Source: Cyclobacterium xiamenense
GTDB lineage: Bacteria > Bacteroidota > Bacteroidia > Cytophagales > Cyclobacteriaceae
Direction: 5' to 3'
DNA length: 64,000 nucleotides
Assembly: GCF_009467825.1 (NCBI RefSeq)
Contig: NZ_WIOK01000010.1
Coordinates: 1-64,000 of the forward strand
In this document: one piece after another, positions 1 through 64,000 of the stretch
Layout: every line of letters begins with the position of its first letter
Numbering within the stretch: position 1 is the first letter of the stretch
The notes under the pieces: generated by a model
Told to the model about the DNA's origin: nothing
Seen by the model: the letters and a program-made list of their open reading frames with translations, nothing else
The model's database searches: none
Program-made: the position numbers and the translations under genes

Positions 1-19
1 TCGCCGCCTCATTTATTCA

Positions 20-54
20 AAAGCCCTTTGGTTAACCCCATAAGGGCTTTTTTT
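20..54 (+). terminator. Rho-independent terminator of an upstream gene
   Basis: A perfect 9-bp stem (AAAGCCCTT at 20-28 with AAGGGCTTT at 42-50) encloses a 13-nt loop and runs into a T tract. It most likely ends a plus-strand transcript that starts left of the window. Confidence 0.75.
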
Positions 55-76
55 ATGCCCTGGGGCGAAGTAAATG

Positions 77-572
77 TTCACCACAGATTACACAGATTCT
101 CACAGATAGGGTTTATGGATGAATGCAAAAACCCCTTATAACCTATCATCTAACTAAACGCCTATCTTCATGATAATCTGACATTTGTTATCAAAATAGA
201 TAATAGGAGTTCCGCTCATTGATGAACTGAGTTCGATTTTAAAACTTTATGAATTATAGTACCTATTCTTTCATAAAAATGGTAATTACATAATGACTCA
301 AACCTATTAATTATAGCGCTCCCTGGAATGTGGCGTTCGCAAAAAAATCCCCCTGCCCCCTTTTTAAGGGGGATTTTGTGCAATCTGGATTCTTTACTTT
401 ATTTTTTGGTTTACATTTTTATAAACCTTATCGAGAATCGAACTCAGGTTTATATGTTCTTCTATTCCTTATATGGTTCCTTTTTTTTAAACCATATAAG
501 TGGTATAAGGGCATATTAGGCTTAGACCACAAAGAAAAAAATCTTTGGAAATCTGGGTTCATCTGTGGTGAA
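77..572. repeat. Non-coding stretch bounded by a 12-bp inverted repeat
   Basis: Positions 1-649 hold no convincing gene. TTCACCACAGAT at 77-88 recurs in perfect inverted orientation at 561-572, so a ~500-bp AT-rich segment is bracketed by the pair. Short open frames inside (for example 328-519 and 330-629) show no protein-like composition. This could be a degenerate non-autonomous element or simply two copies of a dispersed repeat; no target-site duplication could be established by eye. Confidence 0.4.
344..377. repeat. C-rich/G-rich palindromic repeat
   Basis: AAAATCCCCCT at 344-354 and AGGGGGATTTT at 367-377 form a perfect 11-bp inverted repeat with a 12-nt pyrimidine-rich spacer. Similar C-run/G-run palindromes are dispersed intergenic repeats in many bacteria (general knowledge). 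It lies inside the inverted-repeat-bounded stretch 77-572. Confidence 0.5.
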
Positions 573-590
573 TCCTTCAGCGAAATAATT

Positions 591-624
591 GAAAATAAAA
601 TAGCCTCCCTAACAAGAGAGGCTA
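591..624 (-). terminator. Terminator of the hsp20 gene
   Basis: Read on the minus strand, TAGCCTC (624-618) pairs with GAGGCTA (607-601) around a 10-nt loop and is followed by TTTTATTTTC. It sits about 25 bp past the hsp20 stop codon. Confidence 0.75.
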
Positions 625-649
625 TCTGATCAAATCCCGGGATGTTAAT

Positions 650-1105
650 TTATCCCACCGTAATCTGCTTAACCTGTTTTTTGATCTCTTTTTTCGGGAT
701 GGTTACCAACAGGATGCCATCCTTGTACTGTGCAGTGATGTTGTCAATGTCCGCCTTCTCTTCAGGTAGGAAAAATGACCTTTGGAAGGACGCGTAGTGG
801 AATTCCCGTCTGGTTACCTGATCTTTTTCTTCTTGCGCTTCGGTTTTCTTCTCTGAGGCGATCACCAAGTGCTCGTTTTCATAAGAGATCGTGAAATCTT
901 CTTTTTTCAATCCAGGTACGGCCAGTTCAAGCAGGTAATTCTTTTCATTTTCTTTGATATTTACCGCCGGTACGCTGGCCTTGAAACGGCTCAGGGGAGC
1001 ACCCAAATCAAAAGCCGAAGGCATGTCGAATAACCTGTCAAACAAATTGTCAAAGGCAGGTACTTGAGATTTTTTTCCGTTGTTTGCTACTTTCATTAAT
1101 GTCAT
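650..1105 (-). CDS. Hsp20/alpha-crystallin small heat-shock protein
   Basis: A small cytoplasmic chaperone that binds unfolding proteins and keeps them soluble for ATP-dependent refolding. From the ATG at 1105 it is 151 aa, normal for the family. A short N-terminal arm (LFDRLFDMPSAF) precedes the alpha-crystallin domain, which runs to the end and includes VNIKENEKNYLLELAVPG, the conserved GILLVTIPKKE strand near the C-terminus, and a short lysine-rich tail. The frame stays open upstream to 1168, but those residues are not family-like, so I start at 1105; the ATG at 1096 is also possible. It is a single-gene transcript with its own terminator and is not linked in function to the TRAP genes upstream of it. 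No CIRCE-like element was seen in the 180 bp before the gene. Confidence 0.93.
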   Translation of the reverse strand: MTLMKVANNGKKSQVPAFDNLFDRLFDMPSAFDLGAPLSRFKASVPAVNIKENEKNYLLELAVPGLKKEDFTISYENEHLVIASEKKTEAQEEKDQVTRREFHYASFQRSFFLPEEKADIDNITAQYKDGILLVTIPKKEIKKQVKQITVG

Positions 1106-1283
1106 GGCGTTATTGGTTTTTTGTTTTCTACTTCGATTACATTCCCTCCAATTCAAAACAGATGCCATTCCAGGAAACTAGGTAAATAACTGATTAATAA
1201 GACAATACGGCAGTTAGTAGCAAGCGATGTCCGTCAAAATGACAAAAAAATAGCCATTATATGACAACATGTCTATCTCGGTT

Positions 1284-2558
1284 TCATTCGTAAAAAAGTC
1301 CGGGAAGCCATAGGCTCACGGCCGGAACATAGGTTACCAGTGCCAGCACCAACAGGCTGACCAACAAAAAGGGCAAGCCAGCACGGGCAATTTTCTCAAG
1401 AGATACACCGCCAATACTTGAGGCCACAAACAAGCAAACCCCCACGGGAGGAGTGGTAAGGCCGATTACCAGATTAAAGACCATGATAATGGCAAATTGG
1501 ACAGGGTCTACTCCAACCTGAACGGCAACGCCTAACAGGACAGGAAACAGTATAAGCAGTGCGGCAATGGTTTCCATAAATGCCCCTACCACGATCAGCA
1601 GCAGGTTGATCAATAGCAGGAGTAGCCATTTATTCTCGGTAAGTTGCAGAAGGGTACTTGCAATTTGCTGGGGAAGTTCTTCCACCGTCATGATCCAGGC
1701 AAACAGGTTTGCGAAGCCGACGAGGACCATCAGGGCGGCCGTGGTCTTGGCCGAGTTCAGTAGAATTTCCGGTATGCGTTTAAAGGTCAGGTCTTTGTAA
1801 ACCCACAGTCCGATTCCCATGGCATAGATCACGGCCACGATGGAAGCCTCGGTAGGAGTGAAAACACCGCCGATAATGCCAAAAAGGATTATCAAGGTCA
1901 TCATCAGTGCCCAGAATGCCTGAAAGAAACTTTTGACGATGACAACCATCGATTTCCGATCGCTTTTTGGGTAATTTTTTTTCACAGCGATCAAATAAGC
2001 GGTGAGCAAAAATCCCAGCCCAAGTAGCAAGCCAGGCACAATGCCTGCGACAAATAATCGACCAACGGAAAGGCCGGTAAGGGTGGCCGCAATAATCATG
2101 GGAAGGCTGGGAGGGATGATGGGGCCAATGGTGGAAGAGGAAGCTGTTACTGCACAGGAAAAGGGAGCATCGTAGCCCTCCCTTTTCATTGCAGGGATCA
2201 TGACCGAGCCGATACTGGCGGTATCCGCTATGGCCGTTCCGGATATGCCCCCAAAAAGCATGGAAGCCCCCACATTTGCCAATCCCAGCCCACCACGAAT
2301 ATGGCCTAGTAAAGCATTGCAAAAATGGATGATTCGTTGGGTGATCCCTCCGGCATTCATCAGGTTGCCTGCCAAAATAAAACCGGGGATGGACAACAGC
2401 ACGAATACGTCAATGCCGGCATACATTTTTTGGGGAATGACCATCAGCGGAATATCGCTGAAAAGCAGGTAGCTAAATGCAGCGATTCCCAACGAAAAGG
2501 CAATCGGAAAGCCAAGAATCAGTAGCAGCAGAAAAACAATAAAAAGGAGGGCGGTCAT
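1284..2558 (-). CDS. dctM: TRAP transporter large permease (DctM)
   Basis: The 12-TM ion-coupled subunit of a tripartite ATP-independent periplasmic transporter, acting in the inner membrane. At 424 aa it has the usual DctM length. Hydrophobic segments fill the sequence, and typical DctM stretches are visible: the glycine-rich GGISGTAIADTASIGSVMIP around residue 110, SSTIGPIIPPSLPMII after it, and GLTTPPVGVCLFVAS near residue 370. Its ATG overlaps the dctQ stop codon as ATGA (2558-2555), so the three subunits are translationally coupled. Substrates of the family are mostly C4-dicarboxylates, 2-oxo acids and sugar acids; the substrate here is not readable from sequence. Confidence 0.95.
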   Translation of the reverse strand: MTALLFIVFLLLLILGFPIAFSLGIAAFSYLLFSDIPLMVIPQKMYAGIDVFVLLSIPGFILAGNLMNAGGITQRIIHFCNALLGHIRGGLGLANVGASMLFGGISGTAIADTASIGSVMIPAMKREGYDAPFSCAVTASSSTIGPIIPPSLPMIIAATLTGLSVGRLFVAGIVPGLLLGLGFLLTAYLIAVKKNYPKSDRKSMVVIVKSFFQAFWALMMTLIILFGIIGGVFTPTEASIVAVIYAMGIGLWVYKDLTFKRIPEILLNSAKTTAALMVLVGFANLFAWIMTVEELPQQIASTLLQLTENKWLLLLLINLLLIVVGAFMETIAALLILFPVLLGVAVQVGVDPVQFAIIMVFNLVIGLTTPPVGVCLFVASSIGGVSLEKIARAGLPFLLVSLLVLALVTYVPAVSLWLPGLFYE

Positions 2559-3016
2559 TTTAGCTTTTTTAGTAATTCCAACAATGCGTACAAACCGGTA
2601 AAAAGACCCATGAGGGCCATGGACGCATACATAAAGGCCATGTTGAGGTTCATCGCCGGTGACTTTTGCAGGCTGACAATCTCCATGAGTGGTATGCTGA
2701 AGATGAATTGGGTTCCCATCAGAATCAGCACGAAAAGCAACACGACCGCTTCCATGCGGGCCTTTGCTTTTGGGGCCAGCCTGTCCAAAAAGGTGTTCAC
2801 ACGCACGTATCCCTCATCTTTTATGGAAAGTGCGGCACCCACGCTGATCAGGTAAATAAAACTAAACCTCGCCAGCTCCTCGGTCCAGTTTGGAGACCAG
2901 GGCAGGGCGTATCTGGCCACTACCTGCAGCAATACCACCCCAATCATCAGAAAAAAGCTTGTAGTCACAAAATACCCGAGTATTTTGTCGAGTAGGGGAA
3001 AGTCGGTTTTTCTCAT
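2555..3016 (-). CDS. dctQ: TRAP transporter small permease (DctQ)
   Basis: The 4-TM membrane subunit that pairs with DctM and is needed for TRAP transport. It is 153 aa with four hydrophobic segments; the stretch SPNWTEELARFSFIYLISVG (about residues 36-55) is the typical DctQ signature of a W-x-EE-x-AR motif in the cytoplasmic loop. It overlaps dctP upstream and dctM downstream by ATGA in both cases, a tight operon dctP-dctQ-dctM. Confidence 0.93.
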   Translation of the reverse strand: MRKTDFPLLDKILGYFVTTSFFLMIGVVLLQVVARYALPWSPNWTEELARFSFIYLISVGAALSIKDEGYVRVNTFLDRLAPKAKARMEAVVLLFVLILMGTQFIFSIPLMEIVSLQKSPAMNLNMAFMYASMALMGLFTGLYALLELLKKLK

Positions 3017-4017
3017 GGCACCTCCTGAATTCGTTTCAGCAAATCTATCTGATCCTCGTTAAAAGAGTTTACCACCGCCGTTGTAGCGGCTTCCTGAAAT
3101 GCCTGCTTGTCCACCTCTATGAACTCCATTCCTTTATCCACCAGAAATTGGTAGTCTTTTTTCTCCTGTATTAGAAATAATTCGTGCTCGTATTCCTGCA
3201 TGATCCCGGCAGCCGTGTCAATGACTTCCTGGAGATCCGGTGGTAACATGCGGTACTTTTTATCGCTCATGACCACATAGGCCCAGCTTTTTACGTGCTC
3301 CGTCAGCATGCAGTATTTTTGTACCTCGTATAGCCCCGCATCTTTGATCAGCGCGAAGGGGTTTTCTTGTCCATGGATGGTGGATTGCTGCAAGGCGGTA
3401 AATACTTCCGAAAACGCCATGGGAGTAGGCTTTGCTCCCAGTGCACTCCAGGTGTCTACATACAGCGATACCGCCGGGACACGAAGGATCATCCCCTGCA
3501 GTTCATCCGGATGCCTGATCGGCCGGTTAGCGGTTAAGTTTCGGGCTCCCCGCTCAAACCAGGCGATGGGACGAAACCCGGCTATATCCAGAATGTGTTG
3601 TTCGATCTCCTTTCCCAGGGGTCCCCCGGCTACTTTCTTGAGATGATCGGAATCCCGGATGGCGAAGGGGGTGGCGCACAAGATGGATTTGGGGAGGCTC
3701 CAGCTTTGCAGGGATTCTCCCGTGATCATGATATCTGCACTTCCTACCAAAAGGCCCGTAAGCACATCCATCTCTTTCCCCAACTGTTCGTTGGGATATA
3801 CGTTTACTTCGATTCTCCCGTTGGATCGGGTTTTTACCTCTTCGGCAAATTTTAAACTGGCTTTGTGCCAGCCGTGTTCCCGATTGGCCAGGTGACCGAA
3901 ACGCAGAACAAACTCGGGCTTTTTTCCCTCCCTGGGCTGGCAGGCAGCCAGCTGGAGCGCAAAGGCGAGGAGAAATACCTGAAAACAGCATGTTGGGTTC
4001 ATGGATACGGCTCTCAA
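3013..4017 (-). CDS. dctP: TRAP transporter substrate-binding lipoprotein (DctP)
   Basis: The extracytoplasmic solute receptor of the TRAP system. The N-terminus is a lipoprotein signal ending in the lipobox LAAC, so the receptor is probably membrane-anchored rather than free. The DctP fold follows: FGHLANREHGWHKASLKFAEEV, the NGRIEVNVYPNEQLG signature, and the substrate-carboxylate-binding arginine in the GMILRVPAV segment (about residue 180). Length (334 aa, or 329 from the next ATG at 4002) is normal. It is the first gene of the dctPQM operon. The family binds organic acids through that arginine. The upstream neighbour (the 1756-aa surface protein) is on the same strand 74 bp away but unrelated in function. 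Confidence 0.93.
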   Translation of the reverse strand: MRAVSMNPTCCFQVFLLAFALQLAACQPREGKKPEFVLRFGHLANREHGWHKASLKFAEEVKTRSNGRIEVNVYPNEQLGKEMDVLTGLLVGSADIMITGESLQSWSLPKSILCATPFAIRDSDHLKKVAGGPLGKEIEQHILDIAGFRPIAWFERGARNLTANRPIRHPDELQGMILRVPAVSLYVDTWSALGAKPTPMAFSEVFTALQQSTIHGQENPFALIKDAGLYEVQKYCMLTEHVKSWAYVVMSDKKYRMLPPDLQEVIDTAAGIMQEYEHELFLIQEKKDYQFLVDKGMEFIEVDKQAFQEAATTAVVNSFNEDQIDLLKRIQEVP

Positions 4018-4090
4018 ACAGGTAAAAGGGTTTCATTCAATGGTAATTCGTCCCAAAGTACAAAAATTATTCGCCCAGGACATTTTATTT

Positions 4091-7000
4091 TCAAAATTTA
4101 GCACCCACCACCACGGTTTTTTTCAGATGCTGTACCTGCCCGTTGGGATGAACCAGTTCTGCCGAAAGGATGTAATAGCCTGCATTCACCTTTTCTCCCC
4201 GTTCGTTACTACCATCCCAGGTATAAAACCCTTCGGATCCCCAGATAGCGTTCTCACACAAAACTTTCACCGGAACTCCGGTAGGCGTGAAGATGCGCAG
4301 GGTGGCCTGAAATCCAGGTGCTTGCATGGTATACGATATGGTTGTAAATGGTTGTTCACCGGCAGCCATGGGAACAAATACCTCTGGAGTGACCGCAATG
4401 CCAACTGCGGAACTGCCCGGCACGAATACCTGGGAATTTTTGGCGCCGGGACTGGCATGGCCAACATGCGCACCGGCCGAATGCCAGTTTTCCCGGTCGT
4501 TCGTCGGAGCAGCTACCGAATACCTTTCCAGGGAAATTCCCTTGACATCCCGCAGGAAAGCATGGTGAAAATCTTCGTCATAGTCCAGTCGTTCCACCCA
4601 GTTTTCATCGGGGTCCAGCAGAATGACGGTTCCGGATCGAATCGGATAGCTGGGCAAGCTCATTTCCACAAATTTTTCCCGGTCATTGAGGGGGTACCGT
4701 TCCGCCAGTCGCTGTGCATCGGTCGTCACTACCAGGTAGTCAAACGGATCCAGTATCAGATTGGCTCCTTTGATAACCCGACGGTTACTAATTTCTCTGT
4801 CGGTAGCATTGGCCAGTTTCCAGTTTTTCAGGTTCAGGTACTTTTCAGAATTATTGTAAATCTCTACAAATTTTGGAACGCCCGTATCCGGATTGAAAAG
4901 AATTTCGTTCAACAGCAAATCACCCTCTTCGGCGACACCGGGTATTTTCAGCCACAATTCAGCAGCCGCCGGATCAAGGGAATTGCCCGAACAGTCCCGC
5001 CAATTTTCTGCCGTCAACAAATAGGCCTGGTTCTGCTGCAAGGGTTCCTGCAACACCAATACCCATTGGAATTGATCCAAGGAATCGCTGTAAGCTGCCC
5101 GTATTTCCCGCTCCGGAGTCAATCGGAAGGAACTTCCGTCGTTGTGGGGGCCTACCGGTTTTGAAAATCGTAGCAGGATCCGGTAATTGTCTTCCGGAAT
5201 GGCGGAAAGCAGCCGGGGTGCCGTCCGGTCGGGACTGTCATCGAAAACCGCGTTTGGCTGACCGGGAGTACCCTTGTTTTCGCTAATCGATGGGGTATAG
5301 TTGGTTTCAGATTCGCAGGGATACCATGGATTGATCACTTCCAGACTAAAGCCATTGGTCGAGATTTCACTGCCCAGGGGCATCCCGGGATTGTAATAGA
5401 CGCGGTCCACCAGAAGTCCCTGCGTATTTTTCAGGCTGATCACATCCCCGCTGTTCAACAACGTGGGCCAGGACTTGATACCAAGGACGGATCCGAAGCG
5501 AGAGAAGGCTTCCGTCATGCTCTCCGGACAGAGGATGAGGTATTGTCCCGGACCCAGACTGGCACGCGGAAGCGTGGTTTCGGTACGGCTATTGGAAAGC
5601 ACCATGCCGCCCAAAGGAAAAGTTAGATCCGTGGGATTGAATAACTCCAGATATTCCGCTTCAGGTAGTACGTTTCCGGCACGCGGAGCGGGCATCACTT
5701 CGTTAATGATTAGCTCCTTGAACCCGGGAATTTGTGGAGATTGGTAGGGAAATGCCAGCTCTATGGGAGCAATTGTGTTCCCATCCAGGTCCTCCAATGC
5801 CTCAATACGCAGCCGGATATTCTGCCCCTCTTCCCAGCCCGCTTCAAACGTAAGCAACACCCGGTCTCCCTGACCTTCCAACGAGACCCAGGAGGGGGAT
5901 TCCCCATTTACCGAATAAAAGCCGGGGACCACGGCTAGAACCGGATTGAGTTCCTTGTCAAAATGTAGGAGAAGTTGGTTGGCGGGTAGCGGTTCTACCT
6001 CAAGTAACTCCGGGGGCAATGGATTCCAGGAAAAGCTCCGCAGGCTCCCAGGTAGCAGCGTGCCGTTTTCAGTCAATCTTGGAGGAATTTGCAGTGTCCA
6101 AACGGTTCCCGCCGGTATGGGCACATCCAAAATTACCTGAATTTGATCCGGCCTGCTTTGGTTCAGAAGGGCCGCAGGCCGCAATTCCTCTTCCAAAACC
6201 AGGAAATCACCCATCCAGGGCTGGGTAGTGTCCAGAGACTCTTGCTGCTTGATGCGAAGCAATTGGCCCTGTTCCATCCATAGATCCAGAATGCCGTCGT
6301 GGTAGGCAAGGGATGCTTCGTGCGGCCTGCTGGATTTTCCTTCGGAGGTATTAACTGCTGCAACAGCGATCGAAACCGTATCCCCCAGGCCAAGCGTTTC
6401 TTGCAATAATAACGATACCTGGTATCCATTTTCCGAAAGGTGTACCTCCTTGGGTGGGCGGCTACCAATTCGGTAACTCTCGGGAAATAGCACCTTACCC
6501 GGATCGGGAAAATCGGTAAAGGTGATTTCCAGGGTTTGTTGATCCCAAATGCTGGTTCTACTAACAGCAAAGAGGGAATGGTTCAGCGCGTATTCCAGGT
6601 TCCGGCTGATTTCTCCGGACCGAGCCTGGACGAGCGGAACCCGGAGGCGAAGTACTTCGTCCGTCAGCGGGCGTTGTGTAAGCAGGCTGAGGTATTTGCC
6701 CGTTGCATCCAGGGAAAAGATTGTTTCTAACCGCTGGTTTACCAGGATGGAATCCGGAAGTTCGATGGCTTTGCTCCAATCCAGTTTTAGTTCATAGGGA
6801 GACAGCAGAAAGGCGGTGTCAATCCGCGGGGCAAGCGTGTCCCAGGTAAAGGACCTGTGGATGCTTGATGCCATTTCTTTTCCGAACCGATCCCGTAAAT
6901 GGCGTAGTTGAATTCGGTAGGTTTTTCCAGGAATGAAATCGTTAGCGAAGGCGAGCTGTACCCTGTCGGGGCTGGGCAGCGAGATTTCTTCTGGCAATCC

Positions 7001-9361
7001 GATGCCCTCGTTTACTTCATAGAATTGGGGAACGGCCGCCCATTTGGGATCCAGGGGTTTGTTGAATTCCATCAACAGGCTGCGCGAGGAGGGGATTTCG
7101 AGGCGGCTAAGCTGTATCGGACGGGTATCCCACCGCAGCGGTGCATGAAAAGTAAAGCGCTCCTTTCCTTGCTCATCGCTGATACCGGTGATTTCCAGCT
7201 GGAAGTCTTGGTTTTGAGGAAGCTCGCGGTCGAAAACCAAGACCAATCCAGCGGCTTCACCTGCGGCCGGCAATACCCTACTGGGCCGAATAGCGGCCGG
7301 AAGTAAGAAATAATTGTCCGGATTCCGTACGGTTCCTTCTGCTACAGCACCGGCAAACTGCAGGCCAAGGCTGGTTGGAGAATCGAAAAACAGGCTGTCC
7401 AGAAAATTTTCCCAGGCAAACGAAGCGACCGATTCCGATTGACTATTGCCGTACCCGTCGGCAATACCATTTACCTGCAGGGTGTATTCCGATCCCGGTT
7501 GAAAGGTCCCATCAACCTGCAAGCGCACTTGATTTGGCTCGCTTTCGTGGATTTGAGCTGCGGTTATAGTGAGCGTACTGTTTTCCAGTCCGTAATTTTC
7601 CGGTTCAGAAGCCGAGGCCGGCTCCAGGGCTTCGTCAAAGACCAGCAAAAGCCTGTTTTCTGAGACCCCCCACACCGATAAAAGCCGGGGAGCGGTCGCA
7701 TCAAATACAAAGGATAAGGTGTCGGATTCCAGGGGCTGCCCAAAGCAATCGATCATCGGTCCCGATTCGAGCAAATAGGTAGTTTCCGAAATCAGGGGTT
7801 CCGGGAGGCCCAGTTCCAGGCTGTGGGCCCTGTACTGCAACACCTGAAGGGGAAGTCCGGAGATGGAGAACGAGGGGGGTTCGGCCGGTTCCGGGGGCAA
7901 TGCTTTGGAAAAACTGACGCGAATTCGTTCCGCTGAGAGCGGCTGTACCGCTACCATGGCAAACGGCCGGGTATCCGGTTCTTCACGAAAGACGGCATTT
8001 TGCGTTCCGGGGCTCCCTCCTGTCGGAGCGGTAGATGCCAGCCAGTTGAATTGATCGCTGCAGGCCTGGAAGGGATTGATCCGCTCCAGGGCCCAGCCTC
8101 CATTGGTTTTTTCGGGGTCCCGGTAGAATGCTTCGGAATAGGTCAGGCTGTCGATCAGGTTTGAGAAACCGTCCCGGATGCGGATGGTTCCCGATGCATT
8201 GGGCAAGGTACGAAAAGGGTCGACCACAGCTACCTGCCCGAAGCTTTCCAGAAGCGGTTTTGTAGCTGGCGAGCAAAGAATCAGGTAGGAAAGTGGCGCG
8301 ATGACCCGCTCTTCGATGGGCACCCCGTTGTAGGTAAACTCACGTAGCAGGAGGGGTCTGTCCAGGCGGTTGTACAATTCAATGTATTCGGCATTGGCAG
8401 CGGTAGGCAATACCGGTTCGGGAGGGACCCTACCTTTTGGATTGGGGTCTGCCATGACTTCATTGATGATCAGGGCACCGACAGGGGTAGGCCTGTGGAT
8501 GGAAAATGTGAACGCCCAATCATCCAGGAGCTGCCCCGTTTGCCTTACCTCAAGCTGCTCAAATTGAATGCGGTATTCGTTCGTATACAAGGAGCGATCG
8601 AATTCCAGGTGCATTTCCGCGGCTTCCGGCTGACGGATTGACAGCGGTGTTCCGTAGCGGTTATTCAGTAGTACGCCTTCTTTCCGCAGCTGCAGGGGCT
8701 GGTTGAACTGCAGGGATAGGATGTTTTCTGCCACTAGGCTTGCCTCAGTCAGGGTCAGTTCTCCCGCCGCCGCGGCCCCGCCTTCTACAGAGAAATCGTC
8801 CAGAAAAAGTCGCGCGGCCGTACCCGAACCTGGTCCGTATTCCACTTCCAGGAGAACGGTTACCGCGGCAGTATGTGCGAATTCTGCCGGAACCGGGAGG
8901 GAGTACGCGGCAAAAGGACGGTCTTCGTTGGGAAAGGTCCCAATATCTCCCAGCGGAATACGTTCGCTAAATCCCTGCGCCAAATCGCTGGAAAACGACA
9001 GGTAAACCAGGGCCGGACGGGTACCCGAGCCGTTTTTTGCGGTGCGGGCTTGAAAGGAAATTCTGGGATCGTTTAGGCCAACAGTCGCTATTTTTATGTA
9101 AATTTGCGCACTGAAACTTGCAATGGGTTGCAATCCCAGGGCATTGGACTGGTTTACACCCTGCCCGCTGGCTTGAAATACCCGGGAAGCTCCGGAACGC
9201 AATTCGTTGGCAGACCAACCAGGCAAAAACTCCTCCGGATGGTTGACAAGCGTAAAACGTTCTTCGAAATCCTGGGTTTGTGTTGGGTTTAAAACGGTAG
9301 GGAAAGCAAATCCTGGCAAGGAAAAAGTAATGAAGTATCCGATCAAAATGATGGCTTTCAT
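4091..9361 (-). CDS. Giant secreted surface protein with three lamin-tail domains and C-terminal FlgD-like Ig fold
   Basis: A 1756-aa exported protein with a Sec signal peptide (hydrophobic residues 4-19, cleavage near FAFP). After a galactose-binding-like N-terminal region it carries three lamin-tail domains, each opening with an INEV/NEI motif: LIINEVMADPNP near residue 295, LIINEVMPAPRAG near 1215 and LLLNEILFNPD near 1480. Between them lie repeated Ig-like units of SbsA type, recognisable by recurring phrases such as LLLVFDEAL, LLLHFDKEL and RILLRFSKPV. The C-terminus has a FlgD-like Ig fold (TWDGSNERGEKVNAGYYILS) as in gliding/type IX-secreted proteins, although a full T9SS sorting signal is not clear. 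Likely a cell-surface or extracellular adhesin/scaffold; no catalytic motif was recognised. Confidence 0.85.
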   Translation of the reverse strand: MKAIILIGYFITFSLPGFAFPTVLNPTQTQDFEERFTLVNHPEEFLPGWSANELRSGASRVFQASGQGVNQSNALGLQPIASFSAQIYIKIATVGLNDPRISFQARTAKNGSGTRPALVYLSFSSDLAQGFSERIPLGDIGTFPNEDRPFAAYSLPVPAEFAHTAAVTVLLEVEYGPGSGTAARLFLDDFSVEGGAAAAGELTLTEASLVAENILSLQFNQPLQLRKEGVLLNNRYGTPLSIRQPEAAEMHLEFDRSLYTNEYRIQFEQLEVRQTGQLLDDWAFTFSIHRPTPVGALIINEVMADPNPKGRVPPEPVLPTAANAEYIELYNRLDRPLLLREFTYNGVPIEERVIAPLSYLILCSPATKPLLESFGQVAVVDPFRTLPNASGTIRIRDGFSNLIDSLTYSEAFYRDPEKTNGGWALERINPFQACSDQFNWLASTAPTGGSPGTQNAVFREEPDTRPFAMVAVQPLSAERIRVSFSKALPPEPAEPPSFSISGLPLQVLQYRAHSLELGLPEPLISETTYLLESGPMIDCFGQPLESDTLSFVFDATAPRLLSVWGVSENRLLLVFDEALEPASASEPENYGLENSTLTITAAQIHESEPNQVRLQVDGTFQPGSEYTLQVNGIADGYGNSQSESVASFAWENFLDSLFFDSPTSLGLQFAGAVAEGTVRNPDNYFLLPAAIRPSRVLPAAGEAAGLVLVFDRELPQNQDFQLEITGISDEQGKERFTFHAPLRWDTRPIQLSRLEIPSSRSLLMEFNKPLDPKWAAVPQFYEVNEGIGLPEEISLPSPDRVQLAFANDFIPGKTYRIQLRHLRDRFGKEMASSIHRSFTWDTLAPRIDTAFLLSPYELKLDWSKAIELPDSILVNQRLETIFSLDATGKYLSLLTQRPLTDEVLRLRVPLVQARSGEISRNLEYALNHSLFAVSRTSIWDQQTLEITFTDFPDPGKVLFPESYRIGSRPPKEVHLSENGYQVSLLLQETLGLGDTVSIAVAAVNTSEGKSSRPHEASLAYHDGILDLWMEQGQLLRIKQQESLDTTQPWMGDFLVLEEELRPAALLNQSRPDQIQVILDVPIPAGTVWTLQIPPRLTENGTLLPGSLRSFSWNPLPPELLEVEPLPANQLLLHFDKELNPVLAVVPGFYSVNGESPSWVSLEGQGDRVLLTFEAGWEEGQNIRLRIEALEDLDGNTIAPIELAFPYQSPQIPGFKELIINEVMPAPRAGNVLPEAEYLELFNPTDLTFPLGGMVLSNSRTETTLPRASLGPGQYLILCPESMTEAFSRFGSVLGIKSWPTLLNSGDVISLKNTQGLLVDRVYYNPGMPLGSEISTNGFSLEVINPWYPCESETNYTPSISENKGTPGQPNAVFDDSPDRTAPRLLSAIPEDNYRILLRFSKPVGPHNDGSSFRLTPEREIRAAYSDSLDQFQWVLVLQEPLQQNQAYLLTAENWRDCSGNSLDPAAAELWLKIPGVAEEGDLLLNEILFNPDTGVPKFVEIYNNSEKYLNLKNWKLANATDREISNRRVIKGANLILDPFDYLVVTTDAQRLAERYPLNDREKFVEMSLPSYPIRSGTVILLDPDENWVERLDYDEDFHHAFLRDVKGISLERYSVAAPTNDRENWHSAGAHVGHASPGAKNSQVFVPGSSAVGIAVTPEVFVPMAAGEQPFTTISYTMQAPGFQATLRIFTPTGVPVKVLCENAIWGSEGFYTWDGSNERGEKVNAGYYILSAELVHPNGQVQHLKKTVVVGAKF

Positions 9362-9463
9362 AGATGGAATATAATAAATACCGTATAAAGCACGCGTAAT
9401 TCAATGAAAAAAATTTTCCTGTGCATTTCTCAGGAAAGGAAAACCGGTCAAAAAATAGTCAAG

Positions 9464-10453
9464 ATGAAGTTAGCCGTAGTGGGAGCCACCGGATTGGTAG
9501 GCTCCGAAATTTTGGAAGTGCTGGACGAGCACAATTTTGCATTCGACGAACTCCTTTTGGTCGCCTCTGAGCGATCCGCGGGGAAAAAGATTGCGTTTAA
9601 GGGAAAGGAATATACGGTAATTGGCCTGAAACAGGCAGTGGAAGCGAAGCCGGATATTGCAATATTTTCAGCAGGGGGAGGTACTTCTCTGGAGTGGGCG
9701 CCTCGGTTTGCCGAAGCCGGTACCATCGTGATCGATAATTCTTCGGCCTGGAGAATGGACCCAACGAAAAAACTTATTGTCCCCGAAATTAACGGGAAAG
9801 CGTTGCGCATCGACGACCGTATCATTGCCAATCCCAACTGCTCCACCATTCAGATGGTGCTTGCGCTGGCCCCTTTGCGGCAGAAATACGGCATCAAGCG
9901 AATTGTGGTATCTACCTACCAATCGGTTACCGGAACGGGAAAAGATGCGGTCGATCAACTGATGGCGGAGCGAAAAGGGGAAGAAGCCACCATGGTCTAC
10001 CCGTATAAAATCGATCTGAATGTATTGCCCCATATCGATGTGTTTCAGGAAAACGGCTACACCAAGGAGGAAATGAAGATGATCAATGAGACCAAAAAGA
10101 TCTTCGACGACGATTCCATTCAGGTAACGGCTACTGCGGTCCGAATTCCGGTGATGGGAGGCCACTCCGAATCCGTCAATGTGGAATTCAAAAAAGATTT
10201 TGATCTGGAAGAGGTCCGGAAACTGCTGGGAGAATCCCCCGGTGTGGTGGTGCAGGACGATCCGGCCACCAATACCTACCCCATGCCCCTGCATGCCCAC
10301 AAAAAGGACGAGGTGTTTGTTGGCCGACTGCGTCGGGATGAAACCCAGCCCAATACGCTTAACATGTGGATTGTGGCAGATAACCTTCGAAAGGGGGCGG
10401 CCACCAATGCCGTGCAAATAGCCGAATACCTGTTGGCACACAGCATGGCTTAA
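9464..10453 (+). CDS. asd: Aspartate-semialdehyde dehydrogenase
   Basis: Catalyses NADPH-dependent reduction of aspartyl phosphate to aspartate semialdehyde, the branch point to lysine/diaminopimelate, threonine and methionine; cytoplasmic. The Rossmann motif VVGATGLVGSEILEVL starts the protein, SAGGGTSLEWAPRFAEAG follows, and the catalytic cysteine sits in IANPNCSTIQMV (about residue 125). The C-terminal part has the RIPVMGGHSESV segment. Family members begin directly at MK-AVVGATG, so I choose the ATG at 9464 (329 aa) over the in-frame ATG at 9404, which adds 20 residues unlike the family. The next gene starts with the base right after its stop codon, indicating an operon. Confidence 0.96.
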   Translation: MKLAVVGATGLVGSEILEVLDEHNFAFDELLLVASERSAGKKIAFKGKEYTVIGLKQAVEAKPDIAIFSAGGGTSLEWAPRFAEAGTIVIDNSSAWRMDPTKKLIVPEINGKALRIDDRIIANPNCSTIQMVLALAPLRQKYGIKRIVVSTYQSVTGTGKDAVDQLMAERKGEEATMVYPYKIDLNVLPHIDVFQENGYTKEEMKMINETKKIFDDDSIQVTATAVRIPVMGGHSESVNVEFKKDFDLEEVRKLLGESPGVVVQDDPATNTYPMPLHAHKKDEVFVGRLRRDETQPNTLNMWIVADNLRKGAATNAVQIAEYLLAHSMA

Positions 10454-11641
10454 GTGAATCTGGAAGCGACCTATACCGCCGAACTGATGCAATTTGTGCA
10501 TGATCATCTGAATGAAGATCCTGCACAATTGCTTTTAAAGCAAAAAGAAATTCCCGGACTGGACCTCAAGGCAGCCGCTGCCCAAATAGCCCTGCGGCAG
10601 AAGGCAAGGCAAAAGTTGCCGAGTTGGTTTGTCCATCCACACCTTATTTTTCCGCCTGCCCTTTCGGTAGAGCAATGCTCGTCGGAACGTACGGCAAGGT
10701 ACAAAGCCAGCTTGGTGCAGGGAACGACCCTGCTGGACCTGACCGGGGGCTTTGGCGTGGATACCGTCTATTTGGGTGAAAACAGCAAACGGGTGACCTA
10801 TGTGGAGCGACAGGAGGAGCTGGTAGCCCTGGCCCGGCGAAACCTGCCCCACTTTTTGAACAGCCAGCACTGTACCTTTGTGAAGCAGGATGCGCTTGAA
10901 TTTCTGCGGGAAACGCCGGAAACGTACGACCTGCTTTACGTAGATCCTGCGCGGAGGGGCATGGGCAATCAAAAATTACATCGCCTTCGGGACCTGGAGC
11001 CGGATCTGGTGCGTAACTGGGACCTATTGCAGCAAAAAGCCAGGGTCATTATGGTAAAGGCCTCTCCCATGCTGGATATCAGCGAGGCCTGCAGGGAATT
11101 ATCGGGAATCACCCAGGTACACGTACTCGGAGTAAAGAACGAGGTTAGGGAACTGCTGTTGCTGGCGGACGGCTCCGGAAAACCGCTGCGGATTGTAGCT
11201 GTGGAAATGCGGGAGGGAGAGACCTTTTCCTTTTCGTTTTCTCCGGAGGAGGAAGCCCTGGCTTGTCCCACATTTGCCTATCCTGGGAAATACCTGATCA
11301 TCCCGTATGCCGCCCTTTTAAAAGCCGGGGCATTCAAAAGCTTTTCCGTAGCGCAGGGACTGGCCAAGTTGCATCCACACACCCACGTGTATACCACGGA
11401 TCAGTTGCCGGAGGCAGTGCCTGGACGGGTATTTGAGGTGATGGAGCAAATTCGTCTGGATAAGAAAGTACTGAAAAAGCGATACCCGGAGGGTAAGGTG
11501 CACGTGATTTCCAAAAACCATCCCCTTAAAGCGGAGGCCTTTAAAAAGAAATTCCGTCTCCGGGACGGGGGAACGGAGTTTTTAATTGCGGCCACAGCAG
11601 TAGATGGGAAACCAGGGGTTTGGCGGTGCCGAATGGTTTGA
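10454..11641 (+). CDS. Class I SAM-dependent methyltransferase with THUMP-like domain
   Basis: A 395-aa putative nucleic-acid methyltransferase known from Bacteroidota. The start is a GTG immediately after the asd stop. The middle part holds a Rossmann SAM-binding fold: LLDLTGGFGVDTVYLG (motif I, about residues 94-109), a YVERQEEL acidic loop, and DLLYVDPARRGMGNQK (about 157-172), where DPAR takes the place of the usual (D/N)PP(Y/F) motif IV. The C-terminal region from about residue 300 resembles the THUMP-like domain found in these proteins (MEQIRLDKKVLKKRYPEGK). The RNA or other substrate is not known. Confidence 0.85.
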   Translation: MNLEATYTAELMQFVHDHLNEDPAQLLLKQKEIPGLDLKAAAAQIALRQKARQKLPSWFVHPHLIFPPALSVEQCSSERTARYKASLVQGTTLLDLTGGFGVDTVYLGENSKRVTYVERQEELVALARRNLPHFLNSQHCTFVKQDALEFLRETPETYDLLYVDPARRGMGNQKLHRLRDLEPDLVRNWDLLQQKARVIMVKASPMLDISEACRELSGITQVHVLGVKNEVRELLLLADGSGKPLRIVAVEMREGETFSFSFSPEEEALACPTFAYPGKYLIIPYAALLKAGAFKSFSVAQGLAKLHPHTHVYTTDQLPEAVPGRVFEVMEQIRLDKKVLKKRYPEGKVHVISKNHPLKAEAFKKKFRLRDGGTEFLIAATAVDGKPGVWRCRMV

Positions 11642-12440
11642 TGGCGTGAGGATCTGATCGGGGGATTTGAAAAAGACGGATAGGTGTTTTTGCGAATTCC
11701 CTGCAGCTTTGTTGGCGGTACTCGGCCATGTTTTTTTCGATCAATTGCCTACTAGCGATAGGCAATAGGGGTATTCTCGGGATGACGGGCTTCAGCCAAA
11801 TTATTCCCCCTCGGATCGCCCAAATTCACCTTTCACAGGAAACTCTTACAACTCCCTGGAATAGTGGGTTTTTTAATGATTGAGGGCAAATCAGCAACCC
11901 ATCGACCATCTGATAGGGTTGGTTGCCGAACCCAACAAAAAGCACAAGCCCTTGCATTTCTTCCATTTTGGCACAAGCCCGGGTGCTTTAACGATTGGCT
12001 TTTGAGGTGTCTGGAAAGCCGCCTAATCCACTACCAATTGAACATTTTCTATGGTCAACCACAGCGTACAGTCAATAGAAAAAACCCAATTTTCTCTGAT
12101 TTGACACAGGGGATTAATGATTTCTTTCAAAATATTTCCAAATTCATTTGGGTGGGAGCGATCCATTCCGTTTAAATCATTTTTAAAGATGGTGGTGGAA
12201 TCGTTAAGTAGACGTTATGCGGTTGGTTAGTTTTCAGGAAGATGTAGAAAGCCTTGTGTTGAATCTCTACAAATGGGTCCAACTATTCATAACATAGCGA
12301 ATTATCTATTTTAAGGATTACCGAAAGCCCCGCGTCGACTTCGGAACTTCGCCGGCAATGACCATTTACTTTCAACACCAGGCGTATAAAGCTATTCCTT
12401 TTTTTCGTTATATTCCCTTTCCAAACCAAATAACCCAACC
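11642..12440. other. Long intergenic stretch without a convincing gene
   Basis: About 800 bp between the methyltransferase and the Tat-exported isomerase. The only long frame (11864-12175, plus strand, 103 codons) has no family resemblance, no start context and mixed composition, so I do not call it. The stretch contains a perfect 8-bp inverted repeat at 11744-11766. It may hold decayed coding sequence or the promoter of the downstream gene. Confidence 0.5.
11744..11766. repeat. 8-bp inverted repeat
   Basis: ATTGCCTA at 11744-11751 and TAGGCAAT at 11759-11766 are a perfect inverted pair with a 7-nt spacer. No T tract follows on either side, so it is not a standard terminator; function unknown. 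Confidence 0.4.
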
Positions 12441-13373
12441 ATGAACCGAAGAACCTTTACACGGAACAGCCTGTCTGCCCTGGGGCTGGCGATGGTAGCA
12501 GCCCCCGCTTTTGCCAGGATACGTCCCAAAGCCGCTGTACGTCTGGGTGGACCGATCTTTTCCAAACCCCAGGGGCCGGAGGAATGGGCCGCGGCTGTAA
12601 GGGCCAAAGGATTCCGTGCTGCCTATTGCCCGCTTCCCACTACGGCAAGTGCAGTGGAGATTCAGGCCTACGAAAGTGCAGCTAAAAAAGCAGACATTGT
12701 TATCGCTGAAGTGGGAGCCTGGAGCAATCCCATTAGCCCCGACGCCAACATGGCCCGGGAAGCCATGGAAAAGTGCATCCAGTCCCTGCACCTGGCCGAA
12801 CGTATTGGTTCTAATTGTTGCGTAAACATCAGTGGCTCAAAAAACGCGGTTCACTGGGCCGGGCCGCATCGCGATAACCTCACGCAGGATACCTTCGATC
12901 AAATCGTAGAAGTAACGCGAAAAATCATCGATGCAGTGAAGCCGAAACGAACGTTTTTTGCACTGGAACCCATGCCCTGGGCCTTTCCCGACTCTGCAGA
13001 CAGTTACCTGGATCTGATCCGGGCCATTGACCGCAAGGCCTTTGGTGTGCACATGGACCCCATGAACCTGATCGTAAGCCCCCGGTTGTTTTATGACAAC
13101 GCCAACCTGATACGGGAGTGCTTTAAAAAACTGGGAGCTCATATCCGAAGTTGTCACGCCAAGGACATCGATCTCCGGCAGGATTATTACATGCCGCAAT
13201 TTTCCGAAGTGCGACCGGGTCTGGGCCAGCTGGATTACCAGGTGTTTTTGCAGGAAGTAAGCCGGCTTGCGGACATACCCCTGATGATGGAGCACCTGAG
13301 CTCCGAAGAAGAGTACGACCTGGCTGCGGCGTATATTCGCGCAGAAGGGCTGAAAGTAGGGGTAACGGCCTAA
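12441..13373 (+). CDS. Tat-exported sugar phosphate isomerase/epimerase-like TIM-barrel protein
   Basis: A 310-aa member of the xylose-isomerase-like TIM-barrel family (AP endonuclease 2 fold). The N-terminus NRRTFTRNSLSALGLAMV is a twin-arginine signal ending near APAFA, so the enzyme is probably exported folded with its metal. The barrel shows expected metal-site segments: FALEPMPWAFPDS (glutamate, about residue 174), FGVHMDPMNLI (His/Asp, about 200), IRSCHAKDIDL (His, about 236) and LMMEHLSSEEEYD near the C-terminus. Family members isomerise or epimerise sugars or inositol derivatives; the substrate cannot be told. Its stop overlaps the end of the convergent small gene by 4 bp. Confidence 0.88.
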   Translation: MNRRTFTRNSLSALGLAMVAAPAFARIRPKAAVRLGGPIFSKPQGPEEWAAAVRAKGFRAAYCPLPTTASAVEIQAYESAAKKADIVIAEVGAWSNPISPDANMAREAMEKCIQSLHLAERIGSNCCVNISGSKNAVHWAGPHRDNLTQDTFDQIVEVTRKIIDAVKPKRTFFALEPMPWAFPDSADSYLDLIRAIDRKAFGVHMDPMNLIVSPRLFYDNANLIRECFKKLGAHIRSCHAKDIDLRQDYYMPQFSEVRPGLGQLDYQVFLQEVSRLADIPLMMEHLSSEEEYDLAAAYIRAEGLKVGVTA

Positions 13374-13564
13374 TAGCGTACGTTCTCCAGTAAAAGCCAG
13401 GTAAATAGCAGCAAGAGGAAGGCGATTCCGTAGTATTTCAGGACCAGCAGGCGGTTGCTACGGTGCAGAAACCACAGCACCCAAACCGGCCGGATAAAGC
13501 CCAGCACTACCGCAATGCCTGTCAGGAAGGTAAGGATTGTAAGACTGGCGAAAAGCGTTTCCAT
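13370..13564 (-). CDS. Small two-helix membrane protein
   Basis: A 64-aa product with two strong hydrophobic segments (about residues 5-32 and 40-60) separated by a short basic loop HRSNRLL. Start ATG at 13564. It is convergent with and overlaps the preceding gene by 4 bp and lies upstream of the infB terminator region on the other side. I do not recognise a family; a small inner-membrane protein is the most that can be said. Confidence 0.55.
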   Translation of the reverse strand: METLFASLTILTFLTGIAVVLGFIRPVWVLWFLHRSNRLLVLKYYGIAFLLLLFTWLLLENVRY

Positions 13565-13600
13565 GAGCGGGATCCTAGGTTGATCGTCTATTTTTCCAGC

Positions 13601-13633
13601 AAAAAAGGCTGTCGCGTATACGGGACAGCCTTT
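13601..13633 (-). terminator. Terminator of the rimP-nusA-infB operon
   Basis: On the minus strand a perfect 10-bp stem AAAGGCTGTC (13633-13624) with GACAGCCTTT (13613-13604) closes a 10-nt loop and ends in six T residues. It lies 27 bp after the infB stop codon. Confidence 0.9.
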
Positions 13634-13659
13634 CTTTTCGGATTACATCTCCATGCGGA

Positions 13660-16608
13660 TTATTTTTTCCGTTTGATTTCCTCCATTTTATACCCTTCAA
13701 AAGTATCTCCCACTTCGATATCGTTGAAACCTTTGATGGAAACTCCACACTCGTAGCCGTTTTTCACTTCGCTTACGTCGTCTTTGAAGCGTTTCAAGGC
13801 GCTAATTTCTCCCTCATGGATAACGATTCCATCCCGAATGATTCGGATCTTATTCTTGCGGTGAATGTAGCCATCAGTCACGTAGGAACCGGCGACAGTA
13901 CCGACTTTGGAAATCTTAAATACTTCCCGAACTTCGATATTGCCCGTAATCACCTCTTCAAATTCAGGTTCCAACATTCCTTCAATGGCATCTTTGATTT
14001 GGTTAATGGCATCGTAAATGATGGAGTAGTGCCTGATTTCAATCTCTTCTTGTTCCGCCAGCCGTTTGGCATTGGCAGAGGGGCGTACCTGGAAACCAAG
14101 AATAATCGCATCGGAGGCAGAAGCAAGCAATACATCCGACTCGGATATTTGTCCCACACCTTGATGGATAATCGTTACTTTTACTTCGTCTTTTGACAGT
14201 TTGAGTAGGGAATCGGACAGGGCTTCCACAGATCCATCCACGTCTCCTTTGATGATGATGTTAAGCTCCTTGAAGCTGCCAATCGCCAGTCGCCTGCCGA
14301 TTTCGTCCAGGGTGATGTGTTTTTTGGTTCGCAGACTCTGCTCTCGTTGGATTTGCTCGCGTGAATTGGCAATTTCCCGTGCTTCTCTTTCCGAATCGTA
14401 GACTTTAAACACGTCTCCGGCTTGCGGTGCACCTCCAAGACCCAGTACCTGTACAGGAGTGGAGGGCCCTGCTTCGTCCACTTTTTTACCGAGGTGGTCA
14501 AACATGGCCTTGACCCGGCCGTAATGCTGTCCGGCGAGGATGGTGTCCCCTATCCGTAGCGTGCCAGCCTGTACCATGACGGTGGATACGTAACCCCTTC
14601 CTTTGTCCAGGGACGCTTCCACGACCGTACCCACTGCGTTCTTTTTGGGATTGGCTTTGAGTTCCAGGATTTCGGATTCGAGCAATACCTTTTCGAGCAG
14701 CTCATCTATGCCCAGACCGGTCTTGGCGGAGATTTCCTGGGATTGGTATTTACCTCCCCAATCTTCCACCAGCAAGTTCATGTTGGCAAGTTCTTCTTTG
14801 ATTTTATCCGGATTGGCATTGGGCTTGTCCACTTTGTTGATAGCAAAAATCATCGGTACGCCTGCAACCTGGGCGTGATTAATCGCCTCCTTGGTCTGAG
14901 GCATCACGTTATCGTCTGCTGCGATCACAATAATGGCCACATCCGTTATCTTGGCACCCCGGGCCCGCATGGCAGTAAACGCCTCGTGTCCCGGTGTATC
15001 CAGGAAGGCAATTTTATGCCCGTCATCGGTTTCTACATCGTAGGCACCGATATGCTGCGTAATTCCCCCAGCTTCTCCGTGCGTCACCTTGGCCCTTCGG
15101 ATAAAGTCCAGCAAGGAGGTTTTACCGTGGTCTACGTGTCCCATGATGGTGACAATCGGTGCTCGTTCCACCAACTCCTCCGGATCCTCTTCTACTTTTA
15201 TCTCCGCTTCTTCTTCGTCGGATTTAGTAAATTCCACATCGTAGTTGAATTCATCTGCGATAATGGTGATGGCCTCTGCATCCAGTCGTTGGTTGATGGA
15301 GACAAACATCCCCAATCCCATACACACGGAAATGACCTCATTGACGGAAACGTCCATCAGGGAAGCCAGGTCATTGGCAGAAATAAATTCGGTTACCTTC
15401 AGTACTCGGCTTTCTTCCGGCGTATCACTTACTTCTTTGGATCGGTCTGACCGCTTGTCTCTACGGTTTTTACCCTTTCCGCCGGATTTTCCCCCGCCCT
15501 GTAACCGGGCCAGGGTTTGTTTGATCTGGTCCTGTATTTCTTTCTGGGTAGGTTCTTCTTTCTGGAAGCGGGTATTTCCAGTGCCTCTGGCACCGGGTCT
15601 TGCTGCTGGTCCCCGGTTATTGCCTTTTCGGGCACCTGCTCCCGGACCCTTTCCTGCAGCTCCCGCTGCTGGACGGACTCCCTCAGGGCCCCGTGCGGGT
15701 CGGTTATCGATGCGTTTTCTCGGCCGCTTTTTCTTCTCTTTGTTTCGTTCGTCTGAAGAAGCCACCGGTTTGGTTTTCTTTTTCGGCTTGTCTTTTGGAA
15801 GTTCGATCTTACCCAGGACGGTCAGTCCTTTCAGGGAGTCTGCCTTTGCAGAAATCACCTTGTCCTTTTCGTCGGAGACTTCCGCTGGTTTAATTGTTTC
15901 AGCGGCCGGTTTTTCCGGTTCGGCTGGTTTTTCTTCTGCTTTTGCGGGCGTTTCAGGGGTGGATTTTTCTTCTTTCGGATGCGAAGCTTTTGGTGTACTT
16001 TCCGGTGTTTTGCTTTCCGGCTCCACTGGTTTTGCCTTTACTGGACTGCTGGCAGCGGGTTTTTCTATTTCTGCCGCTGGCTTCTCTACCTTTTTCTCCG
16101 TTTTGGTCTCGGGAGTTTCTTTGGCGGGGACTTCCGCTTTCGGTTCGGGTGTTTTTGCGGCTACTTCGGGCTTCGGTTCGGCTGGTTTACCAGCCTTTCC
16201 TTCCAAATCAATTTTCCCCACTACTTTGATTCCTTGAAGTTTGGGCGCTTCCGTGGAAATTTTTTCGGTATCTTTTTCTGTCGAAGGTTTTTCTTCGCGC
16301 GGGCTAGGAGTTGGCTTTTCCGGTTCCGGCTTTTTGATTTCCTTCTCCGGTTCGGATTCGGATTCAGCCTTTATGGTAAAGTTTTCGTTGTGTCTTTTGC
16401 CAATGGAAAGATGGGAGGCCTCTTCCTTCTCTTGAGCAGAAGACCGAAACTCTTTGGCAAGCATGTTGAAATGCTCCATACTTATTTTAGAGTTTGGGTT
16501 GCTTTCTACTTCAAAGCCCTTCTTCGCCATGGACTCCACGATGGTCGCTACACCTACGTTGAGCTTTCTGGCTACCTGGCCTAATCGCATCATTTTTTCT
16601 TCTGACAT
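13660..16608 (-). CDS. infB: Translation initiation factor IF-2
   Basis: The GTPase that delivers initiator tRNA to the 30S subunit and promotes subunit joining. It is 982 aa. An N-terminal IF2_N module ([20 protein letters not shown]) is followed by a ~300-residue low-complexity stretch rich in Pro, Glu, Lys and Ala, then a basic GARK/RGP-rich segment, and the G domain from about residue 480: [14 protein letters not shown] (P-loop, about 488), [13 protein letters not shown] (G3) and INKVDKP (G4). Domains II, III and IV follow with the fMet-tRNA-binding C-terminus ([16 protein letters not shown]). The long linker is usual for Bacteroidota IF-2. It is the last gene of the rimP-nusA-infB operon, 71 bp after nusA. 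Confidence 0.98.
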
Positions 16609-16679
16609 ACTAATACCTATTCCTGTATTTTATTCTAATGCAAATATAAAGGGGATAACGTATAATCTATCGTTATTCG

Positions 16680-17924
16680 CTATTCAAATTCCTGTTTTAA
16701 TATTTTAAATACATCGTCAATCGTTTCTTCTTCCAGTTCGGTTCGCCGCAATAGGTCTTCTTTGGTCAAGGCCAATACGCTTTTTGCCGTATCAAGCCCT
16801 GTTTTTTTCAATTCGTCTATTACCCAACCCTCAATTTCGTCAGAAAATTCGGACAAATCCACATCTTCCTCTTCTTCGTAATCGGATAACTCTCTGAAAA
16901 CATCGATTTCATAGCCCACCAGACGGCTGGCAAGCCGAATGTTGAAACCGCCTTTGCCGATGGCCAGGGACACCTGATCGGGTTTGAGGTATACCGATAT
17001 CCGCTTGTCCTCTTCGCTAACTTGCAGGGAAGACACCTTTGCAGGGCTCAGGGCTCGGGACACGTACAGATCAAGGTTATCCGTGTAGTTAATGACGTCA
17101 ATATTCTCATTCTGCAATTCCCGTACCACGGCGTGAATTCGGCTGCCTTTCATTCCAACGCAAGCCCCAACCGGATCAATTCGGTCATCGTAGGATTCCA
17201 CCGCCACCTTTGCTCGTTCGCCGGGCTCCCGAACAATTTTCTTGATGGTGATGAGTCCGTCGTATACTTCCGGCACTTCGTTTTCAAACAGACGCTCCAA
17301 AAAGATGGGAGACGTTCGGGACAAAATGATCCGTGGGTTGCCATTGATCATTTCTACCTTGTGTACAATGGCCCGTACACTGTCTCCTTTCCGAAAGCGA
17401 TCCTTCGGAATCTGCTCGGATTTGGGCATGATCAGCTCGTTCCCCTCTCCATCCATTAATAGGATCTCTCTTCCCAGGATTTGGTATACTTCCGCACTGA
17501 TGATTTCCCCAACTAATTCCTCGTACTGCTGAAAGAGCAAGTCCTTTTCCAGATCCTTGATCCGTTGGATGAGGGTTTGGCGAGCCATCATGACGGCTCT
17601 TCTTCCAAAATCCTCCAATTCCACCTTTTCGTACGTTTCTTCTCCGATTTCAAAATCGGGTTCAATTTTCTTTGCCTCTGACAAACTAATTTTGTCGTAA
17701 TCCCAGATATCTTCCGAGTTATCGTCTACAATTTCTCTGATCCGAACGATCTCCAGATCTCCTTTGTCAGCATTGATGATCACATCAAAATTTTCATCTG
17801 TTTCGTACTTTTTGCGAATCATTGCCCGAAAAACATCTTCCAGAATACGGATCATTGTTGGTCGGTCCACATTTTTCGATCTTGCAAACTCAGCAAATGA
17901 TTCAATCAGAACTTTAGCATCCAT
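16680..17924 (-). CDS. nusA: Transcription termination/antitermination factor NusA
   Basis: Binds RNA polymerase and modulates pausing, termination and antitermination. At 414 aa it has the N-terminal polymerase-binding domain (residues 1-130), an S1 domain (about 135-200), and KH1/KH2 domains (about 230-345) with the conserved PVGACVGMKGSRI and VSLAIGKGGFNIRLASRL loops. It ends with an acidic stretch and one helix-hairpin-helix-like segment, and lacks the two long C-terminal acidic repeats of the E. coli protein, as is usual in this phylum. It starts 5 bp after the rimP stop, so it is co-transcribed. Confidence 0.97.
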   Translation of the reverse strand: MDAKVLIESFAEFARSKNVDRPTMIRILEDVFRAMIRKKYETDENFDVIINADKGDLEIVRIREIVDDNSEDIWDYDKISLSEAKKIEPDFEIGEETYEKVELEDFGRRAVMMARQTLIQRIKDLEKDLLFQQYEELVGEIISAEVYQILGREILLMDGEGNELIMPKSEQIPKDRFRKGDSVRAIVHKVEMINGNPRIILSRTSPIFLERLFENEVPEVYDGLITIKKIVREPGERAKVAVESYDDRIDPVGACVGMKGSRIHAVVRELQNENIDVINYTDNLDLYVSRALSPAKVSSLQVSEEDKRISVYLKPDQVSLAIGKGGFNIRLASRLVGYEIDVFRELSDYEEEEDVDLSEFSDEIEGWVIDELKKTGLDTAKSVLALTKEDLLRRTELEEETIDDVFKILKQEFE

Positions 17925-17929
17925 TGTTT

Positions 17930-18400
17930 TTATTTGAAAGAGACTACTACTATAGATTTCCTTATTTGGTCAAAGGGGAGGAAAATCGCTTCTTCTACCG
18001 CCTTTTTACCTTTTACTTTTTTCGTTACCAGGAGCTGAATACCTCGTTGGTCTACTTCGCTGAGTTTCCCCTCAAGCGTTTCGCCATTGTCTCGTGTAAT
18101 CTTCAAGGTGCGCCCGATATTTTTTTGGTACTGCCTTCGCGAACTCAACGGAAAATCCACTCCCGGAGAAGAGACTTCCATGACATACGCTGAATCCATG
18201 AGCTCTTTGGCCTCGATTTCATCCCCTACCGCTCTACTGACCAGTGCGCAGGTTTCAATCGTGATACCCTGATCCGCATCGATGAGGATATGCAAGGATT
18301 TTTTGGGTCCTTTTTCCACGATTTGGATGTCCACCACAAAGTGGCTGGCATCGGGAAGGTGTTTTTCCACTATTTCCTCTATCGTTTGCCTCAAATTCAT
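17930..18400 (-). CDS. rimP: Ribosome maturation factor RimP
   Basis: Assists late assembly of the 30S subunit; cytoplasmic. From the ATG at 18400 it is 156 aa, normal for RimP, starting MNLRQTIEEIVEKHLPD. The N-terminal alpha/beta domain includes TCALVSRAVGDEIEAKE and the conserved YVMEVSSPGVDFPL segment (about residues 75-88), followed by the C-terminal SH3-like barrel. The frame is open up to 18484, but the extra residues cross the leader hairpin at 18454-18476 and are not family-like, so the 18400 start is preferred. It is the first gene of the rimP-nusA-infB operon. Confidence 0.95.
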   Translation of the reverse strand: MNLRQTIEEIVEKHLPDASHFVVDIQIVEKGPKKSLHILIDADQGITIETCALVSRAVGDEIEAKELMDSAYVMEVSSPGVDFPLSSRRQYQKNIGRTLKITRDNGETLEGKLSEVDQRGIQLLVTKKVKGKKAVEEAIFLPFDQIRKSIVVVSFK

Positions 18401-18453
18401 ATCTTTTTGCTTACTTGCTCCAAGGGCTCCCCTCCAAAATGATTCATAATGAA

Positions 18454-18476
18454 AGAGGGGACTGCCTGTCCCCTCT
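18454..18476 (-). promoter_or_regulatory. Hairpin in the rimP operon leader
   Basis: AGAGGGGAC and GTCCCCTCT (18454-18462 and 18468-18476) form a perfect 9-bp GC-rich stem with a 5-nt loop in the ~95-nt leader between the proposed promoter and rimP. On the minus strand it is followed by TTTCATTATG, so it could act as an attenuator. Function is inferred. Confidence 0.5.
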
Positions 18477-18499
18477 GTGATCACTAACGAATTCTAGTA

Positions 18500-18507
18500 C
18501 AAATGTA
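18500..18507 (-). promoter_or_regulatory. -7 box of the rimP-nusA-infB promoter
   Basis: Read on the minus strand this is TACATTTG, an exact match to the Bacteroidota -7 consensus TAnnTTTG. It lies ~100 bp before the rimP ATG. No clear -33 element was identified. Confidence 0.5.
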
Positions 18508-18545
18508 ATAAAATTATTTTCCTAAAAAAAGTATTGAAAGTTTGA

Positions 18546-18553
18546 TAAATTTG
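18546..18553 (+). promoter_or_regulatory. -7 box of the cysS promoter
   Basis: TAAATTTG matches the Bacteroidota -7 consensus TAnnTTTG and ends only 4 bp before the cysS ATG at 18558, which implies a leaderless or nearly leaderless mRNA. It is divergent from the rimP operon box 40 bp away. Confidence 0.5.
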
Positions 18554-18557
18554 CCTC

Positions 18558-20051
18558 ATGCATTCAAAAAAATTAAAAATATACAATACTCTATCCAGAA
18601 ACAAAGTCTTTTTTGAGCCACTCAAACCGCCGCATGTGGGCATGTACGTCTGCGGTCCCACGGTATATGGCGATGCGCACCTGGGGCATGCTCGGGCTGC
18701 GATCACTTTCGATGTGGTCTACCGGTACCTGAGCTATCTGGGCTATAAGGTACGCTATGTACGAAATATCACCGATGTGGGGCATCTGGAGGCGGATGCC
18801 GACGAAGGTGAGGATAAAATTGCAAAAAAAGCCAAACTGGAGCAGCTCGAACCCATGGAAGTGGCCCAACAATACGCCACCTCTTATCACCGGGATATGG
18901 AACTGCTTAACACCATCCGCCCCAGCATCGAACCCCGGGCCACCGGACATATCCCGGAACAAATTCGGCTGGTGGAGCAGATTCTCGACGAAGGCCTGGC
19001 CTATGAGGTGAATGGGAGCGTATACTTCGATGTACTAGCTTACAACGAAATCAAAAAGTACGGCCGGCTGTCCGGAAGGGTGGTCGAAGAGCTCATGAGT
19101 GGCAGTCGGGAGCTGGACGGCCAATCCGAAAAGCGAAACCCGCTGGATTTTGCCCTTTGGAAGAAGGCAAGCCCGGAACACCTCATGAAATGGGAATCCC
19201 CCTGGAGCCTGGGGTTTCCCGGATGGCATCTGGAATGCACCGCCATGAGTTCAAAATACCTGGGAAGCCAATTTGACATTCATGGTGGCGGGATGGACCT
19301 GATGTTTCCCCACCACGAATGTGAAATCGCTCAGGGTAACGCCTGCAACCATACCGATCCGGCCAAGTATTGGTTGCACAACAACATGATCACCATCAAC
19401 GGCCAGAAAATGGGCAAGTCCCTCGGCAATTTTATTACCCTGCAGCAGCTGTTTCAGGGAAACCACGAGCGCCTGGAACAGCCCTACAGCCCCATGACCG
19501 TCCGGTATTTTATACTGACCGCCCATTACCGGTCCACCCTGGACTTTTCCAATCAAGCGTTGCAGGCTGCGCAAAAAGGGTATAAAAAACTCATCAATGG
19601 GTACCGGATTGCCAGAAGCCTGGTATATCAGGAAGATGCCACAATGAGCACTGACGAAAAGCAGGTTGGACAGATTCGGCAAAGTATCGACGCAGCCTTT
19701 GCCTCCATGGATGATGATTTTAACACCGCCCAGGCGACCGGCCATTTGTTTAATTTGTTGAAAAAAATAAACAGCCTGTATACCGGACAGTTGCAGGCCG
19801 CTCAGTTGGGTGAAAAGGTATTTGAGGAGCTCATCCAGACATTTTGTACGTTTGTTTCTGACATTCTGGGGTTGCAGGAAGAAAAAGGAGACCATCAGGA
19901 GCAATTATTGCAGGTCATATTGGACTTGTATGGCGGTGCGAAAACTGCCCGTGACTACCAGAAAGTGGACCAAATCCGGGCTGGGCTAAAGGCCGCCGGC
20001 CTGATCATTAAAGACATGAAAGAGAAAATCGATTGGGGATATGAAGAATAG
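18558..20051 (+). CDS. cysS: Cysteinyl-tRNA synthetase
   Basis: Charges tRNA-Cys with cysteine in the cytoplasm. It is 497 aa, class I fold. Zinc and ATP-site motifs are present: [19 protein letters not shown] (residues ~33-51, HIGH-equivalent GHAR with the first zinc cysteine), [11 protein letters not shown] (second zinc cysteine, about 220), [18 protein letters not shown] (about 240) and KMGKSLGNF (KMSKS-equivalent, about 278). The N-terminus aligns directly with the family ([10 protein letters not shown]), fixing the start at 18558, just 4 bp after a -7 box. The last 11 bp overlap the next gene, so cysS, the M28 protein and galK look like one transcript. Confidence 0.98.
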
Positions 20052-21024
20052 TACGCGCCTGGTGCTCCTGATACTGCTTTTGTGGTCTTGTGGAGATCGA
20101 CAAGTCACGGAAGAAACATCAACGACGGAATTTACGGCAAAAGCCTATCCACCCTTTAATGCCGATTCCGCCTATGCGTTTATTGAACAGCAGGTAGCCT
20201 TTGGGCCGCGGGTTCCCAATACCCCAGCCCACCGGGAAACCGGCGATTGGTTGGTCGAAAAACTGGAGGGTTATGGCTTTTCGGTGACGGAGCAGGAATT
20301 CACTGCCCAGGCCTATGATGGCAAAAATCTGGAACTGACGAACATCATCGGGAGTTACCGGCCCGAAGCGACCAAGCGCATTTTGTTGGCGGCTCATTGG
20401 GATACCCGCCGGATTGCGGACAAGGATACCGAACGGATTGATGAACCCATCGATGGAGCAAATGACGGCGGCAGCGGGGTGGGCGTGCTACTGGAGATCG
20501 CCCGGGTATTGCATACCGATAGCCTACAGCCAGCAGTAGGGGTGGATATCGTGTTTTTTGACGGAGAAGACGACGGAGAGCCCGAACACCAAAACTTTCG
20601 GGATACCAGCCAGATCTGGTGGTGTCTGGGCTCCCAGCATTGGTCCAAAAATCCCCATCAAAAAGGATACACGGCCTATTACGGAATATTGCTGGACATG
20701 GTAGGCGGAAGAAATGCGCGGTTTTACAAAGAAGGCTATTCCATGCAATATGCCAAAAACCTGGTGGACCGCGTTTGGAATTATGCGCACCGCCTGGGCC
20801 ATGGTGATTTTTTCCCCATGCGGCGATCGGAAGCCATCACGGATGACCACCTGTTTGTCAATCAGGATGCCAATATTCCCATGATCAATATCATCGAATA
20901 CAGTCCGGACTTTGGATTTGGCCACTACCACCACACCCATGATGATAGCATGGAATTGATCGATAAAAAGACCCTTTCGGTGGTAGGCCAAACCATTTTG
21001 TTTACCCTTTACCAGGAAGATTAA
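20041..21024 (+). CDS. M28-family zinc peptidase / glutaminyl cyclase-like lipoprotein
   Basis: A 327-aa exported protein with a short lipoprotein signal ([13 protein letters not shown]). The M28 fold is visible with zinc-ligand segments [15 protein letters not shown] (about residues 117-131), [18 protein letters not shown] (about 138-155) and [11 protein letters not shown] (about 172-182), and a later [12 protein letters not shown] histidine-rich motif (about 300). The [14 protein letters not shown] stretch after the GED motif is typical of bacterial glutaminyl-peptide cyclotransferase-like members, so N-terminal pyroglutamate formation on exported proteins is a plausible role; aminopeptidase activity is the alternative. 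It overlaps cysS by 11 bp and is 23 bp ahead of galK. Confidence 0.88.
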
Positions 21025-21047
21025 CCCTTCCGAAACCCGCCATTTTT

Positions 21048-22205
21048 ATGTCCCTTCCCCAGTTGATTCGCAGCACCTTTCTTGAAAAATACGGTTCGGA
21101 GCCCTTGCTGATTCGATCTCCGGGACGGATCAATCTCATCGGCGAACATACCGATTATAACGAAGGCTTTGTGTTGCCAGCAGCCATTGACAAATACATT
21201 TACCTGGGTTTCGCAAAAAATGCTTCTGGGAGTTGCCGGATTTATTCCCTGGATTTCGAAGAAGAGCAAATCTTTACGCTGGAGGAATTGAAGCCCCGGA
21301 ATGGCTGGATCAACTTTGTCATGGGAGTGGCTGCCCAGTTTGTGGGAGCGGGGTACGTACTGGAGGGGTTCGATTGTGTATTTGGAGGCGATATTCCGAT
21401 CGGTGCCGGCTTGTCGTCCTCCGCTGCGCTGGAAAACGGTGTGGGACTGGGATTGTCGGAGTTATTTGCGCTGCGCATCGAGAAGCTGGATCTGGTCCGG
21501 TATTCGCAACAGGCGGAGCACGATTTTGCGGGCGTTAAGTGCGGGATCATGGACATGTTCGCGTCTATGATGGGTAAAAAGGAGCAGGCCCTGCGGCTGG
21601 ATTGTCGTTCGTTGGACTTTGCGTACTTTCCGGTAGACCTGGGAAACTATCAGTGGCTGTTGTGCGATTCCGGGGTTTCCCATTCGTTGGCCGATTCGGC
21701 GTATAACAAACGTCGCGAGGAATGCAGGCAGGGAGTAGCGTTGGTGCAAGCACACCACCCCAACGTCAGTAGTCTTCGCGATGTGGATGCCGAGCAGTTG
21801 AAACTCCTCAAAGATCAACTGCCGGGTACCGTTTTTCGACGTTGTTCCTACGTAATCCAGGAAAACGAGCGAGTAATTCAAAGCTGCGAGGCATTGGAAC
21901 AAAATGACCTGGATCGTTTTGGCGCCTACCTGTATCGGTCACACGAGGGGCTTTCCCAGGACTACGAGGTGAGTTGCCCGGAACTTGACTTCCTGGTTGA
22001 TTTCACCCGGGACTTGTCAGAGGTTGCCGGGTCCCGCATGATGGGAGGCGGCTTTGGTGGCTGCACCTTGAACCTGGTGAAAAAATCCGCCAGTCAATTT
22101 TTTACTGAAAAAATTTCGGCAGCCTACCAAAATCGATTTGGCATACAGCTTAAAGCCTACGAAGTGAATGTGGTGGATGGTACCAAACGCCATTTCCTAC
22201 ATTAA
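21048..22205 (+). CDS. galK: Galactokinase
   Basis: Phosphorylates alpha-D-galactose to galactose 1-phosphate with ATP (Leloir pathway), cytoplasmic. It is 385 aa, a GHMP kinase. Family motifs: SPGRINLIGEHTDYNEGFVLP (galactokinase signature, about residues 24-44), IPIGAGLSSSAALE (ATP-binding loop, about 117-130), CGIMDMFASMMGKK with the catalytic aspartate region (about 165-178), and the C-terminal GSRMMGGGFGGCTLNLV (about 330-346). No galT, galE or galM lies next to it; it follows the cysS-M28 pair closely and may share their transcript. Confidence 0.95.
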   Translation: MSLPQLIRSTFLEKYGSEPLLIRSPGRINLIGEHTDYNEGFVLPAAIDKYIYLGFAKNASGSCRIYSLDFEEEQIFTLEELKPRNGWINFVMGVAAQFVGAGYVLEGFDCVFGGDIPIGAGLSSSAALENGVGLGLSELFALRIEKLDLVRYSQQAEHDFAGVKCGIMDMFASMMGKKEQALRLDCRSLDFAYFPVDLGNYQWLLCDSGVSHSLADSAYNKRREECRQGVALVQAHHPNVSSLRDVDAEQLKLLKDQLPGTVFRRCSYVIQENERVIQSCEALEQNDLDRFGAYLYRSHEGLSQDYEVSCPELDFLVDFTRDLSEVAGSRMMGGGFGGCTLNLVKKSASQFFTEKISAAYQNRFGIQLKAYEVNVVDGTKRHFLH

Positions 22206-22298
22206 AAAAATTGGCTACCTACCGGATAACACGCACTTTTTGATTAAAAACACGTATCTTATCGGATGTTTTTTCTACTAAACTAAATCCAGATAACA

Positions 22299-23750
22299 AT
22301 GAAAAAAATTGGGATGCTTATCGCGCTCTGCCTGTGGATGTTTCAGGTACAGGCCGAGCTGAAATTACCGCGGGTATTTGCCGATCACATGGTATTGCAA
22401 CGAGGGCAGGAGATTCCCGTTTGGGGTACGGCAGACCCCAGGCAACGGGTGATTGTCAGCTTTCAAGGGAAGGAATACCGGGTAAGGGCGGATAAAGCCG
22501 GCGCCTGGGAGCTCAAAATGGATGCACTTCCCAAAGGCGGCCCCTACACACTATTGGTGAGCACGCCCAAAGAATCCCTTGCCTACGAAAACGTGATGAT
22601 GGGTGACGTGTGGTTGCTGGGAGGACAATCCAACATGGAGTGGGCCTTAAAAAACACCAATAACGGAGAAGACAGCATCAAGGTAGCCAATTACCCAAAC
22701 ATCCGGTTGTTTGAGGTGGGGCGAAACATGAGCCTGCAACCCCTCGACGACGTGGCAGAAGCCAAATGGTCCATTTGCACGCCGGCTTCCGTCGAAAATT
22801 TTTCTGCAATCGGGTATTATTTTGCGCGGCGAATGCAGGCAGATTTGGACGTTCCTATCGGCTTGTTGGATATCAATTGGGGAGGCACCGTTTCCGAAGC
22901 CTGGACGAGCGCAGAAGCGCTGGCCTCCCATGAAGACTTTAGTCAGCTAATCGCTACGAACCAGGCGGAAGGTCCCAGCGATTTCTCCGATCCCGAAGTC
23001 CGAAGACCGAACAACTGGCCCACGAGCCTGTATTATGGCATGCTGGAGCCGGTGATTCCCTTTGCCATCAAAGGTGCCCTTTGGTACCAGGGCGAGTCCA
23101 ATGCCGGCAGGGCCTACCAATACCGGGAGATCTTTCCGCTGATGATCCAAGACTGGCGGCAACAATGGGGACAGGGAGATTTCCCTTTTATCTGGGTGCA
23201 ATTGGCAAATTTCAAGCAGCCCAAAGAAAATCCCGAAGACAGCGATTGGGCGGAGTTGCGGGAGGCCCAGAGCATGACTCTTTCCCTTCCCAATACCGCA
23301 CAAGCGGTCATTATTGACAAGGGCGAAGCAGACGATATCCACCCCAGGGACAAATGGACCGTCGCCGAAAGGCTGGCCCTTGCGGCGAAAAAAGTGGCCT
23401 ACGGCATGGATCTGGTTTATAGCGGCCCTACCTTCAAATCCATGGAGATCCAGGGCGATCGGATCCGGATCAGTTTTGATCACCTGGGGTCCGGCTTATG
23501 GGTGAAGGACAAATACGGCTATGTGAAAGGCTTTGCGGTGGCAGGTTCTGATAAACAATTTCACTGGGTGAAAGGATACCAGGATGGAAATCAAGTCGTT
23601 TTGGAAACCGGAGATATCGCGCAACCGGTAGCAGTACGATACGGCTGGGCCGACAATCCAGACGACGTCAATCTGTACAACGAGGAAGGGCTTCCTGCCA
23701 ATCCTTTCCGAACGGACGACTGGGAGGGAATCACCTATGGTAAAAAGTAA
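22299..23750 (+). CDS. Sialate O-acetylesterase-like SGNH esterase
   Basis: A secreted carbohydrate esterase of the sialate O-acetylesterase (SASA) family, 483 aa, with a Sec signal (residues 1-19, cleavage after VQA). A beta-rich N-terminal domain is followed by the SGNH hydrolase core: LLGGQSNMEWAL with the catalytic serine (about residues 107-118), ALWYQGESNAGRAY (about 259-272) and the C-terminal Asp-x-x-His block EADDIHPRDKW (about 346-356). It removes O-acetyl groups from sialic acids or other acetylated glycans; the true glycan is unknown. It stands 93 bp after galK and ends in its own terminator. Confidence 0.92.
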   Translation: MKKIGMLIALCLWMFQVQAELKLPRVFADHMVLQRGQEIPVWGTADPRQRVIVSFQGKEYRVRADKAGAWELKMDALPKGGPYTLLVSTPKESLAYENVMMGDVWLLGGQSNMEWALKNTNNGEDSIKVANYPNIRLFEVGRNMSLQPLDDVAEAKWSICTPASVENFSAIGYYFARRMQADLDVPIGLLDINWGGTVSEAWTSAEALASHEDFSQLIATNQAEGPSDFSDPEVRRPNNWPTSLYYGMLEPVIPFAIKGALWYQGESNAGRAYQYREIFPLMIQDWRQQWGQGDFPFIWVQLANFKQPKENPEDSDWAELREAQSMTLSLPNTAQAVIIDKGEADDIHPRDKWTVAERLALAAKKVAYGMDLVYSGPTFKSMEIQGDRIRISFDHLGSGLWVKDKYGYVKGFAVAGSDKQFHWVKGYQDGNQVVLETGDIAQPVAVRYGWADNPDDVNLYNEEGLPANPFRTDDWEGITYGKK

Positions 23751-23773
23751 CGGAGTCCCTGTCGGTTGAAACC

Positions 23774-23823
23774 AGTGCCTGGAAAATCCACGACCTGATC
23801 GGGAATTTCCAGGCGCTTTTTTG
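23774..23823 (+). terminator. Terminator after the sialate esterase gene
   Basis: A 16-bp stem with one mismatch (23774-23789 with 23802-23817) encloses a 12-nt loop and is followed by TTTTTTG. It separates the esterase gene from the convergent phnW gene. Confidence 0.88.
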
Positions 23824-23824
23824 T

Positions 23825-24922
23825 TTACCAAAATTTTATCCGTTCCACTGCGTTTAGCAACTGGCGAATGTCCTCCGGAAATACATGACCAATGTGTCCA
23901 ATACGAAACGTTGGAGCCTGTGAGACCTTTCCCGGATAGATGACAAATCCTTCCGATTTCAATAGGTTGTAGAGCTTTTCGAACGAGAAGTTTGGAGCAT
24001 CCGGTTCACGGAAGGCGGTGATAATGGGCGATTGGTCCGTAGGGGGCAAAAAGGCCTGGATTCCCAAGGCTTCCATTCCCTGCACCAGAAGCCGGTGGTT
24101 TTCACAGTAGCGTCGGTACCTGGCCTCTACCCCGCCTTCTTCGTCCAATTCTGACAAGGCTTGCAAAAACGCCCGAACGGTATGGGTTGGGGAAGTAAAC
24201 CGCCATTTGCCTTGGTTCGTCTCCATTGTTTTCCATTGATCGACCAGGTCCAGTGAATGGCTTTTTGAGTTTCCTTCGCAACCTTGGAGACGGGTGCGGT
24301 CGGCGAGCACAAAACCAAATCCCGGAACGCCCTGTATGCACTTATTGGCACTGCTGATGAGAAAGTCGATCTTTGGCGAACGCACATCCAGGGGGATGCC
24401 ACCAAAACTGCTCATGGCATCCAGGATAAAGACCTTTTCCCACTTGCTTGCCAAATCTGCAATGGGGATGTATCGGTTCAGCATACCCGTGGTGGTTTCG
24501 CAATGCACCATGCCCAGGTGACTGATTTCCGGATGTTCCTGCAAGGTTTTTTCCACTACCTTTGGGTCCGGCTGGCTCCCCTCGGGGAAATTCAAAACCC
24601 GCAAACCGGCTCCCATTTGGGAAGCGATCTGCGCCATTCGCTTTCCATAGGCACCATTTGAAATTACCAACAACGAACTGTCCGGTTTCAGACAGGTCCA
24701 AAGAACGGCTTCCACCGAAAACGTGCCACTACCCTGCATCAACACAGAGGTATACGCTGTCCCCCCCTGGCTCAATTCCACCAATCTGGCTCGAATTTTC
24801 TGTACGAGACTATTGTAGTCGGAGTCCCAGGTACACCAGTCGCGGTTCATGGCCGCACGCACGGTCCTGCTGGTACTCAAGGGTCCGGGAGTAAGCAATA
24901 AATAGGGGTTTTCTGGTATCAT
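23825..24922 (-). CDS. phnW: 2-Aminoethylphosphonate--pyruvate transaminase
   Basis: A PLP-dependent fold-type I aminotransferase that moves the amino group of 2-aminoethylphosphonate to pyruvate, giving phosphonoacetaldehyde and alanine. It is 365 aa from the ATG at 24922. The PhnW N-terminal signature LLTPGPLSTSRTVRAAMNRD is present, a conserved DAMSSFGGIPLDV segment holds the PLP-ring aspartate, and the Schiff-base lysine lies in SSANKCIQGVPGFGFVLA. No phosphonatase (phnX), phosphonoacetaldehyde dehydrogenase (phnY) or phosphonate transporter is nearby, so it could serve degradation, a phosphonolipid route elsewhere, or a related amine substrate. Confidence 0.9.
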   Translation of the reverse strand: MIPENPYLLLTPGPLSTSRTVRAAMNRDWCTWDSDYNSLVQKIRARLVELSQGGTAYTSVLMQGSGTFSVEAVLWTCLKPDSSLLVISNGAYGKRMAQIASQMGAGLRVLNFPEGSQPDPKVVEKTLQEHPEISHLGMVHCETTTGMLNRYIPIADLASKWEKVFILDAMSSFGGIPLDVRSPKIDFLISSANKCIQGVPGFGFVLADRTRLQGCEGNSKSHSLDLVDQWKTMETNQGKWRFTSPTHTVRAFLQALSELDEEGGVEARYRRYCENHRLLVQGMEALGIQAFLPPTDQSPIITAFREPDAPNFSFEKLYNLLKSEGFVIYPGKVSQAPTFRIGHIGHVFPEDIRQLLNAVERIKFW

Positions 24923-25031
24923 CTTGAAGGTATTAGGCAAACATACGGATGCGAAAGATAAGCTTTCCGCCCAACAATTTCAGGAATCTGACTTAAATTT
25001 GTACCTTCCTCGGCGAACAGTTTACAATACC

Positions 25032-25775
25032 ATGGATGATTTTATTTCAGGCATTCACAATTATTGTGACCGTTGGTGTGAACGATGCGTTTATACCGAC
25101 AGGTGCAGGGTTTTTGCCACGGATAGAGAAGACCGGCAGGTAGCCAAAAGTGATCCGAAATGGGAAACATCTCTGGAACCTATTACCAAGACCCTGCAAG
25201 AGGCCCTAAAACTGCTAAATAAAATGGCCAGGGAAAAGGGCATTGACCTGACAAAAACGGATCCGGGATTTGAGAAAGAGCGGGCGGAACAGAAAACGGC
25301 GGTTGAAAAGCATCCCTTGACAAGAAAGTCCCTGGCTTATTTGGATCTTTCGCGGCAATGGCTGGAACAAGGACAGGTAAAGAGCTGCATGGATATGATT
25401 TTTAAGGAGGTGGAGCTGGGGATACGAACGATGCAGGAAGGAGAAAGGGATATATTGCGGGTAAGGGAAAGCCTGGAAGTAATTCGCTGGTACCAACATT
25501 TTATTGTTGCAAAAAGCCATCGGGCATTGATGGGAAAAGAGGGAGACTATGACAAGCAGCTTCCCGAGAAGGAGCGGGGTTACAATGGTACTGCCAAAAT
25601 AACACGGATAGCCATTGAACGCTCCTTGCAGGCTTGGGCGACGCTGCTGGGCTTTTTTGAAGAAGAGGAAAGTGCCCTGTTCAGGGTAATGGCAGCTCTC
25701 CAGCAAGTACAGGAGCAATTGGCACAGACATTTCCAAATATGGACCTTTTTGTGAGGCCCGGATTCGATGAGTAG
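25032..25775 (+). CDS. Conserved hypothetical protein with N-terminal cysteine cluster
   Basis: A 247-aa cytoplasmic, mostly helical protein starting at the ATG at 25032; the frame is open 36 codons further but with no family-like sequence. Its N-terminus has four cysteines at residues 12, 16, 19 and 25 (C-x3-C-x2-C-x5-C), a likely zinc or iron-sulfur site. The first three match the spacing of the radical SAM triad, yet the rest is charged helical sequence with no SAM barrel. I do not know a function. Upstream, phnW is divergent with about 110 bp between the two starts; downstream, egtD is convergent 3 bp away. Confidence 0.7.
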   Translation: MDDFISGIHNYCDRWCERCVYTDRCRVFATDREDRQVAKSDPKWETSLEPITKTLQEALKLLNKMAREKGIDLTKTDPGFEKERAEQKTAVEKHPLTRKSLAYLDLSRQWLEQGQVKSCMDMIFKEVELGIRTMQEGERDILRVRESLEVIRWYQHFIVAKSHRALMGKEGDYDKQLPEKERGYNGTAKITRIAIERSLQAWATLLGFFEEEESALFRVMAALQQVQEQLAQTFPNMDLFVRPGFDE

Positions 25776-25777
25776 GC

Positions 25778-26710
25778 TTATACCACAAAAAGGCTGATGC
25801 TGAAATAATCACGGCTATCGGTAAAATGCTGCACGGAATGAAAGCCGGCGTTCTCGCGGATGTTTTCCAGGTCATCCAAGCTGTATTTCTGGGACACTTC
25901 CATGTGAATGGGTTCAAATGCCTTAAAATCGATGGTGTGTCCCGCCACCCGGACCTGTTGGGCCTGCTTGCTGATCAGATAACTGGTCGTGGCTCCAGAG
26001 ACGGGATTGTAGCTGGCATAGTGGTCAAAATTAGCGGGAGTAAAGTTTGCTGCCAGTTCCCGGTTGATCCGGTCAAGTAGGTTTAGGTTAAATTGTTTGG
26101 TAATGCCGGCTGCATCGTCGTAGGCGGCCAGAATGGTTCGCGGGTTTTTCTTCAGGTCCACACCCAGCAGGAAGTGGTCTCCCTCGTTTAGGTACTTTTT
26201 GACAAAAGAAATAAATTCCAGGGCCTTTTCACCTTCAAAATTTCCAATGTTGGAGCCTAAAAACAAAATGATTTTGGGAGTTTTTCGTGTTTTTATGCTT
26301 TCCAGGGTATGGAAGTAGTCCCCTGGTATCGGTTCTACGGCCAGCTCCGGGATCCGTTGTTTCATAAAGTCCCGGTTGAATTCCAAAATGTCAGGAGAAA
26401 TGTCCAATGGGAGGTAGCGAATGGTTTTTCCAGTCCGAATAAGGGCTTCCAGAAAGAGCGCGGTTTTGGTGCCATCTCCTGCCCCCAACTCGACCACCTC
26501 GTAGTTCGCTAGTGGTAGCTCTTTGAGGAGTTCGCTGGACTTTTGCTCTAAAATAGCGGTTTCGCAGGCCGGGAGGTAATACTCGGGTAGCTGCATGATT
26601 TGCTGAAAAAGCGCGGATCCTTTTTCATCGTAGAAATACTTGGAAAACAGTTTTTTCGGGGATGCGTTGAGTCCTTCGACCACGTCTTTTTCGAATGCAG
26701 TAGGCTTCAT
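25778..26710 (-). CDS. egtD: L-histidine N(alpha)-methyltransferase (ergothioneine)
   Basis: Trimethylates histidine to hercynine with three SAM, the first step of ergothioneine synthesis; cytoplasmic. From the ATG at 26710 it is 310 aa. The start of the EgtD fold (LFSKYFYDEKGSALFQQI) and the EYYLPACETAIL helix are present, the SAM loop is VVELGAGDGTKTALFLEAL (about residues 68-86), and ILFLGSNIGNFEGEKAL follows. The ATG overlaps the egtB stop as ATGA (26710-26707), so egtB-egtD is coupled and egtB comes first. No egtA, egtC or egtE lies nearby. Confidence 0.95.
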   Translation of the reverse strand: MKPTAFEKDVVEGLNASPKKLFSKYFYDEKGSALFQQIMQLPEYYLPACETAILEQKSSELLKELPLANYEVVELGAGDGTKTALFLEALIRTGKTIRYLPLDISPDILEFNRDFMKQRIPELAVEPIPGDYFHTLESIKTRKTPKIILFLGSNIGNFEGEKALEFISFVKKYLNEGDHFLLGVDLKKNPRTILAAYDDAAGITKQFNLNLLDRINRELAANFTPANFDHYASYNPVSGATTSYLISKQAQQVRVAGHTIDFKAFEPIHMEVSQKYSLDDLENIRENAGFHSVQHFTDSRDYFSISLFVV

Positions 26711-27897
26711 AGGGAATCGGCAAGTCTGATACCTGAAAAAATCCATCGGGAGGGAGGAGCAAAAAAGTTTCGGTAGCTGTTCCGGCTATGGTCCGCCGCG
26801 GTGGCCACGGATGCGCCCCTCAGTACCTGCTGGTTTACCATAAATTTGCCGTTGTATTCCCCCAAGGCGCCGGGAGCCTTATGAAAGCCGGGGTAGGGGA
26901 GGTAGGCACTGCCGGTCCATTCCCAGACCTGTCCCCAGGAAAATTGATCGGCAGCCGCTTCCCATTCAAACTCGGTAGGCAGTCTTTTTCCCTGCCATTC
27001 CGCAAATGCAAAGGCCTCGTAAAAACTAACGTGTTGGACGGGGGCAGTAGGATCTACGGGAACCAGTCCGTTCAACGTGTATTGCAGCCATTGTCCGTCC
27101 TGTTGGTGCCAGTACAGCGGCGCTGTCAGCTGATTGACTTTCAAGAAATCCCAGCCATCGGCATGCCATAGATTAAAATCCGAATAGGCACCGGATGCAA
27201 TAAACTCCATGTATTCGCCATTGGTTACCAATTTGTTGGCAATCCGGTAGGGCTCCAGAAAGACCCGGTGCCGGGCCAACTCGTTGTCGTAGCAAAAGCC
27301 GTCTCCCTGGTAGCCGATCGAATAAATCCCTTCTTCCATGGGAACCCAGTTGAATTCCTGTTTTTCCGCATGTAGGCCGAAGGCCTCCCCGTAAACCGGA
27401 AAGGTGGGTTGGTGGCCCAGTATGTATTTGATGTCGTAGACCAGTAGTTCCTGGTGTTGTTGCTCGTGGTGAATGCCCAGCGTAAGGATCTCCAGGGCCC
27501 TGGCAGCTGTGCTACTGGAGGAAATAAAGTCCGTGACTGCCTGGGTTACGTGCGAACGGTAGTTCAAGACTTCCTGTACGGGAGGACGGCTCATCAGGCC
27601 CCTGTTGGGCCGCAGGATGCGCTTCCCGGCATTGTTGTAGTAGCTGTTGAATAGGTACGCGAAATCGGTATCGTAAACCCGGTAATCCGGATTGAAGGGA
27701 CCCAGAAGAAACTGCTCAAAAAACCAGGTGGTGTGTGCCAGATGCCATTTTGGAGGAGAGACATCGACCATGGGCTGGGGTACATGGTCTTCCGGTGTTA
27801 GGGGAGCGCAGATTTGCTCCGTTTGGTGCCGACAGTCTTGAAATTGCCGAAGGAGGGTTTGTAAGGTGGATTCCGTTTGGATGGGTTTCATTGGCAT
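26707..27897 (-). CDS. egtB: Ergothioneine biosynthesis sulfoxide synthase EgtB
   Basis: A non-heme iron enzyme joining hercynine to a thiol donor (gamma-glutamylcysteine or cysteine) with O2 to give a sulfoxide. It is 396 aa from the ATG at 27897 (27891 is also possible; the longer frame would need a TTG). The N-terminal DinB-like domain holds the iron histidines: PKWHLAHTTWFFEQFLL and the HEQQHQELLVYDIKY helix. The C-terminal formylglycine-generating-enzyme-like domain is shown by WVPMEEGIYSIGYQG, VSFYEAFAFAEWQGKRLP and GQVWEWTGSAY. Without EgtC, this is more likely the route using cysteine than the mycobacterial type, but that is inference. Confidence 0.94.
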   Translation of the reverse strand: MPMKPIQTESTLQTLLRQFQDCRHQTEQICAPLTPEDHVPQPMVDVSPPKWHLAHTTWFFEQFLLGPFNPDYRVYDTDFAYLFNSYYNNAGKRILRPNRGLMSRPPVQEVLNYRSHVTQAVTDFISSSSTAARALEILTLGIHHEQQHQELLVYDIKYILGHQPTFPVYGEAFGLHAEKQEFNWVPMEEGIYSIGYQGDGFCYDNELARHRVFLEPYRIANKLVTNGEYMEFIASGAYSDFNLWHADGWDFLKVNQLTAPLYWHQQDGQWLQYTLNGLVPVDPTAPVQHVSFYEAFAFAEWQGKRLPTEFEWEAAADQFSWGQVWEWTGSAYLPYPGFHKAPGALGEYNGKFMVNQQVLRGASVATAADHSRNSYRNFFAPPSRWIFSGIRLADSL

Positions 27898-27947
27898 ACA
27901 ATGACTGAGGTTTTTGGTAGCTGTTACGGATTTACCCAAACCAAAGC

Positions 27948-27978
27948 CAGGCGGGAACGTATGCGTGCTCCCCGCCTG
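27948..27978. terminator. Hairpin between the RidA gene and egtB
   Basis: CAGGCGGG (27948-27955) and CCCGCCTG (27971-27978) form a perfect 8-bp GC-rich stem with a 15-nt loop. On the plus strand ATTTGTTTTT follows; on the minus strand GCTTTGGTTT follows. It probably ends the upstream minus-strand RidA operon before the egtB promoter. Confidence 0.5.
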
Positions 27979-28032
27979 ATTTGTTTTTAGGAAGGCTTAA
28001 ATTTAGTACCCTTCGTTAGAATACGAAATCAA

Positions 28033-28608
28033 TTACTCATAAAGTTCGACGATCATGTCGATTTCCACCGCGATATTGTTGGGTAGTGAACTCATGCCGA
28101 TTGCGGCCCGCGCATGCTTGCCCTTTTCGCCAAAAATCTCTACCATCAGGTCTGAAAAACCGTTGATTACCTGGGAGTGTTGCTTAAATGACGGATCGGC
28201 ATTGACCATCCCTTGCGCGCGTACGATATTCTTCACGCGGTTGAGGTCGCCTATTTCGGCCTTTAGAGAAGAAAGCAGGGAGATACCGGTAAACCGCGCA
28301 GCTTCGATCCCTTCTTCCAATTCCAATTCCGAGCCCAATTTGCCGATTACCTGACTGCCATCGGGTCGATCCGGTCCATGTCCGGCCAGGTACACCAAAT
28401 TCCCAACGGTCTTGGCCTTGAGGTAATTGGCCGTGGGCGGGTTGGGCAGGATCAGCTCGATGCCCAGATCGCGAAGGCGTTGTTCGGCGTCCAGGCCGTC
28501 ACTCTTCTGTTGCGTAGGAGCGGGGTCTTCCTGTACCTCAGAGGTCGGTTGCGTGCAGGAAAAGAGTGTCAGGATTGACAATGACAGGAATAATGCATAG
28601 TTTTTCAT
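28033..28608 (-). CDS. RidA-family (YjgF) lipoprotein, module A
   Basis: A 191-aa RidA/YjgF-family protein, whose members hydrolyse reactive 2-aminoacrylate-type enamines/imines to 2-oxo acids and ammonia. Unusually it has a lipoprotein signal (SILTLFSCTQ), so it should act in the periplasm. The domain covers residues ~45-191: NLVYLAGHGP, the active-site arginine in KHARAAIGMSSLP and the C-terminal VEIDMIVEL. It is the last gene of module A (two amidohydrolases, SelA-like PLP enzyme, RidA), 69 bp after the PLP gene. The copy at 54926-55456 is closely related (both share FGEKGKHAR and SLPNNIAVEI), pointing to module duplication. Confidence 0.9.
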   Translation of the reverse strand: MKNYALFLSLSILTLFSCTQPTSEVQEDPAPTQQKSDGLDAEQRLRDLGIELILPNPPTANYLKAKTVGNLVYLAGHGPDRPDGSQVIGKLGSELELEEGIEAARFTGISLLSSLKAEIGDLNRVKNIVRAQGMVNADPSFKQHSQVINGFSDLMVEIFGEKGKHARAAIGMSSLPNNIAVEIDMIVELYE

Positions 28609-28677
28609 ACAATTACTGGTTTTAAAGGTGGTGAAATCCGGTCATTTTGGGTGGATGGTTCGTTTCTTTCATGCTGC

Positions 28678-30291
28678 TTACGTGGCCAGTGGAGGGCCAG
28701 ACGGAACCATGATTCGTTCTCTTCTTGGCTGCGTTCCGGACTTTTTGGCGTTGAAACGAGCGGTTAGGTACTCTCCCATGAATACTTCTCCCTCCAGGCT
28801 TTCTCCCTGAAGCTTGCCGGTAAACATGAAGACCACCGAGTCGCCCGGTTTTCGGAAATTGCTTCGAAGGATAACCTTGTCTCCTTCGATACTTCCGTAG
28901 ATGTCCTGCTTGGCGAAATCACTCATGTGTGTGCCGTTTAGCCAGTTCTCGTCCTGACTCAAGACCCACTGATGGGTACTTTTGCTGCTAAAGAAAGTCA
29001 TTTCCACTTCCCAACTGCCACTGAGATCTCCAACCGGCGGGATCAGCGACTTGTCCGGAGCTTTTCGTTTTTCCGATAGTGTTTGGTGAATCCGGTCGGC
29101 GACTACTTTGGCTTCTCCCGCCTGCATTTGGTTGGGGCTGATGGTGATGGAGGTAAGCCCGTCCTGATTACGACTTCCCACGGCTATGCGTGGAGGGGTG
29201 CGACCAAAGCGCTCGGCCACTTCTTCGCCCGTTATCCGCAGCTGCTCCGGATCCCACAAGATTTGCAGCATGGGAGCTCGGTTGTTTAGGTCGAAGGGCT
29301 GGTTGATCTGAAAGCTGACCCCCTTGACCTTGGTTGCGCGGTCGGCGATCTGATTGAGCCATTCCATCCAGGTATCCCATTCTTTTTCGTGGTCACGGGT
29401 GGTCCAGGCTTCCACAGCGGCAAGCATGCCCAGCATTTCTTCCTTGCCCACTTTATTGTCTCGCCCTGGCCCATGATGAGGGGAGCTGGCCTGCCAGGCA
29501 GAAAGCATCAGGTCTTTTCTTCCCAATAACAGTCCGGCACACTGCGGTCCGCAAATGGCCTTTCCTCCGCTGTATGCCACCATGGTAGCGCCTCTTTCAA
29601 AGTGAACACAGGGAATCGTCAGATTTTCGGCAGCGGCATCCATTAGTATGGGTACCTCTTGGTCTTTGGCGATTCGGGCAATGTTCTCAAGTGACAACGG
29701 CTGTCCGGTAGCCGCTCCTCTCCCCGAGATCAGGTAGATCATTGCCGTTTTGGGATTAATGGCACGTTCCAACTCCTCGGGGCTATTGACTTCCACGATG
29801 GTCACTCCGACGTTTCGCACCGCGTGGTCGTAGACGTTACGCGAGTGTCGGGGAACGATCACTTCGGTTTTCTCCATTCCGGAGAGATCCGGGATACGCA
29901 GGAGTTTTTCCGGATTACCTCCTGTGACGCAGGCTGCGGTGGCGTGTTTCATGGCTGCTGCACAGCCAGCGGTGATGATGCCAAATTCCGCCTTGGTGAT
30001 TTCCGCCAGCCTTTCTCCGATTGCAAAGGCCAATTCATCGTATTGTACAAAGTTTTTTCCCGCCGCCGCCATGGCCTGATGCACCTCGGGTCGCTCGATG
30101 GAGCCACCGATGATGGTAAAGGTGCCCCGGCAGTTGATGATGGGCTCCACACCCAGGGAGCGGTAAATGTTTTCGTCAAGGGCCAGTGGGCCGATAGGCT
30201 TTTTTCGCTTTTCCAGTAAGGGCGACATGCCCATTAGGCTTCCACCTACAGGCAGTATGGCCAGGTTTTTAATCATTTCTCGTCTATCCAT
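28678..30291 (-). CDS. Tat-exported SelA-like PLP enzyme with C-terminal beta domain, module A
   Basis: A 537-aa fold-type I PLP enzyme of the SelA/DgaE-like group, whose characterised relatives are ammonia lyases acting on D-amino or amino-sugar acids. The N-terminus DRREMIKNLAILPVGGS looks like a twin-arginine signal, so the holoenzyme should be exported folded. The PLP lysine is K244 in SGGKAICGPQ; the ring aspartate is in PILMDAAAEN (about residue 218). Residues ~430-537 are an extra beta-rich domain (LSGSWEVEMTFF ... LQGESLEGEVFMGEY) that the paralogue at 53646-54869 lacks. The first 19 bp overlap the end of the upstream amidohydrolase gene, indicating coupling. The substrate is unknown. 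Confidence 0.88.
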   Translation of the reverse strand: MDRREMIKNLAILPVGGSLMGMSPLLEKRKKPIGPLALDENIYRSLGVEPIINCRGTFTIIGGSIERPEVHQAMAAAGKNFVQYDELAFAIGERLAEITKAEFGIITAGCAAAMKHATAACVTGGNPEKLLRIPDLSGMEKTEVIVPRHSRNVYDHAVRNVGVTIVEVNSPEELERAINPKTAMIYLISGRGAATGQPLSLENIARIAKDQEVPILMDAAAENLTIPCVHFERGATMVAYSGGKAICGPQCAGLLLGRKDLMLSAWQASSPHHGPGRDNKVGKEEMLGMLAAVEAWTTRDHEKEWDTWMEWLNQIADRATKVKGVSFQINQPFDLNNRAPMLQILWDPEQLRITGEEVAERFGRTPPRIAVGSRNQDGLTSITISPNQMQAGEAKVVADRIHQTLSEKRKAPDKSLIPPVGDLSGSWEVEMTFFSSKSTHQWVLSQDENWLNGTHMSDFAKQDIYGSIEGDKVILRSNFRKPGDSVVFMFTGKLQGESLEGEVFMGEYLTARFNAKKSGTQPRRERIMVPSGPPLAT

Positions 30292-31520
30292 AACATGTTT
30301 TCGTTATACGTTTTTGCTGTCAGACCATTCAGGTCGTACACGACCTTGCCACCTTTCATGGTCAGCTCTGCTTCCAATTTGTATTTTCCGGCAATCCGGT
30401 TTCCGGCAGCGTCAACGAAGCCGAATTCGCCTTCGTGCAGTTTCAGTAGGGCCAAATCCGCTACCGCTCCTTCGCTCAAATGCCCCAGGTCTGGTCGTTG
30501 TATGGCTTGGGCTGCCTGCCAGGAAGCCCGTTTGATGACTTCTTCTGTTTCCATACCCATGGCAATGAATTTGGACATCACATTCAGGATATTTTTCATT
30601 CCCGCGTTCATGCTAAACCGGTGCAGGTCTGTGCCGAAAGTATGGGGGACAAGGCCTTGCCGCAGGGCAGGAATGGCCTGACTAAACCAGAACCCGGCTC
30701 CGCCATGCCCCACATCGAAGATGATTCCCCGCTCGTAGGCCGTTTGTACGAAGGGTCGCAAGCGGCCTTTTTCATCGACGATGGGCATGCGCTCGTCAAT
30801 CTCCTCAAAACTGTGGGTCAGGATATCTCCTGGCCGCATTTTTTCGAGCTGCTTGGCCAGGGTGTACTGCGGTAAATGGCATTCCACCAATAGCGGTTTT
30901 TTGGCCGTTTCTGCAGCCAGCAGCGCCCGGTCAAAGGGTAACCATTCCTCACCTGTGTAGTGGCCTATTTTTATGCCAACCAAATGATCCGGATACTTCT
31001 GGATCATTTTCACAGCCATTTCGGCATCCATGTCTTCCAGGTTTTCCTGGCTGGGATTGCCGCTCATGCCCGAACCGGCAATGTTTAAGAAGGCCAATAC
31101 CCGGGTTTGGGAGGCGTCAATGACGTTTTTTTTGAAGGTCTCAAAGTTTCTCCACCCGGAAGTACCGGCATCCACTACCGTGGTGACACCCGAGCGAAAC
31201 GAAAAGTCATCCGGCGAAACGCTGGAAAAACCATCCGCAAAGGTACGCGCCTTACTGCCTACAAATACGTGGGTGTGCGTATCGATGAGGCCTGGACATA
31301 GAATCAGCCCGGAAGCATCAATCACTTTCTTTGCCCGATCGGAACCGATGGAGGGGGCAACCTGCGCAATTTTTCCGTTCGCTATCCCCAGATCCAGGGT
31401 ATCCTGCCGGGCATTTCTGGCATCGATCAGGTACGCGTTCTGGATCAATAGGTCAAATTCCTGACCGAAAAGGGGGATACCAAGGGTCATCCCAAGGAAA
31501 AACAGAACGCAATGTTTCAT
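30273..31520 (-). CDS. Secreted amidohydrolase/deacetylase (COG3964-like), module A copy 2
   Basis: A 415-aa amidohydrolase-superfamily TIM barrel with a Sec signal (cleavage after LFGQ). Metal-site motifs: PGLIDTHTHVFVG (HxH, about residues 75-87), VGIKIGHYTGEEW (carboxylated-lysine strand), ILTHSFEE (His of strand 6) and TDLHRFSMN (Asp of strand 8), plus FDVGHGGAGFWF. Characterised COG3964 members deacetylate N- or O-acetylated acids and were often misnamed dihydroorotases. The strand-5 position reads LVECHLPQ where I expect VHIG-type sequence. It follows the first amidohydrolase by 10 bp and overlaps the PLP enzyme gene. Confidence 0.88.
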   Translation of the reverse strand: MKHCVLFFLGMTLGIPLFGQEFDLLIQNAYLIDARNARQDTLDLGIANGKIAQVAPSIGSDRAKKVIDASGLILCPGLIDTHTHVFVGSKARTFADGFSSVSPDDFSFRSGVTTVVDAGTSGWRNFETFKKNVIDASQTRVLAFLNIAGSGMSGNPSQENLEDMDAEMAVKMIQKYPDHLVGIKIGHYTGEEWLPFDRALLAAETAKKPLLVECHLPQYTLAKQLEKMRPGDILTHSFEEIDERMPIVDEKGRLRPFVQTAYERGIIFDVGHGGAGFWFSQAIPALRQGLVPHTFGTDLHRFSMNAGMKNILNVMSKFIAMGMETEEVIKRASWQAAQAIQRPDLGHLSEGAVADLALLKLHEGEFGFVDAAGNRIAGKYKLEAELTMKGGKVVYDLNGLTAKTYNENMLWIDEK

Positions 31521-31530
31521 TCGTAGTGGG

Positions 31531-32820
31531 TTATCGGTTGCTAAGTTCGGATTCCCAGTAGGGTGCGCTCATACCATTTAGATCCCAGACAATTCTGCCT
31601 GCCCGCAAGGTGAGTTCGGTTTCCAATCGCTTATCTCCATCGATTTTTGTTCGCCGGATGTCCTGAAAGCCAAAGTTTCCTTCCACCAGGCGAAATACCG
31701 CAATGTCTGCTTCGGACCCTACGTCCAGGTTTCCCAAATCCTTTCGATTGATTACCTGTGCGGGCATCCAGGTGGCTCGTTCGATCACCTCTTCCAGGCT
31801 CAGTCCCATATTCATAAATTTGGACAATAGGTTGGCCATGTCTTTAAAGCCTCCATTCATGCTGTCTTTGTGCAGGTCTGAACTGATCACATCCGGCAAA
31901 AAGCCCTGCTCGATGGCGGGAATGGCTTGCCGAAAAGAAAAGGCACCGCCTCCATGGCCCACATCGAAGCGAATTCCTTTCTCCTGCGCCTGAAGAATAA
32001 AGGGTTTTAGTTTTAGCTGCTCATCTACTATGGTCTCCCGGTTGGCGGGTCCGTAGGAAAAGGTATGGGTAAAAATATCGCCCGGCCGCAGGTGTTCCAT
32101 AAATAAGGATTCAATGGAATTAGGGGGTTGGTGCTCGCCAAAATCAACCATCACAGGTACCTGGGCCAGCTTTCCCGCTTCTACGGCGATGTCTACCTGG
32201 GTAAAATCTCCCCAGTAATGAGCGGATTTAATACCGACCAGGATGTCCGGATACAAGCGGCGAATCATGTTCGCCGTCATGGTCGGATTCATGTCCATCA
32301 CATCTTGCTCTTCATACCTTCCGTACATGCCGGTGCCAACGATGTTTAAAAAAGCCAGTACCCGGGTTTGCGCCCGGTCGATGGTTTGTTTTTTGAACTG
32401 GCGGAAATTTCGCCATCCGGAAGACCCGGCATCGACCACGGTGGTAACGCCGGAGCGGAAGGTGAACCCATCTGGCGGAAGGCTGGTTAGACCATTGGCA
32501 ATGTAGGAATCCGTATCGGCCCCGTGAAATACGTGTACGTGCATGTCTACCAGCCCCGGCGTAAGGTACAGTCCTTTAATGTCCAGGACTTTTTTTGCTG
32601 CACTGGCAGGAATGTTTTTTTCGACTTTTACGATCGTCTTGCCAGTGATGCCCAGGTCCATGGGTTCGTTAATCCCATTTTTGGGATCCAGTACGTGACC
32701 ACCTTTTAGCAGCAGGTCAATGTCCTGTGCAAGGACCGATGTCGATAAAAACAGCAGCAATACGACAAGCACTTGCAGGCTGCGGCGCAGGGTATCGATA
32801 GAGAAGAGGAGTGCGTTCAA
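31531..32820 (-). CDS. Secreted amidohydrolase/deacetylase (COG3964-like), module A copy 1
   Basis: A 429-aa paralogue of the next gene, first of module A. The best start is a TTG at 32820, since no later ATG keeps the signal peptide (LQVLVVLLLFLSTSVLAQ). Motifs: TPGLVDMHVHVFHG (HxH), LVGIKSAHYWGDF (lysine strand), MVDFGEHQPP at strand 5 (Asp rather than His), IFTHTFSYG and SSDLHKDSMNGG. FDVGHGGGAFSF is intact. The gap to the following gene is 10 bp. Its upstream region faces the divergent Nramp-like transporter gene (194 bp between them), so a shared regulatory region is likely. Confidence 0.87.
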   Translation of the reverse strand: MNALLFSIDTLRRSLQVLVVLLLFLSTSVLAQDIDLLLKGGHVLDPKNGINEPMDLGITGKTIVKVEKNIPASAAKKVLDIKGLYLTPGLVDMHVHVFHGADTDSYIANGLTSLPPDGFTFRSGVTTVVDAGSSGWRNFRQFKKQTIDRAQTRVLAFLNIVGTGMYGRYEEQDVMDMNPTMTANMIRRLYPDILVGIKSAHYWGDFTQVDIAVEAGKLAQVPVMVDFGEHQPPNSIESLFMEHLRPGDIFTHTFSYGPANRETIVDEQLKLKPFILQAQEKGIRFDVGHGGGAFSFRQAIPAIEQGFLPDVISSDLHKDSMNGGFKDMANLLSKFMNMGLSLEEVIERATWMPAQVINRKDLGNLDVGSEADIAVFRLVEGNFGFQDIRRTKIDGDKRLETELTLRAGRIVWDLNGMSAPYWESELSNR

Positions 32821-33014
32821 GGAGAAATGGATTTTGGGTGTAACAAGCAGTTAACGGTGGAATTTCTAACGAGAAGTACGGAAATATTGCAAAAAAAAAT
32901 GTTTTAACAAAGCCCTATTTTATAAATAGACAGGCAAAAAGGACTTTCGCTTTTTATTGAGGATAAAAATAGTCAAATTAACGGCTTGCAAACCGAATTA
33001 TATCCCGTCCTGCT

Positions 33015-34301
33015 ATGAACACAGCAAATAATACACCCAAAAAGAACCTTCTGCAAAAAGTTTGGCTTTGGATGCTTGGAATTGGGCCTGGAATTTTCTG
33101 CATTGGCTACACGATTGGTACCGGTAGCGTCACATCCATGGCCAAGGCTGGCAGCCAATTTGGGATGCAGTTGCTCTGGGTATTGGTGCTCAGCTGCGTG
33201 TTTTCCTGGGTGCTGATGGAAGCCTATGGAAGGTACGCCGTTATCACCGGCCAAACGTCCATTTATAGCTTCAAAACCAAACTAAAGGGAGGGAAATGGA
33301 TTTCTATCCTGGTGGTGGGAGGCATCATTTTGGCGCAGTGGAACTCCCTTTCCGGTATCCTGGGTTTGAGTGCCAATGCTATTTACGAGATGGTTGTGTT
33401 GTTTTTTCCGGGCGTTTCGGGAGATTCCTATTGGCCGGTGCTGGGCATTGCCATTGGGTTGATCGTCTTAATGTATGCCTTGCTGTTGGTGGGCCAGTAT
33501 TCGTTTTTCGAAAAGGTATTGATCGTGTTTGTGACGGTCATGGGGATTTCGTTCATCATTTCCATGTTTGTGGTATTGCCGGACCCGGGGCAAATGCTTG
33601 CTGGACTTGTCCCCTCTGTTCCAGATGTGGCGGGCGGAAAACTCCTGGTAGCGGCTTTCGTGGGGACTACCATGGCAGCTCCTACCTTCGTTGTACGGCC
33701 CTTGTTGATGAAGGGAAAAGGCTGGGGCCCTAGCCATACGGCCGAACAATCCAAAGATGCCTGGATAAGCGCATTGCTTATGCTGGTTATTAACTTGTCG
33801 ATCATGGCAGCTGCCACCGGGGCGCTGTATGCGGAAGGTAAGACCATCGAAAAAGTGATGGACATGGTGTACACCCTGGAGCCGGTGGCAGGGAAATTTG
33901 CCGTGGCCCTCTTTATGACCGGAGCACTGAGTGCCGGTCTCTCGTCTGTTTTTCCGATCTTGATGGTGGCCCCGCTGTTGGTGGCTGATTACAAAGAGGG
34001 AGAACTGGATACGCGTTCCCGCCGATTCAAAATATTGACGGGGTTTGCCTGCCTGGTTGGGCTAACGGTTCCTATCTTGGGAGCAAATCCAATTTTTGCC
34101 CAAATAGTAACACAGGTGGCGGCGGTATTCGTATTGCCGCTGGTGATTGCCTGCATGCTTTACCTTATCAATCAAAAACAGCTGATGGGCACCCATCGCG
34201 CAGGCATCTGGCTCAATCTGGGCCTGGTAGCATCTTTGGTTTTTGCCTGCATCATTTCCTACACGGGGTATTTGGCCTTGATGGAATTGGTCAGGGGGTA
34301 A
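33015..34301 (+). CDS. Nramp-related membrane transporter lacking the canonical metal motifs
   Basis: A 428-aa inner-membrane protein of the Nramp/APC fold with about 11 hydrophobic segments. The first helix reads IGPGIFCIGYTIGTGSVTSM: the Asp-Pro-Gly-Asn metal motif of true Nramp is replaced by a GTGS-type sequence. The sixth helix (AAFVGTTMAAPTFVVRP) likewise lacks the usual Met-Pro-His. A divalent-metal role is therefore doubtful; a small organic solute is possible. It is divergent from the secreted amidohydrolases of module A (194 bp shared upstream) and convergent with the dehydrogenase gene 10 bp downstream, so it may import a product of that module. Confidence 0.82.
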   Translation: MNTANNTPKKNLLQKVWLWMLGIGPGIFCIGYTIGTGSVTSMAKAGSQFGMQLLWVLVLSCVFSWVLMEAYGRYAVITGQTSIYSFKTKLKGGKWISILVVGGIILAQWNSLSGILGLSANAIYEMVVLFFPGVSGDSYWPVLGIAIGLIVLMYALLLVGQYSFFEKVLIVFVTVMGISFIISMFVVLPDPGQMLAGLVPSVPDVAGGKLLVAAFVGTTMAAPTFVVRPLLMKGKGWGPSHTAEQSKDAWISALLMLVINLSIMAAATGALYAEGKTIEKVMDMVYTLEPVAGKFAVALFMTGALSAGLSSVFPILMVAPLLVADYKEGELDTRSRRFKILTGFACLVGLTVPILGANPIFAQIVTQVAAVFVLPLVIACMLYLINQKQLMGTHRAGIWLNLGLVASLVFACIISYTGYLALMELVRG

Positions 34302-34311
34302 TTCCCAGTTT

Positions 34312-36057
34312 CTACGGAGTATCGGAGCGCAGCGCGGCTACCTCTTCGGGCAGGACTGCACCGGCCTGATTGCCGAAATTCTCCCGGATAAAGGTGAGTA
34401 CACTTGCAATTTGTGTATCGTCGAGGAATCCATGGGCTGGCATGACGTTGTCGTATCGTTCGCCGTTCACTTCTATTTCCCCATCCAATCCCTGAAGTAC
34501 GATCCGAATCAGGCGTTCTTTGTCACCCGAGACCCAGTCGGTCTGGTGGAGTCCAGGTATTCTTCCGCTGGCTCCTTTTCCATCCCGCTGGTGACAGGGT
34601 GCGCAATAGGTGGAGTAGACTTTATTTCCGGTTGGCTGTTGCCCTCGGTCGAGGTTGTCTTTTTCCGGATCGGGTCTGCGTACATTTGGCAGTAGTTTTT
34701 GCTCCTCCATGGCGGCGAGTTGCGCATCCCCAAAATTGGTTTTATCTCCGGTGTACAGAATGCGCCAGATTCGTCCCTTGTTGGAATCCGAAATGTAGAG
34801 CGAGCCGTCCGGGCCTTCGGCGAGTCCCATGGGGCGAAATTCGGCATCACTTACGTTGACGATGGGGTCGGTTCCTGCAAATCCATTGGCGAAAACTTCC
34901 CATTCCCCGGTGGCTTGTCCGTTTTCAAAAGGGACAAAGGCCACAAAATAGCCGGACTGTGGATAGGGGGCTCTGTTGGTGGACCCGTGGAAGGCGACAA
35001 AAGCCCCTCCCTTGTACCGTTCCGGAAACTGATCGCCTTTATAAAACAGCAAATCGTTGGGAGCCCAGTGACCCGGAAAACCCATCACCGGATCGTCCAT
35101 CCCTTCACACCTCCCGGTTATTTTTCCATCCCCCCCGTATTCGGGAGCCAGCACTTTTTTCCCTTGTATATGGTCGTAATAGCAATAGGGCCAGCCGTAA
35201 TCTCCCCCTTCTCGTACCCGGATAAATTCCTCCGACGGCAAAATTGCGCTCTCCCAGGGGGTAAATGTTTCGGGATACAACAGGTGCAGGTTGTCCCGGC
35301 CATGCATGAGCAGGTACAGTTCTTCGTCTTCGGGATGGTAATCCATGGCTACTACGCTGCGAATACCGGTCGCATACAATTCACCATCCTTTTGGGTCAT
35401 ACCCAGTTTGTCTTTCGGAAACTTCCATACCCCGCCGTGTTCGATTAGTTCGGGGCAGGGGTCCAGGCCCTCGGAGCCCGGTATGCCCCCCGGTTTATTC
35501 ACCAGGTCCTGGCAGGCATTGGAGGGGCTGCCGAAGGGAACGTATAAGTTGCCTTCGTTGTCAAAGGACATCGGTTTGGTGATGTGCCAGTGAATCCCGT
35601 GTTCGTGGTCATCGGTCAGCACCACCTCCATGGGGCTATCCGGAACCAGTTTTCCAGGCTCAAGTCGGCTGCGGTACACCACCCTTGCGGCGCTGTAGTA
35701 GAGGTAGCCCTCGTGAATTCGCATGCCGTTGGCCAGGCTCCCTTCGTCTTTGTATGCACCGAAATAGCGGATGATATCTGCTTTTCCGTCTCCGGTGGTA
35801 TCCCGAAGTGCCACGTTGCTACCGGTCTCTTTTGCATACCGCAGTTTTACATAAATGTCCCCATTATCATTGACAGCAAGATGCCTCCCCCGCCCGATGC
35901 TATCTACTACGACCAGGGCGCCAAATCCTTCCGGAAGCGTAAGTCCGCCATTGTCCGCATCTGCGATTGGAAGCGGGGCCTGGCAGGAGGAAACACAAAA
36001 AGTAAGGAGTGCCAGGCTGAAGAAAAAACAATAACAACTGGAAAGTGAGTGATTCAT
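34312..36057 (-). CDS. Sorbosone dehydrogenase-like lipoprotein fused to cytochrome c, copy A
   Basis: A 581-aa exported protein with a lipoprotein signal (LLTFCVSSCQ). Residues ~30-440 form a beta-propeller of the PQQ-type sugar dehydrogenase (glucose/sorbosone dehydrogenase) group, with phrases such as LPEGFGALVVVDSIGRGRHL, the GIRSVVAMDYHPEDEE strand, and the ASLYISDSNKG-like PDGSLYISDSNKGRIWRI. A C-terminal cytochrome c domain (about 485-565) has the heme motif CAPCH and the axial methionine in NVMPAHGF. It probably oxidises a sugar or aldehyde in the periplasm and passes electrons to the respiratory chain. A second copy lies at 57560-59329. Whether it binds PQQ is not shown. Confidence 0.9.
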   Translation of the reverse strand: MNHSLSSCYCFFFSLALLTFCVSSCQAPLPIADADNGGLTLPEGFGALVVVDSIGRGRHLAVNDNGDIYVKLRYAKETGSNVALRDTTGDGKADIIRYFGAYKDEGSLANGMRIHEGYLYYSAARVVYRSRLEPGKLVPDSPMEVVLTDDHEHGIHWHITKPMSFDNEGNLYVPFGSPSNACQDLVNKPGGIPGSEGLDPCPELIEHGGVWKFPKDKLGMTQKDGELYATGIRSVVAMDYHPEDEELYLLMHGRDNLHLLYPETFTPWESAILPSEEFIRVREGGDYGWPYCYYDHIQGKKVLAPEYGGDGKITGRCEGMDDPVMGFPGHWAPNDLLFYKGDQFPERYKGGAFVAFHGSTNRAPYPQSGYFVAFVPFENGQATGEWEVFANGFAGTDPIVNVSDAEFRPMGLAEGPDGSLYISDSNKGRIWRILYTGDKTNFGDAQLAAMEEQKLLPNVRRPDPEKDNLDRGQQPTGNKVYSTYCAPCHQRDGKGASGRIPGLHQTDWVSGDKERLIRIVLQGLDGEIEVNGERYDNVMPAHGFLDDTQIASVLTFIRENFGNQAGAVLPEEVAALRSDTP

Positions 36058-36523
36058 AGCTTCGTAGCAAATTTTTGGGGATAATTAGTAAAAAATGCGC
36101 AGGAATACAATAGAAGGTTATGCGAAATGCTAAAAATTGGAATAATCCAATAAATACGGGGCGTTTTTGAATGGCTATTCGGTTTTAGTATCGAAATAAA
36201 ATGCAAGGTTTTACTGAAAAAATCGCCTATAATATCTCTTAAAAGTGACTTGACTTAATGAAAATAGTTAAAGAGTTAGGCGATTGCTTTGACTGGTTTT
36301 TCAAATGAAGTGTGCACAAAGATTAAAAAAATTATTTCAAAGGTGATTCGGTTGCTTGTTAATTAAATTTTACTTAATATTAGCCCCAAAATCACCCCGA
36401 GCTAGCCAGCCTATCAGACCTTATTGTGTAAGATTTGTGTGAAAATCAAATTCTCAAGAATAAGAATGATACAAAAAACTACAAATTAAAAGGTATTTGT
36501 TTTCGGAGCGTTTCCGGAAGGGT

Positions 36524-36542
36524 ACTGTCGATTTCCGACAGT
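36524..36542 (+). promoter_or_regulatory. Hairpin in the susC leader
   Basis: ACTGTCG (36524-36530) and CGACAGT (36536-36542) are a perfect 7-bp inverted repeat with a 5-nt loop, 66 bp before the susC ATG. It is not followed by a T tract, so it is more likely an operator or RNA structure than a terminator. Confidence 0.4.
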
Positions 36543-36561
36543 GACGGTTACAGTTAAACTA

Positions 36562-36577
36562 TTGGAACACATTCCAA
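36562..36577 (+). promoter_or_regulatory. Palindrome upstream of susC
   Basis: TTGGAA-CACA-TTCCAA is a perfect 6+4+6 palindrome ending 30 bp before the susC start, a possible binding site for a dimeric regulator or an RNA hairpin. Function is inferred. Confidence 0.35.
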
Positions 36578-36607
36578 CATCCAATTCAATCAATTGTTTA
36601 TTTACTT

Positions 36608-39600
36608 ATGAAAAGAAGTTTACTAGTTTTATTTCTGGCCTTGTTTGCCTTTCAAGGCATGGCTCAGGAACGAACGGTCACGGGAACCGTGACCGATGCA
36701 GATGCGGACGCCCCCTTGCCGGGAGTCAGCATATTGATCAAAGGGACCAATACAGGTACCATCACGGATATTGATGGGCAATACAGCATCAGTGTACCTG
36801 GTTCATCGGCCACGCTGGTCTTTTCTTATTTGGGATACGGGCAACAGGAACGAGCGGTTGGAAACAACAGCGAGATCAATGTTTCTCTGGCAGCAGAAGA
36901 GTCAGCGCTATCCGAGGTGGTGGTGACGGCATTTGGTCTGGAAAGAGAAAAGAAAGCGCTTACCTACACGGTGCAGGACGTTAAAACAGAGGAGCTGTCT
37001 CAAGCTCGGGAATTGAACGTAATGAACTCACTTTCCGGGAAGGTAGCAGGTTTGTCCATCAACCGATCCGGTAGTGGTGTAGGATCTCCTACACGTGTTA
37101 TTCTAAGAGGAAATCGGTCGATAACCGGTAACAGCCAGCCGCTCTACATTGTGGACGGTGTGCCTGCCGCCGGGATCGAAAATCTGAATCCAGACGATAT
37201 TGAGAGCATCAACGTACTGAAAGGACCAAACGCAGCTGCCTTGTACGGTAGCCGTGCCAACAACGGCGCGATTGTGGTAAACACCAAACGTGGACGTGAA
37301 GGTGGGTTTCAAGTCAATGTGAACACTTCGTACATGTTCGACACGCCCATATTGCTTACTAATTTCCAAAACGAATTTGGACAAGGAAGTGGAGGCGTAT
37401 ACTCGCCAGCGTCGGAGTTTTCCTGGGGACCCAGAATGGACGGATCTTCCGTGCCGTTTTGGTCGCCTGACCCCAATAGCGGAATTGATAACTATCCGTT
37501 CTCTCCACAGCCAAATAACGTGAGTGATTTCTACCAAACCGGTCACAACTTTGCTACCACGCTAACCGTCAGTGGAGGAAATGAAAAGAATCAGACGTAT
37601 TTTTCCTACACCTTTAATGATGCTGCCGGCGTTGTTCCGGGAAATGCGCTCGGAAGGCATAGTGTTAACTTACGACTTACAAACAAGCTGACGGATCGGT
37701 TGACCTTGGATTCGAAGATAAACTATATCAAACAAGACATCGATAATCAGTTAACCCAGGGTGAAAATTACTCCAACCCCACCCGGCATATTCTACGACT
37801 CCCGCGAAATATTCGCACCGAAGACATTTCCAACTTCGAATTCGTAAACGAGGCAGGACTGTTGCGACAAAACTATTTCAATCCAGGCTCCAACGGTGGT
37901 GCCAACCCTTATTGGGCGGCAAATCGCAATTTGCGTAGAAATACCCTGGATAGAATCATCGCATTTACTTCGTTGAACTATGAACTGGCAGAGGGCCTGA
38001 ACGTGCTTGCTCGGGCAGCCTTAGATCGATCTACTGGAGATAGCGAGGAAAAGTTGTGGGCAGATTCGTACATCATCGCTCAGGGCGGAAGGTACTCTGT
38101 AGGCTTTTCTGAGAGCATGGAGATCAACACAGATTTCTTGATTACCTATGAGAAGTCACTCAATCAGGATTGGTATTTCAACGTCAATGCTGGAGGAAAC
38201 GCGCGAATCAACCGAAATTCCGGGCTTAATTCCAACACCGGTCCTCAGTTAACGATTCCCAACTTCTTTGCGTTGAGCAATACGCAGCAAGTGCTTTCTA
38301 CGCACAACGTAGGTGCTCCAAGGAATGTGAATTCCCTGTATGGTTTTGGCCAGTTGGCGTGGAAAAACTCCATCTTTTTGGATATTACTGCCAGAAATGA
38401 CTGGTCATCCACCTTACCTCGTGCCAACTGGTCCTTCTTCTATCCCTCTGTTGGTTTGAACGCGGTCCTTTCTGACCTGATAGTATTCCCAGAGTGGTTC
38501 ACCTTTGCTAAAGTAAGAGGTTCCTTCGCAGAAGTGGGTAACGATACAAGCCCTTATCAATTGCAGCGTACGGCTTCTCTGGCTGCCGGTGGATTGGGTG
38601 GATACCTGTCGTTGAGCACCACGCTTCCCAACGAGAACCTGTTGCCTGAAACCACACAGTCGATAGAGATTGGGGCTGATATGCGTTTCCTCGACAACCG
38701 AATCGGGCTGGACTTCACCTACTACAGGACGAATTCCTTTAATCAGCTGTTTACCGTTGCGCTGCCGGTAGGTTCTGGGGCTTCCCAGTTTTTCACCAAC
38801 GGAGGAAACGTACAGAATACCGGTGTAGAGACCGTCCTGACATTGACTCCGGTTCGCAAATCGGATTTCAACTGGGATATCTCGATGAATTTTGCCAGAA
38901 ACATCCCGTTGGTGGTAGAGATCAATGATGACCGTCCAAGCGTTCAAATCGGAGGTGATTTCCTTCGTCGGTATCGTGTAGAAGAAGGGCGACCTTTTGG
39001 TGAAGTGTATTCCAGAGGCTACCTCAGGGATGAGCAGGGTAGGGTTATTGTTGGTGCGAATGGCGTTCCAAGAACGACCCCAGGATTTACGGTTAATGTA
39101 GCCAACTACAATCCAAGATGGCTGGGAGGAATTCAAAATTCATTTACCTACAAAAACTTCCGGGCTAACTTTACGATTGACTTCCGGGAAGGTGGAAGCA
39201 TTGCCTCACTTACCAATGCGATCATCTATGCAGACGGTGTGACCGAGGAGACGCTTGAAGGAAGAGAAGGAGGTTTGATATTTGGTGAGAATTTCATGAC
39301 TCACGAGACTGCAGTGCTTGAATCGGGAGAACCCAACAATATTCCTATCACTGCAGAGCAGTTCTGGGTAAACATGGGCGGTCGAAATGCCCCTATCGGC
39401 GAGGTTTTCTCTTATTCTGCCACCAACATACGGATGAGAGAGGCCGTAATCGGTTATACCATTCCTTCGAGCAAACTGGGTAATCTGCCCATTCGTTCGC
39501 TGGGTATTAACTTTGTTGCCCGAAACTTGTTCTTCTTCTTGAACGAGGCTGGGAACATTGATCCCGATGTGACCGTTGGAACCGGAGCTGCTGCAGAAGG

Positions 39601-39664
39601 ATTTGATTCCTTTGGTCCTCCAACTGCAAGGTCGTATGGCTTCAATCTTAATATTGGACTCTAA
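36608..39664 (+). CDS. SusC/RagA-type TonB-dependent outer-membrane transporter
   Basis: A 1018-aa 22-stranded outer-membrane porin of the SusC family that imports oligomeric or bulky nutrients with its SusD partner, powered by TonB. A Sec signal (cleavage after GMAQ) precedes a carboxypeptidase-D-like beta domain (about residues 20-100, GVSILIKGTNTGTITDIDG), a TonB box-like LSEVVVTAFG near 105, the plug with YIVDGVPAAGIENLNPDDIES (about 178-198), and the barrel, ending in aromatic FNLNIGL. susD follows after 19 bp. It lies at the centre of the catabolic island, so its ligand may be the substrate handled by the surrounding secreted enzymes. Confidence 0.96.
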   Translation: MKRSLLVLFLALFAFQGMAQERTVTGTVTDADADAPLPGVSILIKGTNTGTITDIDGQYSISVPGSSATLVFSYLGYGQQERAVGNNSEINVSLAAEESALSEVVVTAFGLEREKKALTYTVQDVKTEELSQARELNVMNSLSGKVAGLSINRSGSGVGSPTRVILRGNRSITGNSQPLYIVDGVPAAGIENLNPDDIESINVLKGPNAAALYGSRANNGAIVVNTKRGREGGFQVNVNTSYMFDTPILLTNFQNEFGQGSGGVYSPASEFSWGPRMDGSSVPFWSPDPNSGIDNYPFSPQPNNVSDFYQTGHNFATTLTVSGGNEKNQTYFSYTFNDAAGVVPGNALGRHSVNLRLTNKLTDRLTLDSKINYIKQDIDNQLTQGENYSNPTRHILRLPRNIRTEDISNFEFVNEAGLLRQNYFNPGSNGGANPYWAANRNLRRNTLDRIIAFTSLNYELAEGLNVLARAALDRSTGDSEEKLWADSYIIAQGGRYSVGFSESMEINTDFLITYEKSLNQDWYFNVNAGGNARINRNSGLNSNTGPQLTIPNFFALSNTQQVLSTHNVGAPRNVNSLYGFGQLAWKNSIFLDITARNDWSSTLPRANWSFFYPSVGLNAVLSDLIVFPEWFTFAKVRGSFAEVGNDTSPYQLQRTASLAAGGLGGYLSLSTTLPNENLLPETTQSIEIGADMRFLDNRIGLDFTYYRTNSFNQLFTVALPVGSGASQFFTNGGNVQNTGVETVLTLTPVRKSDFNWDISMNFARNIPLVVEINDDRPSVQIGGDFLRRYRVEEGRPFGEVYSRGYLRDEQGRVIVGANGVPRTTPGFTVNVANYNPRWLGGIQNSFTYKNFRANFTIDFREGGSIASLTNAIIYADGVTEETLEGREGGLIFGENFMTHETAVLESGEPNNIPITAEQFWVNMGGRNAPIGEVFSYSATNIRMREAVIGYTIPSSKLGNLPIRSLGINFVARNLFFFLNEAGNIDPDVTVGTGAAAEGFDSFGPPTARSYGFNLNIGL

Positions 39665-39683
39665 AAACATTAATTTCAAGACT

Positions 39684-41312
39684 ATGAAAATATTTAAAAT
39701 ATCTTTAGGGATAGTTTTCTCTATCGCGGTCTTTGTGTCCTGTACCGAAGATTTTGAGGAAATCAATACGCCCCCTAATGCGATTATCGCGTCGAATGTA
39801 GACGCAGGACTGTTGGGGCAAGCATTTGCCAACGCCCAAATGAGGTCCATGAGAGGTGCGCCGGGTGGAGGAGCAGGTGGTTTTCAGCTTGCACAAAGTT
39901 TGTTTGCAGACATCTATTCTCAGTATTTCGCCAATACCGCAACAAACTTTGATTCCGATCGGCACATCCAGGTAGGTGGCTGGTCAAATGGTGTGTGGAA
40001 TTATTTCTACCAGCAGGCTGCTCCTTTGCTTCAGTTTGTAGTGGACTTCACCGAAGAGAATGGAATGGAGGTTGAGAATGCCATTGGACGCGTTTTAAAG
40101 GTGCATGCGTACCAACGTCACACCGACTATTGGGGACCGATCATTTACTCCGAATTTGGTAATGGAGAGACCAGTGTAAACTACGATACGCAGGAATCTG
40201 TGTACCGAGATTTTTTCAACCAGTTGGATATCGCAGTGAATGCACTGAAGGCAAATCCGGGAGCAAGGGCTTTTGTAGGCCACGATCAGGTCTACGCAGG
40301 CAATGCCGATCAATGGCTTACCTTTGCGAATTCCCTACGCCTTCGGGTAGCGATGCGGGTGAAATACGTAGATCCAGCCTTGGCGAAAGCAGAAGCCGAA
40401 AAGGCCGTAGCCGATGGGGTGATGATGAGCAATGCTGACAATGCCGCTGTGTTGACCACACCGTTTTCCCGACACCCCTACTGGACAATTACCAACTGGG
40501 GTGAGTTTCGAATGAGCGCCTTGATGGAGAGTATCCTTTCCGGGTACGAAGACCCCCGCCTGCAAATCTATTTCAGTCAAACGGACGACTTTACTACTTC
40601 TGGAGAAGGGAAGCCCTACCGCGGGCTTAGAAATGGGCTACCGCGTGCAGACCTGGACCAGGGAGCACTTAACCGGGCCTTCTCCGATATGGGCGTTCGC
40701 TGGCTAAATGAAGTAAGAGGTGGAAGCGCCGCCGGTCCTGAATTCCGCATGATGTGCGCGGCCGAAGTGTACTTCCTACGTGCCGAAGGTGCGCTGGAAG
40801 GTTGGGCAATGGGCGGTACCGCAAAAGAACTCTACGAGAAAGGAATCGAGATGTCCATGACCGAAGAGCGCATTGCGGCTACGCCGGAACAAGTCGCAGC
40901 CTATACGGCGAGCATGAGCATGCCAGCTCCGGTTGTGTATCCGGAAAACTCTGCCTGGAACCTGCCCGGATCTTCAGACATTCCGGTTGCTTTTCTTGAG
41001 AATGGCGACATGGAAAGCCAGCTTGAGCAAATCATCACGCAGAAATGGATTGCGATCTATCCAGATGGCTGGGAAGCCTGGACCGAACTTAGAAGAACCG
41101 GTTATCCTGATCCTTATCCCCGCGTTGCTTCGGATAACGTAGACGTACCGAGGGATGAAATTATGGCGCGGTTGATTTTCGTAGAGGGCGAGTACAACTC
41201 CAATCGCGAGGCAGTTGAAGCAGCTACGCAACTTCCGGAGTTGACTTCCAGAGGCGGCGACACCAATGCCACCCGACTGTGGTGGGATGCGAAGCAGAAC
41301 AAGCCTTGGTAA
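39684..41312 (+). CDS. SusD/RagB-like outer-membrane lipoprotein
   Basis: The 542-aa surface lid/ligand-binding partner of SusC. The lipoprotein signal ends in the lipobox FVSC (residues ~16-19 from the ATG at 39684). The sequence fits the SusD_2-like branch: an early asparagine/proline stretch, QRHTDYWGPIIYSEFGNG, ANSLRLRVAMRVKYVDP (TPR helices), EVYFLRAEGALEGWAMGG and a C-terminal QKWIAIYPDGWEAWTELRRTGYPD. The upstream in-frame codons belong to the end of susC, so 39684 is the start. The susC-susD transcript ends at the hairpin just downstream (41342-41372). Confidence 0.95.
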   Translation: MKIFKISLGIVFSIAVFVSCTEDFEEINTPPNAIIASNVDAGLLGQAFANAQMRSMRGAPGGGAGGFQLAQSLFADIYSQYFANTATNFDSDRHIQVGGWSNGVWNYFYQQAAPLLQFVVDFTEENGMEVENAIGRVLKVHAYQRHTDYWGPIIYSEFGNGETSVNYDTQESVYRDFFNQLDIAVNALKANPGARAFVGHDQVYAGNADQWLTFANSLRLRVAMRVKYVDPALAKAEAEKAVADGVMMSNADNAAVLTTPFSRHPYWTITNWGEFRMSALMESILSGYEDPRLQIYFSQTDDFTTSGEGKPYRGLRNGLPRADLDQGALNRAFSDMGVRWLNEVRGGSAAGPEFRMMCAAEVYFLRAEGALEGWAMGGTAKELYEKGIEMSMTEERIAATPEQVAAYTASMSMPAPVVYPENSAWNLPGSSDIPVAFLENGDMESQLEQIITQKWIAIYPDGWEAWTELRRTGYPDPYPRVASDNVDVPRDEIMARLIFVEGEYNSNREAVEAATQLPELTSRGGDTNATRLWWDAKQNKPW

Positions 41313-41341
41313 TCAAGCGAGTAAAAGACGTATACTAGTTA

Positions 41342-41372
41342 AAAAAAGTGCCGCAACTCGTGGCACTTTTTT
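41342..41372 (+). terminator. Terminator or attenuator after susD
   Basis: AAAAAAGTGCC (41342-41352) and GGCACTTTTTT (41362-41372) form an 11-bp stem with a 9-nt loop ending in six T. It lies 25 bp before the FG-GAP lipoprotein gene, so it may partly uncouple that gene from susCD. Confidence 0.88.
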
Positions 41373-41396
41373 ACTTTCCATTCGACGAGACAGATT

Positions 41397-44300
41397 ATGA
41401 CGAAGCGATTTCGGTTTTTATATGGGGGACTACTAGTACTTGCAAGTGTTTCATGTACCAACGAGGATCCCAATGCCATTTTTACGGAGCTGCCATCCAG
41501 CAAAACTGGCATCATTTTCAAAAACCTGGTACGCGAGTCGGATGCATTTAACGTGTTGACCTACGGTTATTTTTACCAGGGAGGAGGAGTAGCCGTTGGG
41601 GATATCAACGGGGATAGCTTGCCCGATATCTATTTTACGGGCAACATGATGGCCAGTAAACTGTACCTGAACAAAGGGGATTTTTCTTTTGAGGACATCA
41701 CCGAGTCGGCAGGGGTAGCTGCGGCAGGTCTTTGGAATACCGGAACCACGATGGCGGATGTGAACGGAGACGGTTTGCTGGATATTTATATTTGCCGGTC
41801 GGCGGCAAACGATCCCAATAACCGGAGAAATTTGCTTTTTATCAATCAAGGCGACCTGACTTTCCTGGAGCAAGGCGCTGCCTACGGGTTGGATGATCCC
41901 GGATATGCCACCCAGGCCTCATTTTTTGACTACGATAATGACGGCGATCTGGATTTGTTCCTGCTGAATCATTCCACGCAGGAATATGCTGGATTCAGCA
42001 GGATAGATGGTTCTTTTAAACGAAAAACCGGTAATTTTTTAGGTGACAAATTGTATCGCAACGATTCGGGAAAATTTGTCGATGTAAGCCGGGAAAGTGG
42101 CATCATCGGCAACGTCTTGGGATTCGGATTGGCGGTGACGGTAACTGATTTCAACGATGACGGCTGGCTGGATATCTACGTCAGTAACGATTACAACGAA
42201 GAAGACTACCTGTATGTGAATCAACAGGACGGCACGTTTAAGGAAAGTGTGCGGGAGTACATGGGGCATGTATCGCTTTTTTCCATGGGAGCAGATGCTG
42301 CCGATATGAACAATGACCTGCTTCCGGATTTCCTGACCATGGACATGATGCCGGAATTTAATTTTACCCAGAAATCCATACTGGGTCCGGAAAATTACGA
42401 CAAATACCGCGAGCTACTAGCCAAGGGCTTTCACGCCCAAACCATGCGCAACATGTTTCATCTCAATCAGGGTGCCGGCAAGTTCGCGGAAATCGGGCAG
42501 TACGCCGGCATCGCTCATACCGACTGGAGTTGGGCGGTTTTGGCTGCTGACTTCGATAACGACGGCTGGAAGGATATTTTTGTTAGCAATGGGTACGCCA
42601 GAAATTACCTGGACATGGACTTTTTGAACTACATGGTAAGCGAACGGATGAAGTCCAATCAAAGCGAAAAGGAGGAAGCCTTGATTGACCTGATCGATAA
42701 GATGCCGCCCATATATGTACAGAATTACCTGTACCACAATCAGGGTGACCTGAGCTTTGTCAACAAAGCATCGGAGTGGGGCCTGCAACGTGAGACAGTG
42801 TCCAATGCGGCGGCGTATGCCGACCTGGATGGAGACGGGGACCTGGACCTCATTGTCTGCCATACGAATGAGCCTGTGAGTATTTACCGCAACAACAGTG
42901 AGCGGCTTTTTGACCGGGCGTTTCTGAAAGTAAGGCTTCGCGGAAAGGAGCAAAATACCAGCGGAATCGGAGCCAAGGTACGGGTCTATGGAGAAGCAAA
43001 GCATTGGCAACAGGAATTGATACCTACCCGGGGCTATCAGTCTTCGGTGGACCACGAGTTGGTTTTTGGTCTGGGTAGCATCGAACGAATCGACAGTCTG
43101 GAAGTGTTTTGGCCCGGTGGAGACTACCAGGCCTTGCAGGACCTTTCCATAAACCAAACCTTGTATTTGGATCAACGGAATGCAGGAGATCAACCGCCCG
43201 TGGGGTCGGAAACAAAGTCGTTGTTTGTACCCGTCGAAGATGCATTGGGCCTGGATTTTACCCATCGTGAAAGCCCCTTTCTCGATTTCATTCAAGATCG
43301 GCTTATGCCAAATACCATGTCCGCTCTTGGGCCTAAACTAACGGTTGGCGATGTTACGGGTGACGGTTTGGAGGACCTGTATGTGGGTGGAGGAACGGAT
43401 CAGCCGGGGCAGCTTTATGTGCAGCTACCGAATGGATCTTTTCGGAACGTTCCTCAGCCTGCTTTTGAAGAGGATCGGGCTCCGGTGGATACCGATGCAG
43501 CCTTTATCGATGTCACCGGCAACGGTCACCTGGACCTGTACGTGGTGAGTGGAGGTAACGATTATCCGGCAGGAGACGAACGGTATCTGGATCGCCTTTA
43601 CCTGAATGACGGCAAGGGTAATTTTGTACGTAGTACCGCTGCCCTTCCAGATATGCAGGTGAGTGGGAGTATCGTGCAGGTAGGCGACCTGGATAATGAT
43701 GGGTTGGCAGATCTGTTTGTGGGGGGTCGCTACGTCCCGGGGAGTTTCCCGAGGGCTCCGAGGAGCTATATACTCCGCAATGCGGGGGATGGAACCTTTG
43801 TTGATATGACCGAGCGTTTTTGCGCCGACCTGTTGCATCCGGGCCTGTTATCCGATGCCCAATTATTGGACCTAAACGGGGACAACCTTCTTGACCTCGT
43901 GCTCGTTGGGGAGTGGATGTCTCCGCAGGTATACCTGAATCAGGGAGGCAGCTCGATGGAGCGCAAAGAGGACGCCATTCCCGAAGGCCTATCGGGCTGG
44001 TGGAAGCACCTTTCGGTGGCTGACCTGGATGCGGATGGGGACCTGGATCTGATCGTGGGAAATCAGGGTGAAAACAATCCCTTTGGTAGCAGCGAAGATC
44101 AGCCGATGCGGCTGGTGTTCAAAGATTTTGATGGAAACGGATCTGTAGATCCCCTCTTTACCTATTACATGGCAGACACCAACGCCTTTGCATTCAGCAG
44201 GGACGAATTCCTGGGGCAACTTCCCTCGTTTAAGGGGGTGTTTTCGGATTACCGAAGCTTTGCAAAAACGCCAGTTGGCGAGTTTTTCACGAGTGAACAA

Positions 44301-44696
44301 ATTCAGGGAGCGGATACCTTGCTCACGAGTACATTGCAATCAGGGTATTTTGAAAATGATGGAAACGCCGCTTTTCGTTTTGTTCCTTTTCCACGCGAAG
44401 CGCAGTTTGCACCCATGTACGCCACGGAACTGATGGATATCAATGGGGATGGGCACCTTGATCTACTGACCGGAGGTAACCTGACAAAAACACGGGTGAG
44501 CTTTGGGCAACAGGACGCCAATAATGGGTATGTATTACTGGGAGATGGAATGGGTGGCTTCAAAACTGCTGATCCTGCGGTTACCGGTATTTTTATTCGC
44601 GGGGATGTTCGCGACATACAGCTGCTGCGCATACAGGGTGATCCCTACGTAGTGTATTCGCTCAATAATGGAAACGTGCAGGTCTATTCCTTTTAG
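41397..44696 (+). CDS. CRTAC1-like FG-GAP/ASPIC-UnbV surface lipoprotein
   Basis: A 1099-aa lipoprotein (lipobox in LASVSCTNED) built from FG-GAP/VCBS repeats with Ca2+-binding D-x-D-x-D-G loops: DVNGDGLLD, DYDNDGDLD, DFNDDGWLD, DLDGDGDLD, DVTGDGLED, DLDNDGLAD and DINGDGHLD among others. An ASPIC/UnbV domain (about residues 500-590: SGIGAKVRVYGEAKHWQQE, then GLGSIERIDSLEVFWPGG) sits in the middle, as in the animal cartilage acidic protein 1 (CRTAC1) group. Such proteins often follow SusCD pairs in Bacteroidota; the role is probably surface glycan or ligand binding. Its last 35 bp overlap the convergent BASS gene. Confidence 0.92.
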   Translation: MTKRFRFLYGGLLVLASVSCTNEDPNAIFTELPSSKTGIIFKNLVRESDAFNVLTYGYFYQGGGVAVGDINGDSLPDIYFTGNMMASKLYLNKGDFSFEDITESAGVAAAGLWNTGTTMADVNGDGLLDIYICRSAANDPNNRRNLLFINQGDLTFLEQGAAYGLDDPGYATQASFFDYDNDGDLDLFLLNHSTQEYAGFSRIDGSFKRKTGNFLGDKLYRNDSGKFVDVSRESGIIGNVLGFGLAVTVTDFNDDGWLDIYVSNDYNEEDYLYVNQQDGTFKESVREYMGHVSLFSMGADAADMNNDLLPDFLTMDMMPEFNFTQKSILGPENYDKYRELLAKGFHAQTMRNMFHLNQGAGKFAEIGQYAGIAHTDWSWAVLAADFDNDGWKDIFVSNGYARNYLDMDFLNYMVSERMKSNQSEKEEALIDLIDKMPPIYVQNYLYHNQGDLSFVNKASEWGLQRETVSNAAAYADLDGDGDLDLIVCHTNEPVSIYRNNSERLFDRAFLKVRLRGKEQNTSGIGAKVRVYGEAKHWQQELIPTRGYQSSVDHELVFGLGSIERIDSLEVFWPGGDYQALQDLSINQTLYLDQRNAGDQPPVGSETKSLFVPVEDALGLDFTHRESPFLDFIQDRLMPNTMSALGPKLTVGDVTGDGLEDLYVGGGTDQPGQLYVQLPNGSFRNVPQPAFEEDRAPVDTDAAFIDVTGNGHLDLYVVSGGNDYPAGDERYLDRLYLNDGKGNFVRSTAALPDMQVSGSIVQVGDLDNDGLADLFVGGRYVPGSFPRAPRSYILRNAGDGTFVDMTERFCADLLHPGLLSDAQLLDLNGDNLLDLVLVGEWMSPQVYLNQGGSSMERKEDAIPEGLSGWWKHLSVADLDADGDLDLIVGNQGENNPFGSSEDQPMRLVFKDFDGNGSVDPLFTYYMADTNAFAFSRDEFLGQLPSFKGVFSDYRSFAKTPVGEFFTSEQIQGADTLLTSTLQSGYFENDGNAAFRFVPFPREAQFAPMYATELMDINGDGHLDLLTGGNLTKTRVSFGQQDANNGYVLLGDGMGGFKTADPAVTGIFIRGDVRDIQLLRIQGDPYVVYSLNNGNVQVYSF

Positions 44697-45789
44697 CTGG
44701 GGGCGGGTTTTTGTGCCAAAATGAAGCCAGGATGGACCCGGTAATGTTTTGCAAGACGCTGAACACGGCTGGTGCCAGACCAAGGCTGGCCAATTTGCCC
44801 ATTTCCTTGGCGAGTCCTCCGGCCATTCCTCCGTTCTGCAGGCCTACTTCCAGGGCAATGGTTCGGCTATCCCGCTCGTCCAGTCCAAATAATCGGGCCG
44901 CCCAAAAGCCTAAACTGTACCCCAGCAGGTTGTGGAAAAGCACGACGATCACCAACCATCCGCCGATATCCAACAAATTATCTCTTCCGGATGCGGTGAT
45001 GAGGACTATTACAAGGGCGATGACGAGCATGGATGCGGTAGGCATAACGCGCTGAAGCCACTGGGCCCTGTCGTGCAATAGCTGGTTGAAGAGCAAGCCG
45101 CCAGCTATAGGGAATAGCACCAGTTTCAGGATGCTCCATACCATATCCCACACGTTGATTTCAATATAGGAGCCAGCCAGCCAACTCATCAGCAGCGGGG
45201 TGGTGAGTGGAGCCAATAGCGTGGATACCGCGGTAATGGTGATGGACAATGCCAAATTTGCCCGTGCCAAAAAGCTGATAACATTGGACGCTACCCCACT
45301 TGGAGAACAACCGACCAAAATTATTCCAGCGGCGATTTCTGTCGGTAAGCCGCTCCATTGGGCGATTAGTAGCCCTGACAGCGGCATGATGGTAAGCTGG
45401 CAACCCAAGCCGATAAATACGCCTTTGGGCATCTTGATTACCCCGGCAAAATCCTTCACAGTCATCGAGCTGCCCATACCAAACATGATAAACTGAAGCA
45501 GAGGAATGATTAGCTGGCTAAGTGGGTAACCCCGATAGGATACAAAAGGCTGCGGGTAGAGTAGGGCGAGCGCGGCTGCCGTCAGGATCATCCATGTGTA
45601 GAGGTATCCTTTTAGCAAGGGGTGGAGGTAAAAACCCAGGCCGGTCAGTACCAGGGAGGACAAGAGCAATACCTGTGCAGCACCTGTGTTTCCGGTGGAA
45701 AAAAGGTACGCAGCAATACCAAACCCGAAACTAGATAGCGCCAGTAGGATGTGAGCGACTTTTTTGGGGGGCAATGACGGAAGCTCCAC
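44662..45789 (-). CDS. BASS-family sodium:organic acid symporter, second copy
   Basis: A 375-aa, ~10-TM inner-membrane transporter of the bile acid:sodium symporter family. Members carry bile acids, pyruvate, pantoate or other organic acids with Na+. The conserved core is visible: QFIMFGMGSSMTVKDFAGVIKMPKGV (in two pieces, about residues 95-125), EIAAGIILVGCSPSGVASNVISFLARANLALS (about 150-181, unwound-helix motif) and ALEVGLQNGGMAGGLAKEMG (about 315-334). It starts with GTG at 45789, 3 bp after the first BASS gene, and is a tandem duplicate of it. The extra C-terminus (NPPPAKRNRPARFHY) overlaps the convergent FG-GAP gene by 35 bp. Confidence 0.9.
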   Translation of the reverse strand: MELPSLPPKKVAHILLALSSFGFGIAAYLFSTGNTGAAQVLLLSSLVLTGLGFYLHPLLKGYLYTWMILTAAALALLYPQPFVSYRGYPLSQLIIPLLQFIMFGMGSSMTVKDFAGVIKMPKGVFIGLGCQLTIMPLSGLLIAQWSGLPTEIAAGIILVGCSPSGVASNVISFLARANLALSITITAVSTLLAPLTTPLLMSWLAGSYIEINVWDMVWSILKLVLFPIAGGLLFNQLLHDRAQWLQRVMPTASMLVIALVIVLITASGRDNLLDIGGWLVIVVLFHNLLGYSLGFWAARLFGLDERDSRTIALEVGLQNGGMAGGLAKEMGKLASLGLAPAVFSVLQNITGSILASFWHKNPPPAKRNRPARFHY

Positions 45790-45792
45790 GGA

Positions 45793-46887
45793 TCAGCTCG
45801 GCGAATCTTCTTTGGGTGGTTTTCGATGCCAGTAGGAGGCGAGCACCGATCCGGTGATGTTCATCAACGGTCCAAAAACAGCCGGTGCCAACCCGATGGT
45901 CGCGATTTTACCCATTTCTTTCGCCAAGCCCGAGGCCAGTCCCCCGTTTTGCATCCCTACCTCGAGCGCTACGGTACGTGCATCCCTTTCGGAGAGACCA
46001 AGCCACTTGCTAAACCAGAAACCCAGGTTGTAACCCATGATGTTGTGGATAAATACCAGGACAATCAAAAGGCCGCCAATATCGAGCAGGCTGTCTCTTC
46101 CGGCAGCAGTAATGATCACGATGATCACGCCGATGCCGATCATGGATACGAGGGGCATGGCGTCGTCCAGCCATTTAGCTTTGCCGCTTAGGAAGCGATT
46201 GAATACAAGGCCAGCTCCTATGGGGATAATGACCATTTTGATGATGCTCCACATCATGTCCAGCACATCGATTTCAACGAATTCCCCGGCCAGCACCTTC
46301 ATCAGCAAAGGCGTCATAAACGGTGCCAACAAGGTAGAAATCGCCGTAATGGTGATGGACAGGGCGAGATTTGCTTTTGCCAGGTAACTCATGACGTTCG
46401 AGGCCAGTCCGCTTGGGGAGCAGCCAATGAGGATCAGGCCGGCAGCAATCTCTGGAGGGAAATTGCTGAGCGTCGCGAGGATGAACCCCAATACAGGCAT
46501 GATGGTAAATTGCGAAAGCAATCCCACAAATACACCCTTGGGCATTTTGACCACCCCGGCAAAATCCTTGACCGACATGGAGGTCCCCATACCAAACATG
46601 ATAATCTGTATAAGGGGAGTGATCAGATTGCTGTAGGCATACCCCTTGTAGGACACGAAATAGTCCGGATAATACATAGCCGCCGTCACCCCGGCAAAGA
46701 TCATGGTGGTATAGGTGAACCCTTTAAGTTGTGAAAACCCACGAAACCCAATGCCTAGTAAGGCGAAGAAAAGAATCAATAACGGTCCAGCGGTCGCTAT
46801 TTTTCCTGACAAAAGAAGGATAAAAACCACGAGCAGGCAAAGTAATCCTGCTCCAATCAGGTAGGTAAAAATGCGTTCTTTTTTCAA
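45793..46887 (-). CDS. BASS-family sodium:organic acid symporter, first copy
   Basis: A 364-aa BASS transporter with the same core motifs as the downstream copy: IQIIMFGMGTSMSVKDFAG, ILIGCSPSGLASNVMSYLAK and ALEVGMQNGGLASGLAKEMG. The start is a TTG at 46887 (no suitable ATG keeps the first helix). It follows an exported RidA gene by 43 bp and precedes a second BASS gene by 3 bp. A RidA enzyme makes 2-oxo acids and BASS members include 2-oxo acid importers, so uptake of a RidA product is a reasonable but untested idea. Confidence 0.9.
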   Translation of the reverse strand: MKKERIFTYLIGAGLLCLLVVFILLLSGKIATAGPLLILFFALLGIGFRGFSQLKGFTYTTMIFAGVTAAMYYPDYFVSYKGYAYSNLITPLIQIIMFGMGTSMSVKDFAGVVKMPKGVFVGLLSQFTIMPVLGFILATLSNFPPEIAAGLILIGCSPSGLASNVMSYLAKANLALSITITAISTLLAPFMTPLLMKVLAGEFVEIDVLDMMWSIIKMVIIPIGAGLVFNRFLSGKAKWLDDAMPLVSMIGIGVIIVIITAAGRDSLLDIGGLLIVLVFIHNIMGYNLGFWFSKWLGLSERDARTVALEVGMQNGGLASGLAKEMGKIATIGLAPAVFGPLMNITGSVLASYWHRKPPKEDSPS

Positions 46888-46930
46888 GGGACTCTGGGTT
46901 TTTGGGTTGTTTCAGGAGAACGTTTTGGTA

Positions 46931-47392
46931 TTAGATATAGGCAATGCAGTCCATTTCTACCAAGGAATCTCCAGGAACCCCTCCGTAGGTGGCAACGGTG
47001 GTTCGTACCGGTGGCTTGCTTCCAAACCTTCCTCGAAACACCTCGTTCATTCCCTTGTAGTCGGCCAGGTCGTGCAGGTAAACGTTCACTTTCAACACCT
47101 TTTCCATGGAACTTCCAGCCTTGACCAATTCCTTTTCTAATTCTTTGAGTACATGGTCGGTATGTGCTTTGATATCGCCTTCAAAGTGCGCGCCTTTTCC
47201 GGCGATATATACTGTATTGCCGAGTTTGGTTGCTCCTGAAAACAAGGGTACATCCTGCTCCTCTGTGATGCTAAACGCTTCCTTTTCCGGAGTGGCGTCT
47301 GACTTCGCGTGAGCTACGGTTCCGATGCCTGCAAGTCCGGCAAGCGAGGCAAATAATTTTTTCAGGGTAGTTCTTCGTTTCAGTTTTTCCAT
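46931..47392 (-). CDS. Exported RidA-family protein upstream of the BASS genes
   Basis: A 153-aa RidA protein (start at the ATG at 47392; upstream codons are not family-like). Its N-terminus KLKRRTTLKKLFASLAGLAG resembles a twin-arginine signal, cleaved near VAHA, so it is likely exported. The RidA core follows: VYIAGKGAHFEGDIKAHTDHV, KVNVYLHDLADYKGMNEVF, the catalytic arginine in PPVRTTVATYGGVPGDS and VEMDCIAYI at the end. It differs from the other two RidA proteins of the window (this one has the classic short RidA fold). It is the first gene of a RidA-BASS-BASS operon. Confidence 0.88.
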   Translation of the reverse strand: MEKLKRRTTLKKLFASLAGLAGIGTVAHAKSDATPEKEAFSITEEQDVPLFSGATKLGNTVYIAGKGAHFEGDIKAHTDHVLKELEKELVKAGSSMEKVLKVNVYLHDLADYKGMNEVFRGRFGSKPPVRTTVATYGGVPGDSLVEMDCIAYI

Positions 47393-47679
47393 GATTGAAT
47401 ATGGGGATTGATTTTTGTGTACGCAATAAAACCTTGGAATATATACCAATTAATTTTTTTCTCCAAATGCTTCCCGGACAAGAATTCAAGCAGTCCTGTA
47501 AGCGGAAGCTATTTCGGCTAAAAAGATTGCAGATCCCAATAGGGTCCCCGTACGCGCGTGAAATTCTCGTATTTCCTACCATTTTTCCTTAATTTTTGTG
47601 TACTTTCGTTTGGAATCCATAGGCGCCAGTAGCTGGCTAGCCAGGATGTTCCCTGCAAACCCAATTGTTTGATTTATTT

Positions 47680-48624
47680 ATGGTTATGTTCCGATCAGTT
47701 ACGAATAGTGTCCGCTGGTACTCCCTTTTAATTTCGGTAGCCGTAGTGGCCTGTAGTCCAAACAAAAACGTAGAAGAAACGACCGTCATGGAAGAAAAAG
47801 AAGTTGTCTACCAAAGCAAGCCTTTTACCACTGGAAATGAGTTCACTTCCGGTATTGAAGGGCCGGCAGTGGATAGGGAAGGAAACCTGTATGTGGTTAA
47901 TTTTGAAAAGGGAGGTACCATAGGTAAGGTTACTCCGGAGGGCAAGGTTTCCTTATTTGTGACGCTTCCCGAGGGAAGCACCGGTAACGGTATCCGTTTT
48001 ACCTCCAAAGGTGAGATGCTCATAGCAGATTACACGGGTCATAACGTGCTCCGGGTGGATATGGCTACGCAGGAGATATCCGTCTATGCACACCATGAAG
48101 GATTAAATCAGCCCAACGATCTGGCTATTATGGACAACGACATTGTATTCGCCAGTGATCCCAATTGGAAAGAGAGCACCGGTCAAATCTGGCGGGTAGG
48201 GCTGGATGGAAAATTTGTCCTGCTGGAATCCGGTATGGGGACTACCAATGGCATCGAGGTAAGCCCGGATAACCGTACCCTGTACGTCAATGAATCCGTT
48301 CAGCGTACGGTTTGGGCATACGATTTAAGCGAGGCGGGAGAGCTTTCAAACAAGCGGCTGATTCATCAGTTTGATGATTTTGGTATGGACGGCATGCGGG
48401 TAGATACCGACGGAAACCTGTACGTTACCCGACACGGGAAAGGAACGGTGGCTAAATTATCGCCCGACGGAGACTTGTTGGAGGAGATTACTGTTTCGGG
48501 TAAAAAGCCCTCCAATATCGCATTTGGTGGGCCCGATGGAAAGACAGCTTACGTGACCCTGCAAGACAATGGAAATATTGACTGGTTCCGGGTAGAAAAG
48601 CCCGGAAGGTCATTTGGTAGGTAG
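47680..48624 (+). CDS. SMP-30/gluconolactonase-like lipoprotein
   Basis: A six-bladed beta-propeller of the SMP-30/gluconolactonase/LRE type, 314 aa from the ATG at 47680 (47686 also possible), with a lipoprotein signal ending in VVACSPN. Typical strands: IEGPAVDREGNLYVVNFEKG (first metal glutamate), GNGIRFTSKGEMLIADYTG, LNQPNDLAIMDNDIVFASDP (Asn/Asp metal ligands), NGIEVSPDNRTLYVNES and FGMDGMRVDTDGNLYVTRHG. Such enzymes hydrolyse sugar lactones with a divalent metal; acting in the periplasm it would fit next to the cytochrome-linked sugar dehydrogenases, whose product would be a lactone. Confidence 0.9.
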   Translation: MVMFRSVTNSVRWYSLLISVAVVACSPNKNVEETTVMEEKEVVYQSKPFTTGNEFTSGIEGPAVDREGNLYVVNFEKGGTIGKVTPEGKVSLFVTLPEGSTGNGIRFTSKGEMLIADYTGHNVLRVDMATQEISVYAHHEGLNQPNDLAIMDNDIVFASDPNWKESTGQIWRVGLDGKFVLLESGMGTTNGIEVSPDNRTLYVNESVQRTVWAYDLSEAGELSNKRLIHQFDDFGMDGMRVDTDGNLYVTRHGKGTVAKLSPDGDLLEEITVSGKKPSNIAFGGPDGKTAYVTLQDNGNIDWFRVEKPGRSFGR

Positions 48625-48642
48625 CACGCTACCTGCATTTTT
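48619..48642 (+). terminator. Hairpin at the end of the SMP-30 gene
   Basis: AGGTAG (48619-48624, including the stop codon) pairs with CTACCT (48629-48634) across a 4-nt loop and is followed by GCATTTTT. It is a weak terminator between the SMP-30 gene and the kinase gene. Confidence 0.45.
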
Positions 48643-48660
48643 ACAATTAACCCGACACAA

Positions 48661-50922
48661 ATGACTGCTCAAGCCGATGAAAACTACCGGTGGTCGAAGG
48701 TCCTAAACGATTGCCAAATTGGCGCGTGGGAAGTTGATCCAAGTCAGCAGTCGTTGCATGTTAGCGCTATTTGTGCCGAAATACTTGAGATTTCCAGCGC
48801 TCGATCCGTTCCATTATACGCGGCAAAAAGGTTGTTCGCTTCTCCATTCGACCGGATTTTTGCCAGAAATGTCGAATTGTTGGTGGACAGTAAGCAAGAA
48901 TTTGAAGAAACGCTATCCTTACTTTCTGGCAATTGGGTGCAGATCAGGGGAAGGGCGGTATGCCAGCAAGGGCAGCAGAAATTGTATCGTTTTTGCGGAA
49001 GCCTGGAATTGGTAAGCCGTTTTGCACAAGAGTCTTGCATTCAGTTTTCCGCGGATTCGGGGGATCTTTACCGGTATTTATTTCGGGATGCCCCCATGCC
49101 CATGTTTATTTGGGAAAATGAGACCCTAAACATGATCGACTGCAATCGGCAAGCCTTGCTAAAGTATGGTTATAGCCGTGAAGAGTTTTTGCAGTTGAAT
49201 CTGCGAGATATCGGATATCCTGAGGATTTTTCAGTACTAAAAGTGGATGCAGGGAGTGTTGATACACTTGGCGATCAGGAACGAAAGGTCTGGAGGCATC
49301 GAAACAAAGCGGGCGATCACCTGTTGGTGAAAGTCACCGGTCACCGGGTAGACCTCGCGGGAAAAAAATGCTCCATGGTTTTGATTCAAGACATTACGGG
49401 ACGCCTGGAGGCGGAGGAGCAACTGCTGGAGAGCCTGAAGGAGCTATCCGATTACCGATTTGCCCTGGATGCCGCTTGTCTGGTGATGATCCTGGATAAG
49501 GACAAGCAGGTGGTCTACCTCAACCAGAAATTTCAGAAGATTTCCGGCTTTGATAAGGAGAGCATCGAACAGGCTTCGCTCAAGATTTTGTATCAAGAAA
49601 GTGATCGGGAACTGATTGCCAGCTGCTGGGATACCGTGATGGCGGGAAACATTTGGAGAGGGGAACTTCGCGGGAGAAAGCGAAGGGGCGGTAGTTTTTG
49701 GGCGGATACCGTGGTGATTCCGTTTCGTGACAATCAGGCTCGGGTGTATCAATACATTTGGGTGGGCTACGACATCACCCAGAAAAAGCGTGGAGACGAG
49801 GCGCTGGCAAAAGAGCGGTCTTTGCTGCGGGCAATTATTGACAATTTGCCCATTCAGATATATGTAAAAGATGCCGCCGGTAGGCACATCATAAACAACA
49901 AGTACCAGTACGAAGATCTCTTGGGCGCGAAATCCGAATGGGAGACGCTAGGCAAGACGGTTTTCGATTATTTTCCCGAGGAGATTGCTGCAGGCATGGA
50001 TGCGTATGATCGAAAGATTGTTGAAGAGGGTGTACCGGTAATGAACGTGGAAGAGTTTTATTACGACCGGGAGGGAAAACAGGTCTGGTTGCTTACCAAC
50101 AAGGTTCCCTTAAAAGATGCAAAAGGAAAGGTGGTGGGTTTGGTTGGCATGTCCCGAGATGTAACCGACAGAAAAATCAGGGAAGAAAACCTCAATCGCT
50201 TAAACGAGGAATTGGAGAGTAAAGCGCGGGCGCTGGAACGCTCCAATCAGGAACTAGAGCAATTTGCTTACATCGCTTCGCACGATTTGCAGGAGCCCCT
50301 TGGAATGATTACTGGTTTTTTGGGCCTTTTGGAAAAACGCTACGAATCCGTTTTGGACGAAAAGGGGAAGGAATTTATTTTTTATGCCGTAGATGGGGCC
50401 AGCCGGATGAAAAACATCATCATGGACCTTTTGGCGTATTCCAGGGTAGGTCGTATCGAGGAAAAGGTGAAAGAGTTGGCGATAGCCGAAGTGATCACCA
50501 ATATTTTGAGGCTTCACAAGGAACTTATTAAGCAGAAACGGGCAGAGGTGACGGTGGGTACATTTCCAGTGCTTCGCGTACCAGTTGCTCCCATTCAGCA
50601 AGTATTTCAGAACCTCATCAGCAATGCGCTCAAATACCAGGATTCGGGAAAAGTACCTAAAATCCTGGTGGGAGCGGAAGAAAGGGAGAATTTTTGGGAG
50701 TTTTATGTTCGTGATAATGGAATTGGGATTCCGCGTGGAGTTCAGGATCGGGTTTTTCAATTATTCACCCGACTGCATGCGAAGGATCAATTTTCTGGTT
50801 CGGGGATTGGACTGGCTATGAGTAAAAAGATCATTGAAAATATCGGAGGAACGATCGGTTTTCACTCCGAGGTTGGAAAGGGAAGTACCTTTTATTTCAC
50901 CGTTCCAAAAACCATTCAGTGA
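48661..50922 (+). CDS. Multi-PAS sensor histidine kinase
   Basis: A 753-aa kinase without a clear membrane segment, so probably a cytoplasmic sensor. An N-terminal PAS-like region is followed by three PAS/PAC modules (about residues 140-250, 260-380 and 385-510, e.g. ILIQDITGRLE and GMSRDVTDRKIRE at their ends), a HisKA helix with phosphorylatable H541 in FAYIASHDLQEPLGMI, and a HATPase domain with N-box NLISNALKYQ, GIGIPRGVQDRVFQ and GSGIGLAMSKKI. The PAS folds may bind a small ligand or flavin. It is 37 bp after the SMP-30 gene and 220 bp before a response regulator with which it may pair. Confidence 0.94.
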   Translation: MTAQADENYRWSKVLNDCQIGAWEVDPSQQSLHVSAICAEILEISSARSVPLYAAKRLFASPFDRIFARNVELLVDSKQEFEETLSLLSGNWVQIRGRAVCQQGQQKLYRFCGSLELVSRFAQESCIQFSADSGDLYRYLFRDAPMPMFIWENETLNMIDCNRQALLKYGYSREEFLQLNLRDIGYPEDFSVLKVDAGSVDTLGDQERKVWRHRNKAGDHLLVKVTGHRVDLAGKKCSMVLIQDITGRLEAEEQLLESLKELSDYRFALDAACLVMILDKDKQVVYLNQKFQKISGFDKESIEQASLKILYQESDRELIASCWDTVMAGNIWRGELRGRKRRGGSFWADTVVIPFRDNQARVYQYIWVGYDITQKKRGDEALAKERSLLRAIIDNLPIQIYVKDAAGRHIINNKYQYEDLLGAKSEWETLGKTVFDYFPEEIAAGMDAYDRKIVEEGVPVMNVEEFYYDREGKQVWLLTNKVPLKDAKGKVVGLVGMSRDVTDRKIREENLNRLNEELESKARALERSNQELEQFAYIASHDLQEPLGMITGFLGLLEKRYESVLDEKGKEFIFYAVDGASRMKNIIMDLLAYSRVGRIEEKVKELAIAEVITNILRLHKELIKQKRAEVTVGTFPVLRVPVAPIQQVFQNLISNALKYQDSGKVPKILVGAEERENFWEFYVRDNGIGIPRGVQDRVFQLFTRLHAKDQFSGSGIGLAMSKKIIENIGGTIGFHSEVGKGSTFYFTVPKTIQ

Positions 50923-51142
50923 ATGGATTTAAGCAAAAAGTTCCGACACCAGCCGATTATACCCTAGATAAATCTTAGAAAAATTATTTAATTATAGGAT
51001 TTAATTGTAATATTGAGTTAATTAAATTGTTTTTAACAAAGCCGTTCAACAAACGGACTACGTTACACATACAGCAATAAGTAAGGCAGGCAATTAGCGT
51101 GGAAATAGCCATCTCTCCTGCGTCGTTTTTTTTCAGAATAGA

Positions 51143-52168
51143 ATGGTAAAGGATCAGGAAGGATATCATATTTTATTGGTTGAAGATAACCTGGGAGACG
51201 TACTATTGATCGAGGAGTACCTTCACGAAAAAATACTCAACCTGGAATTAACGGTAGCCAATACGTTTGAAGAAGCTAAGACGAAATTGGAGGAGCCGGG
51301 CATTGCTCTGGACGCGATCATTCTGGATCTTACGCTGCCTGATCTACAAGGGCAGGCGCTAATTCTAAAAATAAAGGAATTGGCAGGTGATGTAAGTCTC
51401 TTGGTGCTGACGGGTTATTCGAACATCGAATTCGGGATGAAATCCCTGGCTATTGGTGTCTCGGATTATTTACTTAAGGACGAGTTGTCGCCCGCTTCCC
51501 TCTACAAAAGCATCATCTACAGCATAGGACGGTATAAAATCTCCAGGCAGTTAAAGGATTCTGAGAGGCGTTATAAGGAGCTTTTTCACTTAAGCCCGCA
51601 ACCGATGTATTTGTATAGTCTCGATACTCTGGAATTTTTGGACGTAAATAAGGCGGCAATTGATCATTATGGATATTCCAAGCAGGAGTTTTTGACCATG
51701 ACGCTGCGGGAAATTCGTCCGAAGGAGGAAGTCTCCCGATTGGAACGGGTTATAGCCGGCATCCGGGACGGCAAACCGGCCTTTCCCGGACCGAAGATTT
51801 TTAGGCACCGGAAGAAGAACGGAGAGATCATCACCGTAGAAATAAAGAGTAACGTAATCGATTACCAGGGAATCCGGGCAGAAGTGGTGCTTGCCAATGA
51901 CATTACTGACCGGATGAAGTACATCCACGCAATAGAGGATCAGAACAAACGCCTGCAGGAAATAGCCTGGATGCAATCCCATGTGGTCAGGGCTCCCCTT
52001 GCCAGACTGATGAGTTTGGTGATGGCTATGGAAAGTTTGGAAAATGATTTTGGCAGGGATAATTTTCGTAAAATGATACTGGACTCGGCCGAAGAGTTGG
52101 ATGAGATCATCCGTGATATCGTAAACAAGACCGATAAGGTAAGCCTCAAAGAAAAAAACGAAGGGTAA
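51143..52168 (+). CDS. Response regulator with PAS and HisKA-like domain, no ATPase
   Basis: A 341-aa protein with an N-terminal receiver domain (acid pocket LLVEDNLGDVLLIEEYL, phospho-acceptor D62 in LDLTLPDL, and the conserved lysine in LLKDELSP), a PAS/PAC module (about residues 145-265, ending in VVLANDITDRMKY) and a C-terminal two-helix region with H280 in WMQSHVVRAPLARLM, an H-box-like motif. No HATPase domain follows; the frame ends in a short charged tail. It could accept or relay phosphate as a dimeric phosphotransfer module, or be a degenerate kinase. It lacks a DNA-binding output domain, so its output partner is unknown. Confidence 0.9.
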   Translation: MVKDQEGYHILLVEDNLGDVLLIEEYLHEKILNLELTVANTFEEAKTKLEEPGIALDAIILDLTLPDLQGQALILKIKELAGDVSLLVLTGYSNIEFGMKSLAIGVSDYLLKDELSPASLYKSIIYSIGRYKISRQLKDSERRYKELFHLSPQPMYLYSLDTLEFLDVNKAAIDHYGYSKQEFLTMTLREIRPKEEVSRLERVIAGIRDGKPAFPGPKIFRHRKKNGEIITVEIKSNVIDYQGIRAEVVLANDITDRMKYIHAIEDQNKRLQEIAWMQSHVVRAPLARLMSLVMAMESLENDFGRDNFRKMILDSAEELDEIIRDIVNKTDKVSLKEKNEG

Positions 52169-52333
52169 ATTTTGCGGGAAGGGAGAGCGTTCTACGGCGG
52201 ATTGTACGCAGCCGGAGTAGCATACATAATCGCAACGTCTGGCTTAGGCAATACCCCATGGTAGCCCCCGCTCGCAGACTTTTTCGTTATTTCGGCGTTG
52301 TAATCTGCCCACGCCAATCATTTTTTCCCATAA

Positions 52334-52366
52334 AAAAAGCTTTCCCATCTACCGGGAAAGCTTTTT
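52334..52366. terminator. Bidirectional terminator
   Basis: AAAAAGCTTTCCC (52334-52346) and GGGAAAGCTTTTT (52354-52366) form a 13-bp perfect stem with a 7-nt loop and A/T tracts on both sides. It serves the plus-strand response-regulator gene and the minus-strand module B operon. Confidence 0.93.
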
Positions 52367-52388
52367 AAAAAGACAAGCAAAAACGCGT

Positions 52389-53642
52389 CTACTGGATCAG
52401 GTCTTGTGCAGCCCGTCCATTAAAGTCATACACCACCTGGCCTCCTTTGATGGTCATTTCGCATTCCAGTCGCTGATTCGTTGCCAATTTCTGTCCGGTA
52501 CGGTCCCAGACGCCAAATTCACCTTCCCGAATGTGTAGCAAGGCAATGTCCGCAATGGCGCCTTCCGAAAGGTGACCCAGTTCGGTCCGCTTGATTACTT
52601 TGGCAGGTTCCCAGGTACTTGCTTCAATTACATGGGGTAATTCCATGCCCATGGCCATAAATGTGGTCATGACGTTTAGCATATCTTTCATCGCGGCATT
52701 CATACTGCCGGTATGAAGATCCGTACTAATCGTATTGGGATAGAGCCCGGCAGCAAGGGCAGGAATGGCTTGTTTGAACTCAAAGCTGGCTCCACCGTAT
52801 CCTACGTCGAAAACGATGCCTCTTTTCTGTGCCTCCAGTACAAAGGGTTCGAATTGGCGCGTTTCCCGGTTCACTACCGTCTCCCGCGAGCCATTTAATT
52901 CGGCATAGGTGTGGGTGTAGATATCGCCCGGTCTCAATCGTTCGAAAAAGAGTTCACGAATGGAAAGCGGTTCAAATTGGGTAGAACCGCCGAAGTCCAC
53001 AATCACGGGTATGTCAGCAATCCTTCCCGCTTCCACGGCCCGGTCAATGGGGATCCAATCCCGGCTGCCGTAATGAGCGACTTTAAAGCCAACCACGTGT
53101 TGTCGGTTTTGTTGGGCTACCATGGCACTTAGCTTGGCATCCATGTCCCCGGTATTTTGTTCCCAGGCACCGCCCCGCATTCCTTCCCCCACGATGTTCA
53201 TGAAAGCAAGCACCCGAGTTTTGCTGGGTTCAATGATGTTCTTTTTAAAGGTGTCGAAGTTTTTCCATCCGGGTCCTCCGCAATCGACGATGGTGGTGAC
53301 GCCGACGCGAAAGGTAAATCCATCCGGTGGTACCGCAAGCAGCCCATCACTCAGGTAGTGGTTGGGCTGGGTGCCGTGAAAAACGTGGCCATGCATGTCG
53401 ATCAGTCCGGGGGTAACCACCAAACCTTCAGCCGGGATCACTTTTTTGGCATCCTTTGCCGGTATGGATGCGGCCACTTTGGCTACTTTTCCATCCGTGA
53501 TGGCGACGTCCATCAGGCCATCAACGTTGTTTTTCGGATCGATTAATCGGCCTCCTTTGATAAGAAGGTCATACGTTTGGGCGGAAACCAGGCTACTGAT
53601 AAGCATCAGTATCAGCAGCATGCCAGGGATTCTTACTTTCAT
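52389..53642 (-). CDS. Secreted amidohydrolase/deacetylase (COG3964-like), module B copy 2
   Basis: A 417-aa secreted amidohydrolase with a Sec signal (cleavage after LVSA). Motifs: TPGLIDMHGHVFHG (HxH), VVGFKVAHYGSRDW (lysine strand), VIVDFGGSTQ at strand 5 (Asp), IYTHTYAELNG (His) and ISTDLHTGSMNAAMKD (Asp). The conserved FDVGHGG loop is FDVGYGGASFEF here, a His-to-Tyr change not found in the other three paralogues of the window. It is the last gene of module B, 3 bp after the SelA-like gene, and ends at the bidirectional terminator. Confidence 0.88.
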   Translation of the reverse strand: MKVRIPGMLLILMLISSLVSAQTYDLLIKGGRLIDPKNNVDGLMDVAITDGKVAKVAASIPAKDAKKVIPAEGLVVTPGLIDMHGHVFHGTQPNHYLSDGLLAVPPDGFTFRVGVTTIVDCGGPGWKNFDTFKKNIIEPSKTRVLAFMNIVGEGMRGGAWEQNTGDMDAKLSAMVAQQNRQHVVGFKVAHYGSRDWIPIDRAVEAGRIADIPVIVDFGGSTQFEPLSIRELFFERLRPGDIYTHTYAELNGSRETVVNRETRQFEPFVLEAQKRGIVFDVGYGGASFEFKQAIPALAAGLYPNTISTDLHTGSMNAAMKDMLNVMTTFMAMGMELPHVIEASTWEPAKVIKRTELGHLSEGAIADIALLHIREGEFGVWDRTGQKLATNQRLECEMTIKGGQVVYDFNGRAAQDLIQ

Positions 53643-53645
53643 GGG

Positions 53646-54869
53646 TTACACTTTAGCGATTTGTAATTCTTCGGCAATTCGTTTTGCCACAATTTTTTCC
53701 TCTTTGGGTCGGAGCATAAACACGGTCATGCTAATCGCATGATCGCCTCCACTAATCACTTCAATGGATGGTTGCCCCATCCGAAGTTTCTCCTGCATTT
53801 GTTCCCGGGTAAGCTTTATCGTAGCGGGGTCCCAGGAAATTTTTAGGTAGGGCGTATGGTTGGCAATGGGAGGAACAGAAACTTCGGTGGTGACGCCACT
53901 GATTTTTTCTACTTCCGCGGCAACATAAGCCACTTTGTCTTCCCATTCCTTCCACTCTTTCGCATGGTCTTTTTTGACGTATTCGTCCAGTGCGACGTAC
54001 ATCCCTAGAATTTCTTCTTTGTTTACTTTCATTCCACGGCCGATGGTGCCTCCACGAGGGGGAGCACTTAGCCGGGCGGCCTCAATGAGGTCTTTTCTGC
54101 CCATCAGTATGCCGGCGCTTTGGGGACCCTTGATGGCCTTTCCACCCGAAATACAGACCAGGTCAAATCCCATGTCGTTGTACTTCCAGAGGTTTTCGAC
54201 TGGAGGCACATCGGCAGCCATGTCAATCATGGTCGGAATTCCGTGTTTTTTACCGAGTGCAACCCACTCTTCGTGGGTTATTTTACCGGCCGGGGCCTGG
54301 TAATTCAAAAACCACAGCATTGCCGTTTTGTCGTTAACTGCACGGTCCACGTCGGCGGCCGTCTCTACCTCTACCACCGAAACTCCGGTGTTGGTAATCG
54401 CATGTACGTACCCCACGTTATGGGATTTTTGAACGATGACTTCGGACTTCATCCCCTCCAGGTTGGGAAGCTGTCGGATCTTATCCCGATCTTTTCCCGT
54501 CAAAACTCCGGCGGTTCCCAAAACCATGGCAGACCAGCAGCCAGCCGTGACGGTAGCAGCCTCTGCGTGGCAGATGGCGGCGATCTTTTCTCCTACTTTA
54601 TCCTGAACCTCGTCCAGCATGATGTAGTGGTCGGAAGAGAAATTAATCGCTTCCATGACTTCTTTGGGCATCAGAGAAGCGGTCATTGCGGTATAGGTCC
54701 CGGCTGCATTAATAAAGCTACGGAGGCCGAGTTCCTTGACCAGATCTCGTTTTGGGGCCGCAGAGGTTTCCGCAGCCAGTGCACCGGATAGCGGGATTCC
54801 ACTACCCATTACTCCTCCAATCAAGGGAAGTGTTCCCAGTCTTTTTAATAATTTTCTTCTACTTAACAT
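53646..54869 (-). CDS. Tat-exported SelA-like PLP enzyme, module B
   Basis: A 407-aa fold-type I PLP enzyme of the SelA/DgaE-like group. LSRRKLLKRLGTLPLIGG is a good twin-arginine signal, with a cleavage site near LAAE. The PLP lysine is K244 in SGGKAIKGPQSAGILMGRKD, and the ring aspartate lies in PTMIDMAADVPP (about residue 216). The core matches its paralogue at 28678-30291 but without the C-terminal beta domain. It stands between the RidA gene (56 bp) and the last amidohydrolase (3 bp). An ammonia-lyase type elimination giving an enamine that RidA would clear is the best-supported guess; the substrate is unknown. Confidence 0.88.
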   Translation of the reverse strand: MLSRRKLLKRLGTLPLIGGVMGSGIPLSGALAAETSAAPKRDLVKELGLRSFINAAGTYTAMTASLMPKEVMEAINFSSDHYIMLDEVQDKVGEKIAAICHAEAATVTAGCWSAMVLGTAGVLTGKDRDKIRQLPNLEGMKSEVIVQKSHNVGYVHAITNTGVSVVEVETAADVDRAVNDKTAMLWFLNYQAPAGKITHEEWVALGKKHGIPTMIDMAADVPPVENLWKYNDMGFDLVCISGGKAIKGPQSAGILMGRKDLIEAARLSAPPRGGTIGRGMKVNKEEILGMYVALDEYVKKDHAKEWKEWEDKVAYVAAEVEKISGVTTEVSVPPIANHTPYLKISWDPATIKLTREQMQEKLRMGQPSIEVISGGDHAISMTVFMLRPKEEKIVAKRIAEELQIAKV

Positions 54870-54925
54870 TTGCTTTGTCTTTTTATACGATCAGGGCCGG
54901 TAAATGGCAGGCTCTGCTGAAGGCC

Positions 54926-55456
54926 TTAGTCTTCTATTTCTACAATCATTTCAATTTCCACCGCAATATTATTGGGTAGGGAACCCATGCCAACCGCGGA
55001 GCGGGCATGTTTTCCTTTCTCTCCAAAAACTTCCACCATAAAGTCCGAAAACCCGTTCATGACGCGGGGCTGTTGGGTAAAATCCGTACTTGCATTTACC
55101 ATACCGAGGACTTTTACAATGCGTTTTACTTTATTCAAATCCCCAATTTCAGCTTTCAAGGTAGAAAGCAGGGCAATGCCCGTGAGGCGTGCCGCTTCCT
55201 GGCCTTCCGTTATGGTTAGCTCAGTACCTACTTTTCCCTGAACGCTGGTGCCATCGCCCCGGCTAGGACCGTGTCCGGAGAGAAACACCAAATTGCCGGT
55301 ACGGACAGCTCGGACAAAGTTGGCCGTTGGAGGGGCAGGTTCCCTAAGGGTGATGCCCATGGCTTTTAATTTTTGCTCCGGGTCTTGTTGGGAATAGCCC
55401 ATCACGGAGAGGGTCATAAGTCCCAGTAATAGCATGTAGTGTAGTGGTTTTTGCAT
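54926..55456 (-). CDS. Exported RidA-family protein, module B
   Basis: A 176-aa RidA/YjgF protein with a Sec signal peptide (LLLGLMTLSVMGYSQQ), so periplasmic. The core is NLVFLSGHGPSRGDG, an EAARLTGIALLSTLKAEIGD helix, the active-site arginine in GKHARSAVGMGSLP and the terminal VEIEMIVEI. It is strongly alike to the module A RidA lipoprotein in sequence and operon position next to a SelA-like gene. Gaps: 60 bp from the upstream amidohydrolase and 56 bp to the PLP gene. Confidence 0.9.
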   Translation of the reverse strand: MQKPLHYMLLLGLMTLSVMGYSQQDPEQKLKAMGITLREPAPPTANFVRAVRTGNLVFLSGHGPSRGDGTSVQGKVGTELTITEGQEAARLTGIALLSTLKAEIGDLNKVKRIVKVLGMVNASTDFTQQPRVMNGFSDFMVEVFGEKGKHARSAVGMGSLPNNIAVEIEMIVEIED

Positions 55457-55516
55457 GATACTAGTTATTTAAGTGTTGGCGTTCGTGAAAAGGGTGGTTA
55501 GCTTTAGTTCAGTACC

Positions 55517-56767
55517 TCAGTCGTTCCAGGCTTTGCTCCCTAGCCCATTAAGGTCCCAGACAATGGCCCCTGCCCGTAAGGTCAGTTCTGCTTCGAGCTT
55601 CTGCGTCCCGGTGGCAGCAGCTCCCGAGGAATCCAGGAATCCATACGCTCCGGTGTGAAGGGAAAAGACAGCGATATCGGCCTCGGCACCTTCGGAGAGG
55701 TGGCCCAGTTCTTCCCGTTGGATGACCTGCGCAGGTTTCCAAGTAGAGGCAGCAATGGCCTCTTGGAGGCTCATTCCCAAGTTCATCATTTTGGATACCA
55801 CATTTAGCATATCTTTCATGCCGCCATTCATACTTCCGGTATGCAGATCTGTGCTGATGGTGTTGGGCCAAAATCCCTGCTGCGTCGCTGGCACGGCGAT
55901 GTCGTAGTAAAAGGAGCCACCACCATGCCCTACATCAAAGATCAATCCCTTTTCCCGAGCTTCTTTCCAATGCGGGCGGACGGTGCCATTTTCATCCAAA
56001 ACCGCTTCTTTCGGCCCATGTCCGGAGTAATTGCGCCCATACATGTGTGTGAGTATATCGCCCGGTTGGAGGATTTCCAGAAATAACGTGGATAAAGGCA
56101 GTGCGGGGTCGGCTCCGCCCAGGTCTACCATGACTGGAATACCTGCGGACCTGCCGGCTTCTGCGGCTTTGTGATAGGGAGCCCATTCGTGTCCCCTGAA
56201 GTGGGCGATTTTCACACCGATTATTTCTGGAAATTGGCGGGCTACCATCGCGGTCATCTTTGGATCCATGTCGCTTTGGTCCTGTTCGTTGGGGACCACC
56301 CCGCTCATGCCATCTCCCACGATATTGATAAAGGCGAGGACCCTTGTTCGGGATCGATCGATTACCTGTTCCTTAAACGTGCGGAAATTCTTCCATCCCG
56401 CTCCACCTGCATCTGCCACGGTGGTCACTCCGGCCCGGAAGGTAAACCCGTCGGGAGGAAGTGCGGAATAACTATTGCTCAGGTAGCGGTGAGGAACCGT
56501 TCCAAAGAAGTGGTGGCCATGAATGTCTATCAAACCCGGACTGACAATCATGCCTGTGGCATCGATCGTTTTCTTTGCTGCGCTGGCATCGATATCTTTT
56601 GCTACTCGGGCGATTTTTTTGTCCTTGATGGCGATGTCTAACACTTCATCCCGCTGATTTTTCGGGTCAATTACATGGCCATTTCTGATCAAAATATCAA
56701 ACTCCTGCGCCTGGAGAACCAACAGGCTGCAGAGAAAAATCGCGAAAGATAGTGGGAATCTCTTCAT
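55517..56767 (-). CDS. Secreted amidohydrolase/deacetylase (COG3964-like), module B copy 1
   Basis: A 416-aa secreted amidohydrolase with a Sec signal (cleavage after LQAQ). Motifs: SPGLIDIHGHHFFG (HxH), IIGVKIAHFRGHEW (lysine strand), VMVDLGGADP at strand 5 (Asp), ILTHMYGRNYSG (His) and ISTDLHTGSMNGGMKD (Asp); FDVGHGGGSFYYD is intact. It starts 3 bp after the CBM9-like gene and precedes RidA. Its protein is closer to the 52389 copy (shared DLHTGSMN) than to the module A pair, which suggests two rounds of duplication. Confidence 0.88.
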   Translation of the reverse strand: MKRFPLSFAIFLCSLLVLQAQEFDILIRNGHVIDPKNQRDEVLDIAIKDKKIARVAKDIDASAAKKTIDATGMIVSPGLIDIHGHHFFGTVPHRYLSNSYSALPPDGFTFRAGVTTVADAGGAGWKNFRTFKEQVIDRSRTRVLAFINIVGDGMSGVVPNEQDQSDMDPKMTAMVARQFPEIIGVKIAHFRGHEWAPYHKAAEAGRSAGIPVMVDLGGADPALPLSTLFLEILQPGDILTHMYGRNYSGHGPKEAVLDENGTVRPHWKEAREKGLIFDVGHGGGSFYYDIAVPATQQGFWPNTISTDLHTGSMNGGMKDMLNVVSKMMNLGMSLQEAIAASTWKPAQVIQREELGHLSEGAEADIAVFSLHTGAYGFLDSSGAAATGTQKLEAELTLRAGAIVWDLNGLGSKAWND

Positions 56768-56770
56768 GGC

Positions 56771-57520
56771 TTATTCAAAGATAAGGTTTCCAAAATAGTG
56801 CGGCAGGTGAAAATCCGGCCGGTGATTGATGACTTCGTTCCAGGTGAAGTAGTGCGGATTACTGGTTTTGCTGCCTGTTTTGTAAAAATTGGCTTTCCAG
56901 CGCACACCGGGACCTGGCGGCGTGATGTCACGGTAGGACTTGAGAATTTTTAGCGGCAGTTTGAATTCGATGTACCAGGTGACAGGTTCCTGGATTTCCG
57001 GGTCGATCTTTCCCGAGAGCGAATGCGCGATTTCGATCTTTTCGATCTTCTCTGCATCCACGACCTCGTATTCCTTTCGGGGAGCAGTCACGTAATGAAA
57101 CAGCGGTACGCCCGAGCAGTTGATTTCCAGGTTAAAGTACTCGAGGGGGGCATTGCTGTCCGGCGCGAAGAAAAATTCTACGCAGGAATCCGTCGAAACC
57201 GGACCGTTGATTTCCTCCACCAGGCAGCGAACGTACTGGTCTTCCACCTTAAATATCCCGTAAATATGACGTTTGTCGTAGCGTAATTTTACCTGGGTGG
57301 TCGGAGAGAACGGCGGGTTTTCACCCATATGCAAGGCAATTTCCGCTGCCGGTACTTCTTGCCAAACTTCTTTTTCCCAATTTCCGTCAATGGGAATCGG
57401 TTTTTTGACAGGTTTAACGAGGTATTCGGAAGGAGCGGGTCCGGGTTGGAACATGGGTTTTGGATTGGGATTTTGAATGGGAGCAAAAGCCAAAAGAAAC
57501 AGGAAGTATATCGGGTTCAT
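56771..57520 (-). CDS. Carbohydrate-binding family 9-like protein
   Basis: A 249-aa exported protein with a short Sec signal (residues 1-17). It matches the CBM9-like beta-sandwich fold: KPIPIDGNWEKEVWQEVP at the start, VKLRYDKRHIYGIFKVED, STDSCVEFFFAPDSN and a final TSNPHYFTWNEVINHRPDFHLPHYFG (in two parts). Such proteins bind sugars or glycan ends; here it probably captures a substrate for the enzymes of module B. It is 39 bp after the cytochrome-fused dehydrogenase and 3 bp before an amidohydrolase, so it is part of the operon. Confidence 0.87.
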   Translation of the reverse strand: MNPIYFLFLLAFAPIQNPNPKPMFQPGPAPSEYLVKPVKKPIPIDGNWEKEVWQEVPAAEIALHMGENPPFSPTTQVKLRYDKRHIYGIFKVEDQYVRCLVEEINGPVSTDSCVEFFFAPDSNAPLEYFNLEINCSGVPLFHYVTAPRKEYEVVDAEKIEKIEIAHSLSGKIDPEIQEPVTWYIEFKLPLKILKSYRDITPPGPGVRWKANFYKTGSKTSNPHYFTWNEVINHRPDFHLPHYFGNLIFE

Positions 57521-57559
57521 CGTGTCATGAAATTAAGTAATAGAAGCTTCCAACACAAA

Positions 57560-59329
57560 TTATTTTAATTCTCTGCGAACCTGGGCTACCTCAGTGGCAG
57601 AAATACTTGAGGCATTGTTGCCAAAGCTTTTTCGAATATAGGTTAGTACGCCCGCCACTTCCGCATCACTCAAAAAGGAATGGGCCGGCATAATGCCGTT
57701 ATAGGCCACTCCATTTACCTCGATTTGGCCTTCCAGACCATTCAGAAGCAATTCGATTAACTTTCGCTTACTATCACCGCGGTTTCCGGTTACCCAATCC
57801 GTTTCGGACAGGGGTGGGAAGCGGGTTCCATCACCCTTCCCGTTTGCCTGATGGCAGGTAGCACAGTAGATATTATACGTTTGGGCACCGGTTTCCAACA
57901 GCCCTTTTTCAAGATTGTCCAATTCTTCGTCGGGGTCTTTGATATTGGTTCTGGTTTTTTTCCGCTCTTCCAGCTTCGCTAGCGCAGCGTCTCCAAATTC
58001 CGACTTGTCTCCGGAATAGACGATTCTCCAGACCTTTCCCTGCACGCTTTCGGTAACGTACAAAGAACCGTCGGGTCCCATGGAAATCCCCATTGGCCGG
58101 GCTGCTGCATCACCGGTATTGACGATTGTGTCCAATTGGGCGAACCCATCGGCAAAGACCTCCCATGGCCCGGAGGGTTTTCCATCTTCGAAGGGCACAA
58201 ACCCCACAAAATACCCTCCCTGCGGGTAGGGACCGCGGATGGTACTGCCGTGGAAGGCAACAAAGGCGCCGTTTTTGTACCTTTCCGGAAACTGATCGCC
58301 CCGGTAAAAGTACAGGTCATTTGGCGCAAAATGGCCGGGGAAACCCACCAGGGGCCATTCCACATTTTCGGCTCCCGTGTCTTTTTCTTTGTCACCACCG
58401 TATTCGGGATTCAGTAATTTTTTTTCGCGCATGTGGTCGTAGTAATAGTACGGCCAGCCGCCATCGGTACCGTCTTCCACTTTGAAAAACTCCTCGGATG
58501 GAAGCAGGGCCGACTCCCAACGGGAATACATTTCCGGCCAAGTCCGGTGTAGGTTATCCCTGCCGTGCTGAACGACATACAAACTGTTTTCTTCCTTATT
58601 CCAATCCATGGCCACTACACTACGTATCCCCGTCGCGTACCGGTATCCGTCTTGCTGGGTTTGGTTCGGTTTGTTCGCATCGAACCGCCAGATCCCTCCG
58701 TGCCATTCCAGCTGCGGACAAGGCTCCATGCCGGGGGCGCCGGGTCGACGATTAAACTCCTGGCAGACGTCTCCGGGAGAGCCAAACGGAACGTACATGT
58801 TTCCCTCCCCATCAAATGCAATGGGTTTAGCGATGTGTTCGTAGCCATGCTCGGCATTCTTATAATCGTCTTTCATGATCAACTCTACCTCTCCCGTAGG
58901 CACCAATTTTTCCGGGTCCAGGCGGGTGCGGTACACCTCACCCGCGGTACTGAAGTACAGGTATCCGTTGTAAATTTCCATCCCGGTTCCGTAATTGCCG
59001 GTATCCGGGTAATCGCCAAACGTTTCTATCACATCGGCTTTTCCATTGGCATCGGTGTCCCGAAGCGCCACGATGCCCTGCCCCTGCTCGTTTGGTACCC
59101 GAAGCTTTACGTAGATGTCTCCATTGTCGTTTACCGTCAGGTGCCGTGCCCGCCCAATGCTATCGACAACCACCAGAGCTTCAAAACCCTCCGGAAGGAA
59201 AAGGCCACCGTTATCCGGGTCGCCTTTGGGGAGGCTGCTGCCCGGATCGCAAGCGCTGCTGATAACAAATAGCGTCCAAAGGAGTACGCATGGACTTGAA
59301 AGTTTTTTGAAATTCACTGTTCCTTTCAT
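57560..59329 (-). CDS. Sorbosone dehydrogenase-like lipoprotein fused to cytochrome c, copy B
   Basis: A 589-aa paralogue of the protein at 34312-36057, starting at the ATG at 59329 (an upstream TTG at 59338 is less likely). A lipoprotein signal (FVISSACDPG) is followed by the beta-propeller (LPEGFEALVVVDSIGRARHL, GIRSVVAMDWNKEENS, PDGSLYVTESVQGKVWRI) and a cytochrome c domain with CATCH and the axial Met in GIMPAHSFLS. It is the first gene of the module B operon, ahead of the CBM9-like protein, amidohydrolase, RidA, SelA-like and amidohydrolase genes. Probably a periplasmic, cytochrome-linked sugar or aldehyde oxidase. Confidence 0.9.
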   Translation of the reverse strand: MKGTVNFKKLSSPCVLLWTLFVISSACDPGSSLPKGDPDNGGLFLPEGFEALVVVDSIGRARHLTVNDNGDIYVKLRVPNEQGQGIVALRDTDANGKADVIETFGDYPDTGNYGTGMEIYNGYLYFSTAGEVYRTRLDPEKLVPTGEVELIMKDDYKNAEHGYEHIAKPIAFDGEGNMYVPFGSPGDVCQEFNRRPGAPGMEPCPQLEWHGGIWRFDANKPNQTQQDGYRYATGIRSVVAMDWNKEENSLYVVQHGRDNLHRTWPEMYSRWESALLPSEEFFKVEDGTDGGWPYYYYDHMREKKLLNPEYGGDKEKDTGAENVEWPLVGFPGHFAPNDLYFYRGDQFPERYKNGAFVAFHGSTIRGPYPQGGYFVGFVPFEDGKPSGPWEVFADGFAQLDTIVNTGDAAARPMGISMGPDGSLYVTESVQGKVWRIVYSGDKSEFGDAALAKLEERKKTRTNIKDPDEELDNLEKGLLETGAQTYNIYCATCHQANGKGDGTRFPPLSETDWVTGNRGDSKRKLIELLLNGLEGQIEVNGVAYNGIMPAHSFLSDAEVAGVLTYIRKSFGNNASSISATEVAQVRRELK

Positions 59330-59338
59330 TGTGATCAA

Positions 59339-59722
59339 ATCAAATGAGGTACGATTGTTTATGTTTTGGTGTGACGATAGAAAACCACACGCAGCGAAAC
59401 CAACCGCGATGGGTTGGACGCTTGCCTTCGGGGCCTTTCTTCCTGCCGGGATGCCTCGTTTCGTATTTATTCCAGCCCTTTTCCGTGGCGATCAGCCCAG
59501 GAATCGGAGCCTGGTTTATTCCGGGTGAATGTGATTTCAGGAGAGTAAGTTAAGTGGAATTCGTAAAATTTACATTAATTTAGTACGCAATCCTGTAAAA
59601 AAATTACGTAAGTGGATGGAACCTGCCAGAAATGGCAAGTAGTTCACAACGAACGCATGGAGTACATGCTCGCGGTACGACGTGATTGCCAGATAAATAT
59701 TCCTCTTGTTAGAAAACGGGCA
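59339..59722. other. Intergenic stretch ahead of module B
   Basis: About 380 bp between the module B operon and the MerR-type regulator, with no supported gene. The promoter of module B must lie here; no clear TAnnTTTG box was identified by eye. Confidence 0.4.
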
Positions 59723-60610
59723 TCAAGCCACGTGTGTCAGAGATAGCAAGTATTCTTTGATATCCTTTAAATAATGCATCACGTGTACATTAGCCGGTAT
59801 TTCCAGGTCCTGCCCGATAATTTGGTATCCGGAAACCAGAATTTCTGATTCCTGAAACTTCTTCGATAGGTAGTCCAGGTAGTCCTGCACCTGAGGGCCG
59901 GAAGGTGACGTGGTAATGACGGTCACGAGGTAGTCCGGTTTATGGACGGAATAAACGCTATTCAAATCCTCTCTAGGTGTGTTTTGTCCCAGGTAGATCA
60001 CTTTATGACCGCTTGATTTTAAGAGGTAACAGGAAAAGAGCAAGGAGATTTCATGGAGCTCTCCTTCCGGAAGGAAGAGGAGAAATTTTTTTCCTCCCCC
60101 TGTATACAACTGTCCGTCAATGGCAACAATAAGTTTTTGCCTGACCAGGTTGCTGATAAAGTGTTCCTGTCCAGGATGAATGCTTCCGGTTTGCCACAAA
60201 ACACCAATTTTCGATAAAAAAGGATAGATGATATTTAGCATGGACATTTCGAAGCCGATTTTCAAAATGTTTGTGGAGATGATCTTTTCAAATCGGTCTT
60301 CGTCCAATTCCACCATGGCGATAATCAGAGAATGAATCTGATCGTCGTAGGCAAAGGACCGATCGGTGAGTTTGAGGACTTCTGTCTTCATGTCCTCAAA
60401 ATTCATCTTCGCAATTTTGCTTATTTTGAAGCCATTGTCGTTCAACAAGGCCACATTAAGAATGAGCTTCAGGTCCTCGTCGTCGTAAAACCGAATATTG
60501 GTCTCTGTCCGTTTGGGTTTGAGAAGGTTGTAGCGTTGCTCCCAAATACGCAAGGTATGCGCCTTGATCCCCGACAGCTGTTCCAGGTCCTTTATGGAAT
60601 AATTACTCAT
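59723..60610 (-). CDS. MerR-family B12-binding regulator (CarH/LitR type)
   Basis: A 295-aa transcription factor with an N-terminal MerR helix-turn-helix (SIKDLEQLSGIKAHTLRIWEQRY), a helical cobalamin-cap domain and a C-terminal B12-binding Rossmann domain. The cap motif W-x9-EH is exact (W139 ... E149 H150 in LWQTGSIHPGQEHFISN) and the lower-axial histidine is H186 in PEGELHEISL. CarH proteins use adenosylcobalamin as a light sensor to repress carotenoid genes in the dark. Its ATG overlaps the crtZ stop as ATGA (60610-60607), and a CruF-like gene lies just upstream, so it most likely controls this carotenoid cluster. Confidence 0.92.
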   Translation of the reverse strand: MSNYSIKDLEQLSGIKAHTLRIWEQRYNLLKPKRTETNIRFYDDEDLKLILNVALLNDNGFKISKIAKMNFEDMKTEVLKLTDRSFAYDDQIHSLIIAMVELDEDRFEKIISTNILKIGFEMSMLNIIYPFLSKIGVLWQTGSIHPGQEHFISNLVRQKLIVAIDGQLYTGGGKKFLLFLPEGELHEISLLFSCYLLKSSGHKVIYLGQNTPREDLNSVYSVHKPDYLVTVITTSPSGPQVQDYLDYLSKKFQESEILVSGYQIIGQDLEIPANVHVMHYLKDIKEYLLSLTHVA

Positions 60611-61056
60611 TTCGATCTTTCTTTAAAGTATTTAAACGGAACAATAAACAATCCGAACGCAACCGATCCGTCCCGTTCCCGGGTAGCGTGATGCGCTTGG
60701 TGCGCTTTAAAAATCCCCGCCAGGTACCCTTTTTTTGGTTTTCTGAAGAACTTCATCCTCCGGTGTATTAGCACATCGTGTAAAAAAAAATAACTCATTC
60801 CGTACAGACTAATTCCGATGCCCATCCAAAATCGGTAATCGAGCGTTTCCACTCCCAGAAAAATCAAAATAACAGCTACGCTTCCAAAAAGCAGTGAAAA
60901 CAGGTCGTTCCACTCAAAATAGCCTTTGGTGTGAACGTGATGGGTTTTGTGAATCCCCCACAATGGACCGTGCATAAGGTACTTGTGAATGAACCACCCG
61001 GATAATTCCATGGATAAAAACCCAGCCGCTATATAAAATAATGCATAGATCATCAT
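60607..61056 (-). CDS. crtZ: Beta-carotene hydroxylase (CrtZ)
   Basis: A 149-aa di-iron membrane hydroxylase that adds 3-hydroxyl groups to carotenoid beta-rings (zeaxanthin synthesis). Four hydrophobic segments and the histidine clusters typical of the fatty-acid-hydroxylase fold are present: IHKYLMHGPLWGIHKTHHVH (about residues 23-42), LHDVLIHRRM and KAHQAHHATRERDGSVAFG. Length is usual for CrtZ. It overlaps the MerR-type gene by 4 bp and starts 37 bp after the CruF-like gene. Confidence 0.92.
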   Translation of the reverse strand: MMIYALFYIAAGFLSMELSGWFIHKYLMHGPLWGIHKTHHVHTKGYFEWNDLFSLLFGSVAVILIFLGVETLDYRFWMGIGISLYGMSYFFLHDVLIHRRMKFFRKPKKGYLAGIFKAHQAHHATRERDGSVAFGLFIVPFKYFKERSK

Positions 61057-61092
61057 TGAGGTAACTTTAATGCGATTAAAATGTTTTTTTTA

Positions 61093-61770
61093 TCAAAGAA
61101 TAATTGCAAGCAGGAAAAAAAACAGCAGTAAATTAAGAAACACGAAGAAGGTTAGTTTATTCTCCTTGGCAAAGGCCAGCTTTCTGTAGAGCATCTGGAT
61201 CACAAAGGCGATCAAAAACCAACTTAAATAGTTAGAAATTGGTATCGTTTCTGATTCCCACTGCCAGAAATCCAATTTGATGGCCACTGGCTCCAGGTTG
61301 AAATCCATCGCTACCATCAGTGCGGCGCCGGCCAGGGCCGCTAAAAAATCGTTTCCAATGATTTGGTGCCAAACCCCGGCAGTTACGTAGACCATTAGAA
61401 ACCAATTGACGCCAATCATCAGCGGGACGCCCAAAATTTTTGGACCAAGTACCGATCCGTAAGAATATTCTCCAAAAATCAGGCCGGTGTTGACGCCAAT
61501 AATTTCGGTCACCATGCCGATCGCAAAAGCACTGAACGCAAATAGCAGAAAATGCCGATTGTATCCCCCGTGGAAGGCGAGTAATAGCCCTGTAACCAGC
61601 AGCAGATGCAGGGGAGTAACCAACTGAAACAGCGGCCGGCTTACTTCCCAGTAAAGGCCACCAATACCCACCAGATGCAAAATCAATACGACAGTTTTTG
61701 CGACGGTTACCCTATTTTTCTTTATTAAATCCGCTGCATTTTGAGGCGTGCTTGTGGTCATCGATTTCAT
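61093..61770 (-). CDS. CruF-like carotenoid biosynthesis membrane protein
   Basis: A 225-aa integral membrane protein with about six to seven hydrophobic segments, matching the carotenoid biosynthesis/CruF (DUF422) group; CruF hydrates psi-ends of carotenoids, but some members act at other steps. Recognisable stretches are GMVTEIIGVNTGLIFGEYSYG, GPKILGVPLMIGVNWFLMVY and AALMVAMDFNLEPVAIKLDFWQW, given here in pieces. The gene is first in a CruF-like-crtZ-carH transcript. Its start (ATG at 61770, or 61761) faces a 122-bp divergent region with a palindrome shared with the DUF4286 gene. Confidence 0.88.
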   Translation of the reverse strand: MKSMTTSTPQNAADLIKKNRVTVAKTVVLILHLVGIGGLYWEVSRPLFQLVTPLHLLLVTGLLLAFHGGYNRHFLLFAFSAFAIGMVTEIIGVNTGLIFGEYSYGSVLGPKILGVPLMIGVNWFLMVYVTAGVWHQIIGNDFLAALAGAALMVAMDFNLEPVAIKLDFWQWESETIPISNYLSWFLIAFVIQMLYRKLAFAKENKLTFFVFLNLLLFFFLLAIIL

Positions 61771-61815
61771 TTTCGGTACAATTTTGGTACGATCCTTTAC
61801 TAATGATTTTTTTCA

Positions 61816-61823
61816 TATTTTTG
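61816..61823 (+). promoter_or_regulatory. -7 box of the DUF4286 gene
   Basis: TATTTTTG fits the Bacteroidota TAnnTTTG consensus, 70 bp ahead of the DUF4286 ATG. It touches the operator-like palindrome at 61823-61838. Confidence 0.45.
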
Positions 61824-61838
61824 TTTCGTTTACGAAAC
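61823..61838. promoter_or_regulatory. Operator-like palindrome in the carotenoid intergenic region
   Basis: GTTTCGT-TT-ACGAAAC is a perfect 7-bp inverted repeat with 2-nt spacer, located in the 122-bp gap between the CruF-like gene and the DUF4286 gene. A dimeric regulator such as the nearby MerR/CarH protein is a candidate binder; not shown. Confidence 0.45.
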
Positions 61839-61892
61839 GGATATGCAAAAACGGATCGTGCCGGGCAAATCTAATAAAAAACAAATAAATCC

Positions 61893-62198
61893 ATGATACT
61901 GTATACGATTACGATTAATATTGACAACGAGCGGGAAGCAGAATTTGTGGAATGGATGAAGTATGAGTACCTACCACGCGTGATGCAGACCGGATTGTTT
62001 TTTGAAAAACGATTTTTCAGGCTTTTGCAGGAGGACAATGGAGATGGAATAAATTTTTCCGCTCAATTTTTTGCAGAAAGTATGGAAGACCTCGAGTTTT
62101 ACCAGAAAAAATACAGTGCTACTTTGTGGGATATGTTAAAAGAAAAATTCGGGAGTCAGTTTGTCTCCTTTCGTTCTGTTCTGGAATCCGTAGATTAG
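61893..62198 (+). CDS. DUF4286 family protein
   Basis: A 101-aa soluble protein of the DUF4286 family, common in Bacteroidota. It starts with the typical MILYTITINIDNEREAEFVEWM and continues with YLPRVMQTGLFFEKRFFRLL, and ends FVSFRSVLES. The fold is thought to be ferredoxin-like (dimeric alpha/beta barrel), but no function is known. It is divergent from the carotenoid genes and convergent with the next gene 11 bp away. Confidence 0.85.
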   Translation: MILYTITINIDNEREAEFVEWMKYEYLPRVMQTGLFFEKRFFRLLQEDNGDGINFSAQFFAESMEDLEFYQKKYSATLWDMLKEKFGSQFVSFRSVLESVD

Positions 62199-62209
62199 CG
62201 GCCGACCAG

Positions 62210-62716
62210 TCAGGAACCGGTTTTTAGCAAAAGCGTTCCTTTCCGTTTGATGATCAATAGCCCAAAATAATCATTAATCAGCGTTTTGCACCTGTTTTCT
62301 GCAAATTGCGCCCGGGTAGGGCTATCGTATAGCAACGTAATTCGCAGCATGGCTTTTACAAAGCCCTCATCCGTTCCTAACTTTCGTAGCCAGCTCTTTA
62401 AGCACGCCGACCAGTCTTCCTGGTATTTTTCGAAATGGCTTTTTCCATCAAATAACAGTTCCAGTTGATTGGATCCATAGCGGAACCGATAAATTCCAGA
62501 CAGTTGTCTGTAAATAACCTGCAGGTGTGTGGCTGGAAAATTGGGCTGTTGAAGGATCTGAAGATACGTATCGTCGTGCAATTGAAGGGGGTTAAAAAGG
62601 CAGGTGAACGAATTTTTAATTTCTTCCACCATGAATGCCATCATCTCCGCCTCCATTGCAGCTTGTGCTTGTTGCAGAATATAGTTTTTATCTAACGGGA
62701 AAAGCTTTTTGGCCAT
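62210..62716 (-). CDS. Hypothetical protein, unrecognised family
   Basis: A 168-aa cytoplasmic protein without signal peptide or membrane segment; predicted mixed alpha/beta content. Features are an acidic N-terminal helix (QAQAAMEAEMMAFMVEEIKN), an aromatic middle (YRQLSGIYRFRYGSNQLELLF) and a basic C-terminus (LLIIKRKGTLLLKTG). No domain is recognised. It ends 11 bp from the convergent DUF4286 gene and lies after the M14-like gene on the same strand with a 157-bp gap. Confidence 0.6.
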   Translation of the reverse strand: MAKKLFPLDKNYILQQAQAAMEAEMMAFMVEEIKNSFTCLFNPLQLHDDTYLQILQQPNFPATHLQVIYRQLSGIYRFRYGSNQLELLFDGKSHFEKYQEDWSACLKSWLRKLGTDEGFVKAMLRITLLYDSPTRAQFAENRCKTLINDYFGLLIIKRKGTLLLKTGS

Positions 62717-62873
62717 AGTTTACCTATCTGCCCGCAATTTATATAAAACTAATGGATTTTGTAAATCACGTCTACAAAAGATACGGTCCATGCCGCGGGA
62801 AAAGCCTTTAAAAATGGACATCATACAAGGAAAAGTGGAGGACGAAGCAATGATGCTACTTCGTCCTTCTGCA

Positions 62874-64000
62874 TTACCTCGCCGAGGCACCCGTGATGGT
62901 CTGCCCAAAAAATACGGCGTTGAGAAAAAGTTTATTGGTTCCAAACCAAAAGGCCCGAAAATTTGGATTGTCAACAAATCCAATAATTCGTCCCTGTCCT
63001 TTGGCGGAAACCTGTATTACGCTTTTTTTCTTCATCAGTTCCAGGTTTTCTGGATGTATGTATCCGCTTGCCAGCGGATCATCCGTATACATCAAGGGAT
63101 TGGCATAGGGGTTATCCGACGGTTTTAGAAATTGATTGCCCGATTTAAAAACACGCAGGTCACCCGAAAGGTATCCGTATCCAAGTGGGTGGGTGGTATC
63201 CAGATTGGTGTTAAAAATTGCTCCCCCAGTCACTCTGGCCCCCCGGTCGTTTGTCAGGGCTGCGTAAGGTTTTTGAGTCGACTCCGTCGTCTTTTCTGGT
63301 GTCAGGAACGAAAAGGCAGCCAGTTCATTGCCGGCCAGCCAGTTTAGGGCAGTCCCACGGGCGATGAGGGTTCCTCCGTTTTCCAGCCATTCGTTTAGTT
63401 TTCTGACACCGGTTTTTCCAACACGGGAATAATTACCAGTTGGCATGATCAGAACGGAATACCTGTTGAGATTTGCTGAGGATAGGCTGCTTGCCGACAT
63501 CAACGTGATCGGTATTTCCATTCGCTGGTCAAATAGGTGCCAAATTTCCCCTGCGTCTGCACTCCCAACCCCCTCGTCAACCAGCAAAGCGATGGACGGC
63601 TGCTTAAGTACATCGATACTTGGCGAGCCCAGGTTAATGCCGGAGGTATAACCGGTAGATAAGGCATGAATGCTGATCCCATTGGCAGAGGCTATCTCTT
63701 GTAAGTCTTCGTAAAACGCCTCATCGGAGGCGGTTGAATTGCCTTTCTCCACCAGAATGGTGCCCCGGTTGAATAGTTTGCCAAGTTGGTTTTGGAACGT
63801 TTTGTGGGTAACACGTACCTGGTATCCTTTTTCCATTAATTGGTACGTGGCTTTCGGTGCATAATAATCCTGCCATTCAAAGGCGTAGCTATACGCACCG
63901 GCCGCACCCAGTACTTTTCCCGGCTGGAAGGTCAAGCCCTCGCTTACATCCTCTACTTTTGCGAGATTTAGTATCCGACTGCTGAGCGCCATGTAGTCCA
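62874..64000 (-). CDS. C-terminal part of an M14-type zinc carboxypeptidase-like protein (partial)
   Basis: The frame stays open through the right edge (the residues before the ATG at 63992 still read as coding), so this is the C-terminal ~375 residues of a longer protein. The sequence resembles the C-terminal region of Bacteroidota M14 carboxypeptidases of ~850 aa, with a class-I-glutamine-amidotransferase-like domain: ALLVDEGVGSADAGEIWHLF, YSVLIMPTGNYSRVGKTGVR and LNEWLENGGTLIARGTAL, then a final RIIGFVDNPNFRAFWFGTNK. The catalytic zinc motifs would be outside the window, so activity cannot be judged. Confidence 0.75.
   Translation of the reverse strand, partial: DYMALSSRILNLAKVEDVSEGLTFQPGKVLGAAGAYSYAFEWQDYYAPKATYQLMEKGYQVRVTHKTFQNQLGKLFNRGTILVEKGNSTASDEAFYEDLQEIASANGISIHALSTGYTSGINLGSPSIDVLKQPSIALLVDEGVGSADAGEIWHLFDQRMEIPITLMSASSLSSANLNRYSVLIMPTGNYSRVGKTGVRKLNEWLENGGTLIARGTALNWLAGNELAAFSFLTPEKTTESTQKPYAALTNDRGARVTGGAIFNTNLDTTHPLGYGYLSGDLRVFKSGNQFLKPSDNPYANPLMYTDDPLASGYIHPENLELMKKKSVIQVSAKGQGRIIGFVDNPNFRAFWFGTNKLFLNAVFFGQTITGASAR

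Follow-up and report, generated by a model that had tools for sequence, protein, structure and literature searches.

Bacteria carrying the gene cluster described in the current study appear to remove both acetate and ammonia from a substrate that is acidic and probably an amino sugar, and to do so outside the cytoplasm with enzymes that have intracellular relatives. The cluster lies in a 64,000-nucleotide stretch of the Cyclobacterium xiamenense genome (the window) and, on balance, is probably best understood as encoding the non-phosphorylating breakdown of an N-acetylated amino-sugar acid in the periplasm. From the genes, their linkage and co-occurrence, the export-type N-termini, the catalytic residues and the predicted folds we infer every reaction, substrate and localisation of this pathway. 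The cytoplasm is the usual setting assumed for PLP lyases and for the Rid proteins that clean up behind them.

The original prediction described two operons, each combining two COG3964-type amidohydrolases (AH), one SelA-like PLP enzyme and one Rid protein, and profile searches of the window located all eight ORFs with matching families (Table 1), separated within both operons by intergenic gaps of -19 to 69 bp. Operon 2 extends to a CBM9 protein and a dehydrogenase-cytochrome (GSDHcyt2). The statement that cytochrome-linked dehydrogenases and SusCD lie between the two copies is correct for GSDHcyt1 and SusCD, but GSDHcyt2 lies beyond operon 2, and the Rid inventory was incomplete, as a third exported Rid (RID3), the true start of which is probably the ATG at 47392, had been overlooked. 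The 5.78 Mb genome encodes five AHs, three PLP enzymes and eight PF01042 Rids, of which four, two and three, respectively, are in the window, and judged from these copy numbers the clustering exceeds chance. By tblastn, no relative of RraA, 2-keto-3-deoxygalactonokinase (DgoK), KDPG aldolase, the galactonate-type MFS transporter or a NagB-like protein was found within the window; DgoK, KDPG aldolase and a GntP permease sit together on C23 of the same genome, which also encodes TatC.

Table 1. Features of the window that bear on the proposed pathway (bit scores refer to the named profile)
Feature	Coordinates	Strand	Description
RID1	28033..28608	-	Exported lipoprotein-like Rid, operon 1; PF14588 63.2 bits
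PLP1	28678..30291	-	DgaE/SelA-like PLP enzyme, operon 1; Tat-like N-terminus; TIGR01437 165.7 bits, below cut-off
AH_B	30273..31520	-	Exported COG3964-type amidohydrolase, operon 1; Sec; NF006689 410.5 bits
AH_A	31531..32820	-	Exported COG3964-type amidohydrolase, predicted deacetylase, operon 1; NF006689 441 bits
GSDHcyt1	34312..36057	-	Sugar dehydrogenase propeller-cytochrome c fusion; PF07995 and PF00034
SusC-type outer-membrane transporter	36608..39664	+	PF07715/PF13715; possible substrate entry
SusD-type lipoprotein	39576..41312	+	PF12741 432.3 bits
SBF1	44662..45789	-	Second BASS-family transporter; PF01758 131.3 bits
SBF2	45793..46887	-	PanS-like BASS-family transporter, predicted 2-oxo-acid uptake; TIGR00841 249.3 bits and PanS model 229.4 bits, both below cut-off
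RID3	46931..47449	-	Tat-type Rid; PF01042 66.8 bits
SMP-30/gluconolactonase-type lipoprotein	47665..48624	+	PF08450 162.2 bits
AH_D	52389..53642	-	Exported COG3964-type amidohydrolase, operon 2; NF006689 432.8 bits
PLP2	53646..54869	-	DgaE/SelA-like PLP enzyme, operon 2; Tat N-terminus; TIGR01437 179.7 bits, below cut-off
RID2	54926..55456	-	Exported (Sec) PF14588 Rid, operon 2
AH_C	55517..56767	-	Exported COG3964-type amidohydrolase, operon 2; NF006689 415.7 bits
CBM9_2-like protein	56771..57520	-	Operon 2; PF16011 119.6 bits
GSDHcyt2	57560..59338	-	Architecture as GSDHcyt1; first gene of operon 2

Evidence that these genes belong together comes from one draw of 296 Bacteroidota-phylum genomes, in which PLP2 (E ≤ 1e-20), RID3 (E ≤ 1e-20) and AH_D (E ≤ 1e-40) each have relatives in the identical seven genomes, AH_D relatives at this threshold being confined to genomes with the PLP enzyme; the PLP enzyme, the Tat-type Rid and the AH are thus a genuine unit. 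A TIGR01437 search returned the same seven of 296 genomes only, and no cytosolic DgaE that could have acted as an internal control was found in this sample. Comparison of 79 related loci, many of them clipped by contig ends and one (L103) yielding no PLP ORF, placed an AH in 43 of the 53 loci of 20 kb or longer, and an AH together with a Rid in 36 of these 53 and in 45 of all 79, so that the linkage claimed originally was upheld on examination. In ten of the 53 longer loci, the PLP gene had none of nine partner families within 10 kb.

The wider neighbourhood has a sugar-acid character, and narrows the substrates originally suggested, D-amino or amino-sugar acids, towards the latter. A PQQ-type sugar dehydrogenase-cytochrome (GSDHcyt) occurs in 39 of the 79 loci, SusC in 33, SusD in 23, a CBM9 protein in 20, the SBF family in 17, an SMP-30 lactonase in 14, exported RraA in 12, DgoK with KDPG aldolase in five and a galactonate-type MFS transporter in four. 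DgoK is present in three of the seven PLP-bearing genomes as against 12 of the 289 others (Fisher p 0.003). Gene order also recurs: four Flavobacteriaceae loci (L073, L074, L082 and L104) keep orders such as CBM9-GSDHcyt-AH-SBF-RraA-RID3-PLP-RID12, loci L033 and L034 read sigma-FecR-SusC-SusD-PLP-AH-DgoK-KDPG aldolase-MFS-PLP, and the GSDHcyt2 gene order of operon 2 is found again in L028.

Export signals were called by reading the N-termini by eye and by a rule-based script, in whose output membrane proteins also appear as Sec; of the 584 other ORFs in these loci, it scored 280 as exported, 36 of these as Tat. A twin-arginine N-terminus is present in PLP1, PLP2 and RID3. In RID1, an LFSC resembling a lipobox was seen by eye where the script gave Sec; the script also gave Sec for RID2 and three AHs, and for the hydrophobic N-terminus of AH_A it gave Tat, which by eye reads as Sec. 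The claim that every product of the two operons has an export signal therefore stands as far as export-type N-termini on all eight are concerned, with the qualification that the weakest signal, that of PLP1, shows no obvious cleavage site on visual inspection. Across the loci, 96 of 98 aligned PLP enzymes have the arginine pair in the same place, and Tat-type N-termini were called for 91/94 PLP enzymes and 40/41 RID3 proteins compared to 0/22 sigma factors and 1/27 FecR proteins (counts without the contig-edge ORFs, namely one PLP, two AH, one FecR and one SusD); the signals of the PLP and Rid proteins, on which the original prediction had staked itself, thus held. As a general principle of Tat transport, a cofactor is inserted in the cytoplasm and export follows, and this route would be a sensible one for a PLP enzyme, since its cofactor goes in before export.

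All four AHs in the window exceed the NF006689 cut-off of 371 bits, as members of the same family model as the COG3964 amidohydrolases of PDB entries 2OGJ and 2ICS, with which they share five of the six metal-site residues. The HxH motif, Lys, beta6 His and Asp are kept in 88/88 exported AHs, while the beta5 metal-ligand His is replaced in all 88, by Asp in 86 and Glu in two (AHs of 350 residues or less, 6/89, being left out of this count); AH_A has the Asp, its remaining ligands being conserved, and AH_B the Glu. In contrast, the beta5 His is present in 2OGJ, 2ICS and the signal-less Aminobacter, Sagittula and Clostridioides proteins.

The PLP enzymes share the fold family and the catalytic Lys and Asp of DgaE (both residues in 98/98 aligned exported sequences), but DgaE depends on a PTS for its substrate and lacks an export signal, and the exported enzymes score far below the DgaE cut-offs (for NF047797, with a cut-off of 600, PLP1 and PLP2 reach 155.9 and 152.3 bits). 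They also lack His163, the proton donor of DgaE (His in 0/98, with two gaps), mostly His162 (6/98) and the pair R301 and R332 (R/K at both in 0/98), position 346 lying outside the aligned piece. A His a few residues downstream of the His163 position, present in 69/98, could be an alternative proton donor, and PLP1 ends in a beta domain roughly 100 residues long. As R301 and R332 of DgaE were modelled at the phosphate of its substrate, the absence of this pair fits a non-phosphorylated substrate, although it is no clean marker and no proof, since rhizobial relatives beside ABC importers keep both residues. The idea that loss of His163 caused the Rid partnership or the export was weakened by signal-less relatives on both sides: both histidines are present in the enzymes of Rhizobium, Aminobacter and Sagittula, each with a RidA gene nearby, and absent from those of Haladaptatus, Natronosalvus, Mesorhizobium and Sinorhizobium medicae. 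PLP1 and PLP2 are 35% identical and fall into separate clades (six long sequences and 92 others, in a tree with one DgaE sequence as outgroup) which co-occur in other loci; this rules out a recent duplication of one operon, in which sense the term "duplicated" used originally was mistaken, and the two enzymes are ancient paralogues.

All three window Rids pass Pfam gathering scores and remain below the TIGR00004 cut-off of 106.25 (RID1 25.7, RID2 32.5 and RID3 60.4 bits). Equivalents of Arg105 and Glu120, the residues which, according to PMC4433059, mark the imine-hydrolysing Rid group, are kept in 42/42 RID3-type and 20/20 RID1/2-type proteins. RID2 relatives occur in 162/296 genomes, at most seven of which have the PLP enzyme, which rules out RID1 and RID2 as markers of the module; in this sample RID3 is module-specific, unlike these widespread exported Rids. 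For the dehydrogenase, the top four PDB matches of the GSDHcyt1 model are AA12-type PQQ pyranose dehydrogenases (TM 0.73-0.77 by target length), with which its dehydrogenase domain is predicted to share the propeller fold; it differs in being bacterial and fused to a cytochrome c domain, and is a putative PQQ-dependent sugar dehydrogenase.

The nearest known counterparts are the cytoplasmic Dga and Ong pathways. A Clostridioides DgaE relative adjoins genes for a COG3964-type amidohydrolase, PTS, a sugar kinase and KDGP aldolase. For the Ong pathway of oxidative chitin use in Pseudoalteromonas, PMC9537276 describes an amidohydrolase (OngB), a PLP deaminase (OngC) and a RidA (OngD); OngB and OngC convert N-acetylglucosaminate to KDG, and whichever of the three genes was deleted, growth on N-acetylglucosaminate was abolished. 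The exported triad resembles this pathway in pairing a predicted deacetylase of the amidohydrolase superfamily with a PLP enzyme and in including a Rid, which in the Ong case is needed in vivo; OngB (Cys/His/His, subtype V) and OngC, however, are predicted to be cytoplasmic, whereas the exported AHs have HxH-Lys sites and match NF006689, and their PLP partners are DgaE-like. Plasmid records with a PLP relative numbered 241; sets of 12 and 40 of these were considered, and 13 stretches were examined. Two alphaproteobacterial plasmids, of Aminobacter and Sagittula, hold the three families in one stretch, as an AH-RidA-PLP triad beside ABC importers, but no export signals are seen by eye; their PLP enzymes retain the His and Arg residues of DgaE, and their AHs the beta5 His. 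A Granulicella (Acidobacteriota) plasmid carries in one row RraA, Tat-type PLP, Tat-type RidA, another Tat-type PLP, an AH whose N-terminus is Sec-like, a lactonase and a protein with a BBE domain (N-termini by eye). C1 oxidation may therefore fall to another oxidase family there, although the BBE-domain protein has no signal as annotated.

The chain originally proposed, deacylation, PLP-dependent ammonia elimination and Rid hydrolysis, is supported by the signals and the linkage, and by key residues kept save for one AH ligand. In such a pathway, SusC/SusD would bring the substrate, putatively an N-acetylhexosamine, into the periplasm, where the PQQ-type dehydrogenase-cytochrome would oxidise the sugar C1 and SMP-30 would open the lactone to yield an N-acetyl-2-amino-2-deoxyaldonate. 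The Sec-exported AH would then take off acetate, the Tat-exported DgaE-like enzyme would eliminate water and release an enamine/imine, and Tat-exported RID3, with RID1/RID2, would hydrolyse this to 2-keto-3-deoxyaldonate and ammonia. The keto acid may be taken up via a BASS or galactonate-type transporter, phosphorylated by DgoK and split by KDPG aldolase inside the cell or, in loci with RraA, be split outside. The oxidation and keto-acid steps are less secure than the three between them, as GSDHcyt, SMP-30 and RraA were found in 39, 14 and 12 of the 79 loci.

It is rather unlikely that the exported chain acts instead on D-amino acids with an N-acyl or beta-hydroxy group, such as peptidoglycan or peptides might supply. 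The substrates of COG3964 enzymes are alpha-substituted acids of D configuration, the ABC importers beside the rhizobial RidA-PLP pairs and the Aminobacter triad are annotated only generically, and as many as five AH ORFs share a locus (L040), which suggests multiple substrates; against this are the DgoK, KDPG aldolase, galactonate-type MFS, GSDH, lactonase and CBM9 genes that recur near the triad, and the sugar-related neighbours of the Clostridioides pair. A Cap15-like, O2-dependent oxidase or oxygenase reaction of the PLP protein in place of ammonia elimination, with Rid hydrolysing an imine made by oxidation, is quite improbable; the kinase and aldolase neighbours suit a 3-deoxy-2-keto acid product. 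The PLP1 model does match Cap15, of the same sequence family, at TM 0.85-0.87 compared to 0.82 for DgaE (7lc0; by target length), and the exported clade lacks His163, yet DgaE is ahead by E-value in the sequence search and narrowly in the fold search (1.1e-27 versus 4.1e-27). Loss of His163 does not in itself imply oxidase chemistry, because DgaE H163A is a fully active lyase according to PMC9529869.

A non-catabolic role, in surface glycan modification or protection or in periplasmic imine handling with exported Rids as general damage control, is very improbable: the breadth of RID2 relatives, the best 19 loci of which all have export-type N-termini by eye and include 14 from genomes without the PLP enzyme, would suit it, but RID3 tracks the PLP enzyme exactly in the 296-genome sample, and SusCD, sigma/FecR and catabolic kinases and aldolases in the same rows point to nutrient use. 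That the N-termini of the PLP enzymes and RID3 are uncleaved anchors holding a cytoplasmic chain is highly improbable, the unclear PLP1 cleavage site being outweighed by the fixed arginine pair, by signal-less alphaproteobacterial and Firmicutes relatives that begin close to the domain without an N-terminal extension, by the Sec-type N-termini of the partner AHs and by the same pattern in Granulicella.

Returning to the periplasmic amino-sugar acid route, a fuller version of it is possible but doubtful. Some Bacteroidota and Acidobacteriota may have the complete sequence from C1 oxidation to 2-keto-3-deoxyaldonate in the periplasm, with a PLP lyase lacking the enamine-quenching His of DgaE paired with a Tat-co-exported Rid, export shielding cytoplasmic PLP enzymes from the enamine, and a deacetylase in whose metal site a carboxylate has been substituted, a feature absent from the cytosolic relatives compared. 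This version is rated low since the His is missing from signal-less relatives in haloarchaea and Mesorhizobium too, and is present in rhizobial ones beside RidA.

In the open-access literature, subscription journals being mostly outside its scope, our search found neither an exported Rid nor this cluster described. If the proposal is true, the co-inherited Tat/Sec set would constitute a periplasmic PLP/Rid pathway, placing reactive-intermediate chemistry in an unexpected compartment, and the exported subfamilies would gain a testable substrate class. It would also provide a system in which to ask whether Rid is an obligate pathway partner, as the unexplained essential OngD suggests, or serves general damage control.

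The eight ORFs of the two operons were recovered where the original prediction had placed them, and family searches bore out its assignments: the four amidohydrolases (AH_A to AH_D) fall into the amidohydrolase/deacetylase family NF006689 of COG3964 type, RID1 and RID2 into the PF14588 Rid family, and PLP1 and PLP2 lie near DgaE/SelA-related PLP enzymes, though under the family cut-offs. The best E-value match of the PLP1 model (pLDDT 82) was DgaE (7lc0, TM 0.82 by target length), followed by Cap15 (8t7j, TM 0.85-0.87, slightly above DgaE by TM) and then SelA, and the model of GSDHcyt1, a sugar dehydrogenase-cytochrome c fusion (pLDDT 84), most resembles AA12 PQQ pyranose dehydrogenases (0.73-0.77), with PQQ sugar dehydrogenases next. 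The window also holds two BASS transporters, an SMP-30 lipoprotein, an Nramp transporter and a second dehydrogenase-cytochrome. Relatives of its SusC and SusD (55 and 59%) precede the triad module of amidohydrolase (AH), PLP enzyme and Rid in L027, and the SusC/SusD pair of the window may therefore belong to the substrate.

Features of the window and of further loci from genome-collection scans (L numbers; G000 is the genome of the window)
Feature	Location	Observation
EgtD-type methyltransferase-like and EgtB-type-like ORF pair	window 25778-27939	adjoins operon 1; by eye
Operon 1	window 28033-32820	AH_A, AH_B, PLP1, RID1
SusC, SusD, large FG-GAP/ASPIC-UnbV protein	window 36608-44696	
RID3	window 46931-47449	third Rid of the window; twin-arginine N-terminus
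Operon 2	window 52389-56767, on to 59338	GSDHcyt2, CBM9, AH_C, RID2, PLP2, AH_D; intergenic gaps 3 to 60 bp
RID2	window 54926-55456	
Third PLP2-type copy	L001 9258-10487 (G000:C19)	among sulfatases, a sulfatase-modifying enzyme and a GH10 protein; 19 kb viewed, lacking AH and Rid
Fifth exported-type AH	L137 8343-9617 (G000:C40)	beta5 Asp; 19 kb viewed, lacking PLP and Rid
RID2-type protein	L138 8568-10424 (G000:C16)	the next gene encodes a BASS transporter (53% to SBF2); no PLP or AH in the stretch viewed
Signal-less RID2-like protein	L139 4702-8745 (G000:C13)	adjoins a D-threonine aldolase/D-serine deaminase-type protein (by eye), a dipeptidase and a transporter; perhaps a cytosolic D-amino-acid cluster
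PLP2 relative, 226 residues only	L019 10059-10739 (G249:C1:1096139-1096738)	shortened or broken; close to a complete copy

The 5.78 Mb genome carries five AH, three PLP and eight PF01042 copies, of which four, two and three, respectively, lie in the window. The two operons had been regarded as a duplicated module, a view that did not hold for a fresh duplication: the longer PLP1-type proteins, which bear an additional beta domain, form a clade separate from the PLP2 type, and both types co-occur elsewhere (L033, L035, L036, L043, L060 and genome G126), which indicates that the window is a cluster of ancient paralogues.

The expectation that the three families travel together was substantiated in a single draw of 296 phylum genomes, in which PLP2 (E <= 1e-20), RID3 (E <= 1e-20) and AH_D (E <= 1e-40) each occurred in seven, the identical seven, representing six genera; two independent sets of this size would coincide with a chance of ~3e-14, relatedness ignored. 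A scan with 14 PLP queries yielded 79 loci from the best 80 of at least 561 matches, mainly from Bacteroidota, two bearing the label Acidobacteria; 45 of these 79 combine an AH and a Rid, and RID3 and PLP starts lie 0.9 to 6.7 kb apart in the pairs compared. Linkage was upheld, with exceptions: among the 53 such loci of at least 20 kb, an AH was present in 43, including all 36 with a Rid, while in the other 10 none of nine partner families was found within 10 kb of the PLP gene. Seven of these 10 represent one Dyadobacter/Larkinella clade (L070, L075, L079, L083, L086, L105, L106), the others being L049 (Pedobacter) and L062 and L063 (Lunatimonas, adjoining sulfatases); at least one genome, Dyadobacter endophyticus, carries both a partner-less locus (L079) and a full cluster (L052). 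Taken together, the triad is strongly supported as a real unit.

Families within at most 10 kb of PLP in 79 loci (best 80 of at least 561 matches), and N-termini called Sec, lipoprotein or Tat type by the rule-based caller
Family	Loci (of 79)	Called exported
AH	62	85/87
GSDH-cytochrome	39	37/40
RID3	38	
SusC	33	
FecR	24	1/27 (control)
SusD	23	
ECF sigma	21	0/22 (control)
CBM9	20	17/20
RID1/2-type	18	14/18
GSDH alone	17	
BASS	17	
SMP-30	14	11/14
RraA	12	12/12
Sulfatase	10	
Separate cytochrome c	8	
DgoK	5	0/5 (control)
KDPG aldolase	5	0/5 (control)
Galactonate-type MFS	4	
NagB-like		0/6 (control)

Export signals, as originally proposed, were corroborated by rule-based typing of ORFs from these loci (best 80 of at least 561 matches): the N-terminus was of Tat type in 91 of the 94 PLPs and in 40 of the 41 RID3 proteins. 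The caller is loose, membrane proteins also being called Sec, and it flagged 280 of 584 other ORFs, 36 as Tat. Twin arginines occupy aligned positions in 96/98 PLPs, TatC was found in G000, and signal-less PLP relatives from Alphaproteobacteria and Firmicutes start near the domain. RID1/RID2-type Rids with export-type N-termini spread well beyond the module: RID2 relatives (E <= 1e-10) occur in 162/296 genomes, where many weaker matches may be cytosolic, and the best-scoring 19 loci viewed (L167-L185) all have export-type N-termini by eye, 14 coming from PLP-less genomes.

Lys244, Asp216, Arg278 and Lys281 (PLP2 numbering) are present in 98/98 aligned PLPs. In DgaE, the enamine protonation that leads to imine release is carried out by His163 (PMC9529869); this position is His in none of the 98 exported-type PLPs, and none has R/K at both the R301 and R332 positions. 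The AH metal-site residues are all conserved in 88/88 sequences apart from the beta5 His, replaced by Asp (86) or Glu (2); Asp also occurs in the Granulicella AH, and His in three signal-less AHs. Equivalents of the Rid Arg and Glu were present throughout the aligned RID3-type (42/42) and RID1/2-type (20/20) sets, and imine hydrolysis has been predicted or demonstrated for the Rid groups bearing that Arg (PMC4433059).

Judged from sequence, the deacetylase, PLP lyase and Rid triad seems to occur in two compartments. Its signal-less form adjoins importers, while in Bacteroidota and one acidobacterium all three proteins have export-type N-termini. On plasmids of Aminobacter and Sagittula, AH, RidA and PLP accompany ABC importers, signals being absent by eye; two Rhizobium plasmids carry RidA, PLP and an ABC importer in a stretch without AH; in Clostridioides, AH and DgaE are joined by KDGP aldolase and a sugar kinase, and the stretch shown contains no Rid. 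The Haladaptatus PLP relative has a Rid two genes off, and none was found in the stretches viewed from Mesorhizobium, Natronosalvus, Sinorhizobium medicae, Rhizobium jaguaris or Streptomyces. On a Granulicella plasmid the exported form comprises a large carboxypeptidase-regulatory-like protein (probably TonB-type), RraA, Tat-type PLP, Tat-type RidA, a second Tat-type PLP, an AH with a Sec-like N-terminus, lactonase and a BBE-domain protein in which no signal is visible. Sugar oxidation at C1 is an activity known from BBE/AA7 enzymes.

The proposed reaction order is that of the oxidative chitin (Ong) pathway, which is predicted to be cytoplasmic and uses different enzyme families; its RidA is required in vivo, in a role its authors call unknown (PMC9537276). 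In the Dga pathway, a member of the same PLP family acts on a substrate that is phosphorylated (PMC9529869). No description of an exported version was found in the open-access literature searched. Neighbours of the exported triad may provide the steps before it, oxidation of the sugar and opening of the lactone, as well as those after it, namely uptake of the 2-keto-3-deoxyaldonate and its processing by a kinase and an aldolase. The gene context points most readily to an amino-sugar substrate, a reasonably probable reading. Given the export-type N-termini of the triad and its sugar-acid-type neighbours, the whole fits a predicted periplasmic amino-sugar-acid pathway.
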